The notes beneath the pieces were generated by a model. It did not search any database and was not told where the DNA came from. It saw only the letters and a program-made list of their open reading frames with translations. 64,000 nucleotides of DNA from contig NW_008705608.1 of NCBI RefSeq assembly GCF_000186865.1, forward strand, positions 6,248 to 70,247, read 5' to 3'. The DNA is from Aureococcus anophagefferens (Eukaryota; Sar; Pelagophyceae; Pelagomonadales; Pelagomonadaceae). Positions 1-64,000 of the stretch are shown one piece after another (the stretch's first letter is position 1; every line of letters starts with the position of its first letter). The translations under genes were made by a program, and so were the position numbers.

Positions 1-2968
1 TGCTACGCGACGTGCCGCTGCGACGCGCTCTAGCGCGCCGGCCCTCCCGGACCACAAGGGCCCGGGGACGGCGGGCGAGACGTGCCACAAGAAGAAGTAC
101 GCGAACATCTGCGCGTGGAGCCTCAAGAAGGAGAAGTGCCGGAACGCCAAGTGCGAGGAGATCGACGACGAGCGCGACTGCACGTCCGAGGGCGCGCGGA
201 AGAGGGGCTGCGCGTGGAACATCGAGGAGAAGGCGTGCGTCAAGGACGCCGGCTCCGAGAGCGGCGCCTTCGGCGACGGCGGCGGCTCCTTCGACTCCGC
301 GTGCGCGGACTCGACGACGTGGCACAAGAAAAACAAAGACAAGCAGAACTGCGCCTGGGTCGGCAAGAAGGCGGCGAAGCGCTGCAAGGCCAAGGTCAAG
401 TCCGAGGACGGCGTCGAGGCCAGCGACGCCTGCCCCGTGGCGTGCGGCACCTGCGATCCGGCGGATGACGAGATCGCCGCGCTCAAGGCCGAGAACGCCG
501 CGCTCACGGCCGAGCTTGCGGACGCGGTCGCGGACAAGGCCGCGGCTCAGGGCAACGTGACCGCGCTCGAGGCCGACCTCGCGGACGCGGTCGCGGACAA
601 GGCCGCGGCTCAGGGCAACGTGACCGCGCTCGAGGCCGAGAACGCCGCGCTCACGGCCGAGCTCGCGGACGCGGTCGTGGACAAGGCCGCGGCTCAGGGC
701 AACGTGACCACGCTCGAGGACGAGCTTGCGGACGCGGTCGCGGACAAGGCCGCGGCTCACGGCAACCTGACCCGCTCGAGGCCGAGAACGCCGCGCTCAC
801 GGCCGAGCTCGCGGACGCGGTCGCGGACAAGGCCGCGGCTCAGGGCAACGTGACCACGCTCGAGGACGAGCTCGCGGACGCGGTCGCGGACAAGGCCGCG
901 GCTCAGGGCAACCTGACCACGCTCGAGGCCGAGAACGCCGCGCTCACGGCCGAGCTCGAGACCAGCGCCGCCGAGCTCGCGGAGGCGGCCGGGGCGAAGG
1001 AGATCTGCGACGCGGCCAATTCTGCGCTCGAGGACGAGATCGCCACGCTCGAGGAAGCGAACGCCATCGGGGCGGGCTGCCCGACGCCAGCGCCGACGCC
1101 CGCGCCGACGCTTCCGCCAACGTCCTCGACGCCCGCGCCGTCGGTATCGCCGTCGGCGTCGCCGACGCCCGCGCCGACGTCCGAGCCGTCGGCGTCGCCA
1201 ACGCCCGCGCCGACGCTTGCGCCGACGCCCGCGCCGACGCTTGCGCCGACGCTCGCGCCGACGCTTGCGCCGACCCTCGCGCCCACGGTCGCGCCCACGG
1301 CGGCACCGACGGCCGCGCCCACCACAGCCGCGCCGACGCCCGCGCCGACGTCCGAGCCGTCGGTGTCGCCGACGCCCGCGCCGACGCTTGCGCCGACGCC
1401 CGCGCCGACGCTTGCGCCGACGCTCGCGCCGACGCTTGCGCCGACCCTCGCGCCCACGCTCGCGCCCACGGCGGCACCGACGCTCGCGCCCACGGCCGCG
1501 CCCACGGCCGCGCCCACGGAGGCGCCGACGCTCGCGCCCACGGCGGCGCCGACGCTCGCGCCCACGGCCGCGCCGACGTTCGCGCCGACTGCCGCGCCCA
1601 CGGCGGCGCCGACGCTCGCGCCCACGGCCGCGCCGACGTTCGCGCCGACCCCTGCCGCGCCCACGGGGTCGCCGACCCCCCCGCCCGCGCCCACGGCCGC
1701 GCCGACGTTCGCGCCCACGGTCACGTTCGCGCCCACGGTCACGTTCGCGCCGACGCAGCATCAGTTCACGGACGGGGATTCCGAAGAGGACGGGAGCCTC
1801 CGGCAGGCGGTGAAGGCCTGGGATGATGGCGAAGACTGGCCCCTGACCAACCACGGCCCCATCGAGTACTGGGACACGTCCAAGGTCACGAACATGGCGA
1901 GTCTTTTCGCCGACCTCTGCCAGACCGACTATTATGAGTACGCCTACTATGTGACCTCGTGCCCGTTTGACGAGGAGATCGGCGACTGGGACACGTCGTC
2001 CGTGACGACCATGGACGCGGCGTTCAAGGGCGCGATACAGTTCAACGGCGACATCCAGTGTCGCTCCGTTGGTGCCTACGTAGGCGCCTACGCGCCTACG
2101 TAGTCTCGTCCGGAACCTACGGACCTATGACCTTATGCGTATTTGTAGGCGACATCGGCGCCTGGGACACGTCGATGGTGTTATTGATGTCCGAGATGTT
2201 TCACAACGCCTTGGACTTCAATAAGTACATCGGCGATTGGGACACCTCGTCGGTCGCGGCGCGGTGATTCGAGTGTGTTTCCGCGCGGCTCGTCCGGTCG
2301 ATCCCCGCTCCGCGGTCTCGACGTTTTGAGAGTGGCGCCCCTGCGCGCGCCGCGGCGGACGAACCAACACGCGCCCAGGTCCGTCACGTCCATGGAATGG
2401 ATGTTTGGCGAAGACGTGGGCTCACATATGGGCTCCCCCAGATTCGACCAAGCCATCGGCGGCTGGGACACCTCGGCCGTGAAGACCCGTGTGGAAATCA
2501 ACCAGTGGTTCGGGAGGTCGAATACGCGCGCATTGAAGTCGGGTTGAATATTTGATTTCCACGCAGGTGAAAACCATGAAAGAAATGTTCAAGGACGCTG
2601 ACAAATTTAACCAGCCCATCGGAAGCTGGGACGTGTCGTCGGTGACGATCAGCGTCCTGTGACGATTTTCGAGAGACTTTGACCGGGAAAACGAAGAGAA
2701 ATCGGTTACCGACATGCTTGGTAGGTGACGAGCTTTAACAGCATGTTCTACTACGCTAAGGATTTCGACCAGATTCTCAACGACTGGGATCCGTCAAGCA
2801 TGACGGACTGGGAGCAGATGACGCGCCCGCCGGCGCAGGTTCGGCCGTTCCGCTCCCGGGGGCGCGACGCCGCCGTCCCGTCGCAGGTACAAGGCCGGTT
2901 TCACGACGTGCTTCGACTGGTGGGAGACCACCATGGGCACCCCATTGGACAGTGAGGTTTGCGGCTAG
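1..2968 (+). CDS. Mosaic surface protein with BspA-like (DUF285) repeats, 5' partial
   Basis: The gene enters from the left edge; the frame is open from base 2. Order of parts: a Lys/Cys-rich extracellular-type module ending in CPVACGTC (about 2-460), a coiled coil built from near-identical repeats ([19 protein letters not shown] type, 460-1000), a Pro/Thr/Ala linker rich in PTLAPT (1080-1750), then BspA-like repeats with WDTSxVTxM signatures to the stop at 2966-2968. The 3' part needs six introns (2048-2148, 2249-2378, 2479-2566, 2642-2724, 2823-2886 plus exon joins); spliced length from base 850 to the stop is 1653 nt, divisible by three. A missing base near 772 in the coiled-coil repeats (GACC-CGCTCGAG where sister repeats read GACCACGCTCGAG) breaks the frame, so this is a frameshift, polymorphism or assembly error. 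DUF285 families in protists are usually secreted or surface proteins; the role is unknown. Five introns are placed; the last donor (2823) is the least certain. Confidence 0.7.
470..960 (+). repeat. Coiled-coil coding repeats
   Basis: Head-to-tail units of about 57 bp (GCGGACGCGGTCGCGGACAA onward) alternate with a 27-bp block (GAGAACGCCGCGCTCACGGC onward). They code heptads such as [10 protein letters not shown]. Copies are nearly identical in DNA, which implies recent expansion or gene conversion and makes slippage or assembly error likely; one copy lacks a base near 772. Confidence 0.85.
1080..1750 (+). repeat. Pro/Thr/Ala low-complexity coding repeat
   Basis: Degenerate 12-15 bp units (GCGCCGACGCTC and GCGCCCACGGCC types) encode PTLAPT/PTAAPT runs. 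A mucin-like stalk between the coiled coil and the BspA-like repeats is the likely role. The long Arg-rich open frames on both strands here are shadows of this repeat. Confidence 0.85.
2048..2148 (+). mobile_element. Introner-like insert, unassigned family
   Basis: A 93-bp insert lies between two perfect 8-bp copies of GCGACATC (2048-2055 and 2149-2156). Removing 2048-2148 with the GC of the first copy as donor and TTTGTAG as acceptor gives an uninterrupted BspA-like repeat ([11 protein letters not shown]). The insert (CAGTGTCGCTCCG...CGTATTTGTAG, rich in CTACGTAGGCGCCTACG) matches neither family A nor B. Confidence 0.7.
2249..2378 (-). mobile_element. Introner family B, degenerate (intron)
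   Basis: A 130-bp intron with the family B signature GGTGATTC followed by GTGTGTTTCCGCGCGG. Flanks are GTCGGTCG and GTCCGTCA (6 of 8). Donor GT is in the first flank and the acceptor is GCGCCCAG. Joining gives DTSSVTSM in frame. It is antisense to its gene and shortened from the usual 200 bp. Confidence 0.6.
2479..2566 (+). mobile_element. Introner family A, internally deleted (intron)
   Basis: The ends GTGTGGAAATCAACCAGTGG and GATTTCCACGCAG are family A but only about 80 bp remain, so the middle is lost. The target duplication is GTGAAGACC / GTGAAAACC. Splicing at the GT of the first copy restores AVKTM in the BspA-like repeat. This is a miniature derivative that still works as an intron by frame. 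Confidence 0.85.
2642..2724 (+). mobile_element. Introner-like intron, unassigned family
   Basis: Flanks GTGACGATC and GTGACGAGC share a 7-bp duplication. Donor GT at 2642 and acceptor TTGGTAG at 2724 join to [10 protein letters not shown] in frame. The insert is relatively AT-rich and resembles neither family A nor B. Confidence 0.6.
2823..2886 (+). other. Short intron carrying a 39-bp sequence shared with 7805-7843
   Basis: GC donor at 2823 and acceptor TCGCAG at 2886 join ATGAC to GTACAAG and keep the frame to the stop at 2968. Bases 2842-2880 are identical to the reverse complement of 7805-7843, and both copies are followed by CGCAGGTAC. An alternative donor at 2840 (CAG/GTTCGG) gives a shorter tail ending at 2955, so the exact border is uncertain. 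Confidence 0.5.
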
Positions 2969-3287
2969 CGCCGGACGCCACGACGCGGGTCGCGCCTCTG
3001 CCGCCGGCCGACGGCGTTTGTTTATATCCCCCCCCCCGCGCGACCGGGCCGTCCCGCGCGAGTTCGTGTGCGTATAATGGCATCTGTCCCACCCGCGCGG
3101 CGTCGAGGCGCGAGTCTCGAGAGCGTGGAGATGCCCCCACGAGCGCCCGCGGGGAGGGCCGCGGCGACGATCGCGGGGGGCTCGACGGCGCGCCGCCCGC
3201 GGAGCTCGCCGTCGCGGGGCGCGCCCCGCGGCGCTCGAGCGGGCCCTTCGACGACGGCGCTCGACGCCGGAGCGTGCCCCTCCGCTC
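2969..3287. other. Intergenic, convergent
   Basis: This 319-bp stretch between convergent stop codons contains a C10-12 tract after TTTGTTTATAT near 3025. I see no gene or RNA here; the open frames are GC shadows. Confidence 0.6.
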
Positions 3288-6200
3288 TTACGTGAGCGCG
3301 TTGCCCGTGTAGGTGCCCGCCGGGGGCCGGTAGCAGACGGGGAGCGACTTGACCTGGACCGCGTTGAACGCGTACTTGTCCTGGCCCGTGTTGAGCAGCA
3401 GGTTCCTGCGGCGGACGCCGTGGGCCCGGAGGAGCTTGCAGAGCATGCGCTCGTCGAAGACGCGGAGGTCGCGGCTCAGCGCGCGCGTCTGCTCCAGGGT
3501 CACGGCCATGGCCGTGCGGTCCTTGCCCGACTTGCAGCAGATCGCGTGGGAGCCCGCGAGGTCGCGGAGCAGGTCGCTGCTGTGGAGGAGCACGTGCACG
3601 TTCTTGCCCGGCGTGCCGTCGGCGACGGCCGGCGCGACGGCGCCGCGGAGCGCCGCGGCCCAGGCCGCGAGCTCCGCGTCGGCCGCGGCCGCGGCGGCCG
3701 CGTCGCCGAGCGCGAGCTCGCGCGATATCGCGCCCGCGCGCGCGACGTGCGCCTCGAGCGCCGCGAGGCCCGCGGCGTTGGCGCAGGCCTGGGCCGCGCG
3801 GTCGCCGGCCATCTGCAGGTTGCACACCGTCTGCCACTCGTTGATGCCTGTGTGGAATTCAACCACTGGTTTGGGTGGTCCTGACCAAACTTCAGAATTC
3901 TCTAGCTCGGTCAAATCGAAGTCGATTCGGCTGATTTTTGGACGAATCGATTGCTCTCGTCGAGTTCTCGAAGCACAGCCGAAGAGATTGCGTCGAAACT
4001 GTCGCATACGCTCACATTGAAGTCGGGTTGAAGATTTGAATTCCACACAGGTTGATGCCCTGGCTGAAGAGCACCGCGTCGAGGCCGCAGCTCCACGCGG
4101 CCGCGCCCGGCGGGCCCGCGGCGCGGCAGGCCGCGAGGAGCGGGCCGTCGACGCGCCGCTCGACGAGCAGCGCGCCGCCGCCGCCCGGCCGCCGCGACAC
4201 GGCCCAGTCGCCCGCGGCGTTGTCCGCTTCCGCGCCGCGCGGTCGGTCGACGAAGGCGAACGTGAGCGAGTCCATCCACTCCGTCGCCGCCACGAGGTCC
4301 TCGAGCATGCCGAGCTCGTCGCCGTGCGTGCTTAGGAGGCACTCGACGCCCAGCAGCAGCGCCCCGCCGCCGCCCGCGCCCGCGAGCGCGCGGCGGAGCG
4401 CGCGCGCGTGCCGCGGCGACCCCTCGGCCGCGCAGCGCAGCACGGCCTCGACGTGGGCCGCGGCGACGGCCAGGGCCTGGCCGCAGACGACGTCGACGCG
4501 CTCCGCGAGCTTCGCGCGCCGCCGGAAGTGGCGCGCCGCGGACGGCCGGTCGTCGCCCGCGCGGCCCGGCGGCCGGCCGCCGCCGGCGTCCGCGGCCTCG
4601 CGCGACGGCCGCCGGTCGGCCTCGATGTGGCTCCCCGCGCGGCGGCTCCGGTCGCGCCGCTCCTCGCACCGCGTCGCCGCGGCGTCGCACGCGGCGAGCG
4701 TCGCCGCGTCCAGACCGCCGTGCGCCGACAGGGCGAGGAGCCGCGCGAGCCGCGACGCGCGGAGCGCGCGCCGCCGCGTCGACGAGGCGGCCGCGTCGCC
4801 GCCGTCGACGTAGGCCTCGCTCCGGTCCACCAGTTTCTGGAGGCCGCCGTCGCGGAAGCCCAGGTGCTTCGCGTGCGCCGCGGTGGCCCCGAACGTCACC
4901 TGGAAAGGGCGAACGTCGCTTCGACGTGGGCGCGCCGCGCGCGCGCGTTCCGGGACAAGCACGCGACCGTTCCGAGCGATGATCGCTCGTCGAAAAATCA
5001 GCGGAAACGAGATCGGAGCGTTCGGAATGTCGCGCCCGTGTCCCGCGCCGGACGTCACCGTCGAGTGCCAGAGCTCGGGCCCGTCGCCCGTGCGCGGCGG
5101 CGCTAGAGCCGGTGATCCGGGCACGCTGTGGCGCCGGTCGAGGCGGCTCCAGGTAACGGGGCTCTGGGGGTCGCCGCCGTCGAGCCTGCGTGCGAATCAA
5201 CCGCCGGTTTGCGACGTCCCGGCCGAACGTCTCGGTCGCATCGACTTCGATTCGGCTAATTTTTGGACGAAGCGATGGCTCTCGAAGCACGGCCGAAGCG
5301 CTCGCGTCGAAACTGCTCACGTTGAAGTCGGGTTGAAGATTCGACGTCCGCGCGGCGTCGTGCGGGTGGTCCGGCTGGCGCCGCGCGCGGAGCTGGTGCC
5401 AGTTGAGGTTCGTCGGCAGGAACTGGAGCGCCGCGTCCTTCTTGAGGGTCGACCGCTTGAGGCGGTGGCCGCCCCGGGCCAGCGGGTTCTCGACGGCCGC
5501 GACGCCGCCGGGCGACTCCGGGAACGGCGCGGCGACGCGCAGGTCGAGCGCGCGCGCGCGGCCGCTCGCGTAGACGTCGTCGGCGTGCGCCGCCTGGGCC
5601 TCGAGCTCGTCGCGCATGGCCGCGAGCTGGTCCGCGATGGCCTCGATCTTCGTGGCCGCGAAGTCGAGCTCGCGGCTCCGCATGGACGCCTGCGCGGCAC
5701 TCGAATCTTCGACCCGACGTCAACGCGAGCGTCATCGAACGGTGTGGACGAGACTCTTCAAAAAGAGCAATCGAGTCGTCCAAAAATCACTCGAATCGAC
5801 TTCGAGCTCGAGAATATCTAAAGTTTGGCCCCGACGTCCGAGCTCGCCGGTCGATTTCCCCGCGGCCGCCCGCGGTGTCGTCCTCGTCGCGGTCGAGGTG
5901 GGAGAAGCGCGCCGCCGCCGCGTCGTCGTCGCTCCGGTGGCGCCGCTCGGCGGCGTCGCCCGCGGCGAGGCGCGCCTTGCGCCGCAGCGTCGCCACGGCG
6001 CTCCGCTTCTCGTCGAGCGCGGCGCCGACGGCCGCCGCGGCCGCGTCGCGGAGCGCGCGGCGCTCCGCCGCCAGCAGCCCCAGCAGCGCCGCCGGCAGGT
6101 CGCCGGCGGCCGCGGGCACGGCGATGGTCTCCGCGGCGACGACGTGGCCGTAGCGGACGCCCGCGCCGTCGCGCTCCGCCGACCGCAGGTGGTAGTGGCG

Positions 6201-7654
6201 CCGCGCGTAGGGCGCGGCGCCGCCGCCGCCCGCGAAGAGGCCCGCGCCGTCGACGCCGCAGAGCAGCAGCCGCCCGGACGTCGCCGCGGGCGACGCGCGG
6301 CGCGCGGGCCGCCGCGGCTCCGCGGGCCGGTACGCGACGGACCTGTGTGGAAATCAAATCTTCAAACCGACTTCAATGTACGCATATTTGAATGTTTCGA
6401 CACAAGCTCTTCGGCTGTACTTCGAGAACTTGACGAGAGAAATCGACGCGTCCAAAAATCAGCCGAATCGACGTCGATTTGACCGAGCTAGAGAATTTCA
6501 AAGTTTGGTCAGGACGTCCCAAACCAGTGGTTGATTTCCACACCGCGACGGACCCGCGCGAGGGGGCCGCGAGCGCGTTCGCGGTGCCGCTCGACGAGCT
6601 CGCCGTCTCCGACACGTCCTCGTCGTCGTCGGGCTGGGCCTGCTCCTCGCGGTGCAGGGGCACGTCGAGCACGGCGCCGCGGGACCGGCCCGCGAGCGCC
6701 GACGCCTCCGCGCCGTCGAGCCGCGTCCGAAAGAGCCGCCGGTGCGACGCGAGCGGCGCCGCGTGGCCGTGCTTCATGTAGACCGCGAAGCCGCAGGGCC
6801 CCTCCAGCACCGACGCCGGGAGCAGCACGGAGAAGTGGCGGACGACGTCGAGGCCGCCGCGCGGGTCGCTCGACTCGGACGCGAACGCGCCCGACGCGCC
6901 CGCCTTGACGACCTCCGTCCGCGCGACCTCGTCCCAGGCCTCGTCGTCGCAGCGGAAGGCGACGACGAAGAGGCCGTCCTCGTCCATGCGGTCCACGCGC
7001 GCGCCCTTGAGGTGGAGCGTCGCCTGGAGGCCCGTCGCGGCGCCCGCGCGGAGCTCGGACGTGCCGCCGCGCCGCACGGCGGCCTCGATCTTCTCCGGCG
7101 TGATGGCGCAGGGCAGGGGCGGCGCGGGGCCGTCGTCGTCGTCGTCGTCGTCGTCGTCGAGGTCGACGGCCGCGAGGCCCTCGGGCGCCGGCGGCGCGGA
7201 AGGCTCGGACGGCCGCGCGTCCTCGCGCGTCGCGTGCGCGATCGCGGACCGCAGGGCGTCGACCCAGCGGTCGCGGTCCGCGGGGGACCGCGCCTGGAGC
7301 CGCATGGTCTGCTGCTTCAGCGCGCAGCGGACCTGGCGAGGGACGGTCTCGGGCCTCTTTCCCGCGAAGAAGAAAAAGGGACGCGGCGCTTCGGACGCTA
7401 AAGGGCGCGTAGCCCGGCCGCGCGGGCTCGTCGTGGGGCGACGCGCCGGCGACGCTCGCGACGCTCGCGCCGCAGACGAGGACGACCTCGCCGAGGAGCT
7501 TCAGCGTCTTCGGGCCGTCGTAGTAGGCCAGGCGGACCGCGTCGCGCCGGAGCACGAAGAAGCGCTCCTTCCAGTTCTTGCGCCAGCTGCCCTGCTTGAG
7601 CAGCACGCCGTCGAGGCGCACGTCGAGCGTCGTGAAGGTCTTGGACGTCGACAC
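3288..7654 (-). CDS. INPP4-type phosphoinositide 4-phosphatase with PH and C2 domains
   Basis: Likely removes the 4-phosphate of PtdIns(3,4)P2 at membranes. The C-terminal part has the family's SQGINE segment and the catalytic CKSGKDRT loop (C-x5-R), about 75 residues before the end. The N-terminal 115 residues are a PH domain (GSWRKNWKERFFVL, ending in DRWVDALR). A C2-like block follows (TLHLKGARVDR...RHFSVLLPASVLEG), with an acidic run of nine Asp between them. Seven exons: introns at 7333-7396, 6343-6553, 5690-5873, 5186-5363, 4900-5058 and 3848-4058. Spliced length from 7654 is 3360 nt, giving 1119 residues in one frame. Five of the six introns are introners. The start is open: position 7654 is GTG and the frame continues upstream, so a first exon near 7901 (ATG, MNVSVNGEWT) is possible. 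Animal INPP4 lacks the extra PH domain. Confidence 0.8.
3848..4058 (+). mobile_element. Introner family A (intron, 211 bp)
   Basis: Full-length copy, antisense to the INPP4-like gene. Target duplication on the coding strand is GCATCAAC. Splicing uses the GC of the upstream copy and AG of the inverted-repeat end, restoring QGINEWQ, the conserved INPP4 sequence. Confidence 0.92.
4900..5058 (-). mobile_element. Introner family B, degenerate (intron)
   Basis: Contains the family core in eroded form (CGTCGAAAAATCAGCGGAAA). Coding-strand flanks are GTGACGTC and GTGACGTT. GT donor and TTTCCAG acceptor restore HSTVTFGAT. The 159-bp length and lost ends mark an old copy. Confidence 0.8.
5186..5363 (+). 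mobile_element. Introner family A, degenerate (intron)
   Basis: Carries CGATTCGGCTAATTTTTGGA and the GTTGAAGTCGGGTTGAAGAT end. Coding-strand flanks are GCACGACG and GCTCGACG (7 of 8). GC donor, CACGCAG acceptor. Antisense to the gene; 178 bp, so about 33 bp shorter than intact copies. Confidence 0.8.
5690..5873 (-). mobile_element. Introner family A, degenerate (intron)
   Basis: Has CGTCCAAAAATCACTCGAAT and eroded ends (CCGCGGGGAAATCG / CGAGTGCCGCGCAG). GC donor; joining gives DDTASMR in frame. The flanks GCGGGCGG and GCGTCCAT share only GCG, so the duplication is no longer readable. The border rests on frame and splice signals. Confidence 0.7.
6343..6553 (-). mobile_element. Introner family A (intron, 211 bp)
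   Basis: Full-length copy in the same sense as the INPP4-like gene. Coding-strand duplication GTCCGTCG. GT donor, CCACACAG acceptor, restoring RGSVAYRP. Confidence 0.9.
7333..7396 (-). other. Ordinary 64-bp intron in the PH domain
   Basis: Coding-strand donor AGC/GTCCGAAG and acceptor CTCGCCAG/GTCCGC. Joining gives PFSVRCALKQQTMRLQA, the expected last strands of a PH domain. It contains a TTTTTCTTCTTC pyrimidine tract and no introner sequence. Confidence 0.75.
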
Positions 7655-7804
7655 CGCGTCGTTGGAGACGGACTGGCGGCGCCCGACGAACCAGCCCGCG
7701 ATGGTCCTACGATGGGGACGGTTCCCGCCGGAAACCGTGGAAATCGCGGCGCCGGGCGCCCGTGCGAAGACTGCGTCGTGCGGTAGACGCGGTGGTACCT
7801 GCGC

Positions 7805-7843
7805 CGGGACGGCGGCGTCGCGCCCCCGGGAGCGGAACGGCCG
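7805..7843 (-). repeat. 39-bp sequence shared with the intron at 2823-2886
   Basis: The reverse complement is identical to 2842-2880 (CGGCCGTTCCGCTCCCGGGG onward) and is likewise followed by CGCAGGTAC. It lies just downstream of an ATG at 7901 that could open exon 1 of the INPP4-like gene, so it is probably also intronic. Confidence 0.6.
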
Positions 7844-7901
7844 CTCGTGCGCCGGCGCGGCGCTGCTCCGCGGTCCACTCGCCGTTGACGCTGACGTTCA
7901 T

Positions 7902-8471
7902 TTGCGTGCGTTGTCGCGCTCTTGTCGCTTCGTGCTTACACCGTGGACGTGGTGGGTCGCGGCGCGCGGGCGGCTTCCCCGAGGAACTGTCGAACCGAGA
8001 AACGGTGCGACGACGGTGATAGTGTCACGGCGCGAACGTGTGAACGTGCGCGCGGCGAGGAAAGTGATGTAGGAGACGACGGCGCACCGGGCGCTCTAGC
8101 GCGCGCCGGGGGATGTGCCTGCCCGGTCGATGACCTTTCGGGGGCTGGCGCTCTCCATGATCATCGTCGACTCGGACCCAGAGGCAACGTCGGCCGGCTG
8201 GGCAGCGCATCTAACTACTAGGCCTCAGCTCATCTGAAGAGGTTGTGGACGGGCTCCACTACTGCCCGCGCGCGCCGCGCCGCATCGACCGCCGCCCCCG
8301 GCCGCTCGGGGCGCCCCCGCCCCCCGCACGCCTCAGCTCAGAGGCTTGTGGACGCCGGGCTCCAGTACTGCCCGCGCGCGCCTCTCCACCTCGCTCATCT
8401 ACCCCCGGCCTCGGGGCGCCCCCGCCCCCCGCACGCCTGCCACCCTGGCGGTGCAGTTCACGTCGAACCCC
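7902..8471. other. Intergenic, divergent promoter region with imperfect duplication
   Basis: Separates the 5' ends of the INPP4-like and SPFH genes. Two related blocks lie at about 8239-8333 and 8342-8440; both contain TTGTGGACG, TACTGCCCGCGCGCGCC and GGGGCGCCCCCGCCCCCCGC. I see no coding support. An upstream exon of the SPFH gene cannot be excluded. Confidence 0.5.
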
Positions 8472-9800
8472 ATGTTTCAGCAGATGGCCGTCGTGATGCC
8501 GCCGGGCGTGATGCCCGGCCAGATCATGCAGGTGCAGACGCCCGCCGGCATCGTCCAGGTCCAGGCCCCCGCGGGCGTGCCCCCCGGCGGCCAGTTCGTC
8601 ATCAACGTGCCCGCGGCGCGGGCCGCGGCGCCGGTCATGCGCCACGACCGGGGCAACGCGGGCGCCGCCCAGATGCGACAGACGATCGCGCAGCAGCAGT
8701 ACCAGGCGCCGCCGCGGTCCCTGCCGACGCCGGCGCAGCGGCCCGGGGGCTACGCGCCGCCGCCGCCGCGGCAGCAGTACCAGCCCCCGCCGCCCGTGCG
8801 CCAGCAGCCCCAGTACTCGGGAAAACTCGCGAACACGGGCTCGCCGGTGGGCCGGTCCTTGGGCGCCGCGCCCTGCAACGAGAACTGCTGGAAGTGCGTC
8901 TGCGGCTGCTACAGCCCCTGCTGCTGCCTGTGCCTCACGCAGAAGGTCGCCCAGGTGCGCACGGGCGAGGTCGGCGTCGTCGAGTCCTTCGGCAAGTACC
9001 AGCGGCTCGCGGAGCCGGGCGAGAACCTGCTCTACGCGCCCCTGGGCTCCCTCGTGGAGTTCGAGAAGATCGCGCGGAAGATGACCATGCGCATCGTCGA
9101 GACCCGGGTGACCGCGAACACGAAGACGGAGGACAACGTCTTCGTGACCATCGACGTCACGATCCTCTACAAGATCCCGGACGTGTCCAAGGTCCGCGAC
9201 GCGGCCTACAAGCTCGACAACGTGCCCACGCAGCTCCAGGACTACGTCGAGTCGACGATCCGGACCCTCGTGTCCAAGGTGAAGATCGACGACGTTTTTA
9301 CGCTCGGCAAGGAGCTGCGGAAGGCGGTGCTGGACGAGGCCGCGGCGAAGATGCTCGAGTTCGGCTACGAGATCGTGGACACGCTCGTGACGGGCATCGA
9401 GCCCGAGCCCAAGGTGAAGGCCTCCATGAACCAGATCAACCTCGAGGCGCGCATGAAGCTGGCGCAGGTCAACGCGGCCGAGGCGCAGAAGGCCATCGAC
9501 ATCAAGCGCGCCGAGGGCCGCGCCGAGGCCAAGCACCTCGACGGCGTCGGCCTCGCGCGCATGCGCGGCGCCATGATCGACGGCTTCGCGCGCTCCGTGT
9601 CGACGCTCAACTTCGCCGACGACGACAAGTTCAGCGGCGACGCGACGCAGCTCCTGCTGACGACGCAGTACCTCGACATGCTCGAGGCCCTCGGCCGCGA
9701 CGACGCCGGCGGCACGACGAAGCTCTTCCTGCCGACGGCCATGACCGCCGTCGACGACATGCGGTCCCGGCTCGCGACGTTCAGCAAGGCGTTCGAGTGA
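8472..9800 (+). CDS. Band-7/SPFH domain protein (prohibitin/HIR-like)
   Basis: Membrane-scaffold family protein of 442 residues. The N-terminal third is Pro/Gln-rich and begins with PPGVMPGQIMQVQTP-type repeats. A Cys-rich patch (CNENCWKCVCGCYSPCCC) follows and is a likely palmitoylation site. The band-7 domain then starts at VRTGEVGVVESFGKYQRLA and continues through VTIDVTILYKI, with the typical coiled-coil tail (INLEARMKLAQVNAAEAQ). Such HIR/stomatin-like proteins oligomerise on the inner face of membranes. The start was taken at the first ATG (8472) after the duplicated GC-rich leader; the frame stays open upstream without ATG. It converges on the FKBP gene with 33 bp between stops. Confidence 0.8.
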   Translation: MFQQMAVVMPPGVMPGQIMQVQTPAGIVQVQAPAGVPPGGQFVINVPAARAAAPVMRHDRGNAGAAQMRQTIAQQQYQAPPRSLPTPAQRPGGYAPPPPRQQYQPPPPVRQQPQYSGKLANTGSPVGRSLGAAPCNENCWKCVCGCYSPCCCLCLTQKVAQVRTGEVGVVESFGKYQRLAEPGENLLYAPLGSLVEFEKIARKMTMRIVETRVTANTKTEDNVFVTIDVTILYKIPDVSKVRDAAYKLDNVPTQLQDYVESTIRTLVSKVKIDDVFTLGKELRKAVLDEAAAKMLEFGYEIVDTLVTGIEPEPKVKASMNQINLEARMKLAQVNAAEAQKAIDIKRAEGRAEAKHLDGVGLARMRGAMIDGFARSVSTLNFADDDKFSGDATQLLLTTQYLDMLEALGRDDAGGTTKLFLPTAMTAVDDMRSRLATFSKAFE

Positions 9801-9833
9801 CCCGCGCGCGTTAACGGCCCCGGTGTGCGACAC

Positions 9834-10436
9834 TTAGTGGAGCCAGGCGACGTCGGGGAAGACCACCGGCAGGATGAAGGACAGCACGAGCAATCCGAGG
9901 ATCGCCGTGCGGAGGTTGTAGCCGATGGACAGCTTCGCGGCGAGCACCGCGGCGGGGCCCTCGGCGACGTTCACGAGCTCGCAGTCGAACTCGAGGTCCG
10001 CGTTCGGCGGGATCATGCCGCTGCCCGAGCCGAACTCGCCGTAGGCCAGCGCCGCCGGGCAGCGCAGCACGCGCTTGCCGCCGACGCTCATGGAAGCGAT
10101 GCCCTCGTCCCACGCGGGGATCACGCTGCCCTCGCCGAGGACGAACTTGATGGGCCCCTTGCCCTTGCTGCTGTCGAAGACGCGCCCGGACGACATGAGC
10201 CGGCCCTCGTAGTTGACCGTCGCGACGCAGCCGTCCGACGCGGCCTCGCCGCCGCCGACGACCTCGTCCTTGTATTTCAAGCCGGAGAGCGTCACCGTGA
10301 AGCCGTCGGTCTCGCTCGCCGCGGCGTCGGCGGCCTCCGATCGCAGCGGTGCGACGCGCGCGCGCGTCGTCGGCGCGACGAAGGCATCGGCGGCGGCGCA
10401 CAGCAGCGAGATCGCAGCGAGAATCTTAGCTGCCAT
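9834..10436 (-). CDS. Plastid-targeted FKBP-type peptidyl-prolyl isomerase
   Basis: A 200-residue protein. The first 20 residues are a signal peptide (MAAKILAAISLLCAAADAF), and ADAF/VAP matches the SAF-type border of stramenopile plastid presequences. The FKBP domain is complete: VNYEGRLMSSGRVFDSS, FVLGEGSVIPAWDEGIASM, GGKRVLRCPAALAYG, IPPNADLEFDCELVNV. A C-terminal hydrophobic segment (TAILGLLVLSFILPVVF) suggests membrane anchoring, perhaps in the thylakoid. The upstream frame stays open but its Arg-rich content looks non-coding, so ATG at 10436 was chosen because it opens the signal peptide. Confidence 0.85.
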   Translation of the reverse strand: MAAKILAAISLLCAAADAFVAPTTRARVAPLRSEAADAAASETDGFTVTLSGLKYKDEVVGGGEAASDGCVATVNYEGRLMSSGRVFDSSKGKGPIKFVLGEGSVIPAWDEGIASMSVGGKRVLRCPAALAYGEFGSGSGMIPPNADLEFDCELVNVAEGPAAVLAAKLSIGYNLRTAILGLLVLSFILPVVFPDVAWLH

Positions 10437-11991
10437 CGTCAAGTTTTTACCCTGCCCACGCGGTCGACCTTGCCCTTTGGGAGCTGAGGCGCTCGGCTCG
10501 GAGAGCGGCCGCCGCGACAGCGCGCGCGCGGCGCCCCCGGGGAGTGGGGCCGCGCGCTCCCGCATGTGCCTCGGGACCGTCCGTGGCCAGGCCACTGCGA
10601 AGACGCCGCGCGCGAATCGGTCCGGGCGTCGTCGAAAACGCAACGGCCTCGTCGGAGCGTTCTCTCGAGACGGCTGGCGCGTGTTGGACGTGTTCCGGAC
10701 CTCGCTGGCCTGGTTTCTCCGGAGGAAGTGCGGAGAGGGTTGCTATGAAGAACATGTCTCGCGAAACCAGGCCAGATGTACCGTCGGACCACCCTACGGC
10801 CTCGGTTCCTCGATTCTCATCGATTGGCGGCGGTCTTTCCGAGCCAGTGTGCGGCGCCGCGACGCCCCTGGACGTCCAGAGCGGTTCCGATGCCCTCTCA
10901 CGACCGATCACCGGGGCTCCGCTGGCCCGCGCGTCAGGTGAACGCGGCACTCGACAGCTACAGCTTGGGCGCCTCCTGCCAGCGCCTCGAAAACGACACC
11001 AACACGGTCTACAGCGACGACGCGCCCACGAACGCGGACTGGCGCTGTCGTTGCGTCGAGACATCTTGTCTCGACTCCAGAAGACGCTCGGCCATCGAAA
11101 CGGTGCTCTGCGCGCCTGTTTTCCTGCCGCTGGTGCCTCGCCAGTACACCCTAGCCGTACTAAACCAGTACAAACGCGTCGTATACGGCCGTATATACTC
11201 GCTTCGGCGCCCCGCTCGACCGCCCGGGGCCCGCCCGGACTCACCGGGCCAGCGTGGACGTGCGTGGCACCCGCCGCCGTCGGGTGGACGCGCGTACGTG
11301 GCGCTCGCGCACGCCGGAAATCTCCAAAAACCGACATTTTCGGCCATAACTTGTGCCAATCGATGACCTAGCATGATCGGCTGCGGTTCCGGAGCCCCAG
11401 ATAAACGTCCATCACGATGAGACAAGCAGGGGGTCCGCGGTCGAGGTGCCCAAAATCGTCGATTTTCCAGTGGCCAGTGCACCGATCAAAACTCAGATTC
11501 TGATAGCCTGGATTTAAAAGTCAACATTTTTGTTGAACTTCAGCACTTTTGTTGAAGTTAAATCTTGCGATTTCGCGACCCGAACCAGCGACCGCGCGCA
11601 AAAAGCCATCGCAAACGTGCAATTAACGCGCGAATATCATCAAACTTGCTTTGATACGACCATAACCCAATTTTGGCCGTGATTTCAGCCCGCGGACCGC
11701 CGCGACACCGCGCCCGCGCGCGCGGTCGACGTACAGCCTCTATGGACGACTAATGACTCTGGCTCCGCCGGCCGGAATTCGATGATTGATCTTTATTAAT
11801 TAATTTCCTACGGGTGCACCTAGATGTACGTTGATCGGGGCACTGCCAGTGGCGTGGGCAGGGTAAAGTTTTGGGAGCTCCTGCAGGCCTGTGTGCCAGG
11901 CTGTGGCAACACCGCCTCGCGCCGCGCCCGACGCGCGCGCACCCGACCGCCCCGCGCCCGCGCCGCGCAACCGCCGCGCCACCACTAGAAG
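10437..11991. other. Long gene-poor interval
   Basis: At 1.55 kb this is by far the longest stretch without a clear gene. 11500-11860 is notably AT-richer (two copies of TTTTGTTGAA at 11530-11560, ATTAATTAATT near 11795), and a palindrome ATACGGCCGTAT lies at 11183-11194. A frame at 10938-11100 (VNAALDSYSLGASCQRLEND) has protein-like composition and could be a gene remnant or an exon; I cannot extend it. No tRNA or rRNA was seen. Confidence 0.5.
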
Positions 11992-12399
11992 ATGGACATC
12001 TCCGTCGAGGACGAGCGGGACCCGGAGAAGATGCGGCAGATCTTGGCGCGCATGACCCCGGGCGAGGAGGACCGCTTCGAGCACTACCGGCGGAGCCGCT
12101 TCAACCGCACGGGCATCTCGCAGATCATGCGGCGTTCCCTCGCCGACGACGCGCGCGTCGACGAGAACAGCGCCGTCGTCGTCGCGGCGCTCGCGAAGAT
12201 GTTCGTCGGCGACCTCGTGTCGGCCGCGCGGACCACGCGGGCCGCGCGCGGCGGCGAGGAGGGCGAGCCCATCGGCCCGGCGGAGTTCGCCGCCGCCGCG
12301 CGCACGCTCCAGCTCCAGGACCGGCCCGTCGTCGGCGACCACAAGCGGCCCCGGCTCAACGGGCCGCCGGTGATCACGAAGGGCGAGCTCCTCTCCTAA
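11992..12399 (+). CDS. TAF11: TFIID subunit TAF11
   Basis: A 135-residue single-exon gene. The histone-fold region matches TAF11: EEDRFEHYRRSRFNRTGISQ for helix 1, NSAVVVAALAKMFVGDLVSAA for helix 2, and IGPAEFAAAARTLQLQ for helix 3. TAF11 pairs with TAF13 in TFIID and contacts TBP and TFIIA. The acidic leader before the fold is short here. The start is the first ATG after an in-frame Arg-rich stretch. TBP itself is encoded at 60.0-60.9 kb of the same window. Confidence 0.85.
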   Translation: MDISVEDERDPEKMRQILARMTPGEEDRFEHYRRSRFNRTGISQIMRRSLADDARVDENSAVVVAALAKMFVGDLVSAARTTRAARGGEEGEPIGPAEFAAAARTLQLQDRPVVGDHKRPRLNGPPVITKGELLS

Positions 12400-12674
12400 G
12401 TTCGGCGTTTTCAAAAAGGGACGCGGTCGCGTTCGCACGTGGGAGCGCGCGCGGCGCCGGCCACGTCCGTGCCATGCTCCGCGCCGTCGACGCGGGGACC
12501 GCGTCCATCCGTCGAACGGCACCATCGACCTCGTTGCCGGCAAAGATTTTTCTCATTTTTTTGAGTGCCGCCCTTTCTATCATGACAGCCTGAGTCTGGT
12601 GGCAGCCCCGGCTTCATCAGATCGTGGGAATACGCGCCTCGGGGCGAGCGGTCGACGTCGTCTACCGCCCTTTC

Positions 12675-12932
12675 ATGTACCGGTACTGCGCCACCTTCTG
12701 CGCGCGCCCGGCGTCGCGGCGCGGGACGCCCCGAGCGCCCGCGTGTCCTTTTTGCCTTCCGGCCCCGTCCCACGCGCGCTCCGCAGGCGGTCTCACGGAG
12801 GCGCTCAGTAACTTCGGCAACTGCTGCGGCCCCGTGCCCTGCCTCCTGCTCAAGAGCAACGTCGAGGAGAAGGTCGAGGCCAAGGAGCTCGCGGACGAGT
12901 TTCTCTCGGAGGACGAGGACGAGGAGGCGTAG
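12675..12932 (+). CDS. Small Cys-rich acidic protein, hypothetical
   Basis: Two exons are proposed: 12675-12699 and 12787-12932 (GC donor at 12700, acceptor CTCCGCAG at 12786), 171 nt for 56 residues. The product has a Cys-rich first half (MYRYCATFCGL, FGNCCGPVPC) and an acidic tail (FLSEDEDEEA). No family recognised. Its TAG stop is followed after GCC by the ATG of the next gene in the same frame, so the two may share a transcript or be one gene interrupted by a stop. Exon 1 is uncertain; the second exon has clear coding character. Confidence 0.45.
   Translation: MYRYCATFCARPASRRGTPRAPACPFCLPAPSHARSAGGLTEALSNFGNCCGPVPCLLLKSNVEEKVEAKELADEFLSEDEDEEA
12700..12786 (+). other. Proposed 87-bp intron with GC donor
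   Basis: TTCT/GCGCGCCC to CTCCGCAG/GCGGTC joins the Met-Tyr-Arg-Tyr exon to the acidic exon in frame. Unspliced reading also stays open, so this intron is inferred from composition only. Confidence 0.35.
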
Positions 12933-12935
12933 GCC

Positions 12936-13673
12936 ATGTCGTCCTGGCTGAGCTGCGTGGGCACGGAGTGCCTCAACTGCAACCTGACCGACGACCCCGA
13001 CGAGATGGACCCCTTCGACTCCCTGCGGCTCTACGCGCGCGTCCACACCGGGGCCGCAAAAAGGATGCGACGTGCCCAACTTCAAAGGCTCCGATCTCGG
13101 CCGGTTTCCGCTGATTTTCGGACGAGCGGTCATCTCCCGGAGCGCTGTCGAAGCGTGGATGCGTGTCTCCCGAACGCGCGCGCGCGGAACAAATCAGTCG
13201 CGGCCCAGGTCCACCTCGGCGCGCCGGACCTCGACGACGGCGACGACGTCCCGACGGGCAACGTGCGGAACCTGACGGACGACGAGTTCAAGAGCGTGTT
13301 CAAGCACACCATCGAGCGCCGGGGCTGGCCCGTGCTCAAGTACGGCAAGGGCAAGGCGCTGAAGCGCTGCCTCAAGGTCGAGGGCGCGGGCGACGACGCG
13401 CACCTGTCGTGGGGGTCCAAGAAGGAGGGCGCGGCGACGAAGCAGGTCAAGGTCGCCGAGATCCACGACGTCGTCAACGCGGCCTTCGACGACGCGCCGC
13501 CGAACATGGACCCGGCCTGCATGCTCTGCTTCAACATCTCCAACCGCGCTGGCCTCAAGATCATCGCCCACTCGAAGACGGACGCGACGGTCCTCATCCA
13601 CGGCTTCAAGCTCCTCACGGAGCCCAAGAACGCCGACATCGACCAGATCCGCGCCAAGGCCATCATGGTGTGA
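12936..13673 (+). CDS. PH-like domain protein, hypothetical
   Basis: Two exons (intron 13041-13208) give 189 residues; the spliced length is 570 nt. The start has a Cys-rich stretch (MSSWLSCVGTECLNCN). The rest resembles a PH-like fold of the type found in protein scaffolds: VFKHTIERRGWPVLKYGKGK, LSWGSKKEG, and a final helix in KNADIDQIRAKAIMV. Function unknown. The ATG sits 3 nt after the stop of the preceding small ORF, in frame with it, in a good GCC-ATG context. Confidence 0.65.
   Translation: MSSWLSCVGTECLNCNLTDDPDEMDPFDSLRLYARVHTGAAKRMRRAQLQRLRSRPVSADFRTSGHLPERCRSVDACLPNARARNKSVAAQVHLGAPDLDDGDDVPTGNVRNLTDDEFKSVFKHTIERRGWPVLKYGKGKALKRCLKVEGAGDDAHLSWGSKKEGAATKQVKVAEIHDVVNAAFDDAPPNMDPACMLCFNISNRAGLKIIAHSKTDATVLIHGFKLLTEPKNADIDQIRAKAIMV
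13041..13208 (+). mobile_element. Introner family B (intron, 168 bp)
   Basis: Sense copy with GGGGCCGCAAAAAGGATGCG at one end and GCGGCCCAG at the other. Flanks GTCCACAC and GTCCACCT share GTCCAC. GT donor; joining restores YARVHLGAPDL. The core reads TTTTCGGACGAGCGG, so this is a moderately old copy. Confidence 0.85.
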
Positions 13674-13850
13674 CCCCAAGGGCGCCGCCGCCGTAGTCTA
13701 AACCCCTGTCCCCGACGTCGCGACTTCAACGAATCGATGGTGAACTGCAATATGCAGCCGTGAGCGAGCAATGGCTTTGCCACAGCTCCATAACTTGGCA
13801 CATAAGAAGCCAATGGGCGCGTTCGCCGCCGCTCCATAAAAGAAGCGCGA

Positions 13851-15155
13851 ATGGCCGCCTCGGCCGAGGCGATCCACGCGCTGGCGAACGAGATCTGCGT
13901 CGCCGCGTCGACGCTCCACGGCGCCGGCGTCGACGCGGCGACGCTGACGGCGGCGAACGCGCGCCTCGTGGCCCTCTGCCAGGAGCCCCTCGCGGCCGCG
14001 GCCTGCGAGTGCATCCTGGCGAACTGGGAGCAGCTCGCGGCGCAGCGCGTGCCCGAGGGCGCCTTCGTGCTGGCCGCGGGCGTCGTCGAGGCCGCGTGCC
14101 GCCGCGGCGCCGTGTCCGGCGACGCGCTCTTCCGGCTCATCGAGGCGCTCCCCGACGGGCTGCACGCGTGCGTCGACAAGCTCTGCGCCGGCGCGGCGTT
14201 CTGCGCCGTCGCCGCGGGCCAGGAGCACGCCGCGCTCGCGGCCGGGTCGCTGCCGCGGGACCGGCTGCTGCTCCTGTCGACGGCGCTCGGCGAGGAGCTC
14301 GGGAGCACGGTCCACCCCATCGCGCTCGCCGCGCGCGACACCGCCGCGGCCGCGTCGCGCCTGTCGTTGGAGACCCTCTGCCTCCCCGTGTCCGCGGCGT
14401 CCGCGCGGTGCGCGTCCGCGTGGGCCGGCTGCGGCGCGACGGTGCACTCCGCGCCGGCCGCGCTCGTCGCGGCGCTCGCCGCGGCCGTCGACGGCGCGGC
14501 GGGCGGCGCGGACGTCGCGACGGCGAGCCTGCTGGCCCTGCGGGACCTCGTGACGGCCGCCGCGGACCGCGGCGACGACGTCGGGCCCCTGGGCGCCTAC
14601 GAGCTCCTGCTGCGGCCCGTCGTCGCCGCGGCCTCGTCGATGCCGCGCTTGCACGACGCGTTAGGCGTCGAGTTCGCGAACGCGCTCGGCGCCTACGCGG
14701 CGTCGGTCGTCGAGCTGCTGGCCCCGCGCCTCGCCGCGGCGTTGGGCGCGCCCGAGGGCGCGGTCGCGGAGGCCGCGCTCGCCGCGCTCGGCGCGAACTG
14801 CGGCCACGAGCTGCCCAACGTCGCGGCGGCGGCGACGGACGCGTGGGTCAAATTCTACGGCGCGCTGCCCGCCGACTTTGCGCCGCCCTGGCGCCGGGCC
14901 TACGCGACGCACGTCGTGCGATTGGTCGCGCAGCGCGCGTCCGACGCGTTCTACGCCGCGGGGACGTCGTTCGAGGACGGCGACGACGCGCACTTCAACC
15001 GGTCCTACCACGCGGGGCCCGCGATCTACGAGCTCGCCATCGCCCTCCAGGAGACGGACCTGGACGAGGCCGCGGTGCTCGCCGCCGCGCCCTGGCTCGA
15101 GGCGACCATGGAGGCCGTCTTCGAGGGCGCCGAGTCCGGCTCGGACAGCGACTAG
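13851..15155 (+). CDS. Alpha-helical repeat protein, possibly importin-like, hypothetical
   Basis: A single-exon 434-residue protein almost entirely of Ala-rich helices in pairs, as in ARM/HEAT solenoids. Segments such as LVALCQEPLAAAACECILANW and AVAEAALAALGANCGHELP fit HEAT-type helices, and the length and C-terminal acidic tail (GAESGSDSD) would allow a short importin/transportin relative. This is inference from composition; no signature motif is present. The 5' leader has CCATAAAAGAAGCGCG just before the ATG. Confidence 0.55.
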   Translation: MAASAEAIHALANEICVAASTLHGAGVDAATLTAANARLVALCQEPLAAAACECILANWEQLAAQRVPEGAFVLAAGVVEAACRRGAVSGDALFRLIEALPDGLHACVDKLCAGAAFCAVAAGQEHAALAAGSLPRDRLLLLSTALGEELGSTVHPIALAARDTAAAASRLSLETLCLPVSAASARCASAWAGCGATVHSAPAALVAALAAAVDGAAGGADVATASLLALRDLVTAAADRGDDVGPLGAYELLLRPVVAAASSMPRLHDALGVEFANALGAYAASVVELLAPRLAAALGAPEGAVAEAALAALGANCGHELPNVAAAATDAWVKFYGALPADFAPPWRRAYATHVVRLVAQRASDAFYAAGTSFEDGDDAHFNRSYHAGPAIYELAIALQETDLDEAAVLAAAPWLEATMEAVFEGAESGSDSD

Positions 15156-15258
15156 GCCCGCATATTCTTTTTTCGCCCGTCCTCGTCTTTTTTTCCGTCT
15201 CTGATTAGATGCGCGCCGCGGAGTTTTGCTCCTGGGCGGCGGGCAACGCGAGCGGCGC

Positions 15259-15397
15259 TCACTTCGCTTTCCGCTTCGAGAGCGCGGCGAGCGCGGCGTC
15301 CTTCTCGCCCGCGCCCGACGGCGCGGGCGCGGCGGCGGGCTCCGGGGCCGGCGCGGGCGCGGGAGCCGGCTCCGGGGCCGGCGCGGGGGCGGGGGCC

Positions 15398-15432
<35 letters not shown>

Positions 15433-17347
15433 CGGCGCGGGCTTGGGCGCCGGCGCGGGCTTGGCGGCGGCCTTGGCCGCCGCGGCCTCCTTGGCCGCCT
15501 CGGCCTTGGCCTTGGCGGCGTCGGCCTTGGCCGCCGCGGCCTCCTTGGCCTCGGCGGCCTTCTTCGCGGCCGCGGCGTCGGCCTGCTCCTTCTTGAGCTT
15601 GTCGGCCGACGCCTTCTCCGCGGCCTGGGCCTTGGCCGCGGCCTCCTTCGTCGCCTTGGCCTCGGCGACCTCGGCGGCCTTGGCCGCGTCCTGCGCCTTC
15701 TTCGCGGCCGCGGCGTCGGCCTTGGACTCGGACGACGCCTTGGCCTTGGTCGCGGCGTCGGCCTTGGCGGCCTCGGCCTTGGCCTTGGCGGCGTCGGCCT
15801 TGGCGGCGGCGTCGGCCTTGGCCTTCTCGACCTTCTCGGCCGCCTGCTTCGCCGCCTGCTCCTTCTTGAACTCGGCGTTCGCCGCCTTCTCCTTGTCCGC
15901 GGCGGCCCGGGCGGCGGCCTTGGCCGCGGCGGCCTCCTTGTCCGCGGCGGCCTTGGCGGCCTTGGCGTCGGCGGACGCGGCGCTCTTCTTCGCCGCCGCG
16001 GCGTCGGCGGCCTTCTGCTTCGCGGCGGCGGCCTTGGCGGCGGCGGCCTCCTTGGCCGCGGCGTTCTTCGCGTCCTTGGCCTTTTTGGCCTCCGCGGCGT
16101 CGACGGGCGCGGCCTTCTTGCCGCCGAGGAGCGCCGTGCCCTTGACCTTGGGCGCCTTGGGCGGCGCGTCCTTCTTGGGCGCCGCGGCGGGCAGGGACGG
16201 CAGGGAGAAGCCCGGGCCCTTGGGCGCGGGCGCCTTGGCGGCGGCCGCGGGCTTGCCGCCCTTGGCCGGCGGCGCGGGCGCGGGGCCGGGCTGCGAGAGG
16301 AAGAGGGCGGCGACGGACGCGACGAGGCCGCCGCCGGAGCCGAGCAGGGCCTTGGTCTCGAAGGGGTTGAGCTGCCCGAGGCCGCCCCTGTCCGCCTTGC
16401 GCTTCGCCGCCGCGATCTCCTGCTCGCGGACCTCGCGGACCTTCTTCGACTTCTCGAGGGTCGACCGCAGGCCCACGAGGCCGAAGACGGGCAGCGCCGC
16501 GAAGGGCGCCGCGCCGACGGCGATCGCGGCGACGTTCGGCGGGCCCGAGCTCGCCGCGGGCGCGGCCTTGGCCGCGGCCTTGGCCGCGACGGGCGCCGGC
16601 GGCGGCGGCGGCGGCGGCGCGACGGCGGCCTTGCCCTTCTTCGCGGGTTTGGGCGCGGGCGGCGCCTTCTCGGCCTTGGGCGGCGGCGGCGCCTTCTCGG
16701 CCTTGGGCGCCTTGGGCTCCTTGGGCGCCTTGGGCGCCTTGCCCTTCGTCTTCGCCGCGGCCTTGGCCGCCTCCTCCGCCGCCGCGGCCTTGGCCTCCTC
16801 CATGGCCTTGGCGTCGGCCGCCGCCTGCTCCTTCTTCGAGAGCTTCTTCGGCTTCTTCGCCTTGACCGGCTTGGCCGCCGGCTCCGGCGCGGGCGCGGGC
16901 GCGGCGGCCTTCGCGGCGGCCTTGCCCTTCTTGCTTCCGCCGAAGAGCGCCTCGCCCTTGACCTTCGTCGGCGGCGTCACGCTCTCCTCAGCCGGGATCG
17001 CGAACGACTCGACGGTCTTCTTCTGGAGCGCGTGCAATGAGACGGAGGGCCTGCGGTCGGCCATCGGCTCGGATCGCGCGGCGCGCGCGCGGATGGCGGC
17101 GACGCGCGCGCGCGGGCCGCGGCGCAGGGGTGCGGGCCACGGTGGCGCGAGGCACGCGGGTTGCGGGTATAGAGGGTGCGAGCGATGCGCGCGAGAGGGC
17201 AGGCAGCTGACTCAGCGATTGGCGGCGCGAGGGGCACGCGACGCGGGCCGCGAAGACGCACCGACGAAGCGCGGTGCTCGAGGGCACGCTGATGAAGCCG
17301 CTGGCGCCCGCGGCGCAGAGCGCGACGGCGATCGCGCGCATAACCAT
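15259..17347 (-). CDS. Ala/Lys-rich plastid-targeted protein
   Basis: Exon 1 (17262-17347) encodes a signal peptide and plastid-type border (MVMRAIAVALCAAGASGF/ISVP). An intron at 17051-17261 (donor CG/GTGCGT, acceptor GACCGCAG) joins it to the long exon; the total is 1878 nt, 625 residues. The mature part has two similar modules (KVKGEALFGGSKKG and KVKGTALLGGKKAA), two hydrophobic stretches (NVAAIAVGAAPFAALPVFGLV, GGGLVASVAALFLS), a long KAAAAKAK helix and a Pro-Ala tail. Without the first exon the product would start at MADRRPS and lack targeting. Lys/Ala helices of this kind can bind acidic surfaces or nucleic acid; the function is unknown. Confidence 0.65.
17051..17261 (-). other. Intron joining plastid presequence to the Ala/Lys-rich exon
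   Basis: Donor GTGCGT is the same hexamer as two donors of the COX5B gene. The phase is right, producing ALRRPSVSLHALQKK. The length of 211 bp equals that of family A introners, but no introner sequence or target duplication is present, so I treat the match in length as chance. Confidence 0.6.
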
Positions 17348-17813
17348 CGCGTTCAAGGTGCGGATCGCGTGATTGTGGCCTCGATTGGGCTGAGACGACG
17401 TACACGGCCCGCAGCTCGCCTAATGTTGAATCTTCAACGTAGCCGGTACCGGTCGGCGCTGGCGTCGCGTTCTGGCTTTACCCAGCGCGAACATCTAGCC
17501 GCGCCGCCGACGGGACACGCTGTAAGGCTAGCAGTCGCGAAAGCGGTGCGAAAGGCGCCGGAAATGGCGAGTAACGACCGCGTGCGCGTGCGCGCGGGAG
17601 AGCGTAGCCAATCCATAGCTCGGCCAGGACAAAGCGACGCACGTTGGCGCCGGCGTGGAGGCCCCGAGTGCTGGCAGAGGCGGCGCGGGCAGCGGCGCCT
17701 GCCGCAAGTTGAAGCGCTCGATCTTGCAAAGCGCTCGCCGCGCTCCGAGTGCACAACAGCGTGCCGCACGGCGAGAACGCCGTCGCGCCGCGCGCGCCGA
17801 CGCCCACGTTGCA
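17348..17813. other. Divergent intergenic region
   Basis: 466 bp between the 5' ends of the Ala/Lys-rich gene and the Omp85-like gene. No TATA box or repeat stands out; the frame of the Omp85-like gene is open back to 17655 but has no ATG and no signal peptide there. Confidence 0.5.
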
Positions 17814-19238
17814 ATGCGCGCCGTGCTCGTCGCCGTCCTGTTGCGCTGCGCCGCGGCGCGCATCCGCCGCGTCGAGGTGCGCGCCCTGGGCACGACGCCG
17901 CGGCTCGGCGGTCCGCTGGCGACGCCGGCGGCGCAGAAGGTGCTCGGCGCCGGGCCGAAGCGGGCGACGAACGACAAGACGCGCAAGGCGCTCGCCGAGG
18001 ACGCGGCCAAGTGGTTCGGCAGCCGCGGCTACGTCGTCGACAACGTCGGCGTGTCCGTCGAGGGCGGGCCCGACGGCGAGACCGTCGTGCTCTCCGCGGC
18101 CGTGCTGCCCTGCGGCCCCGTGCGGCTGCGCACGAACTCGAGCAAGGGCGTGCGGACGCGCGCGGCGACGGTGGCAAAGCGCATGGGGCTCAACCGGCGC
18201 AAGCCCTTCCGCTGGGACGCCGCGAAGCTCGCGAAACTGACGGAAGAAGAGACGGGCCTCTTCGTCCGCTCCGGCACGCGCGCCAAGGCGTCGGTGGAAA
18301 ACGGCTGCGTCGCCGTCGACATGGTCGTCGAGGAGCCGCGGTACGTGTCCCTCACGCCCGAGGTCGAGATCAACGCGGACTCCGCGCGCCTGTTCCTGCG
18401 GGTCGTCGACCGGAACGTGCTCGGCATGGGCGCGGAGGCGCAAGTCGAGGCGGCCTACAGCAAGCAGGGCGCGCCGGAGTTCACGACGCAGGTCACGCAG
18501 CGGTCCGACGGCGGCCGGTCCTGGATGGCGCGCCTGAAGCCCCTCGGGAGCCGCGCGCTGACGACGAAGTACGGCTTCGGCGACGGCCTCTCGGCCCAGT
18601 TCGACGTCGAGGAGATTCCCCCCCTCGACGACGACGACTCGGCCTACGGCGAGCAGGACGAGGGCCCCGCCGACGCCTACGTCGCCTTCCCGCGCGTCGC
18701 CGCGGCGACGCTCCGCAAGGACGGGCGGCGCGCGGCGTACGCCTTCGCGTGCGGCGACCGCGTCGGCAGCCGCTTCGCGGGGCCCTTCGCGCGCGCGGGC
18801 GCCGCGTGCGGCGGGTCCCTGGCCCTCGGGTCGCGCCTGGCGCTCGCCGGCGAGCCCTACGCCTGCGTCGGGTTCGGCAAGGCGCTCGCGGACGCGTCGC
18901 GGCCCGAAGCCGTGACGGCGCCGCGGCCCTACGACCGCATGCCCTGGGACCGCCGCAAGGACGCGCTCGGCGACGCCTTCGAGGGCGCTCTGGTCGGCGC
19001 GCTGCTCGAGGCGTCGGCGCCCGTGGCGCCGGACGTGACGGCCTTCGTCTTCGCGGACGGCGCGGTCGCCGCGGACTGGGCCGACGGCCTGCCCGTGGCC
19101 GACGCGGCCTACGGCCTCGCCTTCCAGGCGTCCATGCTCCGCGTGGACCTGACGAAGCGCGTCGGCGACCCCTTCAACCGCAAGCCCGCCCTCACGCTCA
19201 AGCTCGCCGACGCGCGGAACCGCCTCAAGGCGCCCTAG
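17814..19238 (+). CDS. Omp85/POTRA-like outer-membrane beta-barrel protein
   Basis: A 474-residue single-exon protein with a short hydrophobic start (MRAVLVAVLLRCAAA). POTRA-like segments follow (KWFGSRGYVVDNVGVSVEGG, RTRAATVAKRMGLNRRKPFRW). The C-terminal 300 residues alternate polar and hydrophobic residues in strand-length runs, including NVLGMGAEAQVEAAYSKQG, the usual turn into the barrel of BamA/Toc75/OEP80 proteins. A role in protein insertion or transport across a plastid envelope is plausible, though the leader lacks a clear plastid border. The assignment rests on strand pattern, not a diagnostic motif. Confidence 0.5.
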   Translation: MRAVLVAVLLRCAAARIRRVEVRALGTTPRLGGPLATPAAQKVLGAGPKRATNDKTRKALAEDAAKWFGSRGYVVDNVGVSVEGGPDGETVVLSAAVLPCGPVRLRTNSSKGVRTRAATVAKRMGLNRRKPFRWDAAKLAKLTEEETGLFVRSGTRAKASVENGCVAVDMVVEEPRYVSLTPEVEINADSARLFLRVVDRNVLGMGAEAQVEAAYSKQGAPEFTTQVTQRSDGGRSWMARLKPLGSRALTTKYGFGDGLSAQFDVEEIPPLDDDDSAYGEQDEGPADAYVAFPRVAAATLRKDGRRAAYAFACGDRVGSRFAGPFARAGAACGGSLALGSRLALAGEPYACVGFGKALADASRPEAVTAPRPYDRMPWDRRKDALGDAFEGALVGALLEASAPVAPDVTAFVFADGAVAADWADGLPVADAAYGLAFQASMLRVDLTKRVGDPFNRKPALTLKLADARNRLKAP

Positions 19239-19451
19239 GGCGGGGGCTAAAGGGAGCGCCGCCTCGATGGCTCTCCCACGGCTAACTAACAGGTGCATCG
19301 TCAAATTCTGCTGGCCAAAGGTGAATGCACTTCCAAATATGCGAGTCGTTGCGAAGTAACATGGGCTAAGATAAAACTACCGCCGATAGATTATCGACTG
19401 CTGCCCCACACCCATGGTGCTCACTTCAGCCGCCTAGCCGTCGCCGTGCCC

Positions 19452-22400
19452 ATGGCGTCAGACGTCGCCGCCGGCGGCGACAAGGAGAAGGCGGCCCGCC
19501 TCGGCCGGCGCATCGCCGAGGCGGCGTCGGAGATCTACGGCGAGAGCGACGGCGCGACGCTCGTCGCCCTGGGCGTCGCCGGGCTCAAGGCCTACGCGGC
19601 CGACGTCGCGGAGAAGCTCGACGAGCGCGAGCGCGACATCATCGGCCGCATGGTCGGCTCGGCCCAGGGCCGCGCCGACGGCCTGCGGCTGCTGGCCGCG
19701 GCGACGGCCGGGAGCGCCGCGGGCTCCGACGGCGACCGCCGGGGCAGCTCGCTGAGCGGCCTCGGGAGCGTCCACAGCATCTACGAGTCGAACCGCCGCG
19801 ACAGCCTCGACCCGTCCCTCGACGGGTCCGAGGCCGGCGCGCCGCGGCGGCCCAGCGACCGCGCGAGCCCGGGGTCGCCGCGCTACATCGCCGTCAGGGG
19901 CAGCGCCATCGCCGAGGACTCCAAGGCCGAGGAGGCGTCGACGCGGCGGCCGAGCATCGGGCGCAACGTGCTCACGGGCCGGGGCTCGAACGTCGCGCTG
20001 ACCGACGAGGACCGCGAGCTGTTGAGCCTCTTCGACCGGCTGTGCGAGTCGGACGCTGTGTGGAAATCAAATCTTCAACCCGACTTCAATGTGCGCGTAT
20101 GCGACCGTTTCGACGCGAGGTTTTCTGCTGTGCTTCGAGAACTCGACGAGAGCAATCGATTCGTCCAAAAATCAGCCAAATCGACTTCGATTTGACCGAG
20201 CTAGAGATTTCTGAAGTTTGGCCCCGACGTCCCAGCTCACTGGTTGATTTCCACACAGGTCGGACGAGCGCTTCGCCGTCGAGGCGCTCCTGGACCAGCG
20301 GAGCGGGTCGAGCCTGGACCCGCAGCTCTCCATCGAGCGGCGCATCAAGATCGCCGAGCGGGCCCTGGCGACGGGCAAGCCCGAGGGCGAGGAGTCGGCC
20401 GCGGAGCGCGGCAAGCGCTTCAGCCTGGGGTTCTCGGCCGTCGTCCGCGACCAGCGCGCGCTGGAGACGATCCCGCGCCTCGACCCGAAGCAGTCCATGC
20501 GCAAGGCGACGGTCCACCTCGACGACCTCGGCGGGACGTCCTGGAGCGACCGCGCCCACGAATTCTTCCGGTCTTTGACGTTCATCATCGCGCACGACTC
20601 CAAGTACCTCCACGCGTGGGAGGCCTTCATCATGATCTTGGTGCTCTACGTCGTCTTCATGGTGCCGATCATGATCGGCTTCAAGTGGGAGCCGCCGGGG
20701 TCCGACGCCTTGCTCTTCTGGCTCGGCATGGGCATCGACGTGCTCTTCATGGCCGACATCCTCGTGAACTTCAACACGTCGTACGTCAACGAGACGACGA
20801 AGGAGATCGTCGAAGATAGGTGGCGCATCGCGATCCGCTACTTCCAGGGCTGGTTCCTCATCGACTTCTTCAGCTCCGTGCCCGTGGGCGACGCGAACAC
20901 GGAGGTGAAGCTGTTCAAGGCGTTGCGGCTGCTGAAGCTCGCGCGGATCTCGCGGCTCTTCCGCCAGAACGAGCTCGTCGCGGCGCTGGGCCTGGACCTG
21001 AACCCGACCTACTTCCGCATGCTGTTGCTGGTCGTGACCTTTGGCCTGTCGATCCACGTCGTCGGCTGCTTCTACTGGATGGTCGCGCTCGAGACGGGCG
21101 GCGACTGGCAGGGCAGGACAAGAGTGATTCAACGTCGCTTCAACGTGAGTGTTCCGCGCGCGCCCGTTCTGAAAAAAGCATCCACGCTTCGAGACCGTTC
21201 CGAGAGATGATCGCTCGTCCAAAAATCAGCCGAAACGAGTGGAAACCGGCCGAGAGAGGAGCCTTTGAAGTTGGGAATTTCGCACTCTTGTCCTGCCCAG
21301 GCGACTGGGGCGAGAGCTGCGAGCAGGTCGCGCTGCCCTCGGACTTCTCGCCGAACGCGACGCTGGCCTACTACGCGGAGTGCACGCGGAACACGTGGCT
21401 CCCGGAGCAGCGCTTCCAGTCCATGGAGACGGGCCACCTCACGGAGCGCTACAGCATCGCGCTCTACTGGGCCGTGACGTGCATGCTGTCGCTGAGCTCG
21501 CTGGTCCAGGCGGGCGAGACGCTGAAGCCGCCCCAGTACTGGTTCTCCTACGCCGTCGCCTTCGCCGGTCTCGTGCTCCAGGCCGCCATCATCGGCGGCG
21601 TCACGAACTTGTTCGACAACCTCGACGAGCGCGCGAACGAGAAGCGGAAGCAGCTCGAGGAGCTCGAGCGGTGGATGGCCTACGAGCGCGTGCCCCACCG
21701 CCTCCAGAACCGCGTGCGCGAGTTCCACGAGTATTTGTTGGAATGCGGCCACACGCGGAACACGGAGCGGCACCTCGACGCGCTGCCCGTGTCGCTGCGG
21801 CTCAACATCGACCTCTGCCTCAAGCGCCACCTCGTGGACGCGCTGCCGCTGTTCCGCGCCTGCACGTCCGTGGAGATCATCACCATCTTGAAGCAGGTCG
21901 TGAGCCGCATCACCATGCCCGCGGAGATCATCACGCGCGCGGGCACGCCGACGAACGAGATGTACTTCGTGTCGCGGGGCATGGTCGCCGTCTTAGCGCG
22001 GACCGCGGAGAACGGCCAGGCCTACGACCCGTCGGCGGCGAAGAAGGTCGTGTCGACGCTGGCCGTCGGCGCCTTTTTTGGGGAACTGGCGCTGCTGCAC
22101 GCGTCGCTCGCGCACCGCTGCGAGACGACGCAGTCGCTGGGCTACGGCGAGTGCTACGTGCTCACCAAGGCCAAGTTCGACGACCTCGTGCGGCGGTCCA
22201 CGGGCTTCGCCTACGTGATCCGCACGGTGGCCCGCGAGCGCCTCGAGCGGGCCATGTTCCTCGAAGCGTCGCGGCGCAAGGCGCTCGACAACCGCGACAA
22301 GCGCCGCGGCCCCGGGCGGCCGTCGATGGGGTCCATGGGCGACCGCCGCGGCGGCGGCGCGGCCGACGGCGACGGCAAGAAGACGCCCGGCGCGTCGCCG

Positions 22401-22937
22401 ACCCAGCAGCCGAACGTGCGGCGCACGCTCGGGGATAAAGAGACGAAGGACCACGTCATCAACCAGCAGGTGCACCGCGCGTCCCAAAACCGGCGCGGCT
22501 CCGTCATCGACCCGCGGCGCGCGACGATGGCCATCCGCTCCGTCGCGGCCACCGTGCGGCGGCGCCTGAGCCTGGAGGGGTCGAACTCGAGCTTCCGCAC
22601 CGTCGCGTCCGCGCCGCCGGCGCCGTCCATCTCCGTCTACGACATCGTCGAGGCGGACCTGGTGGACGTCGAGTCGGGCTTCGCGCAGAAGCGCGCGGAG
22701 AACATCAAGGAGAAGGAGGGCGGCGACTCGCCGCAGAAGCGCGGCTCCGTGGACGCGGGGGGCAAGGCGCAGCCGGGCCAGGCGCGGCGGTCCATGGCGC
22801 GGAAGCAGTCGAACCAGAGCGGGCCTCCCGGCCGCGGCCGCCTCATCCGCCAGGCCTCGAAGCAGTTCAACCACCTCGGCCTCGGGCCCGGCGGCCGCCA
22901 GAAGCGCTCCTCCGCCAACGCGCCCTCGCCCCGCTAG
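19452..22937 (+). CDS. Cyclic-nucleotide-channel-like 6TM protein with atypical pore
   Basis: Three exons (introns 20048-20258 and 21101-21300), 3075 nt, 1024 residues. Voltage-sensor helices: S1 near 320-343, S2 350-371 (DVLFMADILVNFNTSY), S3 390-408 (FLIDFFSSVPV), S4 416-436 (LFKALRLLKLARISRLFR). S5 ends at VGCFYWMVAL, S6 is FAGLVLQAAIIGGVTNLF. A C-linker and cyclic-nucleotide-binding domain follow (about 650-760, ending VGAFFGELALL). The pore helix YWAVTCMLSLSSLV has no GYG/GFG filter where channels of this family have TTVGYGD. A Ser/Arg-rich cytosolic tail completes the protein. The ATG at 19452 was chosen; the frame is open further upstream without support. Ion selectivity cannot be inferred. 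Confidence 0.8.
20048..20258 (-). mobile_element. Introner family A (intron, 211 bp)
   Basis: Perfect duplication GTCGGACG on both sides; GT donor from the first copy, CCACACAG acceptor. Antisense to the gene. Restores LCESDERFAVEA. Confidence 0.93.
21101..21300 (-). mobile_element. Introner family B (intron, 200 bp)
   Basis: Perfect duplication GCGACTGG. Inverted repeat GGGCAGGACAAGAGTG at the left and its complement at the right. GC donor, CTGCCCAG acceptor; restores TGGDWGESC between S5 and the pore. Antisense to the gene. Confidence 0.93.
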
Positions 22938-23023
22938 TCTGGGGCACGCTAAGGGCGCCTTTATCTTATCGTTGAAGTGGATGATGCCGGGAAATCTTCG
23001 GACGCTGCCCCCTCGGAGCAAGG

Positions 23024-24193
23024 ATGGGCGACAGGGAACGAGACCCGCCTCCGAAGTGGGCCATCAAAGGCATCGTCCGGGAGTCGAGCCCCGATCCGCT
23101 CCTCGTGCTGCTTGCCAAGGACGCGGGCAGCTCGTCGATGGGCAGCTCGTCGATCAACGCCTGCAGGACGCGGCCACCGCTCGGCGCCGCCTCGCCGCGG
23201 CCCGGCCGCCGCGCGCCGCGCGCGCTGCGCGCCCTGCTGGGCGCCGCGATCCTCGCGCGCAGCGCGTCGGGCGTGAAACTCATCTCCGCCAAGAACGCCT
23301 ACAAGAGCGACTTCGGCGGGCTCGTCGACTCGTCTATGCTCAAAGTCACGACGGTGGCCTACGGCCGCGACGCGCTCACCTGCGCGTCGCTGCCGCTGCC
23401 GCTGACGTACCGCGTCGGATCCCACGTGTCGTCCGACTTCGCGCGCGCGGACGACGGCTCGCGCGTCGCCTTCTTCCGCGACGACGGCGAAGCCGCGACC
23501 GTCGACGTCCGCGCGGGCGTCTACGAGTCGACGGCGCCGGCCGCGGACCCCGCGGGCACGGAGGCGGTCGTCGGCAGCGACGGCGCGGACTTCGTGACGC
23601 TGCGGCGGGGGGCGCTCGCGCGCGCGTCCTACGGCAACGCGACGGAGACGGCCGCGACGTGCGCTCCGCCGGCCGGCGCGGACCCGACCGACGGCGTCGG
23701 CTCCTGGTTCGGCGCCTTCGGCAACGGCGTCGTCGTCCTCGCCAAGAACCGGTACGCCGGCGCGACGATCGACTACCTCGCCGCGCCCTCGACAACCGGC
23801 GGCGCGTGCGCGACGGCGAAGCCGCGGGTCGCGCTCGGGGCGAACGCGTCGTTCTGCGGCATGGCCTTCGACGCGGCGACGGGTCACGTCTATGCGCTCG
23901 TGGAGACGCACGACACGTCCAAGTTCCCGGACCCGGACTGCGAGAACCTGAGCGGCCTCGTCGCGTCGAACAAGGTCGTCCGAGTGGCGAGCGACGGGAC
24001 GACGGAGGAGCTCGCGGACGTCCCCGGCGGCGGCGCCATGGTCGGCTCGCCCGCCATGTGGGACGCCGCGGAGCGGACCTGGCTCGTCGTCCGCGGCGGC
24101 GGCCTCTACGCCCTCAACGCGACGTCGCGCGGCTGGACGGCCGGCGAGTCCCGCGCGTGCGAGGACCTCGGCGAGCACGCGTCGGTGCTGTGA
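23024..24193 (+). CDS. Signal-anchored lumenal or extracellular protein, hypothetical
   Basis: A 389-residue single-exon protein. One hydrophobic segment (ALRALLGAAILARSASG, about residues 66-82) follows an Arg-rich stretch, as in a type II signal anchor. The rest is Gly/Ser/Val-rich with repeated short strands (VVGSDGADFVTLRRGALA, GMAFDAATGHVYALVE, RVASDGTTEELADVPGG) resembling a beta-propeller such as the TolB/SMP-30 type, with several Cys and possible N-glycosylation sites (YGNATE, LGANASF, LNATS). No catalytic motif recognised. A 15-bp direct repeat (GGGCAGCTCGTCGAT) near 23128-23157 encodes SSSMGSSSI. Confidence 0.5.
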   Translation: MGDRERDPPPKWAIKGIVRESSPDPLLVLLAKDAGSSSMGSSSINACRTRPPLGAASPRPGRRAPRALRALLGAAILARSASGVKLISAKNAYKSDFGGLVDSSMLKVTTVAYGRDALTCASLPLPLTYRVGSHVSSDFARADDGSRVAFFRDDGEAATVDVRAGVYESTAPAADPAGTEAVVGSDGADFVTLRRGALARASYGNATETAATCAPPAGADPTDGVGSWFGAFGNGVVVLAKNRYAGATIDYLAAPSTTGGACATAKPRVALGANASFCGMAFDAATGHVYALVETHDTSKFPDPDCENLSGLVASNKVVRVASDGTTEELADVPGGGAMVGSPAMWDAAERTWLVVRGGGLYALNATSRGWTAGESRACEDLGEHASVL

Positions 24194-24345
24194 GTAAGGG
24201 GACGCTTGCCGGTGTTTCCGCGGCGGTGGTGGTGCTGTGCTGGTTGCAACGGAGCTCAGCGTTAAGCTCAGCGACGGTGTCTTGTGGCTTCATCGAGGCT
24301 GGCGATGCCGGCTTCGTCGACTCCTTGACCTCGAGCGAGTGACCG

Positions 24346-25877
24346 ATGGGTGCTGCAACCACGCGCGCCGCGGGTGGCGCACCGATGCGCGCTGCGACCA
24401 TGCGCGCCGCAGTGATCGCAGCGCTGTTCGCGCTGCCCTGCGCGAGCCTGCGGCGCGCCGCGGCGCCCGCGCGGCGCCTCGCGCCCCGCCTCCAGAGCGC
24501 CGCGACGGCGGCGCCGGCGTGCACGACGGTGAACGTGGAGCTCGGCGACCGCGCCTACCCCATCTACATCGGCGACGGCCTGCTGACGTCGGACGCGACG
24601 ACCGCCGCGTCCTACCTCCAGCCGCACGTCGGCGGGTCCCAGGTGCTCGTCGTGACGAACGAGGTCGTCGCGGGCCACGGCTACCTCGACGCGACGGTCG
24701 CGGCGCTGAAGCACGGCGACAAGGGCGCGAAGCTCCGCGTGGAGACGCTCGTCCTCCCGGACAACGACGACGAGCCGTCGGAGGCGACGAAGACGCTCGA
24801 GAATTTGGGAGTAATAACGGACTACGCGATCGAAAAGGCGCTGGACCGCAAGTGCACGTTCGTCGCGCTGGGCGGCGGCGTCATCGGCGACATGGTCGGC
24901 TTCGCGGCGGCGTGCTACGTCCGCGGCGTCAACTTCATCCAGATCCCGACGACGCTCATGGCCATGGTCGACTCGTCCGTGGGCGGGAAGACGGCCGTGA
25001 ACTCGAGAGGCGCGAAGAACGGAGTGCTTCAATTTCGCTTCAACATGAGTGTTCCGCGCGAGCGCGTGCCGGAAGAAGCATCCACGCGTCGAGAGCGCTT
25101 CGAGAGATGATCGCTCGTCCAAAAATTAGCCGAATCGAGTGGAAAACGGCCGAGATACGAGCCTCCAAAGTTGGAAAGTTCGCACTCTTTTCCTGCCCAG
25201 GCGCGAAGAACATGGTCGGCGCGTTCTACCAGCCCGTCGCCGTCGTCGCGGACGTGGGGTCCCTCAACACGCTGCCGGAGCGCGAGCTCGCGTCGGGCGT
25301 CTCGGAGATCATCAAGTACGGCCTCATCCGCGACGCGCCCTTCTTCGAGTGGCTCGAGCGGGAAGGGGTCGAGGCGATGCTCGCGCGGGACCGAAAAGCT
25401 TTGATCCAGGGCGTCGAGGACTCGTGCCGCAACAAGGCCGAGGTCGTGGCGCTGGACGAGAAGGAGGGCGGACTGCGGGCGACGCTGAACCTGGGCCACA
25501 CCTTCGGCCACGCCGTGGAGACGAAGAGCGGCTACGGCACGTGGCTCCACGGCGAGGCCGTGGGCATCGGCATGTCCATGGCCGCGCACATGAGCCACGA
25601 GCTCGGCTGGATCGACGCGGATTTGAAGGAGCGGTGCATCGCCCTCGTGAAGAAGGCGCGGGTGCCCGCGTTCCTGCCGCTCTACTCGCCCATGGACGTG
25701 GCCTCCTTCGAGGCCATCATGGCCGTGGACAAGAAGGTCGCGGACGGCGCGCTGCGATTGATCCTCCTCAAGGGCGCCCTCGGCAACTGCGTCTTCACGG
25801 CGGACTACGACAAGGACGTGCTGAAGAAGACGCTCGAGTACTACTGCGACGACGCGCAGCGGACCCGGGACGATTAA
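24346..25877 (+). CDS. aroB: 3-dehydroquinate synthase, plastid-targeted
   Basis: Converts DAHP to 3-dehydroquinate, second step of the shikimate pathway. Two exons (intron 25010-25200), 1341 nt, 446 residues. NAD and substrate motifs: LGGGVIGDMVGFAAACYVRG, IPTTLMAMVDSSVGGKTAVN. Metal ligands: E in SEIIKYGLI, H in LNLGHTFGHAVE, H in LHGEAVGIGM. The N-terminus holds a signal-type leader (MRAAVIAALFALPCASLRRA) followed by Ala/Arg-rich transit sequence, so the enzyme is likely in the plastid. It stands alone rather than inside a pentafunctional AROM protein. A downstream ATG (24385, MRAAT) would shorten the leader by 13 residues. Its stop overlaps the stop of the convergent hydrolase gene. Confidence 0.92.
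25010..25200 (-). mobile_element. Introner family B with lost left inverted repeat (intron)
   Basis: Flanks GCGCGAAGAAC are identical on both sides. The left end starts at GGAGTGCTTCAATTTCGC, so about 12 bp of the left repeat are missing, whereas the right end CTTTTCCTGCCCAG is complete. GC donor; restores SRGAKNMVGAFY in the synthase active-site region. Antisense to the gene; 191 bp. Confidence 0.88.
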
Positions 25878-26893
25878 GTGAGTTCCCGGACCTTGGCGGC
25901 GATCGCCGCGACGACCGCGGACCGCGACGCCGGCGCCGTCGAGAACGCGTGGGGCACGCCCGAGACGACGGCGACGTCGCTGCCGCCCGCGCGCGCGCGG
26001 TCCACGAGCGGGCCGGACGCGGGCGACCACTTGTCCCGGGGCTCGTCGGCGACGAGGAGCGCGTCGGGCCAGGGGCCCTCGTAGGGGCCCGCGAGCGACC
26101 GCATCTCCGACCGGCCGAGCGCGGCCATGGAGAAGACGTTGCCGAAGGCGCACATGGCGTCGCAGGTCATGGCCTCGTGGGCCGCGTCCATGCCGTCGGT
26201 CTGGCCCAGCGCGCGCAGGACCGGCCGCCGCGCGGCGCGCGGGAGCGCGCCGAGAAAGGCCGCGAACGACGCCACGGCCGCGAGCGCGAGGGGCGCCCAG
26301 GGCTTCTCGAGGAGCTTGCGGAGCGCCTCGAACTCGGGGTCCGCGTAGTTATTCTCCAGGTAGGGCTGCACGCAGACGGAGACGCCGTCGGCGCCGCTCG
26401 CCTTTAGAGCGCGGAGCGCGAGGTAGCCTCCGATGCTGTGGCCGACGACGACGAGCTTCCGGCCGCTCGCCGCGCAGGCCGCGGCCTCGGCGGCCACGAG
26501 CGCCGTCACGGACGCCGCCTGCTCGTCGACGGAGAAGCAGCCCTCGGCCCGCCCGCGGCACCAGCGCCACGCGTCGCGCCACCAGCGCAGCGGCCGGCCG
26601 CCGCCCTCGAAGAAGCCGCGGAGGCCCAGCACCGCGACGTCGCCGTCGAGCTGGTCCGCGAGCGCCGCGGCGGCGGCGTCGTAGTAGCGCGCGACGCCGG
26701 GGTTGCCGCCGACGAAGACGACGCGCGGGCCGCCGCCGCCGGACGACCGGCGCAGGAGCTCAAAGTCGCTGGTCGCGGTCGGTCGGCTCAGCGCGAGGCC
26801 GCAGGCGACGAGCGGGAGCATGAGCCAGACGATGGCGAGCATCGTTGCAGGCGTGCGGTGCGTGACGGAGACGACGACGACTAGGAGGCGCAT
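25874..26893 (-). CDS. LDAH-type lipid-droplet serine hydrolase
   Basis: Alpha/beta hydrolase of the lipid-droplet-associated hydrolase family (339 residues, usual size). It shows the family GGNPGVARYY oxyanion segment, nucleophile elbow GHSIGGY and a late His in VPHAF. An N-terminal hydrophobic stretch (MLAIVWLMLPLVACGLAL) could anchor it. Members act on sterol or neutral lipid esters or help droplet turnover. The stop (25874-25876) overlaps the stop of the synthase gene (25875-25877). The divergent deformylase gene starts only 85 bp upstream of this ATG, so the two share a promoter region. Confidence 0.82.
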   Translation of the reverse strand: MRLLVVVVSVTHRTPATMLAIVWLMLPLVACGLALSRPTATSDFELLRRSSGGGGPRVVFVGGNPGVARYYDAAAAALADQLDGDVAVLGLRGFFEGGGRPLRWWRDAWRWCRGRAEGCFSVDEQAASVTALVAAEAAACAASGRKLVVVGHSIGGYLALRALKASGADGVSVCVQPYLENNYADPEFEALRKLLEKPWAPLALAAVASFAAFLGALPRAARRPVLRALGQTDGMDAAHEAMTCDAMCAFGNVFSMAALGRSEMRSLAGPYEGPWPDALLVADEPRDKWSPASGPLVDRARAGGSDVAVVSGVPHAFSTAPASRSAVVAAIAAKVRELT

Positions 26894-26978
26894 GCGCAGC
26901 CCTACTCAAGTAGAGCAGCTCCATCGGCGTTGTGGCAATTCTTGGTTGCCGAATGGGAGGGCCGAGAAGCCGCCACCA

Positions 26979-27677
26979 ATGCGCGCCATACGCGCCGTTC
27001 TGCTCGCCTTCACCACGCACACAAGTGCCTTCGCAAGCCTCGATCGTCGCGCGTTCGGCGCGCTCGTCGGTACGACGCTCGCGCCGCCGCCCTGGACGCC
27101 GACCGCGCTGCCCTGGCTCACAATACCTGAGGCGGCGCGACAAGCCGCGCTGCCCTTCGCGCGCTACCCCGACCCCGTGCTGCGGCGCGCCGGCGCGCGC
27201 GTCGACGCCTTCGACGGCGCGCTCGCGCGGACCGTGGCGCTGCTGCGCCGCGCGGGCGCGGCGCACGGCGCCGCGGGCCTCGCGGCGCCGCAGTGCGGCG
27301 TCGACGCCGCGATCGTGGTCCTCGGCGGCCGCGCCTTCGTGAACCCCGAGGTGCGGCGGCGGTCCGACGAGGCCGACCTGCGCTGCTGGCGCGAGACGTG
27401 CCTCGCGCTGCCGCCGGACGTTTCAGTCGAGACGCTCCGCGATCGCGCGATCGTCGTCGCCGCGGCCGACGCGGCCGGCCGGCGCTTCGAGGCGACGCTC
27501 CGCGGCGGCGCCGCGCGCCAGTTCCTCCACGAGCTCGACCACGCGCGGGGCACGCTCATCGTCGACCACGCGCTGGGCGTCGCCGGCTCCGCGCTCTACC
27601 CGCCGCTCGCGTCGCTCGAGGCGCCGGACCACGACGAAAGGCGGCGGCGCGCCTGGGCGCGCGACGACGTCGGTTAA
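26979..27677 (+). CDS. Peptide deformylase, organellar
   Basis: Removes the formyl group from the first Met of organelle-made proteins. It has 232 residues with all three motifs: GLAAPQ, ETCLAL (metal Cys) and HELDH (QFLHELDHARG). The usual second motif is EGCLS; here Gly is Thr and Ser is Ala. The leader MRAIRAVLLAFTTHTSAF/ASLDRRAF is a signal peptide with an exact SAF border, so plastid targeting is likely. The start at 26979 was chosen because it opens this leader; the frame is open upstream. Confidence 0.85.
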   Translation: MRAIRAVLLAFTTHTSAFASLDRRAFGALVGTTLAPPPWTPTALPWLTIPEAARQAALPFARYPDPVLRRAGARVDAFDGALARTVALLRRAGAAHGAAGLAAPQCGVDAAIVVLGGRAFVNPEVRRRSDEADLRCWRETCLALPPDVSVETLRDRAIVVAAADAAGRRFEATLRGGAARQFLHELDHARGTLIVDHALGVAGSALYPPLASLEAPDHDERRRRAWARDDVG

Positions 27678-27702
27678 CCTCTGGCCTCCGCCCCGACGTG
27701 CG

Positions 27703-29148
27703 TTAGCCATTCGCCTTCTGGCAGTCGCGGTCCCGCGCGAGCGCGGCGCGCCACGCGGCCTCGTCGAGGGGCGGTCGCCCCAGCACGGCGAGGTTCGCGT
27801 CGACGTGGTTCCGCGCCTTGTGGCCGACGAGCGCCACGGCCAGACCCGGCGTGGACCGCGTCACGTGCAACCCCGCGGCGCCGGCGTCGTCGGACGCGTC
27901 CGGCGCCGCGTTGCACCGGTCCTCGCCCCGGCGGAGCTTCGGGCCGAGGCTCTTCGACGCGACGACGGACACGCCCGCGTCGCGCGCGCTCTCGTTCAGC
28001 GTCTTCCCGCCGTCGTACGCGGCGGCCCAGAACTCGGGGAACCGCGGCCCGACGGGCAGCTGCGCGAAGCGTAAGCCGTGGTCGCAGTCCGCCGCGTCCG
28101 CGCGGCAGCCCGCGGCCGCGCGCGCGAGGGGCACGAGGTCCCGCGCGAGGCCCAGACTTCCCGCCTCGCCCGGCGGCGCCCGGAAGGTCGCCGCGAACGT
28201 CGCGAGGCCGTAGGCGCGGATCCGCCGTCGCCGCCGTTCGCCCTCGAGCCAGGCGAAGGCCGTGGCCAACACGTCGAGCAGCCCCGCCCGGTCCAGGTCG
28301 TCGCGCTTCTCCGCGACGTTGTGTAAATAAAGCACGTCCACCGCCTCCAATCCCAACCTCTCGAGCGACGCGTCGAGCGACGCGCGGAGGCACGGCGCGG
28401 CGACGCAGTGGCGCCGCGAGGCGTCGAAGTCGGCGTCGCGCGCGCCGTAGTCGAGCGCGCGCCGCACTAGATCCGGCGTCGTGAGGAAGCCCGCCTTCGT
28501 GGAGACGAGAATCTCGTCGCGGCCCGCCAACCCCGACGCGAAGACGTCGCGGAGCGCGCGCCCGACGGCGACCTCGCCCCGGCCCCGGCGGTAGTTCGCC
28601 GCCGTGTCCACGACGTTGACGCCCGCCTGGACGGACTCGACGATGGCCGCGGCGACGCGCGCGTCCGTCTCGTCGTCCGCGTCGCCCAAATACGTGCCGA
28701 CGCCGACGCCGCTCACCGTCAGGTTGCCCGCGGCGACACGGAAGAGGCCCGGTTTTTCGTGGGCGTGGCGCGCCGCGAAGCGCGCCGTGCCCGCCGGCGT
28801 CGCGTGGAACGCCCGCGCGAGCGCGCGCGGGTCGACGACGAGCGGCGGTTCTTTTTTTACCGTCCGGTGGTCGACGGCCGCGGACCGGCCGCGCGGCTGG
28901 CCGGCACCGGCGTCGTCGCCAAGGTGCGCGTAGAGGAAGACGACGACCAGCGCGACGGCGCAGCCGGCGCAGACCTCGCCGGCGCGCGACGGCCGGCTCG
29001 CCGGCCTCGTGTCGAGGGCCGCCGCCTTGTAGCTCTTGCGGTGCTGCAGCCGCCCGGGCGTCAGCGCCCGCCGCGCGTCCGGCGACGCGGCGAGCTCATG
29101 CGCGGACTCGACGTCCACGGACCGCGCGCGCGGCTTCGTGGGGCCCAT
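27703..29148 (-). CDS. Aldo/keto reductase, membrane-anchored
   Basis: A 481-residue protein. A transmembrane segment near residues 58-75 (EVCAGCAVALVVVFLYAHL) separates a cytosolic tail from the reductase domain. Catalytic tetrad in place: D and Y in VNVVDTAANYRRG, K in LVSTKAGF, H in VLYLHNVAEK. NAD(P)H-dependent reduction of an aldehyde or sugar-like substrate is expected; the substrate cannot be read. A Cys-rich insert (RRHCVAAPCLRA) precedes the His. Single exon. It starts divergently from the gene at 29422, and its stop lies 25 bp from that of the deformylase. Confidence 0.8.
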   Translation of the reverse strand: MGPTKPRARSVDVESAHELAASPDARRALTPGRLQHRKSYKAAALDTRPASRPSRAGEVCAGCAVALVVVFLYAHLGDDAGAGQPRGRSAAVDHRTVKKEPPLVVDPRALARAFHATPAGTARFAARHAHEKPGLFRVAAGNLTVSGVGVGTYLGDADDETDARVAAAIVESVQAGVNVVDTAANYRRGRGEVAVGRALRDVFASGLAGRDEILVSTKAGFLTTPDLVRRALDYGARDADFDASRRHCVAAPCLRASLDASLERLGLEAVDVLYLHNVAEKRDDLDRAGLLDVLATAFAWLEGERRRRRIRAYGLATFAATFRAPPGEAGSLGLARDLVPLARAAAGCRADAADCDHGLRFAQLPVGPRFPEFWAAAYDGGKTLNESARDAGVSVVASKSLGPKLRRGEDRCNAAPDASDDAGAAGLHVTRSTPGLAVALVGHKARNHVDANLAVLGRPPLDEAAWRAALARDRDCQKANG

Positions 29149-29229
29149 TTGAGCTCTAGTAGGCGCCCATCATGCTTTTTAGCGCAGGAGTGCAAAGTGC
29201 ACGGTAAGATCCTGACTGAATAGCTCTAG

Positions 29230-29352
29230 AGCTGCCTCAAAAGTTGTTCGAGTTCCAAGCTCTCCCCGACTCGAGAGCTGGGCGCAACTCCCCGACTCGA
29301 GTTCGAGTTCCAAGCTCTCCCCGACTCGAGTTCCAGCTCTCCCCGACTCGAG
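29230..29352. repeat. Tandem CTCGAG-rich repeats
   Basis: Four to five imperfect copies of TCCAAGCTCTCCCCGACTCG or its shortened forms, in the 273-bp divergent promoter between the reductase and the gene at 29422. Each copy contains CGACTCGAG. Confidence 0.75.
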
Positions 29353-29421
29353 ATCAGAAGAGGCGGCACCCCGCGGCGCCGCGACGCCCCTACGTTGTGG
29401 TGCGGTTGGACCTAGGTGTCC

Positions 29422-30057
29422 ATGGCGTCGTCGTCGAAGCGGTCCTGCTGGGACGAGGCGTCCGTGGCCTCCCAGGCCTCCTTCATGAGCATTCTGACGG
29501 AGATGAGCGTCGTCAAGCGCCAGCACGACCACGAGCAGCGCCTCGAGAAGCGGCGCGAGCGCCGGCGCAAGGAGAAGAAGGAGCGCGCGCGGCGCGGGCC
29601 CGTGAACCACCCCGCGCGCTTCGACGTGTCGACGACGACGCTCTTCGACCGGAGCGGCTCGCGGGCGCGGTCCGCGTGGCTCCAGGTGACGCCGCAGCGC
29701 CACAGCGAGCCGCCGCGACCGCCGCGGAGAGCGCGCGAGCGCCGCGCGAGGACGCCGGCGCCCTGGAAGCCCGTGGGCGGGCTGAGCACGTATTTCGGCG
29801 ACCCGCCCCTGCACGAGCTCGCGCCGAAACTGCGGAAGAAGAGTCTGCACGACATCACGCGCCAAATCGAGGAGCTCGAGCGCGACGCGCGCGAGGACGC
29901 GTACCACGACCGGTCCAAGGACGTCGTCGAGGCGCTGCGCGATCTCGCGCATCAGCGCGACGACGAGCTCCAGTGGGAACGCGACCACAACCCGCTCCAC
30001 GTCGCCGCGGACAGCTCCGTGGCCGCCGTGCGCTTCCGGAGCTCCCTGAAGAAGTAA
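29422..30057 (+). CDS. Charged helical protein, hypothetical
   Basis: A 211-residue single-exon protein. It has a basic coiled-coil start (RQHDHEQRLEKRRERRRKEK), a Pro/Arg-rich middle and a second helix (LRKKSLHDITRQIEELERDA). Composition suits a nuclear or cytoskeletal protein; no family recognised. The ATG is at 29422. The stop lies 3 bp from the stop of the convergent gene. Confidence 0.6.
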   Translation: MASSSKRSCWDEASVASQASFMSILTEMSVVKRQHDHEQRLEKRRERRRKEKKERARRGPVNHPARFDVSTTTLFDRSGSRARSAWLQVTPQRHSEPPRPPRRARERRARTPAPWKPVGGLSTYFGDPPLHELAPKLRKKSLHDITRQIEELERDAREDAYHDRSKDVVEALRDLAHQRDDELQWERDHNPLHVAADSSVAAVRFRSSLKK

Positions 30058-30060
30058 CCG

Positions 30061-32334
30061 TTAGGTGACGTCCGCCGGGTGGACCCGCGGGGAGGCGACC
30101 GCGCCGGCGCTCGCGGCGAGGTCCCCGGACGCCGCGTCGTCGGCGACGTCGAGCGCGGCCGCCGCCGCGGCGCCCGCGGCGTCCGCGGTCGCCCTGGCCG
30201 CGTCGTCGACGGCCTTGAGCGCGCCCGTCGCCGCGTCGTCGAGCGCGTCGTCGAGGAAGTCGACGGCCCGGAGCGCGAGGCGCAACGTCGCGTGCCGCTT
30301 CCGCCGCGCCGCGAGCTCGATCGGGCACCGCTTCTCGAGGACCTTGGACCGCTTCACGCGGTCGCCGACGCGCTTCGGGAGGCGGTCGATGGCCTTGTCG
30401 ACCTTGCGGCGCTCGTCGTCGTCCTCGTCGTCCATGATGAGGTCCAGGAGCGTCGTCTCGCCGTCGTCGAGCACCTTCCGCAGCGCGTGGTGCGTCGACA
30501 GGTAGAAGCGGAAGCTCATGTAGTACCACAGGTAGAACTGGACCATCCAGGCCACGAGCGCCGCCCAGAACACGCCCCGCGCGTCGCCGCGGTAGCCGTC
30601 GCTCAGGTCGCACGTCATCTCGACGCTCAGGTCGACGTCGTCGAGCAGGGACGCGACGGTCTTCGAGGAGAACATGGCCGTCGCGAGGTCGCCGGCCTTG
30701 TCGAAGAGGGCCCAGACGGCCTGGCGCAGCAACACGTTCGCGGACCGCGTGTGCGAACAGACGTTCCGAAAGGGCCACTCGAGGAAGACGGCCGCCGCGA
30801 CGAGCAAAAAGGTCATCAGGAGGACGAGCAGGAAGTTCGCGACCTCGAAGGACCGCTGCAGCACGTAGACCGGCAGCGCGAAGTGGCTCCCCTTGCGGCC
30901 CTTGCCCGCCGTGCGCGCCAGCAGGTCCGGGATCGCGAGGAGGCACGCGTTGCAGCCGAAGACGAACGCGTAGACCCAGGCCGCGTAGCGCCGCAGGCCG
31001 AGCTCCCGGTCGCTCACCGTCGACACGGCGTCGAAGGAGAAGTCGATGACGTCCTTCGTCAGGGCCGCGTAGGACTTGGCCCGCGCCAATTGCGTTCTTC
31101 CGTAGCGCGTCACGCCGGACGCGCGGAGCGCCATCTTGTAGAGCTCCGCGAGCGCGTCGGACGCGCCGTCCCTGACGCGCGCGTAGGTCCGGATCGCTCT
31201 GCGCTCCGTCTCGACGCGCAGCTCGGAGAACGCGCTCAGCGCGACGCCGCAGACGTAGCGCGTCTGCACCGCGGCGAGCGTCGACGCGTCGAGGTACGGC
31301 AGCAGCGCGAGCGCGTCGTCGACGGCGTCGGCCGTCTCCAGGACGTCGTCGAGGAAGGCCTCGAGCGTCGCCGGCGCGAGGCCGTCGACCCAGGCCATGG
31401 CCGGCGAGCCCGCGCCGTTGTCGCCGACCGCGCCGACGCGGGAAAACGCGCCCGCGTACGCGGACGACGCGTTCCCAAAGGCGACGGCCGTCGCGTTGAC
31501 GACGGAATGCGTCGTCGCCGCCGTCGCCTCGAACCAGTCGCAGAAGAAGGCGAGCGCGTTCGGCGGCGCGCCGAAGAGCAAAAAGCCGTTGCCGCCCTCC
31601 AAGCGGTTCTTCGCGCGCCGGCAGAACTTCTCGAGCGCGGTGACGTAGGCGACGGCCCCCGAGATCGTGCGCTTCGACAGCTTCGCGAGATCCTCGAAGG
31701 CGTCGACGGACACGTCGACGTCGCAGGGGTCGCCGAGGCGCCGCCGCGCGGGCGTCGGCGCGGCGGCGGCGTCGTCCCAGGGCTCGTCGAGCTGCTGCTC
31801 CAGAAACGCGAGGTCGTCGAGCGCGTCGTCGTCGTCCTCCGCCTCGACGCAGACGTCCAGCGTCGCCTCGGCGACGTACGCGAGCGTCGCCTCGACCGCG
31901 TCCTCGACCGCGCCGAGCAAGGCGCGCGCCTTCGCCGCGGCCTCGGACGCGCCCGACGCCGACACGTCCCGCAGCTCGGCGCTCCCGAGGCACGAGTCCA
32001 GCGCCACGCGCGTGCCGCCGACGTACTCGTAGGCGAGGTCCGTGTGGAGCTCGTAGAGCGTCGTCAGGCTCTTCGTCGCGCCTTTGCAGACCTGGAGCCC
32101 GTCGCCGGCCATGCCCCGGACCCAGCGGAAGCCGCGGATGCTCACGCCCAGGGACGCCCGGTTCTCGTTGACGACGGACGTCCAGGCCTCGACGGACCAG
32201 GAGTAGGACGCGACCATGAGGGCCAGGACGAGGAAGGGGACGCCGTGGTAGCGCAGGGCCAGGACGATGGACCGCACGTCGTACATCAGGTCGAGCGCGT
32301 CGTCCCACCGTTGCCGGAACGTGCGGCCCTCCAT
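30061..32334 (-). CDS. Four-pass membrane protein with large loop, hypothetical
   Basis: A 757-residue single-exon protein. TM1 near residues 30-50 (GVPFLVLALMVASYSW) precedes a roughly 400-residue loop with scattered Cys and N-glycosylation-type sites, which is probably extracellular. Then come TM2 (AAWVYAFVFGCNACLLAI), TM3 (FLLVLLMTFLLVAAAVFLEW) and TM4 (FWAALVAWMVQFYLWYYMSF). The tail is charged (DDEDDDERRKVDKAIDRLPK) and ends in an Ala/Asp-rich helix. The layout, with a long loop between TM1 and TM2, recalls tweety/prominin-like proteins, but no motif supports a name. Confidence 0.6.
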   Translation of the reverse strand: MEGRTFRQRWDDALDLMYDVRSIVLALRYHGVPFLVLALMVASYSWSVEAWTSVVNENRASLGVSIRGFRWVRGMAGDGLQVCKGATKSLTTLYELHTDLAYEYVGGTRVALDSCLGSAELRDVSASGASEAAAKARALLGAVEDAVEATLAYVAEATLDVCVEAEDDDDALDDLAFLEQQLDEPWDDAAAAPTPARRRLGDPCDVDVSVDAFEDLAKLSKRTISGAVAYVTALEKFCRRAKNRLEGGNGFLLFGAPPNALAFFCDWFEATAATTHSVVNATAVAFGNASSAYAGAFSRVGAVGDNGAGSPAMAWVDGLAPATLEAFLDDVLETADAVDDALALLPYLDASTLAAVQTRYVCGVALSAFSELRVETERRAIRTYARVRDGASDALAELYKMALRASGVTRYGRTQLARAKSYAALTKDVIDFSFDAVSTVSDRELGLRRYAAWVYAFVFGCNACLLAIPDLLARTAGKGRKGSHFALPVYVLQRSFEVANFLLVLLMTFLLVAAAVFLEWPFRNVCSHTRSANVLLRQAVWALFDKAGDLATAMFSSKTVASLLDDVDLSVEMTCDLSDGYRGDARGVFWAALVAWMVQFYLWYYMSFRFYLSTHHALRKVLDDGETTLLDLIMDDEDDDERRKVDKAIDRLPKRVGDRVKRSKVLEKRCPIELAARRKRHATLRLALRAVDFLDDALDDAATGALKAVDDAARATADAAGAAAAAALDVADDAASGDLAASAGAVASPRVHPADVT

Positions 32335-32573
32335 CGCCGTTCAAGTACGGCGGCGCGCCGAGCTCCGCGGCGCCGGACGCGGCGGACGCCTAGGTTTGTG
32401 GAATGCACTGTTAACTGCGGCGTCGGAGCGCGCGCACAGGCAGCCTAGGTTCCGCTCATGAAGCCAACCATCGTCGGCGCTGATTGCAAAACCGGCGATT
32501 GACCATTTCAAGTTTTTTTGGTGCATGCTGTGGTGCCCCTCGAGATCGACGAGGGTGGGGCAGCCCCGCAACC
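32335..32573. other. Divergent promoter region
   Basis: 239 bp between two start codons. A less GC-rich patch lies at 32480-32530 (TTTCAAGTTTTTTTGGTGCA). No conserved box recognised. Confidence 0.45.
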
Positions 32574-35500
32574 ATGCTCCTCAGCCATGTGCTCGAGAAC
32601 CAGCAGATGGCGGCGCTGGAGAAGGGCCTCGGGCGCATGGCGGCCCTGCTCGAGGAGGAGCGGCTCGCCGTCGCGGAGGCCGAGGAGGCGGCGCGGCATG
32701 CGCCGCCGGAGGCCGAGGAGTCGGACTACGACCGGGAGCGGCGCGAGGCGGCGGCGGCGTACCTGCGCGTGCGCGAGGAGCTCTCCTCCCCCGGCGAGGA
32801 GCTCGAGGCCGCGGAGCAGGACATGGACGCGTCCCGCGTCGCCGAGGGCCGCACGTTCCTCGAGCGGCGGACGCGCGTCGTCCTCGCCGACCGCGCCGAC
32901 TACGGCGACGCGCTCCTGTCCCAGGACGCCGTCGCGGCGGACCTGCGGCGCGCGCTCCGCGCGGCCCCGGAGGCCGACGGCGCGGCGGAAATCGCCGCGG
33001 CGCTCGACGCCCAGCACGCGCTCGCGTTCGCTCTAACGCGCGCGCTCGACCGCGACGCGGACGACGACGACGCCGCGTGGCGCGACCTGCGGGCCCGCGC
33101 CGACGAGCTCGAGCCGGCGGTGCTCGCGGACTGCCCGCGGGGCGCCGAGGAGCTCGCGCGGCTCCGCGCGCTCGCCGACGGCGTCCTGGAAGCGAAGGCG
33201 GCGCTGCGCGCCGCGCTCGCGGCCGGCGGCGCCGCGGCGCTCGCGGAGGCCCACGACGCGGCGACGCGGTCGCTGGCCGCCGTGCTGGGCGTCCAGGGCG
33301 ACCACGTCGGCTTCGGCCTCCTGCTCCGGGCGCGGCGCGCGCGCGACGCCGCGGCCGTCGCGGAGCGCGCGGCGGCGGGAAACAGGGCAGCAAAAGAGAG
33401 CGAAATTCCCAACTTCAAAGGCTCCGATCTCGGCCATTTTCCACTCGTTTCGGCTGATTTTTGGACGAGCGATCATCTCTCGGAACGGTCTCGAAGCGTG
33501 GATGCTATATTCGGAACGCGCGCGCGCGGAACACTCACGTTGAAGAGACGTTGGATCACTCTTTTGCTGCCCAGGCCGGAAAGGCCGCGACGCCCGCGCG
33601 CGCGCTCGCGGCGCTCCGGAGCGCCGTCGACGCCTTCGCGGCGGACTTCGCCGTCGAGGACGCCACGGCGGGGGCGAGCAAGCGGCGGGCGGCGCCGCTG
33701 CGGGCCGCGCTCGATGTGGCGCGCGCGAGCCGGGGCGTCGCGGAGCCCCGCGCGGAAATCGACCGCCGGTTCGGGACGTCCCGACCAAACTTTGACATTC
33801 TCGATCTCGGCCAATTCGATTCGGCTGATTTTTGGACGAATCGATGGCTCTCGTCGGGTTCTCGAAGCACAGCAGAAAGCCTCGCGTCAAAACGGTCGCA
33901 TGCGCGCACATTGAAGTCGGGTCGAAGATTCGAGTTCCGCGCAGGTGGAGCCGGAGGACGCGCTGAGTCGCGTGCTCCGCGCCGCGGAGCGGCGGGAGAA
34001 GGGGCCGCCGCGGGACGTCGATCACCCCGCCGTCGCCGCGGCGGCGGCCTGTTTGCGGCTGGACGAGTTGGCGTCGAGCCTCGACCGGCGGTGGGGCGAG
34101 CTCCGCGGGTCGCCGGAGCCCGGCGACTACGCGCTCGCGCGCGCCGCGCGCGACGCGCTCGCGGGCGCCGCCGCGGAGCCGTCGGACGACGACGCGGTTC
34201 TAGCCGTGCGCCGCGCGTGCACGGCCTTCGCCGCAAACTGCGACGTCGAGCTCGCGCTCGGCGCGCGGCTGCTCGTGCCCATCCGCTGCGACCTGAGCCT
34301 GCTCATCGTGCGGCACGCCGTCGAGGCGGCGAAGGACTTTGGCTACGACGCCAGCGACGCGCCCCTGCGCGCGGACGTCGTCGAGGCCGCGCGCGCGTCG
34401 CCGCTCTACGAGGCGCCGACGTGCGACGAGACGCCGCCGGAGCCCGTGAGCGGCTGTGTGCAAATCAACCGCTGGTTTGGGACGTCCCGACCAAACTTTG
34501 AAATTCTCGAGCTCGGTCGAATCGAAGTCGATTCGGCTAATTTTTGGACGGATCGAGTGCTCTCATCGAGTTTTTGAAGCACAGCCGAAAATATTGCGTC
34601 GAAACTGTCGCGTACGCTCACGTTGAGGTCGAGTTGAAGATTTGATTGCACACAGGTGAGCGGCCGCGACGCCTACGCGGCGCACTGGGCGTACAAGACC
34701 TGGGCCGACATTCCCGAAATCCAGCACCCCGGCGAGGGCTGCGACGCGAGCGAGATCAAGGCGGAGTTGTTTCGCGGGCCGACGCCCATGGCGCCGCTCG
34801 ATCCGCCCGCGACGCTCCGCGACGCGCGCGCCGACGCGGAAAGGCGCGTCGAGGCCGTCGAGGCGCTCGTCGCGCGGTTCCGCGTGGCCATCAAAGCCGC
34901 GGACCGCGCGGCTTTACGGACCGCCGTCGACGACGCGGACGCGATGGGCTTCGGCGGCGACCCCGTGGGCGACGCGGCGACGCTCCTGGCGACGGGCGCC
35001 GTCGACGACGGGGCGGGAAACGAGCGCGAATTTCCCAAAGGCTCCTCTCTCGGCCGTTTCCCACTCGTTTCGGCTGTTGCTTGGACGAGCGATCATCTCT
35101 CGGAACGGTCTCGACGCATGGATGCTTTCTTCCGGAACGCGCGCGCGCGGCACACTCACGTTGAAGCGATCTCTCTTGTCCCGACCAGGTCGACGACGAC
35201 GGCGGCGTCGCGTACACGGGGCTGCGGTCCGGCCTCACGCTGCCGCGCGCCGACGACATCTGCCCCAACTGGGGCGACCCGCCGGTGCTCACGACGGAGC
35301 AGGAGGTCGACGCCGCGCGCCAGCTCCAGATGGAGCTCGACGAGTGCGACGCCGATAAGTTCGAGGGCTTCGAGGAGGCGGGCAAGCACGACTTCGGCGA
35401 GGGCTTCGACGACGCGTTTTTGTTACTCGCGGACGCGCCGCGGAACGCGGAGGAGGAGGCGAAGATCAAGGCGCTCCGGGCGGACCTCGACCGGCAGCGC

Positions 35501-36301
35501 GCGGACGCGCCGCGGCTTTTGGACGCGAAGCTCGCCGCGGAGGCGGCGGCGCTCGCGAAGGACCACCTGGCCTACTGCGAGAAGCTGCGGGACGAGGTCG
35601 TGAATCTGATGTACACGGGCGACAAGGACACGCCGCCGACGGACCTCATCAGCCGCGAGGACGAGGAGAAGATGATGGCCGAGGAGCGGAAGAAGTACGA
35701 CTTCGAGTGGCCGCCGAATCCGGAGCGCTGGGGCGCGGAGCTGCCCGACGACTGGCGGCCCCAGGCGTCCCTCGACGACCGGGAGAACGACGTGCACCCC
35801 GAGGACTTCAAGTGGTCCACGACGCCCTTCGACGGGCGGGACTACTGCGAGCCCACGGAGCCGGTCCCCGAGTACGACGACGAGACGACGGTCTACGAGG
35901 ACATCCCCGTGCCGAGCTGGAAGGACCTCCAGTGGCCCGGCATGGACAAGTGGAAGGCGGAGCAGGCCATCCGCGACGCCAAGGAGGCGGCCTGGACCAA
36001 GGAGGACACGGAAAGGCGCGTAAAGCTCACCGTCGACCTCGCCGAGGAGATCTCGTCGGACATTAGCAACGCGCACGCGCGCGCGACGGCGACCACGCTC
36101 AACGCGCACTGGATGGACGGCGCGTCCTGGCGCGGGCCCTACGCGACCAAGGGCAGCCTCGTCGCCCGGGAGTTCATCGAGGACCTCGAGGGCGGGTGCC
36201 CGGGCACCCACCCGGACTTCCCCAACAAGGCACAGTCCCCGACCGGTCCCCGATCTCCTTTTCTGGAGGACATCGTCGCCGGCACCGCGACTCTGTTTTA
36301 A
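32574..36301 (+). CDS. Long coiled-coil protein, hypothetical
   Basis: Five exons, four introners (33375-33574, 33740-33944, 34446-34655, 35001-35188); spliced length 2925 nt, 974 residues. The first two thirds are Ala/Glu/Arg helices typical of coiled coils (MAALLEEERLAVAEAEEAAR). The C-terminal third is acidic and Trp/Pro-rich (DFEWPPNPERWGAELPDDW, VPSWKDLQWPGMDKWKAEQ) and looks like a binding region. No known domain; a cytoskeletal or ciliary role is possible but unsupported. TAA at 36299-36301 overlaps the stop of the next gene on the other strand. Confidence 0.7.
33375..33574 (+). mobile_element. Introner family B (intron, 200 bp)
   Basis: Flanks GCGGGAAA and GCCGGAAA (7 of 8). Ends CAGGGCAGCAAAAGAG and CTCTTTTGCTGCCCAG. 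GC donor; sense to the gene; restores ERAAAGKAATP. Confidence 0.9.
33740..33944 (+). mobile_element. Introner family A, eroded ends (intron, 205 bp)
   Basis: Flanks GCGGAGCC and GTGGAGCC (7 of 8): the donor copy has GC, the other copy GT. End sequences are GC-shifted (CCGCGCGGAAATCG / CGAGTTCCGCGCAG). Sense; restores RGVVEPEDALS. Confidence 0.88.
34446..34655 (+). mobile_element. Introner family A (intron, 210 bp)
   Basis: Perfect duplication GTGAGCGG. Ends CTGTGTGCAAATCAA and TTGATTGCACACAG, a paired C/G variant in both inverted repeats. GT donor; sense; restores PEPVSGRDAYA. Confidence 0.92.
35001..35188 (+). mobile_element. Introner family B (intron, 188 bp)
   Basis: Flanks GTCGACGA on both sides. 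Ends GGGGCGGGAAACGAGCG and CTCTCTTGTCCCGACCAG are partly eroded. GT donor; sense; restores GAVDDDGGVAY. Confidence 0.88.
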
Positions 36302-37140
36302 AAGCCGGGCCGCGCGAGCGTCACGCGGAGCTTTTTTTCGCGCTTCTTGAACTTGGCGCGGACGCCGCCGGGCGCCACGGCGCAGGGGAGGGCGACGACC
36401 ATGGACCGCGGCAGGGCCGCGCCGGCGAGCGTCAGCGTCGTCGCGTCGACGGTGAGGTCGAGCTCCGCCGCGCTCGAGACGCCCTCGAGCGGGCCGACGG
36501 TCACGACGACCTCCGACGGCGACGTCTCGACGTCGTGGGGCGGCAGCAGGCGCGTCGCCGTCGGCTGCGACAGGCCGAGCCAGGAGTCGATGTAGGCCGC
36601 CTCCTCGACCTGGTCCTTCGGCGGCGGCGGCGGCGTTCGCGCCTTCTCCGCGGCCTCGGCCTCGGACTTTGCGAACGCCTCCCGCCGGGCCTCGGCCATG
36701 CCGTCGAGGAGCGCCGCCGCCTGGGCCTGGGCCTTCGCCGCCTCCGGGATGGCGGCCTTGCCGCCGCGGCCGAAGAGCGCCGCGGCGACGTCGGCGCTCG
36801 CGGCGGGATCGCTCGCGGCCGCGGGCGCGGCCGCGGGCGCCTCCGCGGGCGCCGTCGCGGGCGCCTTGGCGACGGCCGCGAGCTCCTCGCGGCTCGACGC
36901 GGCGACGATGGGCGTCGGCGCGCTCGACGGCGCGCCGCCGGCGCCGAGGCGCCGCGGCGGCTCGCAGACGACCGTGTCCGTGCGGCTCGCGAGCGTGCGC
37001 GACTTCTGGGGGCCGCCGAGGCGCCGCGGGCCCGTCGGCGCCGCCGCGCCGCTCGTGGAGAGCTTCTGCGGCGGCGGGCAGTAGGTCAGGTCCTTGTCCA
37101 CGGCCTGGTGGCTGTAGAACTTGCCCTGGAGGGCAGCCAT
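36298..37140 (-). CDS. PIH1/CS-like domain protein, hypothetical
   Basis: A 280-residue protein. The C-terminal 90 residues fit the CS-like fold of PIH1-type HSP90 co-factors: SEVVVTVGPLEGVSSAAELD, TTLTLAGAALPRSMVVALP and FKKREKKLRVTL. The N-terminal half is low-complexity Ala/Pro with a helix (AKAQAQAAALLDGMAEARRE). PIH proteins help assemble dynein arms and snoRNPs with HSP90; a similar role is possible. The N-terminal PIH domain itself is not visible. The divergent JmjC gene starts 123 bp upstream. Confidence 0.5.
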   Translation of the reverse strand: MAALQGKFYSHQAVDKDLTYCPPPQKLSTSGAAAPTGPRRLGGPQKSRTLASRTDTVVCEPPRRLGAGGAPSSAPTPIVAASSREELAAVAKAPATAPAEAPAAAPAAASDPAASADVAAALFGRGGKAAIPEAAKAQAQAAALLDGMAEARREAFAKSEAEAAEKARTPPPPPKDQVEEAAYIDSWLGLSQPTATRLLPPHDVETSPSEVVVTVGPLEGVSSAAELDLTVDATTLTLAGAALPRSMVVALPCAVAPGGVRAKFKKREKKLRVTLARPGF

Positions 37141-37263
37141 TGCGTTGCGCGAACGAGTCGAGCAGGCTGTATTGAAGTCAAGGTGAATTCATTTTGCCGC
37201 AGATTTTGCGATCCACGATGGGCAGCAGCTGTGGCCCAGACTCGCATTAACCGAAGCGGAAAT

Positions 37264-38838
37264 ATGCACGCCTTCATCCCAGTGCTCTGCGCGCTGCTGC
37301 CGATAGCTCGCGGCGAGTTCGAGTCCTGGGACATGCACGGCGCGTCGAGCCTGCCGCCGCGCCACTACCTCGACGCCTTCTCGCGGCCGCACGTGCTCCG
37401 GCGCGTCTGCCTGCGCCGCGGCGGCTGCGCCGGCGGCGTCGCGCTCAGCGACGCGGAGGTCGCGGGCCTCCCGCTCGAGGACGTCGTCTTCGGCGACGGC
37501 CACGTCCGGCAGACCTACTTCGAGCAGCACCGGCCCCTCGCGGCCGTCCGCGGACTCTGGGAGAAGCCCGACATCGAAGTCCAGCGGCAGGCGGAGAAGG
37601 CGACGCAGCGCCGCTTGGAACAGGCCGCGAAGCAGCGGCCGTCGCTGCTCTCGCCGCGGAACCGGCGCCTCGCGCGCGGCGAGCGGCGAAAGAAACTCGC
37701 GGAGAAGACGACGACGGGCGCCGCCGTGCTCCTCGAAGACACACAACCGTGCTACGTGTCCGCCGCGAGCAACTGGACAACCACAAAATACCTCGGCGAG
37801 ACGCTCGACCTCGCTTTGCTCGGCGAGCGCCCGAACGCGTGGGTCGGCCGCGCGTCGACGGCGGCCGCGCACTACGATGCGGCGGTCAACTCCTTCGCCG
37901 TCGTGCGCGGGTCGAAGCGCTTCCTCGTCGCGCCGCCGGGCACCGTCGAGGACGAGCGCAGCTACCTGCACCCGCACTTCCGGCGGTCGCGGTCGCTCGC
38001 GGCCGCCGACGATCAGGAAGTGGTCGCGGCGGGCTTCGAGGCCGTCGACCTCGACGCGGGCGACGTCCTCGTGCTGCCGGCCTACTGGTGGCACCAGGTG
38101 TCGACGGTGGACGGCTTCTCCATCAGCGTCAACGCGTGGAAACGGCCGCCGCCCGTGGAAAAAGCGATGGCGCTCGCGAAGCGGCCCGACGACGTGCTCC
38201 CCTTCGGCGCGAACTGGGCCCGGGGCGACACGATCGCCGTGCTGGAGCGGCTGCTGGAGACGCTCGTCGCCGGCGTGCTGAGCGGCGTCGACGCCCGGGC
38301 CTGGCTCCGGCGGAAGCTCGAGCATCGCCTCGGCGACCTGCCCGGCATGTACCCGAAGCTCCTGACGGGCGCGACGGCGCGCCACTGCGCGCCGGCGAAC
38401 CGCGCGGCGCGGGCCGCGCGCGCGGCGGCGCTCTGGGACGCTCCGGCCATCGCGCCGCGCGTCGCGCGCGCGGCCGGCATCCTCCGCGGCCTCGACGATG
38501 CGCGCGTCCGCGCCGTCGAGCTCGGCAACGCCGTCGAGGCCGTCGCCCAGGCGGCCCTCGCGCCGGAGAGGAACGCGACGGAGTTCGCGCCGGGCATCTT
38601 CGAGTGCCGCGCGCGCCGGAGCGCGCGACCGGCCGTCGCGTTTTTGCTGTCGTGTTTCCGCGACGACGAGCGCGCGGCGCCGGCGGCGGCGGACGCGTCC
38701 TTCGAGGACGAGGACGCGGGCTTCGAGGACGAGGACGCGGGCTTCGAGGACGAACGGTGGAACGCGACGCCGGCGGACGCGGCCGTCGGCGCCGCGCCCG
38801 CGGCGGTCGGCCGCGTCGCGACGGCGTCGGAACTCTAA
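37264..38838 (+). CDS. JmjC/cupin-8 oxygenase with signal peptide
   Basis: Fe(II)/2-oxoglutarate oxygenase-like, 524 residues. The Fe ligands are H and D in AHYDAAVNSFAVVRG and the distal H in AYWWHQVSTVDG. The strand LDAGDVLVLPAYWWH is typical of FIH/JMJD6-class cupins. It begins with a signal peptide (MHAFIPVLCALLPIARGEF), so the enzyme acts in the ER or outside the cell rather than on histones. A basic helix (KATQRRLEQAAKQRPSLLSP) precedes the cupin, and three 7-residue acidic repeats (GFEDEDA type, 38700-38755) sit near the C-terminus. The substrate is unknown. Confidence 0.75.
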   Translation: MHAFIPVLCALLPIARGEFESWDMHGASSLPPRHYLDAFSRPHVLRRVCLRRGGCAGGVALSDAEVAGLPLEDVVFGDGHVRQTYFEQHRPLAAVRGLWEKPDIEVQRQAEKATQRRLEQAAKQRPSLLSPRNRRLARGERRKKLAEKTTTGAAVLLEDTQPCYVSAASNWTTTKYLGETLDLALLGERPNAWVGRASTAAAHYDAAVNSFAVVRGSKRFLVAPPGTVEDERSYLHPHFRRSRSLAAADDQEVVAAGFEAVDLDAGDVLVLPAYWWHQVSTVDGFSISVNAWKRPPPVEKAMALAKRPDDVLPFGANWARGDTIAVLERLLETLVAGVLSGVDARAWLRRKLEHRLGDLPGMYPKLLTGATARHCAPANRAARAARAAALWDAPAIAPRVARAAGILRGLDDARVRAVELGNAVEAVAQAALAPERNATEFAPGIFECRARRSARPAVAFLLSCFRDDERAAPAAADASFEDEDAGFEDEDAGFEDERWNATPADAAVGAAPAAVGRVATASEL

Positions 38839-38873
38839 GAGGGATGCGCCTAACATTTACCCGCCCGGGCGCC

Positions 38874-39410
38874 TCACAGGACCTCCGTGCCGTTGTTGTA
38901 CACGGTCTTGATGGGCACGTAGGGCTGGGACGCGCCGGACCGGAGGCGCATGCGGCGCCGCCGGTACCCCAGAAGCAACACGATGATGCAGCCCAGGACG
39001 GCGATGAACGCGACCTCGTTCCAGGAGCTCTTGGACACGTAGGACGCCTTCGTCTTCGTGACCGTCTCCTCGGGCTCCTCCTCAGGCAGCAGCGCCCAGT
39101 ACTCGCAGCCGTACTCGCACTCGCCGACGTGTTGAACGTTGGCGCTCGCGGTCTGGCAGTTGTTGACGCACTTGGCGTAGGTCGACTCGCCGTCGAGAGA
39201 CGTGCAGTACCTGCGGCGGGACGTTGCGACGTTTTTTTATTTCGGAGAGAGGCGCCGGCGCGCGGACTTTTCCAAGTTGACGATGTCCTCGCTGCTCATC
39301 GACGCGCAGCCTTTGGAACAGTAGTAGGAATCCGTCATCGTCGTACCACCGTAGATCTCTTTGCATCTTACGAAGCATGCCTCGACCTCCTCCTCGCAGG
39401 TGAGCACCAT
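38874..39410 (-). CDS. Cys-rich single-pass membrane protein, hypothetical
   Basis: Two exons (39256-39410 and 38874-39210), 492 nt, 163 residues if started at ATG 39410. The lumenal part has two Cys-rich motifs (CEEEVEACFVRCKEIYGG, YAKCVNNCQTASANVQHVG) with a second C-x3-C pair in each. One TM follows (EVAFIAVLGCIIVLLLGY) and then a short basic tail (RRRRMRLRSGASQPYVPIK). A signal peptide is not found, so an upstream exon near 39491 may be missing. The frame stays open to 39491 without ATG. Family not recognised. Confidence 0.5.
39211..39255 (-). other. 45-bp intron with GC donor
   Basis: Coding-strand GCGCCTCTCTCCGAAATAAA onward to CCGCCGCAG. It holds an in-frame TAA, so splicing is needed to reach the TM segment. 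Joining gives KSARRYCTSL. Confidence 0.6.
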
Positions 39411-39526
39411 CGTGAGTCGCTGCGCCTGTTCCGGCGGCGCCGCCGACGACGACGGTGGCCAATATATGACGAGGTCGATGGGGCAGCCCAATTAATTTAA
39501 GTTGAAGTAACTGTGGGGGCCAGACG

Positions 39527-40654
39527 ATGGATGCTGCCCCGCGCAGCCCGCTCCGCGAGCTGCGCGACGTCCTCGTCGCATCGAACACGTCGATCGAAAC
39601 GAGGCTCCGGTCGACGATACAGCTCCAGGAGCCCGCGGCGCTCGCGCCGCGCGTCGCGTCCGTGGCGACGGCGTCGTCGACGTCCGCCGCGGCCCTCGAG
39701 GCGACGTCGGCGCGCCTCGACCGCGTCGCCAAGCACGTGTCGAGCCTCGAGCGGCGGCGCGCGCGGCGCGCGCGGCGCGAGTTCCACGACGCGCTCCGCG
39801 CGTCCGTCGCCTACGAGCGGCTGCGGCAGCCGCGGAAGAAGCGCGTCGTCCGGCCGCCGAGGCGCGCGCCGTCGCCGCCGCCGAAGCCGCCCGCGGCGCC
39901 GCCGCCGGGCGCCGCGCCGCCGCCGCCGGCGGCGGCCGTCGCCGCGTCGCCGGTGAAGACCATGGACGAGGCGCTCGCGGCGCCGCCGCCCGCGGCGGCC
40001 GCGCCCGCCGCGGACACGGACGACGACTCGGAGGGCGGGCGCGCCGAGGACGACGCCCTCGCCGCCGCGCGCGCCGCCGAGCTCGCCCTGGCCCGCGACT
40101 CCGTCGCCGCGGCCGAGAGGGTCGCCGCGAAGGCGCCGCCCGCCGCGTCCGCGTTCGACCGCATGAGCGGCTTCCTCGCGCCCCTCGTCCGGGCCGTCGC
40201 GCCGGCGGACCCCGTCTTCGCCACGGCCGACGACGAGGAGGAGGCCGCGGGCTGGCTCCACCGCCGGGTCGGCCGGTCCTGGGACCGCCAGTGGGTCGCG
40301 CTCCGCCAGAACGACGTCGTCGGCCCGTTCCTCGAGTTCTCCCCGACGCCCGGCGCGCGGGATCTGGTCGGCCGCCTCGTGCTCAGCGGCTGCGACGTCG
40401 CCGCCGTCGACGACCACGACGGCGACCGCTTCGCCTTCAAGATCGCCCACGCGCACACGCAGGACTGCGTCTTGTCGAGCGTGAACCGGCTCACGCGGAA
40501 GCAGTGGGTCGGCGTGCTCACGCAGCTCATGCGCGAGCACGCCGTCAAGAGCCGCAAGGCCGACCAGCAGCTCGCCGGCGCCGGCGAGAAGCGGCTCCAG
40601 AGCGCGCGGCGGCGCCTGTCCCTCGCGGCCGCGCGCGCCGCGCAGCACGCGTAG
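39527..40654 (+). CDS. PH-domain protein
   Basis: A 375-residue single-exon protein. The C-terminal PH domain runs from GWLHRRVGRSWDRQWVAL to LTRKQWVGVLTQLMREHAV, with a strand FAFKIAHAHTQDCVLSS in between. The N-terminal half is a coiled coil (SARLDRVAKHVSSLERRRAR) and a Pro/Ala-rich linker. A phosphoinositide-binding adaptor is the likely class. It starts 116 bp from the divergent Cys-rich membrane gene. Confidence 0.7.
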   Translation: MDAAPRSPLRELRDVLVASNTSIETRLRSTIQLQEPAALAPRVASVATASSTSAAALEATSARLDRVAKHVSSLERRRARRARREFHDALRASVAYERLRQPRKKRVVRPPRRAPSPPPKPPAAPPPGAAPPPPAAAVAASPVKTMDEALAAPPPAAAAPAADTDDDSEGGRAEDDALAAARAAELALARDSVAAAERVAAKAPPAASAFDRMSGFLAPLVRAVAPADPVFATADDEEEAAGWLHRRVGRSWDRQWVALRQNDVVGPFLEFSPTPGARDLVGRLVLSGCDVAAVDDHDGDRFAFKIAHAHTQDCVLSSVNRLTRKQWVGVLTQLMREHAVKSRKADQQLAGAGEKRLQSARRRLSLAAARAAQHA

Positions 40655-40715
40655 CGCGCGCGGGTGACATCGAGTTACTGGCGAATTGGCGGGGCACAGA
40701 CGCCCCCCACGAACA

Positions 40716-43700
40716 CTAGTTCGGCGCCGGCGCCTTGGGGAGCTTCTTCGGCGAGTCCGGGTCCGACGGGTGGAGCTCGGGCTCCGCGGTCCGCGGCGCC
40801 AAGTAGGGCACCTTGAGGTGCGCGAGCAGCACGTCCAGCTTCGCGTTCGTCTCGCGCTGGATGTGCTCGACGCGCGCGACGCGCTGGAGCACGGTGCCGC
40901 CCGAGACCTCGTCGAGCTCCGCCTGGCGCGCCTGCTGGTCGCCGATGAGGTCGATGGTCATCATCTTCTGCCACGACGTCGTGATCGCGTTCACGGACCG
41001 CTCGAGCTCGAGCCCGGACCACTTGTTCCGCTTGAAGCGGTTCTCGACGTAGTCCGCGCGCACGGCGTCGTAGTTGCAGCAGTAGGTGCCGTCGTCGCAG
41101 ACGCGGCACACGGTCGCCTCGGCCTCGGCGCGCTCGAGGAAGCAGCCGTCCTCCTTGATGCGCACGCGCGCGCCCGGCGAGTGGCGGCTCGAGATCTGCT
41201 CGCGCTTGACCACGAGGTCGATGTTCTGGAAGGACACCTCGAGGAAGCCGTCGTCGCGGACGTCGATGACGCGCGCGCGCTGCGGCGGCAGGCCGACGTC
41301 GAAGCGCGCGTAGACGAGGTCGCCCTTGGCCGTCGGCGGCCCCGACGCCGCGACCTTGGACTTGGACGGGCGCTTCGCCCGCTGGGCCGTCGACGGGCGG
41401 CTCTCCGGCGGCGCGTCGCCGTCGAGCTCCTCGGGCGTCGCGGTGACCGTGCCCGGCGCGCAGATGTGGCGCGTCCGCGGGAGGCGCACCTCGTAGGTCG
41501 ACGGCGTCAGCCGGCGGTCGCTGCCCATGCTCGACGTGTAGAAGACGTCGACGATGTCCGCGGGCCGCGGGCCGCCCCCGAGATCCACGTAGACCTTCTG
41601 CCCCGTCGTCCACTCGGACTCGTCCGTCGTCGGCGGCAGCGGCGTCACGATGGACGTCTCCCGGACGCCGTCGGCGCGCCAGCGCAAAGGCTTGAAGTTC
41701 TTGTAGAGGTTGAAGAGGTTCTTGTCGCGCTCCTTCTCGGACGCGCGCTTGATGCGGTTGTCGAGGTGCACGGACTTGCGCCGCTCGTGCGCGTCGACGG
41801 CGCGGTAGTGGCGCTTCAGGGCCAGCTTCTGGCAGAGGTAGGCCGCGTTGTAGTAGCGGATGCGCGCCTTGCGCTCCTGGACGGCGAAGGCGCCCGTGCG
41901 GTAGACGCCGAGCTTGAAGAGCTGCCAGCCTGTGTGCAAATCAACCACTGGTTTGGGTGGTCCTGACCAAACTTCAGAATTCTCTAGCTCGGTCAAATCG
42001 AAGTCGATTCGGCTGATCTTTGGACGAATCGATTGCTCTCGTCGAGTTCTCGAAGCACAGCCGAAAAGGTTACGTCAAAACTGTCGCATACGCTCACATT
42101 GAAGTCGAGGTGAAGATTTGAATTCCACACAGCTGCCAGCCCGCGAGCTTCCGCGTCGCCGCGAGCAGCTTCGGGCACGCCTCGGGCGTCATGATCTTCT
42201 CCAACGTTTCTGCGGAAATAGCATTCACAAAGACGTGGCCGATGGCCGCGACGTCGAAGGCCGACGGCATCTGCGCGCCGACGAGCGAGTGGATGATCTC
42301 GACGCCGATGACGTCGTGGTTCCGCGCGCTGAGGAACTCGCCCGTGGACAGCCCCTCGCTCAGGCCGTCCTCGGTCTCGCCGCCGACCTTGTCCACCTCC
42401 TCCTCGTCGCCAAAACCCAACTTCGCGCGCATGCGGAACGCGGAGCCCTCGAACATGAGGAAGAGCGAGTCGTTCATCGCGCCGCCGCGGACGATGAACT
42501 CCTTCGCCGCGAAGAGCCGCGGGATCAGCGCCAGCGAGATCTCCGTGACGAGCACGTTCGACTCGCGGTTCGCGGCCTCGAAGCGCCGCAGCCAGGGCGA
42601 GTCGAGCGGCAGCCGGAGCCGGTCGTGCGCGACGCCCGCCTCGACGTCGGGGCCGCCGTCCCAGCGCTCGCCGTAGAAGACGGTGTACTTGAGGCACTTG
42701 TCGAGGCTCAGCAGGCGCGCCTGGAGCTCGCCGTGGGCGCTGAACTCGACCTCGTCGGGCGCGACGACGACGAGCGTGCCCACGGCCATGCCCGACGTCG
42801 TCCGCACGACCGTGTTCAGGAACGGCAGCTTCGACACCCAGTCGCCGAGCTCCTCCTTGGCGACGGCGCGCTGGAGCGCCGGCGATAACGATTGAAGCAT
42901 CTCCCGGTGGTACATCTTGCGGAAGAGGCCCTCGGAGTTGATGTAGTACTCCCTCAAATGCTTCTGGAGGCCCTTGTTGATGTTCCGCTCGAGCATGTAC
43001 TGGTTCAGGTTGTCCATGGACGTGCGGTAGTCGTTGAGCGCCGGGTCGAAGTTCGTCAGCACGTTGGCGATCTCGCCGATTAAAAAGGCCGTCATGACCA
43101 TGCCGGAGAGCATGATGAGGAAGCCGAGGAACGACTCGCCGAACGTGACGCTCTCGCTCTCGCCGCCCATGGCCTTGGCAGCCCATTCTAAAGCCGCGAC
43201 GTACTCGAACCAGAGCCCCTTCTTCCGGTAGCGCACGGTCGCGAGCCAGCAGTCGCCCTCGCTGTCCGTGTTGTACCAGTCCGGCGGGTCCGCGCCGGGA
43301 ATATCGGGGGACGACGCGTAGTACTTGACGCAGTCGGGCGTGTCGCCGATGAGGCGGATCATGCAGGCCCAGAGGTGGGTGATGACCACGATCAACAGCG
43401 TGTACTTGATCATGGTCATGACCTTGAAGGAGATGTTCACCGTCGACGCGAGCCGCGCGACGAGGCGTCCAAATCTTAAAACTCGCAGCAGCTTCGGCAG
43501 CCGCAGGAGCTTCACCATCTTCAAAGCCCCCGACGCGTTGGAGTCGCAAGAAAAAATCCGCATGCGCGCTGGCTGGAACTTGGCGGCGATCAACGTCTCG
43601 AAGGGCAGGCAGGACACCAAATCCAGGAAGAACCACCCGCGGAAGTAGCGCTTCGCGACGCGGCCGTAGGACACGATCCACTTCGCCCGCTCGTGGTCGA

Positions 43701-44277
43701 AGAAGGCCGTGTTGAAGTTCAGCAGCACGTCGGCCCAGAAATACAGGTCCACGATCAAATTCGGCGCCAGCAACGAGCAGCCCCGGTGCACGAACGCGAT
43801 CTCGAACGGCGTGACGACGGCGACGTACGCCAAAAACGGCACCATGGACACGGACCAGCCGTTGAAGAAGAAACTGTTCGGGTTCGTCATCCAGGAGTGC
43901 TTCGGGAAGGTGATCTCCTGCTTCGCCCGTCGCACCATGGGCGGCAGCGCGGTGTGCTCGACGCCCCGGACGAGGCGCGCCGCGCGCTCGTAGCACGTCC
44001 GCGCGCCCGCTTTCGCGCGCGAGGACATCTTCGACGGCGACATGGCGTCGGACAGGGGCGCGTAGGGCGACACCTGCCGCGACTTCCTCATCCACTTGCC
44101 CTTCTTCTTGTCGAAGGTGCCGAGCTGCTCCTCGTTCGGCTCACTGTTGCTGTCGAAGGTGTCGAGGAGGAGCGCGTTGGACTCGCTCCGGTCCATGCGC
44201 CGCGCGCTCGCCTTGGGCGTGCCGGGGCTCTTCGGATTCGGCGGGAGCGGCGACGTCGTCGGCGGCGCCGCCGCCAT
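40716..44277 (-). CDS. Cyclic-nucleotide-channel-like 6TM protein with Tudor-like tail
   Basis: Two exons (intron 41930-42140), 3351 nt, 1116 residues. S1 near 143-165, S2 175-195 (DLYFWADVLLNFNTAFF), S3 211-231 (GWFFLDLVSCLPFETL), S4 253-280 (MVKLLRLPKLLRVLRFGRLV), S5 289-310, S6 about 390-410 (GMVMTAFLIGEIANVL). The pore region reads EWAAKAMGGESESVTFGE and has no GYG filter. After a C-linker (YMLERNINKGLQKHLREYY) comes a cyclic-nucleotide-binding-like domain with a large insert. The last 250 residues contain two SH3/Tudor-like barrels (GDLVYARFDVGLPPQRARVI, GARVRIKEDGCFLE), an unusual fusion for a channel. The start is the first ATG. Confidence 0.8.
41930..42140 (+). mobile_element. Introner family A (intron, 211 bp)
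   Basis: Coding-strand duplication GCTGGCAG. Antisense to its gene. GC donor, GCACACAG acceptor; restores LAGWQLFKLG between the nucleotide-binding-like domain and the tail. Confidence 0.92.
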
Positions 44278-44668
44278 GAGCGCTCCGGCGCGCGACGGGC
44301 ACCGGGGCCGCCGGCGGGGGCTGCCCCGGCGGTGGGTCGCCGCGGCGCGGCGCGCTGGGCGGCACGAAAGGCCACTGGAGCGCGGCGCGCCGCGGAGGCC
44401 TCGAGCGCGGCGGCGGCGGCCGGTGCGACGTCGGATGCCGCGCCGCGCGTCCGACCGCAGCGTACCGCCCGCCGACCTTTTGCACTCGACGCGTTGAGAC
44501 TCGAAGCGCTTCCCTTCAATCCATAGGATTTATAAAGGAAATGTAAACTAAAGCCTCCGGGCTGCTTCGCTTTGGCGGCGTCACGCAAGTGGCAGCCTTC
44601 AGCCTCCTCCGCGGCTCGACGCGGCCGGGTGCACGCGAGCTTCGACGCGCGTCGTCGCCGCAGCGGCC
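44278..44668. other. Divergent intergenic region
   Basis: 391 bp between two start codons, with an AT-rich patch TTTATAAAGGAAATGTAAAC near 44530. I see no gene here. Confidence 0.5.
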
Positions 44669-45585
44669 ATGGAAGGCGAAGCGCTCGTGCCCGGCGCTCG
44701 GCCGCCGGAGGCGGCGCCGGCGAGGAGGCGCCTCGCCCCCGTGGTCGCGGGCCTCGCGACGGCCTGCGTCGTCGGCGCCGCGCTCGCCTCGCATCCGCGG
44801 GTGAGGACGACCGCTCTAAACGTGGTGACCCACTGCCCGAAGTCGACGTGCTACAGCTGCACGAACGGCAACCCGGGCGTGCCCGAGAAGTACGCGAACG
44901 GAGAGTGGGGCACAGGGCAGCAAAAGGGTGATTCAACGTCGCTTCAACGTGAGTGTTCCGCGCGCGCGCGTTTCAAAAACAGCACCCACGCTTCGAGAGC
45001 GCTCCGAGAGATGATCGCTCGTCCAAAAATCAGCCGAAACGAGCGGAAAACGACCGAGATAGGAGCCTTTGAAGTTGGGAATTTCGCACCCTTTTGCTGC
45101 CCAGGTGGGGCAACATCACGGGCGGATGGTACGTCTTCGCCCAGAACGCGGAGCAGGACCAGCTCGACTGCGACCGCTTCTCCTTCCTCGACGACGAAAA
45201 AATTCTCCACGAGGAGCAATTATATTACGGAACGCCGACGGAGACGACGTACTGGTTCAACGTGACGTCGAAGCGCTACGACGACACCACGGGCATGTGG
45301 CTCAACGAGCACTCGAGCGACAGAGCGTGGAGCTTGGTCTGGCTCGTCGGGACGTACAAGGGCAGCCGCTACTTTGGGTGGTACCACTGCGGCGACGCCG
45401 CGGGCTTCACGAAGCGCGGCGAGGCCTTCGTCATGAAGGACGACCTCCACTGGGACGACGCGCTGCTCCGCAAAGTGAAGAAGAAGATGAAGAAGGCGGG
45501 CCTGCTGGACGCGTCGGCGTCGACGTTCTCCGAGGCGCGGCAGACGCGGAAGAGCTGCGACTACACGTTCCCTTCCTTAGCATAA
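44669..45585 (+). CDS. Violaxanthin-de-epoxidase-like lipocalin, membrane-anchored
   Basis: Two exons (intron 44905-45104), 717 nt, 238 residues. An N-terminal TM (LAPVVAGLATACVVGAALA) is followed by a short Cys-rich segment (HCPKSTCYSCTNGNPG). Then comes a lipocalin barrel of the VDE/VDL type: GGWYVFAQNAEQDQLDCDRF corresponds to the GxWY...DCQ start, and WLVGTYKGSRYFGWYHCG to the later FVYYRG strand. Helix LLRKVKKKMKKAGLL ends the barrel. De-epoxidation of xanthophylls is only a suggestion: the Cys-rich domain of true VDE is shorter here and the leader is a plain TM anchor. The intron falls in the lipocalin GxW turn. Confidence 0.55.
44905..45104 (-). mobile_element. Introner family B (intron, 200 bp)
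   Basis: Perfect duplication GTGGGGCA. Ends CAGGGCAGCAAAAGGGTG and CACCCTTTTGCTGCCCAG are full inverted repeats. GT donor; antisense; restores NGEWGNITGGW. Confidence 0.93.
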
Positions 45586-45614
45586 CAAATTTATTTTAGC
45601 GACGCGGGGGGACG

Positions 45615-46406
45615 TCAGAGGAGGGACCGGCTCCGCCGGAGGTTCGCCTCCTGGCGCGCGAGGTTCTGCTCGCGGATGGACCGGCGCGCGCCGGGGTTGA
45701 CGAGCGCGGCCCAGGCGCGCGACGACTTGTCGGAGAAGACGCTGCCCCGCGAGTCCGGCGCCGACTCGTCCTCCTTGCGGCGCACCTCGTGGTTGTAGTT
45801 CGGGTAGAGCTCGCGGCTCGGCGGCCGGTCGAAGTCCGTGAGGAAGGACGTCTGGAGCTGCTTCCGCTTCGCCGCGGCGTCCGCGACCTCGCGCGTGAGG
45901 CCGTCGTCGCTGCGCCGGTCATTTCGCCGCGTCTCCTGCTCCAGCAGGCGCGTGACGGCCTCGAACTCGGCCTCGATGTCCCGCTCGTCGAGGGTCGCGG
46001 TCTCGCCGCCGTCGCTCTCGTAGTCGCAGCGCCGCCCCGGCGAGCCCTGGAGCGGCGGCGGCGGGGGCGGCGGCGGCGCCGGGTCGCCGCCCGCGAGCCG
46101 GAGCTCGGCGGCCTGCATCCAGGACGGCTTGATGATCGCGGGCTCGCTCGCCGACGGCTCCAGGGACCGGCCGCCGAGGCGGCGCCGGCCCGAGTCGGCC
46201 AGCGATTGGCGGCGCACGGGGCTCGACGGCTCGACCATCGCTTCTCGACGCGTCGCGCCGCCGCCGCGACGGGGGGGCTCAGCGCCGGGGGCTCCCCGCG
46301 GGGACGGAGCTCCAGAAGGACGGACGCGGCCGGGCAGCCCCGGAGCCCGGTGCCCAAACCCACGATGCAAATCGGTGCCCGACATGTTGAACCTCGTGTC
46401 ATTCAT
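45615..46406 (-). CDS. Disordered protein, hypothetical
   Basis: A 263-residue single-exon protein. It is mostly Pro/Arg/Ser-rich, with a run of nine Pro, an acidic helix (DERDIEAEFEAVTRLLEQET) and a basic C-terminal helix (REQNLARQEANLRRSRSLL). No family recognised. It lies downstream of and in the same direction as the TMEM184-like gene, with 49 bp between stop and ATG, the only same-strand pair in the last 40 kb. Confidence 0.5.
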   Translation of the reverse strand: MNDTRFNMSGTDLHRGFGHRAPGLPGRVRPSGAPSPRGAPGAEPPRRGGGATRREAMVEPSSPVRRQSLADSGRRRLGGRSLEPSASEPAIIKPSWMQAAELRLAGGDPAPPPPPPPPLQGSPGRRCDYESDGGETATLDERDIEAEFEAVTRLLEQETRRNDRRSDDGLTREVADAAAKRKQLQTSFLTDFDRPPSRELYPNYNHEVRRKEDESAPDSRGSVFSDKSSRAWAALVNPGARRSIREQNLARQEANLRRSRSLL

Positions 46407-46455
46407 GTTGAAGTGATCCTAGATCTCAAAACCCGCGCGTAAACCGGCCCGCCCC

Positions 46456-48021
46456 CTAGACCGCGCGCGGGCTGCCCGCGGCGCGCTGGGCCGCCTGGGC
46501 CGTCATGCGGCCCAGGCTCAGCCGGTTGAACTGGGCGAGCGCGGGCGCGGACCGCGCGTTGCGGACGACGCGGAGCGGCGCCGTCGCGAGGCCGCGCGCC
46601 GTCGCCGCGGTGTCGCGGCGCACGTCCGTGACGTCGAAGAGCGTCGCCGCGGGCGAGAAGCCGTCGTTGGGCCGGGGCAGGCCCCGCGCGCGCGCGAGGC
46701 GCCGCTCCCGTTTTTGCTGCGCGTAGTAGTCGCCCCACGCGGCGAGCCACGAGGTCGACGGGTTCTCCGCGTCCTCCGGCGACTCGAGGCGCACGCGCGG
46801 GTACTGCGACGCCGGGAAGGCGTGCGCGTGGAGCAGCGCGAAGGCGAGCATCTCGACGCACATGAGCGTGCACTTGAGCGCGCCCAAAGCCGCGGTCGCG
46901 TCGTCCTGCGTCGCGCCGAACTTCGTCGCCAGCCCCGGCGAGCAGTAGAAGACCGCGTCGATGCCTAAATCCTGGAAGAAGGTCCCGAAGACCAGACCCT
47001 TGACGGCGACGAACTTGCCGTGGGGGTGGCAGGGCAACAGTAAATCGTGGGCCGCGTAGAAGAAGAGGCCCAGGCAGTAGATCGCGTGGTTCGCCGTGTT
47101 GAACGCGACAAAGTAGGCCCAGGAGCTCGGCGACGCGAGCGCGCCGCGGAGCGACGCCTCGTCGCGGTCCGCCGCGTCGTCGTCGTCGTAGTTGTTGTCG
47201 CCGCCGGCGAAGGCCGAAACAATATAAACCGCGGCGCACAGGGGCATGATCGTCGCGTAGAGCAGCACGCCGTAGCGGCACTGGCCCAGGAACTCGGGCG
47301 AATCCAGGCGCCAGGGGCTGCAGAACCAGCGGTACGGCGGGCACGGGTGCGGCACGGCCAGGTCCTCGTCGTCGTCGTCGTCGTCCGCCGACGAGTTTTT
47401 CGTGATACCCTCGCGCAGCACCTTCTCCGCCGCGCCCCCGTAGTGCACCTCCAAAAACGTGACCATGAAGTAGAAGAAGTTCAGCACCGTGTAGCTCTCG
47501 TAGCAGTCCCGCAGCGCGCCGGGCACGGCCGTCCACCGCCGGCACTCGCCGCAGCCCTGCTCGACCTCGAGCCACAGCACGAGCTCCGCGAGCGAACACA
47601 CCGCGTAGACGGGGACCATCCATAAAATTCTCGTGACGTAGACCTGCAGCACGGGCCGCCAGTAGTTGTTCACGTGCGTGTAGACCCCGTACAACGCCAC
47701 GGGCACGGCCGCGCCCGCGAAGGTCGCGGAGACGGGCAGCAGGTACGCGCGGCCTTCGGCGTCCGACACGGCCAGGGAGTAGATCATCGCCGGGAGTCCC
47801 AAAGCGAGCGCGAGCCCCGCGGAGCAGACGTAGATCCACCGCGTCACCATGAGGCCCACGGCGCGCCGCCGGCTCAGGACCGCGTAGAGCGCGTCGTCGT
47901 CTACCGACGGGCCTCGGGTGCGCCCGTCGAGCACGACCTCGTCGGCGCCCGTGAGCGGCTCGGTCAGGTTCGACTCGACGTTCAGGGGGTTTGTGGTGTC
48001 GCCGCTGGCGTCGTCGTCCAT
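46456..48021 (-). CDS. TMEM184/OST-alpha family transporter
   Basis: A 521-residue protein of the organic solute transporter alpha/TMEM184 family (DUF300), single exon. Seven TM segments can be traced from RWIYVCSAGLALALGLPAMI through the last in the CEMLAFALLHAHAF region. Family signatures: YVTRILWMVPVYAVCSLAEL, ALRDCYESYTVLNFFYFMV and KGLVFGTFFQDLGIDAVFY. An acidic loop (SSADDDDDDEDLA) and a second Asp-rich loop are local additions. Members move steroid-like solutes or act in membrane trafficking; the substrate here is unknown. Confidence 0.82.
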   Translation of the reverse strand: MDDDASGDTTNPLNVESNLTEPLTGADEVVLDGRTRGPSVDDDALYAVLSRRRAVGLMVTRWIYVCSAGLALALGLPAMIYSLAVSDAEGRAYLLPVSATFAGAAVPVALYGVYTHVNNYWRPVLQVYVTRILWMVPVYAVCSLAELVLWLEVEQGCGECRRWTAVPGALRDCYESYTVLNFFYFMVTFLEVHYGGAAEKVLREGITKNSSADDDDDDEDLAVPHPCPPYRWFCSPWRLDSPEFLGQCRYGVLLYATIMPLCAAVYIVSAFAGGDNNYDDDDAADRDEASLRGALASPSSWAYFVAFNTANHAIYCLGLFFYAAHDLLLPCHPHGKFVAVKGLVFGTFFQDLGIDAVFYCSPGLATKFGATQDDATAALGALKCTLMCVEMLAFALLHAHAFPASQYPRVRLESPEDAENPSTSWLAAWGDYYAQQKRERRLARARGLPRPNDGFSPAATLFDVTDVRRDTAATARGLATAPLRVVRNARSAPALAQFNRLSLGRMTAQAAQRAAGSPRAV

Positions 48022-48044
48022 GGTTCGGACGGCGCGGAAAAAGT

Positions 48045-48132
48045 GGTGCTCTTGGAGAGGCGGCGGTGAGCGCGGGCGTGAAGAATGCGGTGCTCTTGGA
48101 GAGGCGGCGGTGAGCGCGGGCGTGAAGAATGC
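48045..48132. repeat. 44-bp perfect tandem duplication
   Basis: Two exact copies beginning GGTGCTCTTGGAGAGGCGGC lie in the divergent promoter between the TMEM184-like and LRR/EF-hand genes. Period 44. Confidence 0.9.
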
Positions 48133-48298
48133 GGCGCAGGAGCTCGAGGCGGCCGCACTTGCAAAACTGCTCGATTGGCCTCAAGTTCCCGAAGCAGGTT
48201 TGGTTGAGCCATCAAAAGCGGCGTCCGGCGCGGCATGGGCAGCCCCAGCCGCACCGATGACGCCATGACTCGCAGCAGCGCGTAACTCCCACACACAC

Positions 48299-51200
48299 AT
48301 GAGCTCCAAGGTCTTCGACCGGGACCACGTGCACCGCGGGTCCGTGACGGCCCTCAACTTCGCCCAGGGCCTGAGCCTCAAGCGCGCGTCCATCAACGCC
48401 GGGGCCGTGTCGGCGAAGCTGCCGGCGGCCGTGCGCTCCGTCGAGGACCTGCTCCGGCGCAACGCCGACGCGAAGCGCATCCTGAGCGGCGAGAAGCCGT
48501 TGGAGAAGCGCAGCGCCTGGCACCGGGTCCGCGACGCGACGGAGGTCGGAATCCCCGACGTGCACACGCACCGCATCGGCGGCGCGGTCGACGACGCGGA
48601 CATCGACCGGAACCGCTGGAGCGCGTCGCTTCGACTGCGGCGCCACCCGGAGACCGTGAGCAGCGTCGCGTCGCAGCTCCAGTTCCGCGAGAACCTGCGG
48701 AAAGGCAGGTGCCGCGCGTCGGAGTCGCGCGCCAAGTTCGAGGAAAAGTTCGACGCGTTCAAACGACAGGGACCGACGAAAACAACGCGGCCCCACGGCG
48801 CGGCGTTCCGCAACGAGTTCCAGATGCTCGGCGACGACGTGGCGACGACGTCGACCGTCGTGGAGGTCCGGGAGCGCGAGGACCCGGAGCCCGAGCCCGA
48901 CCGGCACCGGAGGCGCAAGTCGCGGCCGTCGACGGCGCCGCGCGCGGGGCGCCGCGCCTTCGTGGAGGAGCCGCGGTCGGCCTTCGACACGTCGGCGCCC
49001 GCCGAGCGGCCCACGTCCGCGCCGGCGGTCCGGGGCCCGCGGACGCTGGAGGCCGCGACGTCGAGCGGCGACGTCCAACGGCTCAACTACTTCGGGCAGC
49101 AGGCGAAGCGCGAGTTCTTCGACCTCTACAAGTCCATGGCGCGCCAGGCCGAGATCGTCGACGACGTCGGCGCGCGCGTCGCCGGCGAGGAGCGCGCGCG
49201 GCTCGCGGCCTGGTCCGACGACGACGACGACGTCGACGACGAGGCCAGCAAGTCCGGGTCGTCCTGCGCATCATCAAAAATCCCGGCGCCGGAGGCGGCG
49301 ACGGGCGTGAGCGACCCGAGCCACAGCCCGCGGCACCGCTTTGCGCGGGGCATCGCGGCGATGATGAAGCGGTTGCGGCGGCCCGGCGCGACCGGCGGCG
49401 ACCCGTTCTGCCTGCCGGAGCCTCTGTTCGTACGTCGAGCCGCCTCCGACGGTTTGGATCTCGCGCACCGCGCCTACGGCGACGACCTGGCCATCCTGTT
49501 GGCGGACATGATCACGGAGCTGCCCGCGCTCAGGCGGCTCAACGTGCGCGGCAACCGGCTGTCGGACGCGGGCATCGCGGCGATTCTGGGCGCGGTCTGC
49601 GGCGGCGGCAGCCACCTCCGGGCGCTGGACCTGTCGCAGAACGTGCTCGACGGCGCCGCCATCGACTCGCTGGCGCGGTTCCTCGAGACGGAGGCCTGCG
49701 CGCTCGAGGAGCTCCACCTGGACGGCGCGGACGTCGACGACGGCGAGATCCGCGACCTCGTGCGCGCGGTCGCGAAGAACGCCACTTTGAAAACCCTCGC
49801 GCTGTCGGGCAATTTCTTGGGCGGCGCCGCGGAGAAGCTCGCGAACTGCGCGCCCGAGGACCGCGGCGCCTACGCGGTAGCCAAGGCTCTACGGACGAAC
49901 GCGACGCTGACGAAGCTGGACCTGTCGTGGAACCAGCTGGGAGCGCAGTCCGGGTCATTGATCGGCGGCGCGCTCATGAAGAACCGGAGTTTGGCCTGGT
50001 TCTCGCTGGCCTTCAACTGCATCGGCGACGCGGGCGCGATGGCCTTGGGAAGAGCGCTCGACGCGAACGGCACGATCCAGCATTTGGACGTGTCTTCCAA
50101 CGGGATTCGGAACCGGGGCGCCCAGGTCATCGCCGAGGGGCTCCGGGACAACCTGCGGCTGACGCGCCTCGACATGAGCGGCAACCCCGTCGGGGCTCTG
50201 GGAGGGCGGGCGCTGCTCGCGTCGCTCAACTACGCGCGGCGCCCGCGCCACATCGAGCTCGGCGGCTGCGAGCTCTCCGGCGACGACCGCGCGCCGGGCC
50301 GCTTCAACCCGGCGACGCCCCAGGGCCACTACGACCTGGACCTCGACGACCCCTTCCAGTGGATGGTCGCGAAGCAGCTGATCTGGCTCAGCGTCACGCG
50401 CGCGGGGGCCAAGTTCCGGAGCCTCGTGGAAATCGACGCGTCGTCCGGAGGGAAGCCTACAAAGCGCAGCGTCACGCTCGTGTCGCGGACGCCGGAGGCC
50501 GACAAGCCGGGCGCCATCGGCTGGGAGCCCGGGAAGAAGGTCGAGGGCCCGAAGGCGCCGATCTCTCGGGAAGTGTCCGCGAAGATCCGGAACCGGATTC
50601 GAGCATCTTTAGTCGGCGAGTCCGTCGAGTCCATCGTCGACAAGTTCGACGACGACAACTCGGGCACGCTCGACGCGTCGGAGCTCACGGAGCTCATGCG
50701 CCGCGTGTTCCGCATCGCGCCCGCGGAGGTGAGCGACGCGGACATCCGGAAGCTGCTCGACGCGCTCGACGAGGACGCGTCGGGCACGATCTCCACGGCG
50801 GAGTTCGCCGAGTTCGTGGACAAGGGCGACGCGGCGTTCTTCGTCAAGAGCCCGAAGAAGGCCAAGCCCGCGGGCTTCCACGCGATCGTCCGCCAGCAGT
50901 CCGTGAAGCTCCAGGTCGACGACGGGAAGATGACCAAGGCCGCGGCCCTGCTCCAGGCGCGCCTGCGCGGCTTCTTCGGCCGCGTCGACGCCGTCCAGAA
51001 GTTCGAGGCCGGCGTCACGGACGCGCGGACGTCGTCGGTTGCAAGGGCTTTGATCGTCGCCGACTACGCGGGCGTCCGCGAGTCGGCCGCGGGCGGCACG
51101 GCGGCGAATTTGTTGAAGGTGACGCGGGCGCTGCGCACGCGCATCGCGTCGAAGGCGTCCGTGGAGCACGCGCGCTTCAAGATGAAGAGCGTCATGGCCG

Positions 51201-54200
51201 CGACGACGTCGCGCCAGGTCCGGTTGTCCATCGCGCGGCTGGAGCCGTTGGATTCAGAGACGGGCCGGCCCTACAAGCTCCCGACGGGGCCCAAGGCGCG
51301 CCTCCAGTGCCACCTCACGGCCGCGACGATGCCGCCGAGCGAGCTGTCCGTGCAGAACGCGACGGGCATCGCGGCGATGGAGCGGCTCATCCTGAGCCCC
51401 CAGGTCGGCGACCGCATCGCCCTCGTGCGCCTCGCGGCCGTGGACCTGCGGATTTTCGCCATGCAGCTCCAGCATTTCCTCGACCGGCTCATGCAGAGCG
51501 CGCGGCCGCTCGACGGCGGCGAGATCGTCGACTTCTTCGTGTGCCTGCTGCCGCGCGTCGTCGACGTCCACTCCGTGGCGGGCCTCGTGCAGCGGAACCT
51601 GAGCGAGGCGCAGACGGCCCACCTCTGGGCGAAGCTCGGCCCGGCCATGCCCGTCTTCGCCGGGGCCGTCGCCGCGCGCCACGACTTCGACCTCACGCAG
51701 CCGCTGCACCGCGCGGCGCTCTGCAAGCTCGTCCAGATGGACCAGATCTTCGTCGCGCAGCAGCGGGGCCACTTCGGCGACGACGGCGGCGGCCTGACCT
51801 TTTCCGTGTCGGCGAGCGCGGGCGGCGACCTGTCGCAGCTCTATCGGGGCGGCACCTCCCAGAACTCGGACTACCGCGGCTTCCGCAACGCGACGTTGAA
51901 CGGCGACCCCATCTCCGCCGCGGAGATCGAGGCGCTCACGGCGACCTTCGGCGACGCGGGCGCCGACGCGCCGACGCTCAAGGGCAAGGCCCAGCTCAAG
52001 TGCGACTACGCGGGCTTCCTCCGCGCGCCGATGGACGCCGCGCCCGTCAGGGCAGGACAAAGGTGATTCAACGTCGCTTCAACGTGAGTGTTCCGCGCGC
52101 GCGCGTTCCGGGAAAAGCATCCACGCTTCGAGACCGTTCCGAGAGATGATCGCTCGTCCAAAAATCAGCCGAAACGAGTGGAAAATGGCCGAGAGAGGAG
52201 CCTTTGAAGTTGGGAATTTCGCACTCTTGTCCTGCCCAGGCGCCCGTGAGCGGCCTCAAGCTCAACATGCTCCTCTTCAAGAGCGGGTTGCGCTACTCGG
52301 CGACCTACGTCGAGAAGCACCCGGCCGTCGGGCGCCTCGTGCCCGACGTGCTCTTCGCCAAAACCGTCGCGGAGCAGCTGCAAAGCGACGCGAAGCAGCT
52401 CGTCACGGCCGAGTCGCCGGCGGCGGAGCGCATCCGCCGCGCGTCCTACGGCACGGCCGGCGGTGGCGCCGGCCGGCCCAAGGACCGGGACCTCGCCGGC
52501 TCCTTCAGGGCGCCGGAGGCCGCGGACGCGGACGGCTTCAAGGCCTGGCTCGACAAGCGGCGCGTGCCCGCGAAGACGTGGCCGCGGGGCGAGCTCGACG
52601 CGGCGCTGCGCCAGCTCAAGGCCCGCGAGGCGCACTGGGCCTGCGACCTCGTGCCCGCGCTGACGGGCCGCAAGAAAAAGAGGCCGCACGTCAAACGGAC
52701 GATCCACGTCGTCCGCGCGCGCATCTCCCACTTCCTCGAGGAGAAGGTGCTCATCTGGCGGCCGCCCTTCAAGGGGTCGGGCTTCGCCTCCCTCGTGCGG
52801 AAGAACGCGGCTTTGGACTCCATGTCGCGGGCGAACTCGACGCCGGCGTCGAGTTCGCCGCGGGCGCGCCACGACCTGTGTGCAAATCAACCAGTGAGCT
52901 GGGACGTCGGGGCCAAACTTGAGAATTCTCTAGCTCGGTCAATTCGACGTCGATTCGGCTGATTTTTGGACGGATCGATTGCTCTCGGCGTGTTCTCGAA
53001 GCACAGCCGAAGAACTTGTGCCGAACTGTTCGATTACGCGCACATTGAAGTCGGGTTGAAAATTTGATTTCCACACAGGCCACGACGACTTCGCCGCGGG
53101 CTTCGAGAAGGGCCGCGCGTCGCTGCCGCTGGGCCTGGAGACGCGGGCGCGCGACGACGAGGAGGCGGCGCCGCCGAACCCGAAATTCGAGATCCGGACG
53201 GCCGAGGACCCGCTGCTGAACCGCGCGGCCCAACGGGTCGCGGGGTCGCTGCGGAAGCGCGTCTCCGCGGCGCTCCGCAAGGGCGAGCTGCCGCTCGTGG
53301 AGTCGTTCGTCACCAGCGACATCCGCGTCGACGAGGAGGGGTCCGTGCTGCTCTCGCCGGCAAATACGGCCGCGCGGTCGGTGTTGCGTGCGCTCAAGCA
53401 GCGGCTCCGGGGCTCCGCGGCCGTCGCCGCCTTGACGGAGAGCGATTTGAGGTGCGTGCTGCGCACGCGGCGCAAGACGGCCTTCGCCTACACGAAGCCG
53501 CGGACGCTCCCCCACGCGGAGACGCAGTGCTACGTGTATTATTTCGAGGTCTACGTCCACGGCCTGCCCGACGCGCTGCCGCCGATGAACCTCGAGCGGG
53601 GCCAGTGCGTCTGGCTGCCCGCGGACGAGGCCGAGGACGTGCCCACGGAGCCCGAGTCCGTGGGCAAGATGGTGCTGAATTTCCGCACGAAGACGTCGGC
53701 GCTGTTCTTCACGTGCCGGCAGGCGCGCCACATCGCCGACTGCTTTTTGGAGTTGGTGTCGCCCGCGAACGAGGCCGACGCGCCGAATCTGGCGCCCGCG
53801 GCGGAGCAGGCGCGGTCCCTGGCGCCGGCGACCAAGGCCAAAGACGCCAGACTAAGACGCGGCTCCGCGGCGCCGTCCATGGCGGACCTGATGGACGCGA
53901 AGGTCACGCCCACGAAAGCCAAGATGAAGCAGAAGCGGAAGGACTTCGACGAGGCCCAGGACGCGGAGAACGCGTCGACGGCGGGGTCGCGCAACGGCGC
54001 GGACCGGGAGCGGCGGAAGAACGTCTTCGGCGACAAGAAGAAGCGGCGGGGCGACCTGAAATTAGGCGGCGAGGCCGCGGGCGCCGCCGTCGCGCTGGCC
54101 ATCGCCAAGGGCCACGGCGACGACCGGCAGCGGCGCGGCGCCGTCGTCGCCGACGCCGTGGAGATCCTGCCGAACCACCACTACCTCATGGACCTCTTCG

Positions 54201-54814
54201 TGCACCTGCTTTCCCGCGTCGTCGACCCGGAGAACTTCTACTGGAATTGCATGGCGCGGCTCCCGAAGCACCTCCACTACCGGTTCCTGGAGCGCGTGGG
54301 CTGGCTCAACGTGCTCGACGCCATGAACCCGCACACGCACTTCGAACTGGACTTTAAACACCTGGACCACTGGAAGGTGGGCCACGTGCTCACGCAACTG
54401 GCGGCGACGGAGGACGGCGTCAACTTCATCAACGCCAAGTTCCAGCGCGACGCGGAGACGCCGCCGATCCCCGGCTGGGACCTGCCGACGACCTGGGACG
54501 TGAAGCGCTACAAGGGCAATCTACAAAAAGGCGTGCCCCACGCGGGCCTCCTGTCCGTGGACTACACGTGTTTGCCGGAAAACGAGCAGCTCGACGAGCG
54601 CGACGACCTCGCGAAGCGCTTCACGCTCGCGGGCGTGCCCCGGCCGGAGACGGACCCCGTCGAGGCCGCGGCGACGGCGCCGCGCAAGCCCGGCGCGCGC
54701 GGCAAGGACCGCGACGTCGCCCTGGGCATGACGGACGCGCGGCCCGCGCGGCACGTGCCGGGCCTGCTGCCGCGCCAGTCGTCGACGAGCCGCGGGCACC
54801 TCGTGCCGAGTTAA
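48299..54814 (+). CDS. Giant LRR / EF-hand protein, hypothetical
   Basis: Three exons (introns 52040-52239 and 52868-53078), 6105 nt, 2034 residues. The N-terminal 390 residues are charged and low-complexity. Ribonuclease-inhibitor-type LRRs follow (about 395-660: LRRLNVRGNRLSDAGIAAIL, LTKLDLSWNQLGAQSG, IQHLDVSSNGIRNRG). Two EF-hands come at about 775-850, with intact loops DDDNSGTLDASE and DEDASGTISTAE. The long C-terminal region has an IQ-like helix (LLQARLRGFFGR) and blocks without known domains (FVCLLPRVVDVHSVAGLVQ, HHYLMDLFVHLLSRVVDPEN). Calcium-responsive scaffolding is the inference; such architecture is common in ciliary proteins. The introners fall in the uncharacterised C-terminal third. 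Confidence 0.75.
52040..52239 (-). mobile_element. Introner family B (intron, 200 bp)
   Basis: Perfect duplication GCGCCCGT. Ends CAGGGCAGGACAAAGGTG and CTCTTGTCCTGCCCAG. GC donor; antisense; restores DAAPVSGLKLN. Confidence 0.93.
52868..53078 (+). mobile_element. Introner family A (intron, 211 bp)
   Basis: Perfect duplication GCCACGAC. GC donor, CCACACAG acceptor; sense; restores RARHDDFAAGF. The left end is CTGTGTGCAAATCAA whereas the right end is TTGATTTCCACACAG, so one repeat carries a G-to-C change. Confidence 0.93.
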
Positions 54815-54837
54815 GTAGGCGCGTTTAGAGAGTCGGC

Positions 54838-55341
54838 TCACTCCGCGTGGGCCGACGCCTCGGCCTCCGCGCGCGCGTCCTCGCGCGCCTTCTTGCACGC
54901 GTCGTAGGCGGCCTTGCACTGCTCCTCGACCTCCTTGGCCTCGGCGGCGAGGCGCTCGGCCTCCTTGCACTTCTCCGTGACCGTCTCGCGGTCCTTGCGC
55001 TCGATGGCCGCGAGCGCCTCCTGGCTCGCCTTTTGCGCGAGGCCGCTCAGGCGCTCCGCCTCGAGCGCGCACTTCTGGGCCTCGGCGGCCTTCTCCTCGA
55101 TGAGCTCGACCATCTTGAGGCTCATGCCCTGGCTCAGGTCCGGCCGCGGGTCCTTGGCGAGGTAGGGCGACACGGGGCTCCAGTTCCGCCACGAGCTCGG
55201 GTCCGCCGCGGAGTCGCCTGCGGAGCGGTTCGAATCGTGCGCGCTTCGAGGCGGCGGGCGGGTCGCGGCGCGCGGGGCTTCGGGATGGCGCGGTTCGGCG
55301 GGAGCGTGCGCGTGGTTTTGTGGCCTACCTGCATTCGCCAT
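54838..55341 (-). CDS. Coiled-coil protein, hypothetical
   Basis: A 167-residue protein from ATG 55341. After a Pro/His-rich start comes SWRNWSPVSPYLAKDPRP and then a continuous coiled coil to the end (LIEEKAAEAQKCALEAERLS, CKEAERLAAEAKEVEEQCKA), with four regularly spaced Cys. No family recognised. A GT donor follows the fifth codon (GCAG/GTAGG), so an alternative first exon is possible. The THADA gene starts 154 bp upstream on the other strand. Confidence 0.55.
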   Translation of the reverse strand: MANAGRPQNHAHAPAEPRHPEAPRAATRPPPRSAHDSNRSAGDSAADPSSWRNWSPVSPYLAKDPRPDLSQGMSLKMVELIEEKAAEAQKCALEAERLSGLAQKASQEALAAIERKDRETVTEKCKEAERLAAEAKEVEEQCKAAYDACKKAREDARAEAEASAHAE

Positions 55342-55495
55342 CGTTTCGAGCGGCCGGTATCGGGCGGTCGGCGCGCGAAGTTGGCCAGCGATGCCGAGAT
55401 CTGTTGCCACAAAAAGTCAAGCAGCCAATGATGAGTCGGCGAGCGGCATGGGAAGCGCTTTTGCGCACAGATAGATCGCTGCACAGAGAAGCGCG

Positions 55496-58400
55496 ATGAC
55501 GGCCACGAAAGTCAAGGGCCGCAAACCGACGAAACCGCCCGCGGGCCCGCCGGAGCTGCCGCCGCACCTCTTCGAGCTAAGAGACGAGGAGCTGCTCGCG
55601 GCCCTCGAGGTCGAGAGCGACGGCGTCGTCGTGCGCTGCATCGCGGAGCGCCGGAACGACGGCCCCGCGCAGTTCCGCTGCGCGGGCGCGAGCGAGACCT
55701 TCGAGAGCGGCGCGAAGGTGCTGCTCGCGCGCGTCGTCGCCGGCGGCGGCGACCATCAGACGCTCCTGGCGGCGCTGCGCCTCGCGCGCGGCCACACGGG
55801 CGGCGCGGACGGCGCGCTCCTGGAGAGCGCCGTGCGCGGCGTCCTGCGCGCGAGCGGCCGCGGCGACGTGCTGCAGCTCGCCGCGCGGTGCCTCGCGGGC
55901 GACGGCGCCTGGCGCGACGCGTCGCTGCCGCCGCGCGCGCGCGTCGCCGCGGCCGCGGCGGCCGCGGCGTCGGCGCCGGAGGTGGAGGATGTGGCGCGCG
56001 TGCTCGTGGCCGCCGCGCGGTCGCCGGACGAGGACGCGCGGCGCGAGGCGCAGCGGGGCATGAAAGTACTCGCGGCCGCGGCCGCGAAGCCGCCCCTTCG
56101 CGCCGGCGCCGCCGCGGCGCTGCGCTCCTGCGCCGAGGCGTCGCTCTGGCAGCTCCGCCAGCCCGCCGCGCGGTTGTGCGTTCCGCCGGCGTCCTCGTTC
56201 CCTTTTTTCGCGCGACGCGTTGCCCCTCACCCGTAGCGGCGCCAGGCTCTTCGCGGCAGCCAAGGCCGCCTTCGAGGCCGCCGTCGAGGCGTCGCGCGCG
56301 CTCGGCGTCGACCTCGCCTGGGTCCAGGCCGCGGCGGCGGCGCCCGGCGGCTGCTTCCGCGGCCGCTGCGCGGCGCTCGAGGCCGCCGCGGGCCTCGGCC
56401 TCGTCTCGGAGCGCGCGGATTTGTGGCGCGCCGTCGTGCTCCCGGGCGTCGCCGGCGACGCCGGCGCGGCGCGCGCGGCGTCGTCCCTCGCCGTCGCGCT
56501 CGCGAGGAGCCGCGGCGGCCTCGCGGCGAGCGGCGGCGCGGCCTTCCTCGCTGATTGCTTGGCTTCCGGCGACGCGGCGACGCGCGACGGCGCGGCGGAG
56601 CGCCTCGGCCCGGAGCTGCTGCGGAGCGAGCCCGGCGCCGTCGCCGCCCTCGGACACGCGCTCGGCGACAATGTGGGCGCGCGGGTCCTCGCCTGCCGCG
56701 CGGCGGCCGTCGCGTACAAGACCTTCGACGGACGCGCGCTGCTCGACGACGCCGCGCTGGCCGCGGCGCTCGACGCCGCGGACGACGACGTGCGCGTCGG
56801 CGCGCTCGGCGTCTTCGAGCACCGCGCGGTCTGCGGCGAGCGCTTCGACGCGCTCGCGGACCGCCTCGCGGCGTCGTTCCGCGACGCCGCGCTGCGGCCC
56901 GCGGTCGTCGCCGCGGCCCGGCGCCTCGCGCGGCGCCGCGACGCGGCGCCCAAGTGGCGCCCCGCCGCCGCGGCCCTGGCGGACCGGGCCGTGGGCGCCC
57001 TCGGCGACCGCGCCGCCGAGCACGCGGCCGTCGCGGGCGGAACCCCCGCGTCCTTTCGCGCGAATCGCCTTCCGATGCGTCCGCCGCAGGTCCTCGAGGA
57101 GCTCGAGAGCTCGGCGCCGCTCGAGCACGCGCACGCGGCGGCGCTGGCGCACGCGCTCCTGACGTCGACGTGGGACCGCACGCGCGACGCGGCCTTTTCG
57201 CTGCTGAAGCGCGCGCCGCGGCTGCCGGATGCGGTCGCGGCCGCGGCCGAGGAGGCCGGGGGCCCCACGGGCGACTTGCGCGCCGACGACGCGGCGGCCA
57301 AGTGCGTCGCCCTCGCCGCCCTGCGCCAGGGCCGCGCGGGGCTCTTCCGGCGGCTCATCCACGACGACGCGCAGCCCGCGGCTCTCGCGCTCCTCAGGGC
57401 AGCAAAAGGGTGCGAAATTCCCAACTTCAAAGGCTCATATCTCGGCCGGTTTCCACTCGTTTTGGCTGATTTTTGGACGAGCGATCATCTCTCGGAACGG
57501 TCTCGAAGCGTGGGCGCTTTTTCCGGAACGCGCGCGCGCGGAACACTCACGTTGAAGCGACGTTGAATCACCCTTTTGCTGCCCAGGCGCTCCTCGTCGG
57601 CGACGGCTTCGGAGGCGCGGACGAGATCGACGCCCTGGGCGCCATCGCGACGAAACGCCTCGCGGCCTTCGGGGCCGCCCTCCCGCGCGAGGACGCCGAG
57701 GGCGCCGACGACGACGACGAGGACGCGGTGGACCGGGGCGCGTGGCACGGGACGCGCGCGGCGTGTGCCCTCGCGGCCGCCGTCGCGCGGCGCGCGGAGA
57801 CCCCCGCGGGCGTCCTGGAGCGCCTCGGCGACGCTCTGCTGGACCGCGTCCTGCTCCACACGCGCCACAGCGGCGCCATCGCCGCGGCCCAGGCCGCGCT
57901 GACGTCCGCGGCGACGGCGTTGCTCGTCGGAAGCAACGCCGACGCGGACGCGGACGCGGACGCGGACGCCGCGTTCGAGCCGAGGTGCACGGCCAACGTG
58001 GACACCGCGGCGCCGGAGTTCCTCGCCGGGGCCGCGCGGGCGCAGGCGGAGCGCCTGGCAAGCGGCTTCGCGGCGGACGGCGCGCCGGGCGGCGCGTATT
58101 CCGAGCGCGCGCCGCCCCCCGGGATGCGCTTCGCGGGCTACGCCAAGGGGGCGACGGGCATCGTCTGGGCGCCCGCCGACGGCGGGGGTCGACGCCGCGG
58201 CGGCGCCGCCGTCGTCGCGCGCTGGCTCGACGCCGCGCTCGCCGCCGTCGCGGCGCCGTCGGACACGCGCTGCGTGCTGCGCCGCTCGTCGGGCCTCGGC
58301 GGCGTCTTCGTCGCGCTCCTGGCCGCGGAGAAGGACTGCGACCGCGACGCGTCCGCGTTGGCGGCGCGCGCGGTCGCCGAGCTCCTGGAGCGATCGGCGT

Positions 58401-59983
58401 CGCCGCGCGCCGCGGAGTCGCGGCGAGCGATGAACGCGCTCGCGGCGCTCGTCGACCGCTGCCCGCGGGCGCTCAGGAAGCTCGCCCGGCCGCCCCACGC
58501 CGCGTTCCTCGCCGTGGTCCTCGCCAAGGCCGACGACGCGGACTGGAACGTGCGGTCCGCCGCGACGCTGGCCTTCGCGTGCGTGTTGCGGCGCTTCCGC
58601 GCCGAGGACCGGGCCTTCGAGGACGGCGCGCCCGCCGGGGGCGTCCTCGAGGCCTTCCCGGGCCTCGACGCGGCGCTCGAGCCGACCTACGGCCCGACGG
58701 GCACGTTCTTCGCGCTGCGGCTCATGGCGCGCGTCGGCTGGGGGCCGGCGAACGCGCCCCTGCTCGCGCGCGACGCGCTCGGCGACGCCGACGCGCACGT
58801 GCGCCCCGCCGCCGCGCTCTGCCTCGCGGCCGTCGCGCCGCGGACGCCGCTCCTCGAGCTGCTCGAGCCCGGGCCCAGTCCGCTCGACCCGAACCGCGCG
58901 CACGGCTGCCTCCTGGCCTGCCGCGCGCTCCTCGAGCGCGGCGGGTCGGGCGACGGCGCGGCGCGCTTCGTGCGGCCCGTGCTCGCGCCGGCGCTCTGGT
59001 GCCCCGCGGTCCACCTCGAGGCGCACGCGCTCCTCGTCGCGCTCGGCGACGGCGACGCGGCCGCGGCCGCGGAGGCGCGCGCCGCCGCGCTCGCGAGGGA
59101 GCGCTTCGCGGAGCGCCGCGTCGACGCGCTCCCGGGCGAGTCGCGCTACGTCGGCGCGCTGCTCGCGGCGCGGACGGCGCGGTCGCTCGCCGCGGGCGAC
59201 GCCGCGGGCGCGCTGGGGCTACTGGGGGCCGTCGACGACGCGCGCGCCGTCGCGGTGCTCGACGCGGCGACGAAGGCGCTCGCCGGCGCCGCTCGCGACG
59301 CGGCCTTCGACGACGACTTCGACGGCGCGGACGCGCGCGCGCCGGCGGCGGCGCGGCTCTTCCGGGACGCGGCCGCGCGGCCCTACGAGGGCGACCTCGC
59401 GGCCTTCGAGGCGGCCGCGGCCGCGGAGCTCGCGGCGCTGCCCGCGGGGGCGTCGCCCGCGCGGCGCGTCGCCGCGCTCCGCTTCGCGCTCGCCGTGGCC
59501 GGCCGCGGCGGCGCCGTCGCCGTCGACCCCGGCCTCGTCGCCAACGCGTGGCCCGACGACTCGGCGGCGGCGGCGATCCAAATCGCCGCGGCGTCGGACG
59601 CCGCGGCGGCGCGCGCCGCGGCCGAGGCCGCGGCCGTCGCCGCCGCGGACCGCCCGGGCCTCCCCCGGCGCGGCGCCGCCCGCGCGCTCGCGCTCCTGGC
59701 GCGCCGCGGGCCCGTCTCCGCGGCGGCGGCGGCGGCGGCGGCGGCGCTCGCGGCGGACGACGACCCGGACGTGCGCCGCGCCGCCGCGCGCGCGTTGGGC
59801 GACCCGGGCCTGTCGCCGGCCGCGGCGCTCGCGCGCTACCGCCGGGCCCACCCCGAACCCCCCGCGGGGGACCGGCGGGCCGCGGCGGCGCTCGCGCGCG
59901 CGGGCGACGACCCGGCGGCGATCCTCGACGAGATGATCGCCCTGGCCCTGGGCGCGCCGCGGGACGACGAGGCCCGCGGGTAA
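55496..59983 (+). CDS. THADA: THADA/Trm732-like tRNA methylation regulator (DUF2428)
   Basis: Partner of the FTSJ1/Trm7 methyltransferase for 2'-O-methylation of tRNA position 32. Three exons (introns 56173-56245 and 57387-57586), 4215 nt, 1404 residues. The protein is an Ala-rich HEAT solenoid. The DUF2428 block is recognisable: LLHTRHSGAIAAAQAAL, RCVLRRSSGLGGVFVALLAA (family RRSAGLP motif, here RRSSGLG), and DWNVRSAATLAFACVLRRF. C-terminal helices end in AILDEMIALALG. The length is within the range of fungal and animal members (1400-1950). The second intron is a family B introner at the centre of the solenoid; the first is an ordinary 73-bp intron. Confidence 0.8.
56173..56245 (+). other. 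73-bp intron
   Basis: Donor CG/GTTGTGCG, acceptor GGCGCCAG; contains CCCTTTTTTCGCG and an in-frame TAG. Joining gives AARLFAAAKAAFE. The flanks GTTGTGCG and GCTCTTCG match at 5 of 8, so an ancient insertion cannot be excluded. Confidence 0.7.
57387..57586 (+). mobile_element. Introner family B (intron, 200 bp)
   Basis: Perfect duplication GCGCTCCT. Ends CAGGGCAGCAAAAGGGTG and CACCCTTTTGCTGCCCAG. GC donor; sense; restores AALALLVGDGFGG. Confidence 0.93.
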
Positions 59984-60032
59984 TTCGCGTCGAGCCGCGG
60001 CCCCCCCGGGCGACGTGCGAGGCGGATCCGCT

Positions 60033-60857
60033 TTAGGAGATATGCTCCTGGGGCATGGGCGGCGCGTGCTCCTGCTCTCGGAGCGCGGCCTCGGCGGCGT
60101 CCATGGGGAGCTCGAGCGCGGGCTGCGGCTCGGCCTCGATGGCGCGGAGCGGCGCCGCGGCGGGCGACCGGACCTCGTAGGGCAGGGACTCCTTCTTGAA
60201 CTCCGTGAGCACGGGGTACATCTTCTCGAAGGCCGTGCGGAGGTGGCCCAGCGACTTGCCGCCGGTCAGCACCATGCGGCCGGAGACGAAGAGCAGCAAT
60301 ACCGTCTTGGGGATGACCAGCCGGTAAATCAAACCGGGGAAGAGCTCGGGCTCGTAGGACGAGAACTTGGCGTGGGCATAAACCAACGCCTCGAGGCGGA
60401 TGGGGAAGCCCGCGTCGCTCGTCGCGACCATGTTCTGCACCTTGAACTCGCCGAACTTGGGCTGGAAGCCGATCTTGCGGATGATGGCCGCGAACTTGCG
60501 CGCGCCGCGGCGGGCGGCGTCCTCGGACTTGGCGCCCGTGATGACCATCTTGCCCGTCGAGAACACCAAGGCCGTGCACCGCGGCTCGCGGACGCGCATG
60601 ATGACGGCCGCGAACTTCTTGGGATTGTATTCCGCGTTCCGCGCGTTGAGGGCCAGCGTGCGCAGGTCGATGGAGATGCGCAGGTTCACCGTGGCGACGA
60701 CGTTCTGCACGTCGATGGTCGCGCCGCTGGGGTGGCTCCAGGGCGCGTCGTCGTCGCCGAAGTCGTTCGCCGCGTTGTACTCCGCCGTCGACGTCGGGGC
60801 CGTCGCGCGGGCGATGAGCTCCGTCTCCTCCGCCGTCTCGAGGTGGGCGTCGGCCAT
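60033..60857 (-). CDS. TBP: TATA-box-binding protein
   Basis: General factor that binds and bends TATA DNA. It has 274 residues in a single exon. Both direct repeats are complete: [20 protein letters not shown] with [20 protein letters not shown], and [20 protein letters not shown] with [13 protein letters not shown]. The four intercalating Phe are present ([32 protein letters not shown]). The N-terminus is a short acidic stretch. A 45-residue C-terminal extension rich in Ala/Glu/Pro ([20 protein letters not shown]) is unlike most TBPs, which end shortly after the second repeat. Its partner TAF11 is at 12 kb. Confidence 0.95.
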
Positions 60858-61203
60858 GGCTCGCGAGGCGGCGCGGGACCGGGGCGGGCGGGCGTCTGCC
60901 CGGGCGCGCAACACGACGCGGCGCGGCTCGACGAGCTGCCTGTTGCGCAGCGTGGTGAGCCGCTTCGCCAATCGGGATGTTGCTCATTCGGCCTTGTCCG
61001 GCGCCGCCGAGCTCGCCACCATCGATGGCGTTGGGCGCGCCCTTGGGTGTCGGAGTGGACCGAGCTCCGGCGGATCGATCGCGCCAAAAGTCCCGACTTT
61101 TGCGTACGGCATCGCGGCGCTAGAGGGGTCGGCGGGCGGCGGCGCAGGCCCAAAAACTGCCTCATCAGCCAAGCGACGGGAGCCACACTTTGTTTGGGCA
61201 GCG
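60858..61203. other. Divergent intergenic region
   Basis: 346 bp between the TBP and COX5B start codons. No repeats or RNA genes seen; a frame at 60980-61200 is a GC shadow. Confidence 0.5.
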
Positions 61204-61790
61204 ATGTTGGTCCGAGCGCTCAAAACAGGGTTGCCGCGCGTCGCCGCCCGCCGGGCGGCGCCCGTCTCGCGCCTCGGCGCCAGGACGTTCGCCGTCGACG
61301 AGAAGATCCCGAAGGACATCGACCAGCAGACGGGCCGCCGCATGGCCGAGATCAAATACGAGCTCGAGACCGGGGTGCGTCCCGCCCCGCCCGGCCGCCG
61401 CGCGCCCGCGGGTCCGCCGCAACGCATGTTCCTTTAGGGCGACCTCTTCAGCCGCGACCCCATCGTGCCGTCGCCGGACCAGGGCACCAAGGAGAACCCG
61501 ATCCTCGCGCGTCCCGGCGCGCGGCCTCGATTTCCGCCGCGCGCTTCCCACGCCGCCGCGCCGCAGGTCCCGTCGGGCGAGGACGAGCGCATCGTCGGCT
61601 ACGAAGACCCCGACGTGCGTGGCGCCTCCCGCCCCGCCCGCCCCGGACGCCCCCGCCGCGCCGCGCTTCCGCCCCTCGTCATTCGCGCGCCCCGCAGGTC
61701 GGGCAGCTCGTCTGGTTCGCGCTCGGCAAGGGCCCGATCCACTACGTGCCCGACATCGACTTATATTTCAAATTGCACCCGGTCGGATGA
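61204..61790 (+). CDS. COX5B: Cytochrome c oxidase subunit 5B lacking its zinc cysteines
   Basis: Four exons (introns 61375-61437, 61507-61566, 61615-61697), 381 nt, 126 residues. A mitochondrial presequence (MLVRALKTGLPRVAARRAAP, basic amphipathic) is followed by the subunit: DLFSRDPIVPSPDQGTKENP, VPSGEDERIVGYEDPD, VGQLVWFALGKGPIHYVPDI, DLYFKLHPVG. This matches COX5B/Cox4 along its length (GTKE-P, KRIVG, VWFWL-KG, YKL). The four Zn-binding Cys of the family (two after RIVG, two before the YKL end) are absent: positions hold Tyr/Asp and Tyr/Asp. All exons join in phase 0 with GTGCGT (two) or GCGCGT donors. No introner here. Confidence 0.85.
61375..61437 (+). other. 63-bp intron
   Basis: Donor GGG/GTGCGT, acceptor CCTTTAG, phase 0; joins ELETG to GDLFSRD. 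Confidence 0.85.
61507..61566 (+). other. 60-bp intron with GC donor
   Basis: Donor CTC/GCGCGTCC, acceptor CGCCGCAG, phase 0; joins ENPIL to VPSGED. Confidence 0.8.
61615..61697 (+). other. 83-bp intron
   Basis: Donor GAC/GTGCGT, acceptor CCCGCAG, phase 0; joins YEDPD to VGQLVWF. Confidence 0.85.
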
Positions 61791-61891
61791 GCGGCGCCGG
61801 AGCTCGCGCCGAAGACGAGCGCGGTCCGGCGGACGGACGCCACTCCACGTAGTTTAGCGTAACGCATGGTATGTCGATACATCACAGTGGC

Positions 61892-63081
61892 TTACAGGGC
61901 GTGGAGCGCGCTGGCCACCTCGCCGACGTCGTCCTCCGCGTCGTCCTCGCGGCAGCGGATCGAGCATCGCCCCACCAAAAAGCTCAGCGTCGCCTTCGAG
62001 ACGGAGAGCGTCGTGGCGAGCACGGCGCCGACGTCGAGCGGCTGCAGGGACGGGGGTGCGCGCCGCCGCATGCCCGCGGTGACCGCCGCGCGCGGGAACG
62101 CGTCGCCGCCGTAGAGCTCCGCGAATCGCCGCAAATCCGCCGCGTCGGGCGCCGCGTCCCACGCGAGGAACCGTCCGAGCGTCGGTCGGTCGCCGCGACG
62201 CCGCGGTCCGGGCGACGCGCCGCACCCGTCGCGACGGCGGGACCGAGCGGCGTCGAACGGTCCAAAAATTAGCCGAATCCGTCGCGATCGGGCCGAGCGG
62301 CCGAGCGCGCCGGTCCCGCGGGTCCGCGAGCACCACGACGCGACGTTCCCGCGCCTCCCGCGCCGAGCCCCTCGCCGCCTCCGATAAAAAGGCCCTCAGC
62401 CACCGTTGTGCCCGGACGCCCTCCGGACGGGCTCCGGGAGCCGTGGCCCCGGCGGGCGCACCTTATAGAAATCACGAACGCCGAGCCCCGGAGGTCCAAC
62501 GTCCAGAAAACCGGCGAAACCGGCGAAATCCCGACGGCCGCGCGCGCGGTCCCGCGAAACCGCGCGCCGCTCGCCGCGATCGCGGCGGATTTCCGCGATT
62601 TTTGGACGGATCGACGGCGCTCGGCGCCGTCGTCGCGGCCGGCGCGGCGCGGCGTCGCGCGGCGCGCGGCGTCGCGGCGATCGCCGCGGACGAGCCGGGC
62701 GTCCGCGTCGGGCGCCGCGTCCCACGCGAGGAACCGTCCCTTGTCGTGGAACTCGGCGATGGACGTCTGGCCCGCGGCGACGAGCTCCGCGACCGCCGAA
62801 GGGCAGCGACTAGGGCAGCGGGCGAGCGCGATGGCGACGTTGCCGCCCGTGGCCTCGACGGCGTCGGCGACGAATTTGTTGTACGAGCCGTTGTCGTCGA
62901 GTAGCAACGTGCGCCCGTCGACGGCGTGCACCAGCACCGCGAAGCTAGCGCCGCGGAGGTCGTCACCGGTGCCGCCGGCGACGATGCACTCGTGGCGGAC
63001 GGTGGTACCGAGGCATGCTGCGAGTTGTTTTGCCAGGTCTGCTGCGACGTCGAGCTCGACGCCGTAGACGCAGACGCTCAT
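61892..63081 (-). pseudogene. Unknown gene interrupted by a 563-bp insertion
   Basis: The 5' part (about 62703-63081) starts at ATG 63081 with MSVCVYGVELDVAADLAKQL and runs through HAVDGRTLLLDDNGSYNKFV to FLAWDAAPDA. The 3' part (61892-62176) repeats FLAWDAAPDA and continues ADLRRFAELYGGDAFPRAAV to the stop at 61892. Between them lies an inverted-repeat insertion with stops. Excising one repeat unit exactly would rejoin the gene, but I find no AG acceptor at the needed place in the downstream copy, so splicing is doubtful and the gene may be broken. A regulated hybrid intron or alternative end at 62269 is also possible. Function unknown. Confidence 0.5.
62140..62739. mobile_element. Inverted-repeat insertion with 37-bp direct repeats
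   Basis: A perfect 37-bp direct repeat (CCGCGTCGGGCGCCGCGTCC onward) is at 62140-62176 and 62703-62739. The 526 bp between begin and end with imperfect inverted repeats of about 120 bp. Shared anchors are CGCCGCGACGCCGCG, GTCCAAAAAT, CGCGATCG and CGAGCGG. The left arm (GTCCAAAAATTAGCCGAATC) clearly resembles the family A core. There is no coding capacity. Confidence 0.65.
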
Positions 63082-63251
63082 TCACGCGGTCCTCTTTTGA
63101 GTAGCGAGGCAAAAGGCCGCGTGGTCATCGTCGGCGTCGGGGCGCCGGCTCGTCGATCTGGGCTGACCATCGTGGCCAGATATCGTGGCCTCCATGATGA
63201 TGAAGCCGATCGTGCTGCGCCCGACGAGCTTCGCAAGATCTGCCGTGGCAA

Positions 63252-63938
63252 ATGGGCCGCAATCTCGTGGCAGCGCTGGCCGCTTTGGCAACCGCGTGGA
63301 GCGCCGCGGCGCTCTCGCCCATCGCCGCGAGCGCGCCGGCAAAGGCCGCGCCGGCGCACGCCGCGCGGCCGCTCACCCGGCAACGCTTCGTCGCCGGCGC
63401 CGCGAGCCTCGCCGCGGCGCTGCCGCTCGCCGCGCGCGCCGACGACGCCAAGACCACGTCCGTGAAGACGAAGTTCGGCACGGCCGTCGACGGCAAGCCG
63501 CTGTCGTCCGCGAAGTTCGACGTGCCCGACAGGTGGGTGCAGCTCAGCGGCGACGTCTCCGGCGGCCGGCAGCTGGTGTTGTACGCGGACCCGGACAACA
63601 GCGACACGAACGCCTTCGTGCTCATCACGCCCGTGCGCGGCGACTACACGAGCCTCGGCAGCTTCGGGTCCATCGAGGTCGTCCAGGCCACGGTCATGCC
63701 CTTTGGCGACGGCATCGAGTACACCGGGGTCACGTCCGAGGCGTCGACGGGCAAGTACACCTACGACTACGAGGTCTCCGTGCCGAGCCAGCCGAAGCGC
63801 CACCTCAAGACCGTCTTCATGGTCGTCTCCGACTGCATCGTCACCTTCAACTTCCAGGCCCTCGCGGCCGACTACACGCCCGACGTCGCCAAGATGGGCG
63901 CGGCCATCGTCAAGTCGTTCGGCGTCGGCAAGGCCTAG
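63252..63938 (+). CDS. PsbP-domain protein, thylakoid lumen
   Basis: A 228-residue single-exon protein with a three-part leader. First comes an ER signal (MGRNLVAALAALATAWSAAA), then a basic transit segment (APAKAAPAHAARPLTRQRF), then a lumenal signal (VAGAASLAAALPLAARADDA) with an ARA/DD cleavage site. The mature part is a PsbP fold: KFDVPDRWVQLSGDVSGGRQ, LVLYADPDNSDTNAFVLITP, YTSLGSFGSIEVVQATVMPF, KYTYDYEVSVP, HLKTVFMVVSDCIVTFNFQA. PsbP and PPD proteins support photosystem assembly or oxygen evolution; which subtype this is cannot be read. The start was chosen at the ATG that opens the signal. Confidence 0.85.
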   Translation: MGRNLVAALAALATAWSAAALSPIAASAPAKAAPAHAARPLTRQRFVAGAASLAAALPLAARADDAKTTSVKTKFGTAVDGKPLSSAKFDVPDRWVQLSGDVSGGRQLVLYADPDNSDTNAFVLITPVRGDYTSLGSFGSIEVVQATVMPFGDGIEYTGVTSEASTGKYTYDYEVSVPSQPKRHLKTVFMVVSDCIVTFNFQALAADYTPDVAKMGAAIVKSFGVGKA

Positions 63939-63958
63939 GGTAAGTTTCCGGCGCGTGT

Positions 63959-64000
63959 TTACGCCCGCCGCGCCTCGCGGTGCTCGAGGACGTCGCCGAT
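63959..64000 (-). CDS. Possible 3' end of a gene entering from the right
   Basis: On the minus strand the edge reads IGDVLEHREARRA followed by TAA (63959-63961), 20 bp past the PsbP-domain stop. Tight convergent spacing is normal in this window, so a real gene end is plausible, but only 13 codons are visible. Confidence 0.3.
   Translation of the reverse strand: MGDVLEHREARRA

Follow-up and report, generated by a model that had tools for sequence, protein, structure and literature searches.

How did twenty related segments come to lie within ten genes of a single 64-kb stretch of Aureococcus anophagefferens DNA (the window, meaning the whole stretch that was analysed), and are they removed as introns? 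A sequence-only reading of the window had proposed that they are introners of two families, A and B, typically 211 and 200 bp long, in which the upstream copy of an 8-bp duplication supplies the 5′ splice site and the end of the element supplies AG. Protein matches assign the window to A. anophagefferens. All twenty elements are present, ten in each family, and each intron consists of the upstream copy of the duplication plus the element. The proposed lengths are exact in 5 of the 10 introns of either family, the remainder measuring 88-210 bp (A) and 130-191 bp (B). The two copies of the target-site duplication (TSD) are identical in 12 of 20 cases and differ at one position in 5, at two in 2 and at four in 1, so that 17 of 20 have at most one mismatch. 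Every intron starts with GT (9/20) or GC (11/20), hereafter GY, and every one ends in AG, as had been predicted, although these counts are partly by construction for the decayed copies, because C[AT]G ends were favoured in the border search and, for the introns at 4900, 5186 and 5690, borders were placed by eye. That GC donors make up just over half is a point absent from the earlier reading.

The elements belong to abundant repeats. The core 12-mer (at most one mismatch) has 18 occurrences in the window where 0.08 would be expected by chance, the terminal inverted repeat (TIR) 15-mer of family A has 774 exact matches genome-wide against 0 for the reversed pattern, and the 16-base core (at most one mismatch) yields 3544 against 1. 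As multicopy elements with TIRs, 8-bp TSDs, insertion in both orientations, and one splice site carried with the other co-opted from the duplication, leaving a restored target, they resemble DNA-transposon introners of the Aureococcus and Micromonas type. Neither an Rfam scan at gathering thresholds nor a tRNA scan of the window gave a match. Among the matches listed, an apparent megabase-long run of plus-strand cores on one contig was dismissed as an artefact, since exact minus-strand cores lie inside it.

If the segments are introns, then their removal should leave coherent genes. An element-blind codon-usage model shows coding stopping at the elements and restarting on the same strand, with a frame shift equal to intron length modulo 3 in 14 introns taken singly; the introns at 2249, 2479, 13041 and 44905 were left out of this test. 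The minus-strand family B intron at 4900..5058 (159 bp, GT-AG, decayed) fails the test alone because the short exon between it and the family A intron at 5186..5363 (178 bp, GC-AG, decayed) was not called; jointly, the pair removes 337 nt, which is 1 modulo 3 and agrees with the frame shift. The same minus-strand gene (3291-7500) carries three further family A introns, at 3848..4058 (211 bp, GC-AG), 5690..5873 (184 bp, GC-AG, decayed, with four TSD mismatches and the weakest case of the set) and 6343..6553 (211 bp, GT-AG). Proteins of Chrysophaeum taylorii are conserved across two of its five junctions and too diverged at the other three: VLFSQ|GINEWQTV at 3848..4058 is identical there, and HST|VTFGATAAHAK at 4900..5058 corresponds to HST|LTFGVTAAHAK. 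Among the closed frames claimed earlier, four were recovered from ATG to stop by introner removal (2925, 3075, 3351 and 6105 nt, with 3075 nt found twice), whereas the frame of 4215 nt requires an additional 73-bp intron, which can be placed in four ways, and reaches 2709 nt from introner removal alone.

Known protein domains also continue across the junctions. In the first gene (1971-2659, incomplete), a DUF285 repeat is restored across both a decayed family B intron (2249..2378, plus strand, 130 bp, GT-AG, TSD GTCGGTCG/GTCCGTCA) and a family A intron with an internal deletion (2479..2566, plus, 88 bp, GT-AG). An Ion_trans match spans the family B intron at 21101..21300 (plus, 200 bp, GC-AG), and the 3-dehydroquinate synthase (AroB) gene aligns colinearly with PDB 3zok through the site of its family B intron (25010..25200, plus, 191 bp, GC-AG). 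Judged from sequence, the conserved enzymes are thus whole once the introner segment is removed. The claim that removal restores the target codon for codon is therefore borne out by the frames and by proteins conserved across some of the junctions. The remaining introns are those of family A at 20048..20258 (plus, 211 bp, GT-AG), 41930..42140 (minus, 211 bp, GC-AG) and 52868..53078 (plus, 211 bp, GC-AG) and of family B at 13041..13208 (plus, 168 bp, GT-AG, decayed), 44905..45104 (plus, 200 bp, GT-AG), 52040..52239 (plus, 200 bp, GC-AG) and 57387..57586 (plus, 200 bp, GC-AG), together with a group of four for which a metagenome relative, P0124, offers a comparison. Three of these insertions seem to be absent from P0124, namely 33375..33574 (family B, plus, 200 bp, GC-AG), 33740..33944 (family A, plus, 205 bp, GC-AG) and 34446..34655 (family A, plus, 210 bp, GT-AG), and the fourth, at 35001..35188 (family B, plus, 188 bp, GT-AG), which P0124 reads through as protein, seems to be present. 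The AroB junction peptide is retained, with no more than 2 mismatches, in P0001, P0003, P0005 and P0010; they were not counted as empty sites, as their short contigs may be genomic or transcripts.

What determines where such an element can persist? We sampled 95 introners, with a bias to intact copies and to two contigs; the sample is free of the GY circularity that affects decayed window copies, and the coding strand could be called from codon usage in 90. All 80 testable insertions of the sample are in frame. GY occupied the sense end in 90 of 90 callable coding insertions, versus 23 of 90 at the antisense end of the same duplications, where the background is 20.3%. One copy in 95 (L067, duplication CGCGCACC) is without GY at either end, and its coding score is too weak to call. 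This contrast between the two ends points to a loss of unspliceable insertions rather than to target choice. A transposase that prefers GY targets might nonetheless be held responsible, given that target preferences are common among transposons and that a rule kept by all 90 insertions is extreme. Yet the opposite end stays near background, and GY tracks the sense of the gene rather than the orientation of the core, family A lying along the gene in 21 cases and against it in 24. In addition, a 371-bp MITE of the same genome provides a built-in negative control: it also makes 8-bp duplications, has AG at neither end in either orientation, avoids coding DNA at all 8 sites that could be read and has GY in just 2 of 8 duplications. 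One copy lies in non-coding DNA of the window (11475-11845; 11467..11853 with its two duplications CCAGTGGC, no strand assigned) and is not an introner. We thus regard target preference as a very unlikely cause of the GY rule.

An RNA-based spread of the kind put forward for introners of fungi, in which reverse splicing is combined with reverse transcription, would fit copies that are nearly confined to coding DNA (90/95) and exactly removed, and yet it would leave the 8-bp duplications, the TIRs and the occurrence of family A in both orientations unaccounted for, which makes it scarcely credible. Equally hard to sustain is the notion that the segments disrupt genes already in decay, or arose during assembly. 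Public gene models do often break at introner sites. Against this, coding statistics resume in frame, the enzymes are intact after removal, and public models of other strains splice GT-donor cases exactly in 6 of 10 (14-residue test). The same test found 0 of 14 GC-donor junctions right; an 8-residue version misleads, the first residues flanking the junction on either side being those that the duplication itself encodes. Viral spread was set aside as well: matches in viral_contigs (8 stretches for the 16-base core, 43 for the family A end 15-mer) were taken as chance, all 51 sharing only 16-23 bases with one A and one B element.

With high confidence, we therefore assign the twenty elements to two families of non-autonomous DNA transposons (MITEs) behaving as introners, and hold that unspliceable insertions have been removed. 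We envision that a transposase places the element in coding sequence and generates an 8-bp duplication, as the duplications and inverted ends suggest. The terminal CAG of the element would then serve as 3′ splice site, and the opening dinucleotide of the upstream duplication, read in gene sense, as 5′ splice site, for which either GT or GC would suffice; removing one duplication copy with the element would restore the target codon for codon. Having AG at both ends, family A would be functional in both orientations. Family B, with AG at one end, would work only with that end downstream, which is where it lies in every surviving copy examined, its two orientations relative to the gene numbering 33 and 11. 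Coding insertions without GY in the sense direction would be purged by selection, as the strand asymmetry implies. Consistently, position 2 of the end arm is altered in 9 of 46 donor-side but 0 of 46 acceptor-side arms of family A, and is T in 44 of 44 acceptor-side arms of family B. Family B copies of either orientation partly cluster by sequence, so that the position-2 types resemble subfamilies that have switched more than once. Frame, conserved proteins, donor asymmetry, acceptor-arm conservation and apparently empty sites together uphold the introner reading with its half-donated splice sites.

The copies had been described as near-identical; genome copies average 85% pairwise identity in family A (45 copies, best 97.5%) and 92% in family B (44 copies, best 99.0%), so the description suits instead the 371-bp MITE, whose copies are almost identical, and the suggested recent or ongoing activity is supported only in part; moreover, the two AroB models annotated for A. 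anophagefferens already run into the introner of that gene. Profile searches with PF05699 and PF10551 found no transposase partner for the introners. PF05699 marks four places in the genome, including a 344-residue frame that barely passes the Pfam cut-off (21.8 vs 21.4 bits), within two stretches 98.6% identical across 2.7 kb, and a 1217-residue frame whose DUF4371 and hAT dimerisation domain matches are both below cut-offs; in the parts of the surrounding 10-kb stretches that were read, no introner-type ends pair around the four places. PF18758 has no match here or in its control genomes, which makes that search uninformative; PF10551 has none in the genome, and the 4 places marked by PF13359 were set aside, 3-bp duplications being expected of that group. 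Two A ends spaced 745 bp apart proved not to delimit a long element, since the interval holds an entire A element and its duplication, and an unpaired MITE end belongs to a short deletion form. The 8-bp TSD is shared with MITEs of the hAT superfamily, and the B ends (CAGGG) and MITE ends (CAGTG) presumably resemble hAT ends; no hAT transposase flanked by such ends was found in the stretches read, and the likeness serves as a lead only.

This kind of intron-making system is already known, as the sequence-only reading had said. Huff, Zilberman and Roy reportedly described A. anophagefferens introners in Nature in 2016 as non-autonomous elements with TIRs and duplications, carrying one splice site, co-opting the other and inserting in both orientations. 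Excerpts of later papers relay these findings second-hand (PMC10228655, PMC9481584, PMC7789003), with a characteristic length near 210 bp (PMC9481584). Species, TIRs and TSDs, co-option and length agree with ours, the families being likened by description only; where the excerpt of PMC7789003 speaks of canonical splicing motifs, GC donors are here the majority. PMC9860276 (Fig. 2F) describes introner family 4 of Aureococcus sp. TARA_AOS_82_MAG_00129, which shares the genus and the 8-bp TSD but brings both splice sites with it and lengthens the mRNA by 12 bp, whereas the window introners restore the target exactly. The green alga Micromonas pusilla has TSD/TIR introner families (PMC9860276), as far as known unrelated to those of the window, and a high GC-AG fraction too, given as 22.2% in PMC3033335. 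Added here are the donor asymmetry, the MITE control, the share of GC donors, the gene-model errors and the P0124 sites.

How might the splicing machinery recognise such donors? Beyond GY they show little: A at +4 in 14%, G at +5 in 31%, G at -1 in 29% and a weak G at +3 (54%), with GC in 55 of 90. As an addition to the introner reading, a terminal RNA stem, rather than the bases flanking the donor, might mark the 5′ splice site. The folds predicted for an A intron and a B intron pair their end repeats, juxtaposing donor and acceptor, but lie only 2.1 and 1.6 standard deviations below shuffles; moreover, transposition requires inverted ends regardless, decayed introners with poor stems appear spliced too, and the acceptor A is never paired in family B, which leaves the stem rather improbable. 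Changes that co-occur above expectation at several positions of the end arms were discarded as evidence for RNA structure, since transposase recognition or subfamilies explain them equally.

One of the few proven intron-making systems is thus confirmed in raw long-contig sequence and put into numbers. Comparing two ends of one duplication tells selection for splicing apart from target choice, and the sequences show how strict that selection is, only spliceable insertions being kept. For users of public A. anophagefferens gene models there is a warning, as these tend to err at GC-donor introners, more than half of our sample. More tentatively, introners may amount to a saturation experiment that nature has run on 5′ splice sites, in which any well-placed GY survives with hardly any further consensus, a terminal stem rather than a U1 consensus aids donor choice, and GC-AG abundance is a by-product of transposons in GC-rich coding DNA. 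Per opportunity, GC is retained at about 0.4 times the rate of GT (0.26-0.61). The GC donors of introners could be a cause of the GC-AG excess of this species, termed an enigma in 2011, which thereby gains a simple candidate explanation.

The window, in which GC content ranges from 63 to 83% (2-kb bins), lies in an assembly of 49.05 Mb and 86 contigs. The sequence-only reading had counted 20 introners there, and all 20 were recovered, ten each of family A and family B, by a scan for 8-bp direct repeats around inverted ends complemented by similarity and border refinement. The scan itself returned 25 candidates, against 0-4 on five local shuffles; ten of them belong to introner family A or B, an eleventh is a different element (11467-11853), and the remainder look like GC-rich coding repeats. 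In the sense of the host gene, each intron comprises the element preceded by the upstream copy of the target duplication. The 3' dinucleotide is AG in all 20, and the 5' dinucleotide is GT in nine and GC in 11. Because the target is duplicated, intron borders can be slid without changing the mRNA, and what fixes them is the AG found invariably at the end of the element. For decayed copies the choice of borders was partly guided by splice signals (C[AT]G ends were weighted, and three borders were placed by eye), so that the unbiased test is the larger genome sample considered below.

Trained on the window without information on the elements, a codon-usage model assigns coding to 84% of the window minus introners; its coding signal stops at elements and resumes on the same strand. 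Sixteen of the 20 introns were assessable: in 14 taken one by one, and in the pair 4900+5186 taken together, the frame shifts by the intron length modulo 3. The proposal that spliced frames close held up for ATG-to-stop frames of 2925, 3075, 3075, 3351 and 6105 nt, those of the other five genes being shorter; a 4215-nt frame, claimed likewise, is reached only with one further intron of 73 bp and not by introner removal alone. Conserved proteins run across some of the junctions. In the 3-dehydroquinate synthase (AroB) gene at 24343-25874 the junction falls inside KTAVNSRGAKNMVGAFYQP, within a gapless alignment with PDB 3zok. In the gene at 3291-7500, comparison with Chrysophaeum taylorii (P0127) is informative at two of five junctions, the other three being too diverged: the 3848-4058 junction lies in VLFSQ|GINEWQTV, identical in both species, and the 4900-5058 junction reads HST|VTFGATAAHAK here and HST|LTFGVTAAHAK in C. 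taylorii. Introner removal turns the first gene into a DUF285 repeat spanning two junctions, and an Ion_trans match in a channel gene spans 21101-21300.

Is the donor site chosen by the transposase, or by selection after insertion? We collected 95 introners from the window and fetched loci, requiring ends that resemble those of A or B and no more than one mismatch in the duplication, and making no demand on GY (GT or GC) or on coding; the sample is non-random, coming mostly from two contigs, with loci picked by exact end or core, and thus favours intact copies. Codon usage in up to 150 bp per flank allowed the coding strand of 90 to be called with confidence. In 80 the two flanks, each judged by itself, were coding and agreed on the strand, and every one of these (80/80) is in frame after removal. 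The sense end of all 90 duplications is GY (GC 55, GT 35), whereas the antisense end is GC in 12 and GT in 11, consistent with a GY background of 20.3% among flanking sense dinucleotides (p 0.24), which the sense end does not fit. Among the five uncalled insertions, four have GC or GT at the plus-strand start, and one (locus L067, duplication CGCGCACC) lacks GY at both ends. On the simplest reading, GY is not a choice of the transposase, and coding-DNA insertions lacking it were lost; were insertion indifferent to sequence, roughly four in five coding insertions would have been lost. Per opportunity, GC donors were retained 0.40 times as often as GT donors (0.26-0.61; codon phase ignored). Beyond GY the donor consensus is slight (+3 G 54%, +4 A 14%, +5 G 31%, +6 G 44%, -1 G 29%), and intron phases 0, 1 and 2 number 30, 28 and 32. 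Selection against poorly spliced insertions is already argued for in PMC9860276.

A natural control is provided by a 371-bp MITE at 11475-11845, with ends CAGTGCMCCGATCAA, an 8-bp duplication CCAGTGGC and no AG at either end. It has at least 41 matches in the genome, at least nine of them, the window copy included, listed at 100%, and eight other copies each differ from the window copy at one of 371 bases. Perfect and mutually different 8-bp duplications flank the window copy and seven of these eight, the eighth being unreadable. None of the eight readable MITE sites scores as coding, although one flank at locus L114 is weakly positive, below threshold; among introners 90 of 95 do (Fisher p 5e-9). 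Two of the eight MITE duplications begin with GY. The absence of the MITE from coding DNA may instead reflect its own preference for intergenic DNA, given that the comparison comprises eight sites only. The MITE is the recently active element of the window. The near-identity of copies that had been ascribed to the introners belongs to it and not to A or B, within which mean pairwise identity is 85% and 92%, and 0 of 990 and 4 of 946 pairs, respectively, reach 98%.

The acceptor leaves its own trace in the end arms, where position 2 is the source of the A in the acceptor-side AG. Among 46 family A copies, position 2 departs from T in nine donor-side and no acceptor-side arms (p 0.0025), whereas changes at the other 14 arm positions number 41 donor-side and 44 acceptor-side. 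In 44 family B copies it is always T on the acceptor side and never on the donor side (A, G or C), whether the core runs with the gene (33) or against it (11). These patterns imply that A carries an acceptor at both ends and B at one; in family B both arms switched more than once. The families differ in their ends but have in common a core, about 53 bp long and centred around GATTTTTGGACG (3922-3974 in A), at about 80% identity. Two lone copies of the core motif (62246-62287 and 62597-62608), in a non-coding stretch with no recognised ends or duplication, may be decayed introners, or the motif may have another use there.

With up to one mismatch, the core has at least 3544 genome matches and is found in 14 of the 20 window introners, which points to roughly 5000 introners genome-wide and to a density in the window about three times the average, the genome figures being on the low side. 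Outside the window, a frame of 1217 aa that weakly matches DUF4371 and the hAT dimerisation domain (locus L010, 4456-8106, minus strand) is a candidate transposase or domesticated gene; no introner-type ends were found around it in the 10-kb stretch inspected. The window also holds a 63-bp inverted repeat pair (2828-2890 and 7795-7857, 94% complementary) that belongs to no introner and, in a GC-rich stretch at about 1055-1660, a tandem array of 12-bp period.

Among public gene models, the best matches of the genes at 32484-36298 and 3291-7500 are from A. anophagefferens, the species to which the window is assigned. Compared by eye, A. anophagefferens AroB model P0002 equals the window protein except in stretches that read as mis-spliced, and P0004 has a few more differences. 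Both pass from GAKN into VLQFRFNMSA, the translated introner start, so the AroB introner is present in both assemblies. A metagenome relative, P0124 (30.9-kb contig, sources jgi and ena), is 92% identical to the protein of gene 32484-36298 and unbroken across the junctions at 33375, 33740 and 34446 (0, 1 and 0 mismatches in 14), and it enters a B introner at 35001 and then continues out of frame. This protein-level pattern would fit a gene called unspliced from genomic DNA in which three sites are empty and one is filled. Using 14-residue peptides across six GC-donor and four GT-donor junctions of three genes, with at most two mismatches allowed, public A. anophagefferens models keep the junction in 0 of 14 cases for GC donors and 6 of 10 for GT donors (Fisher p 0.0016), the cases being non-independent in that each junction is common to several strains. 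Two AroB cases fail narrowly by count, with three mismatches, yet both models visibly enter the introner.

According to an EST-based study (PMC3033335), GC-AG introns make up 39.6% in A. anophagefferens, 22.2% in Micromonas pusilla and 2.7% in Micromonas RCC299; the U1 5' end is identical to consensus, and the origin of GC-AG introns is termed an enigma. Such a GC-AG excess would follow if GC were co-opted from GC-rich coding DNA. In the passages of introner papers covered we found no link between the two, though a 2016 Nature paper may already make it.
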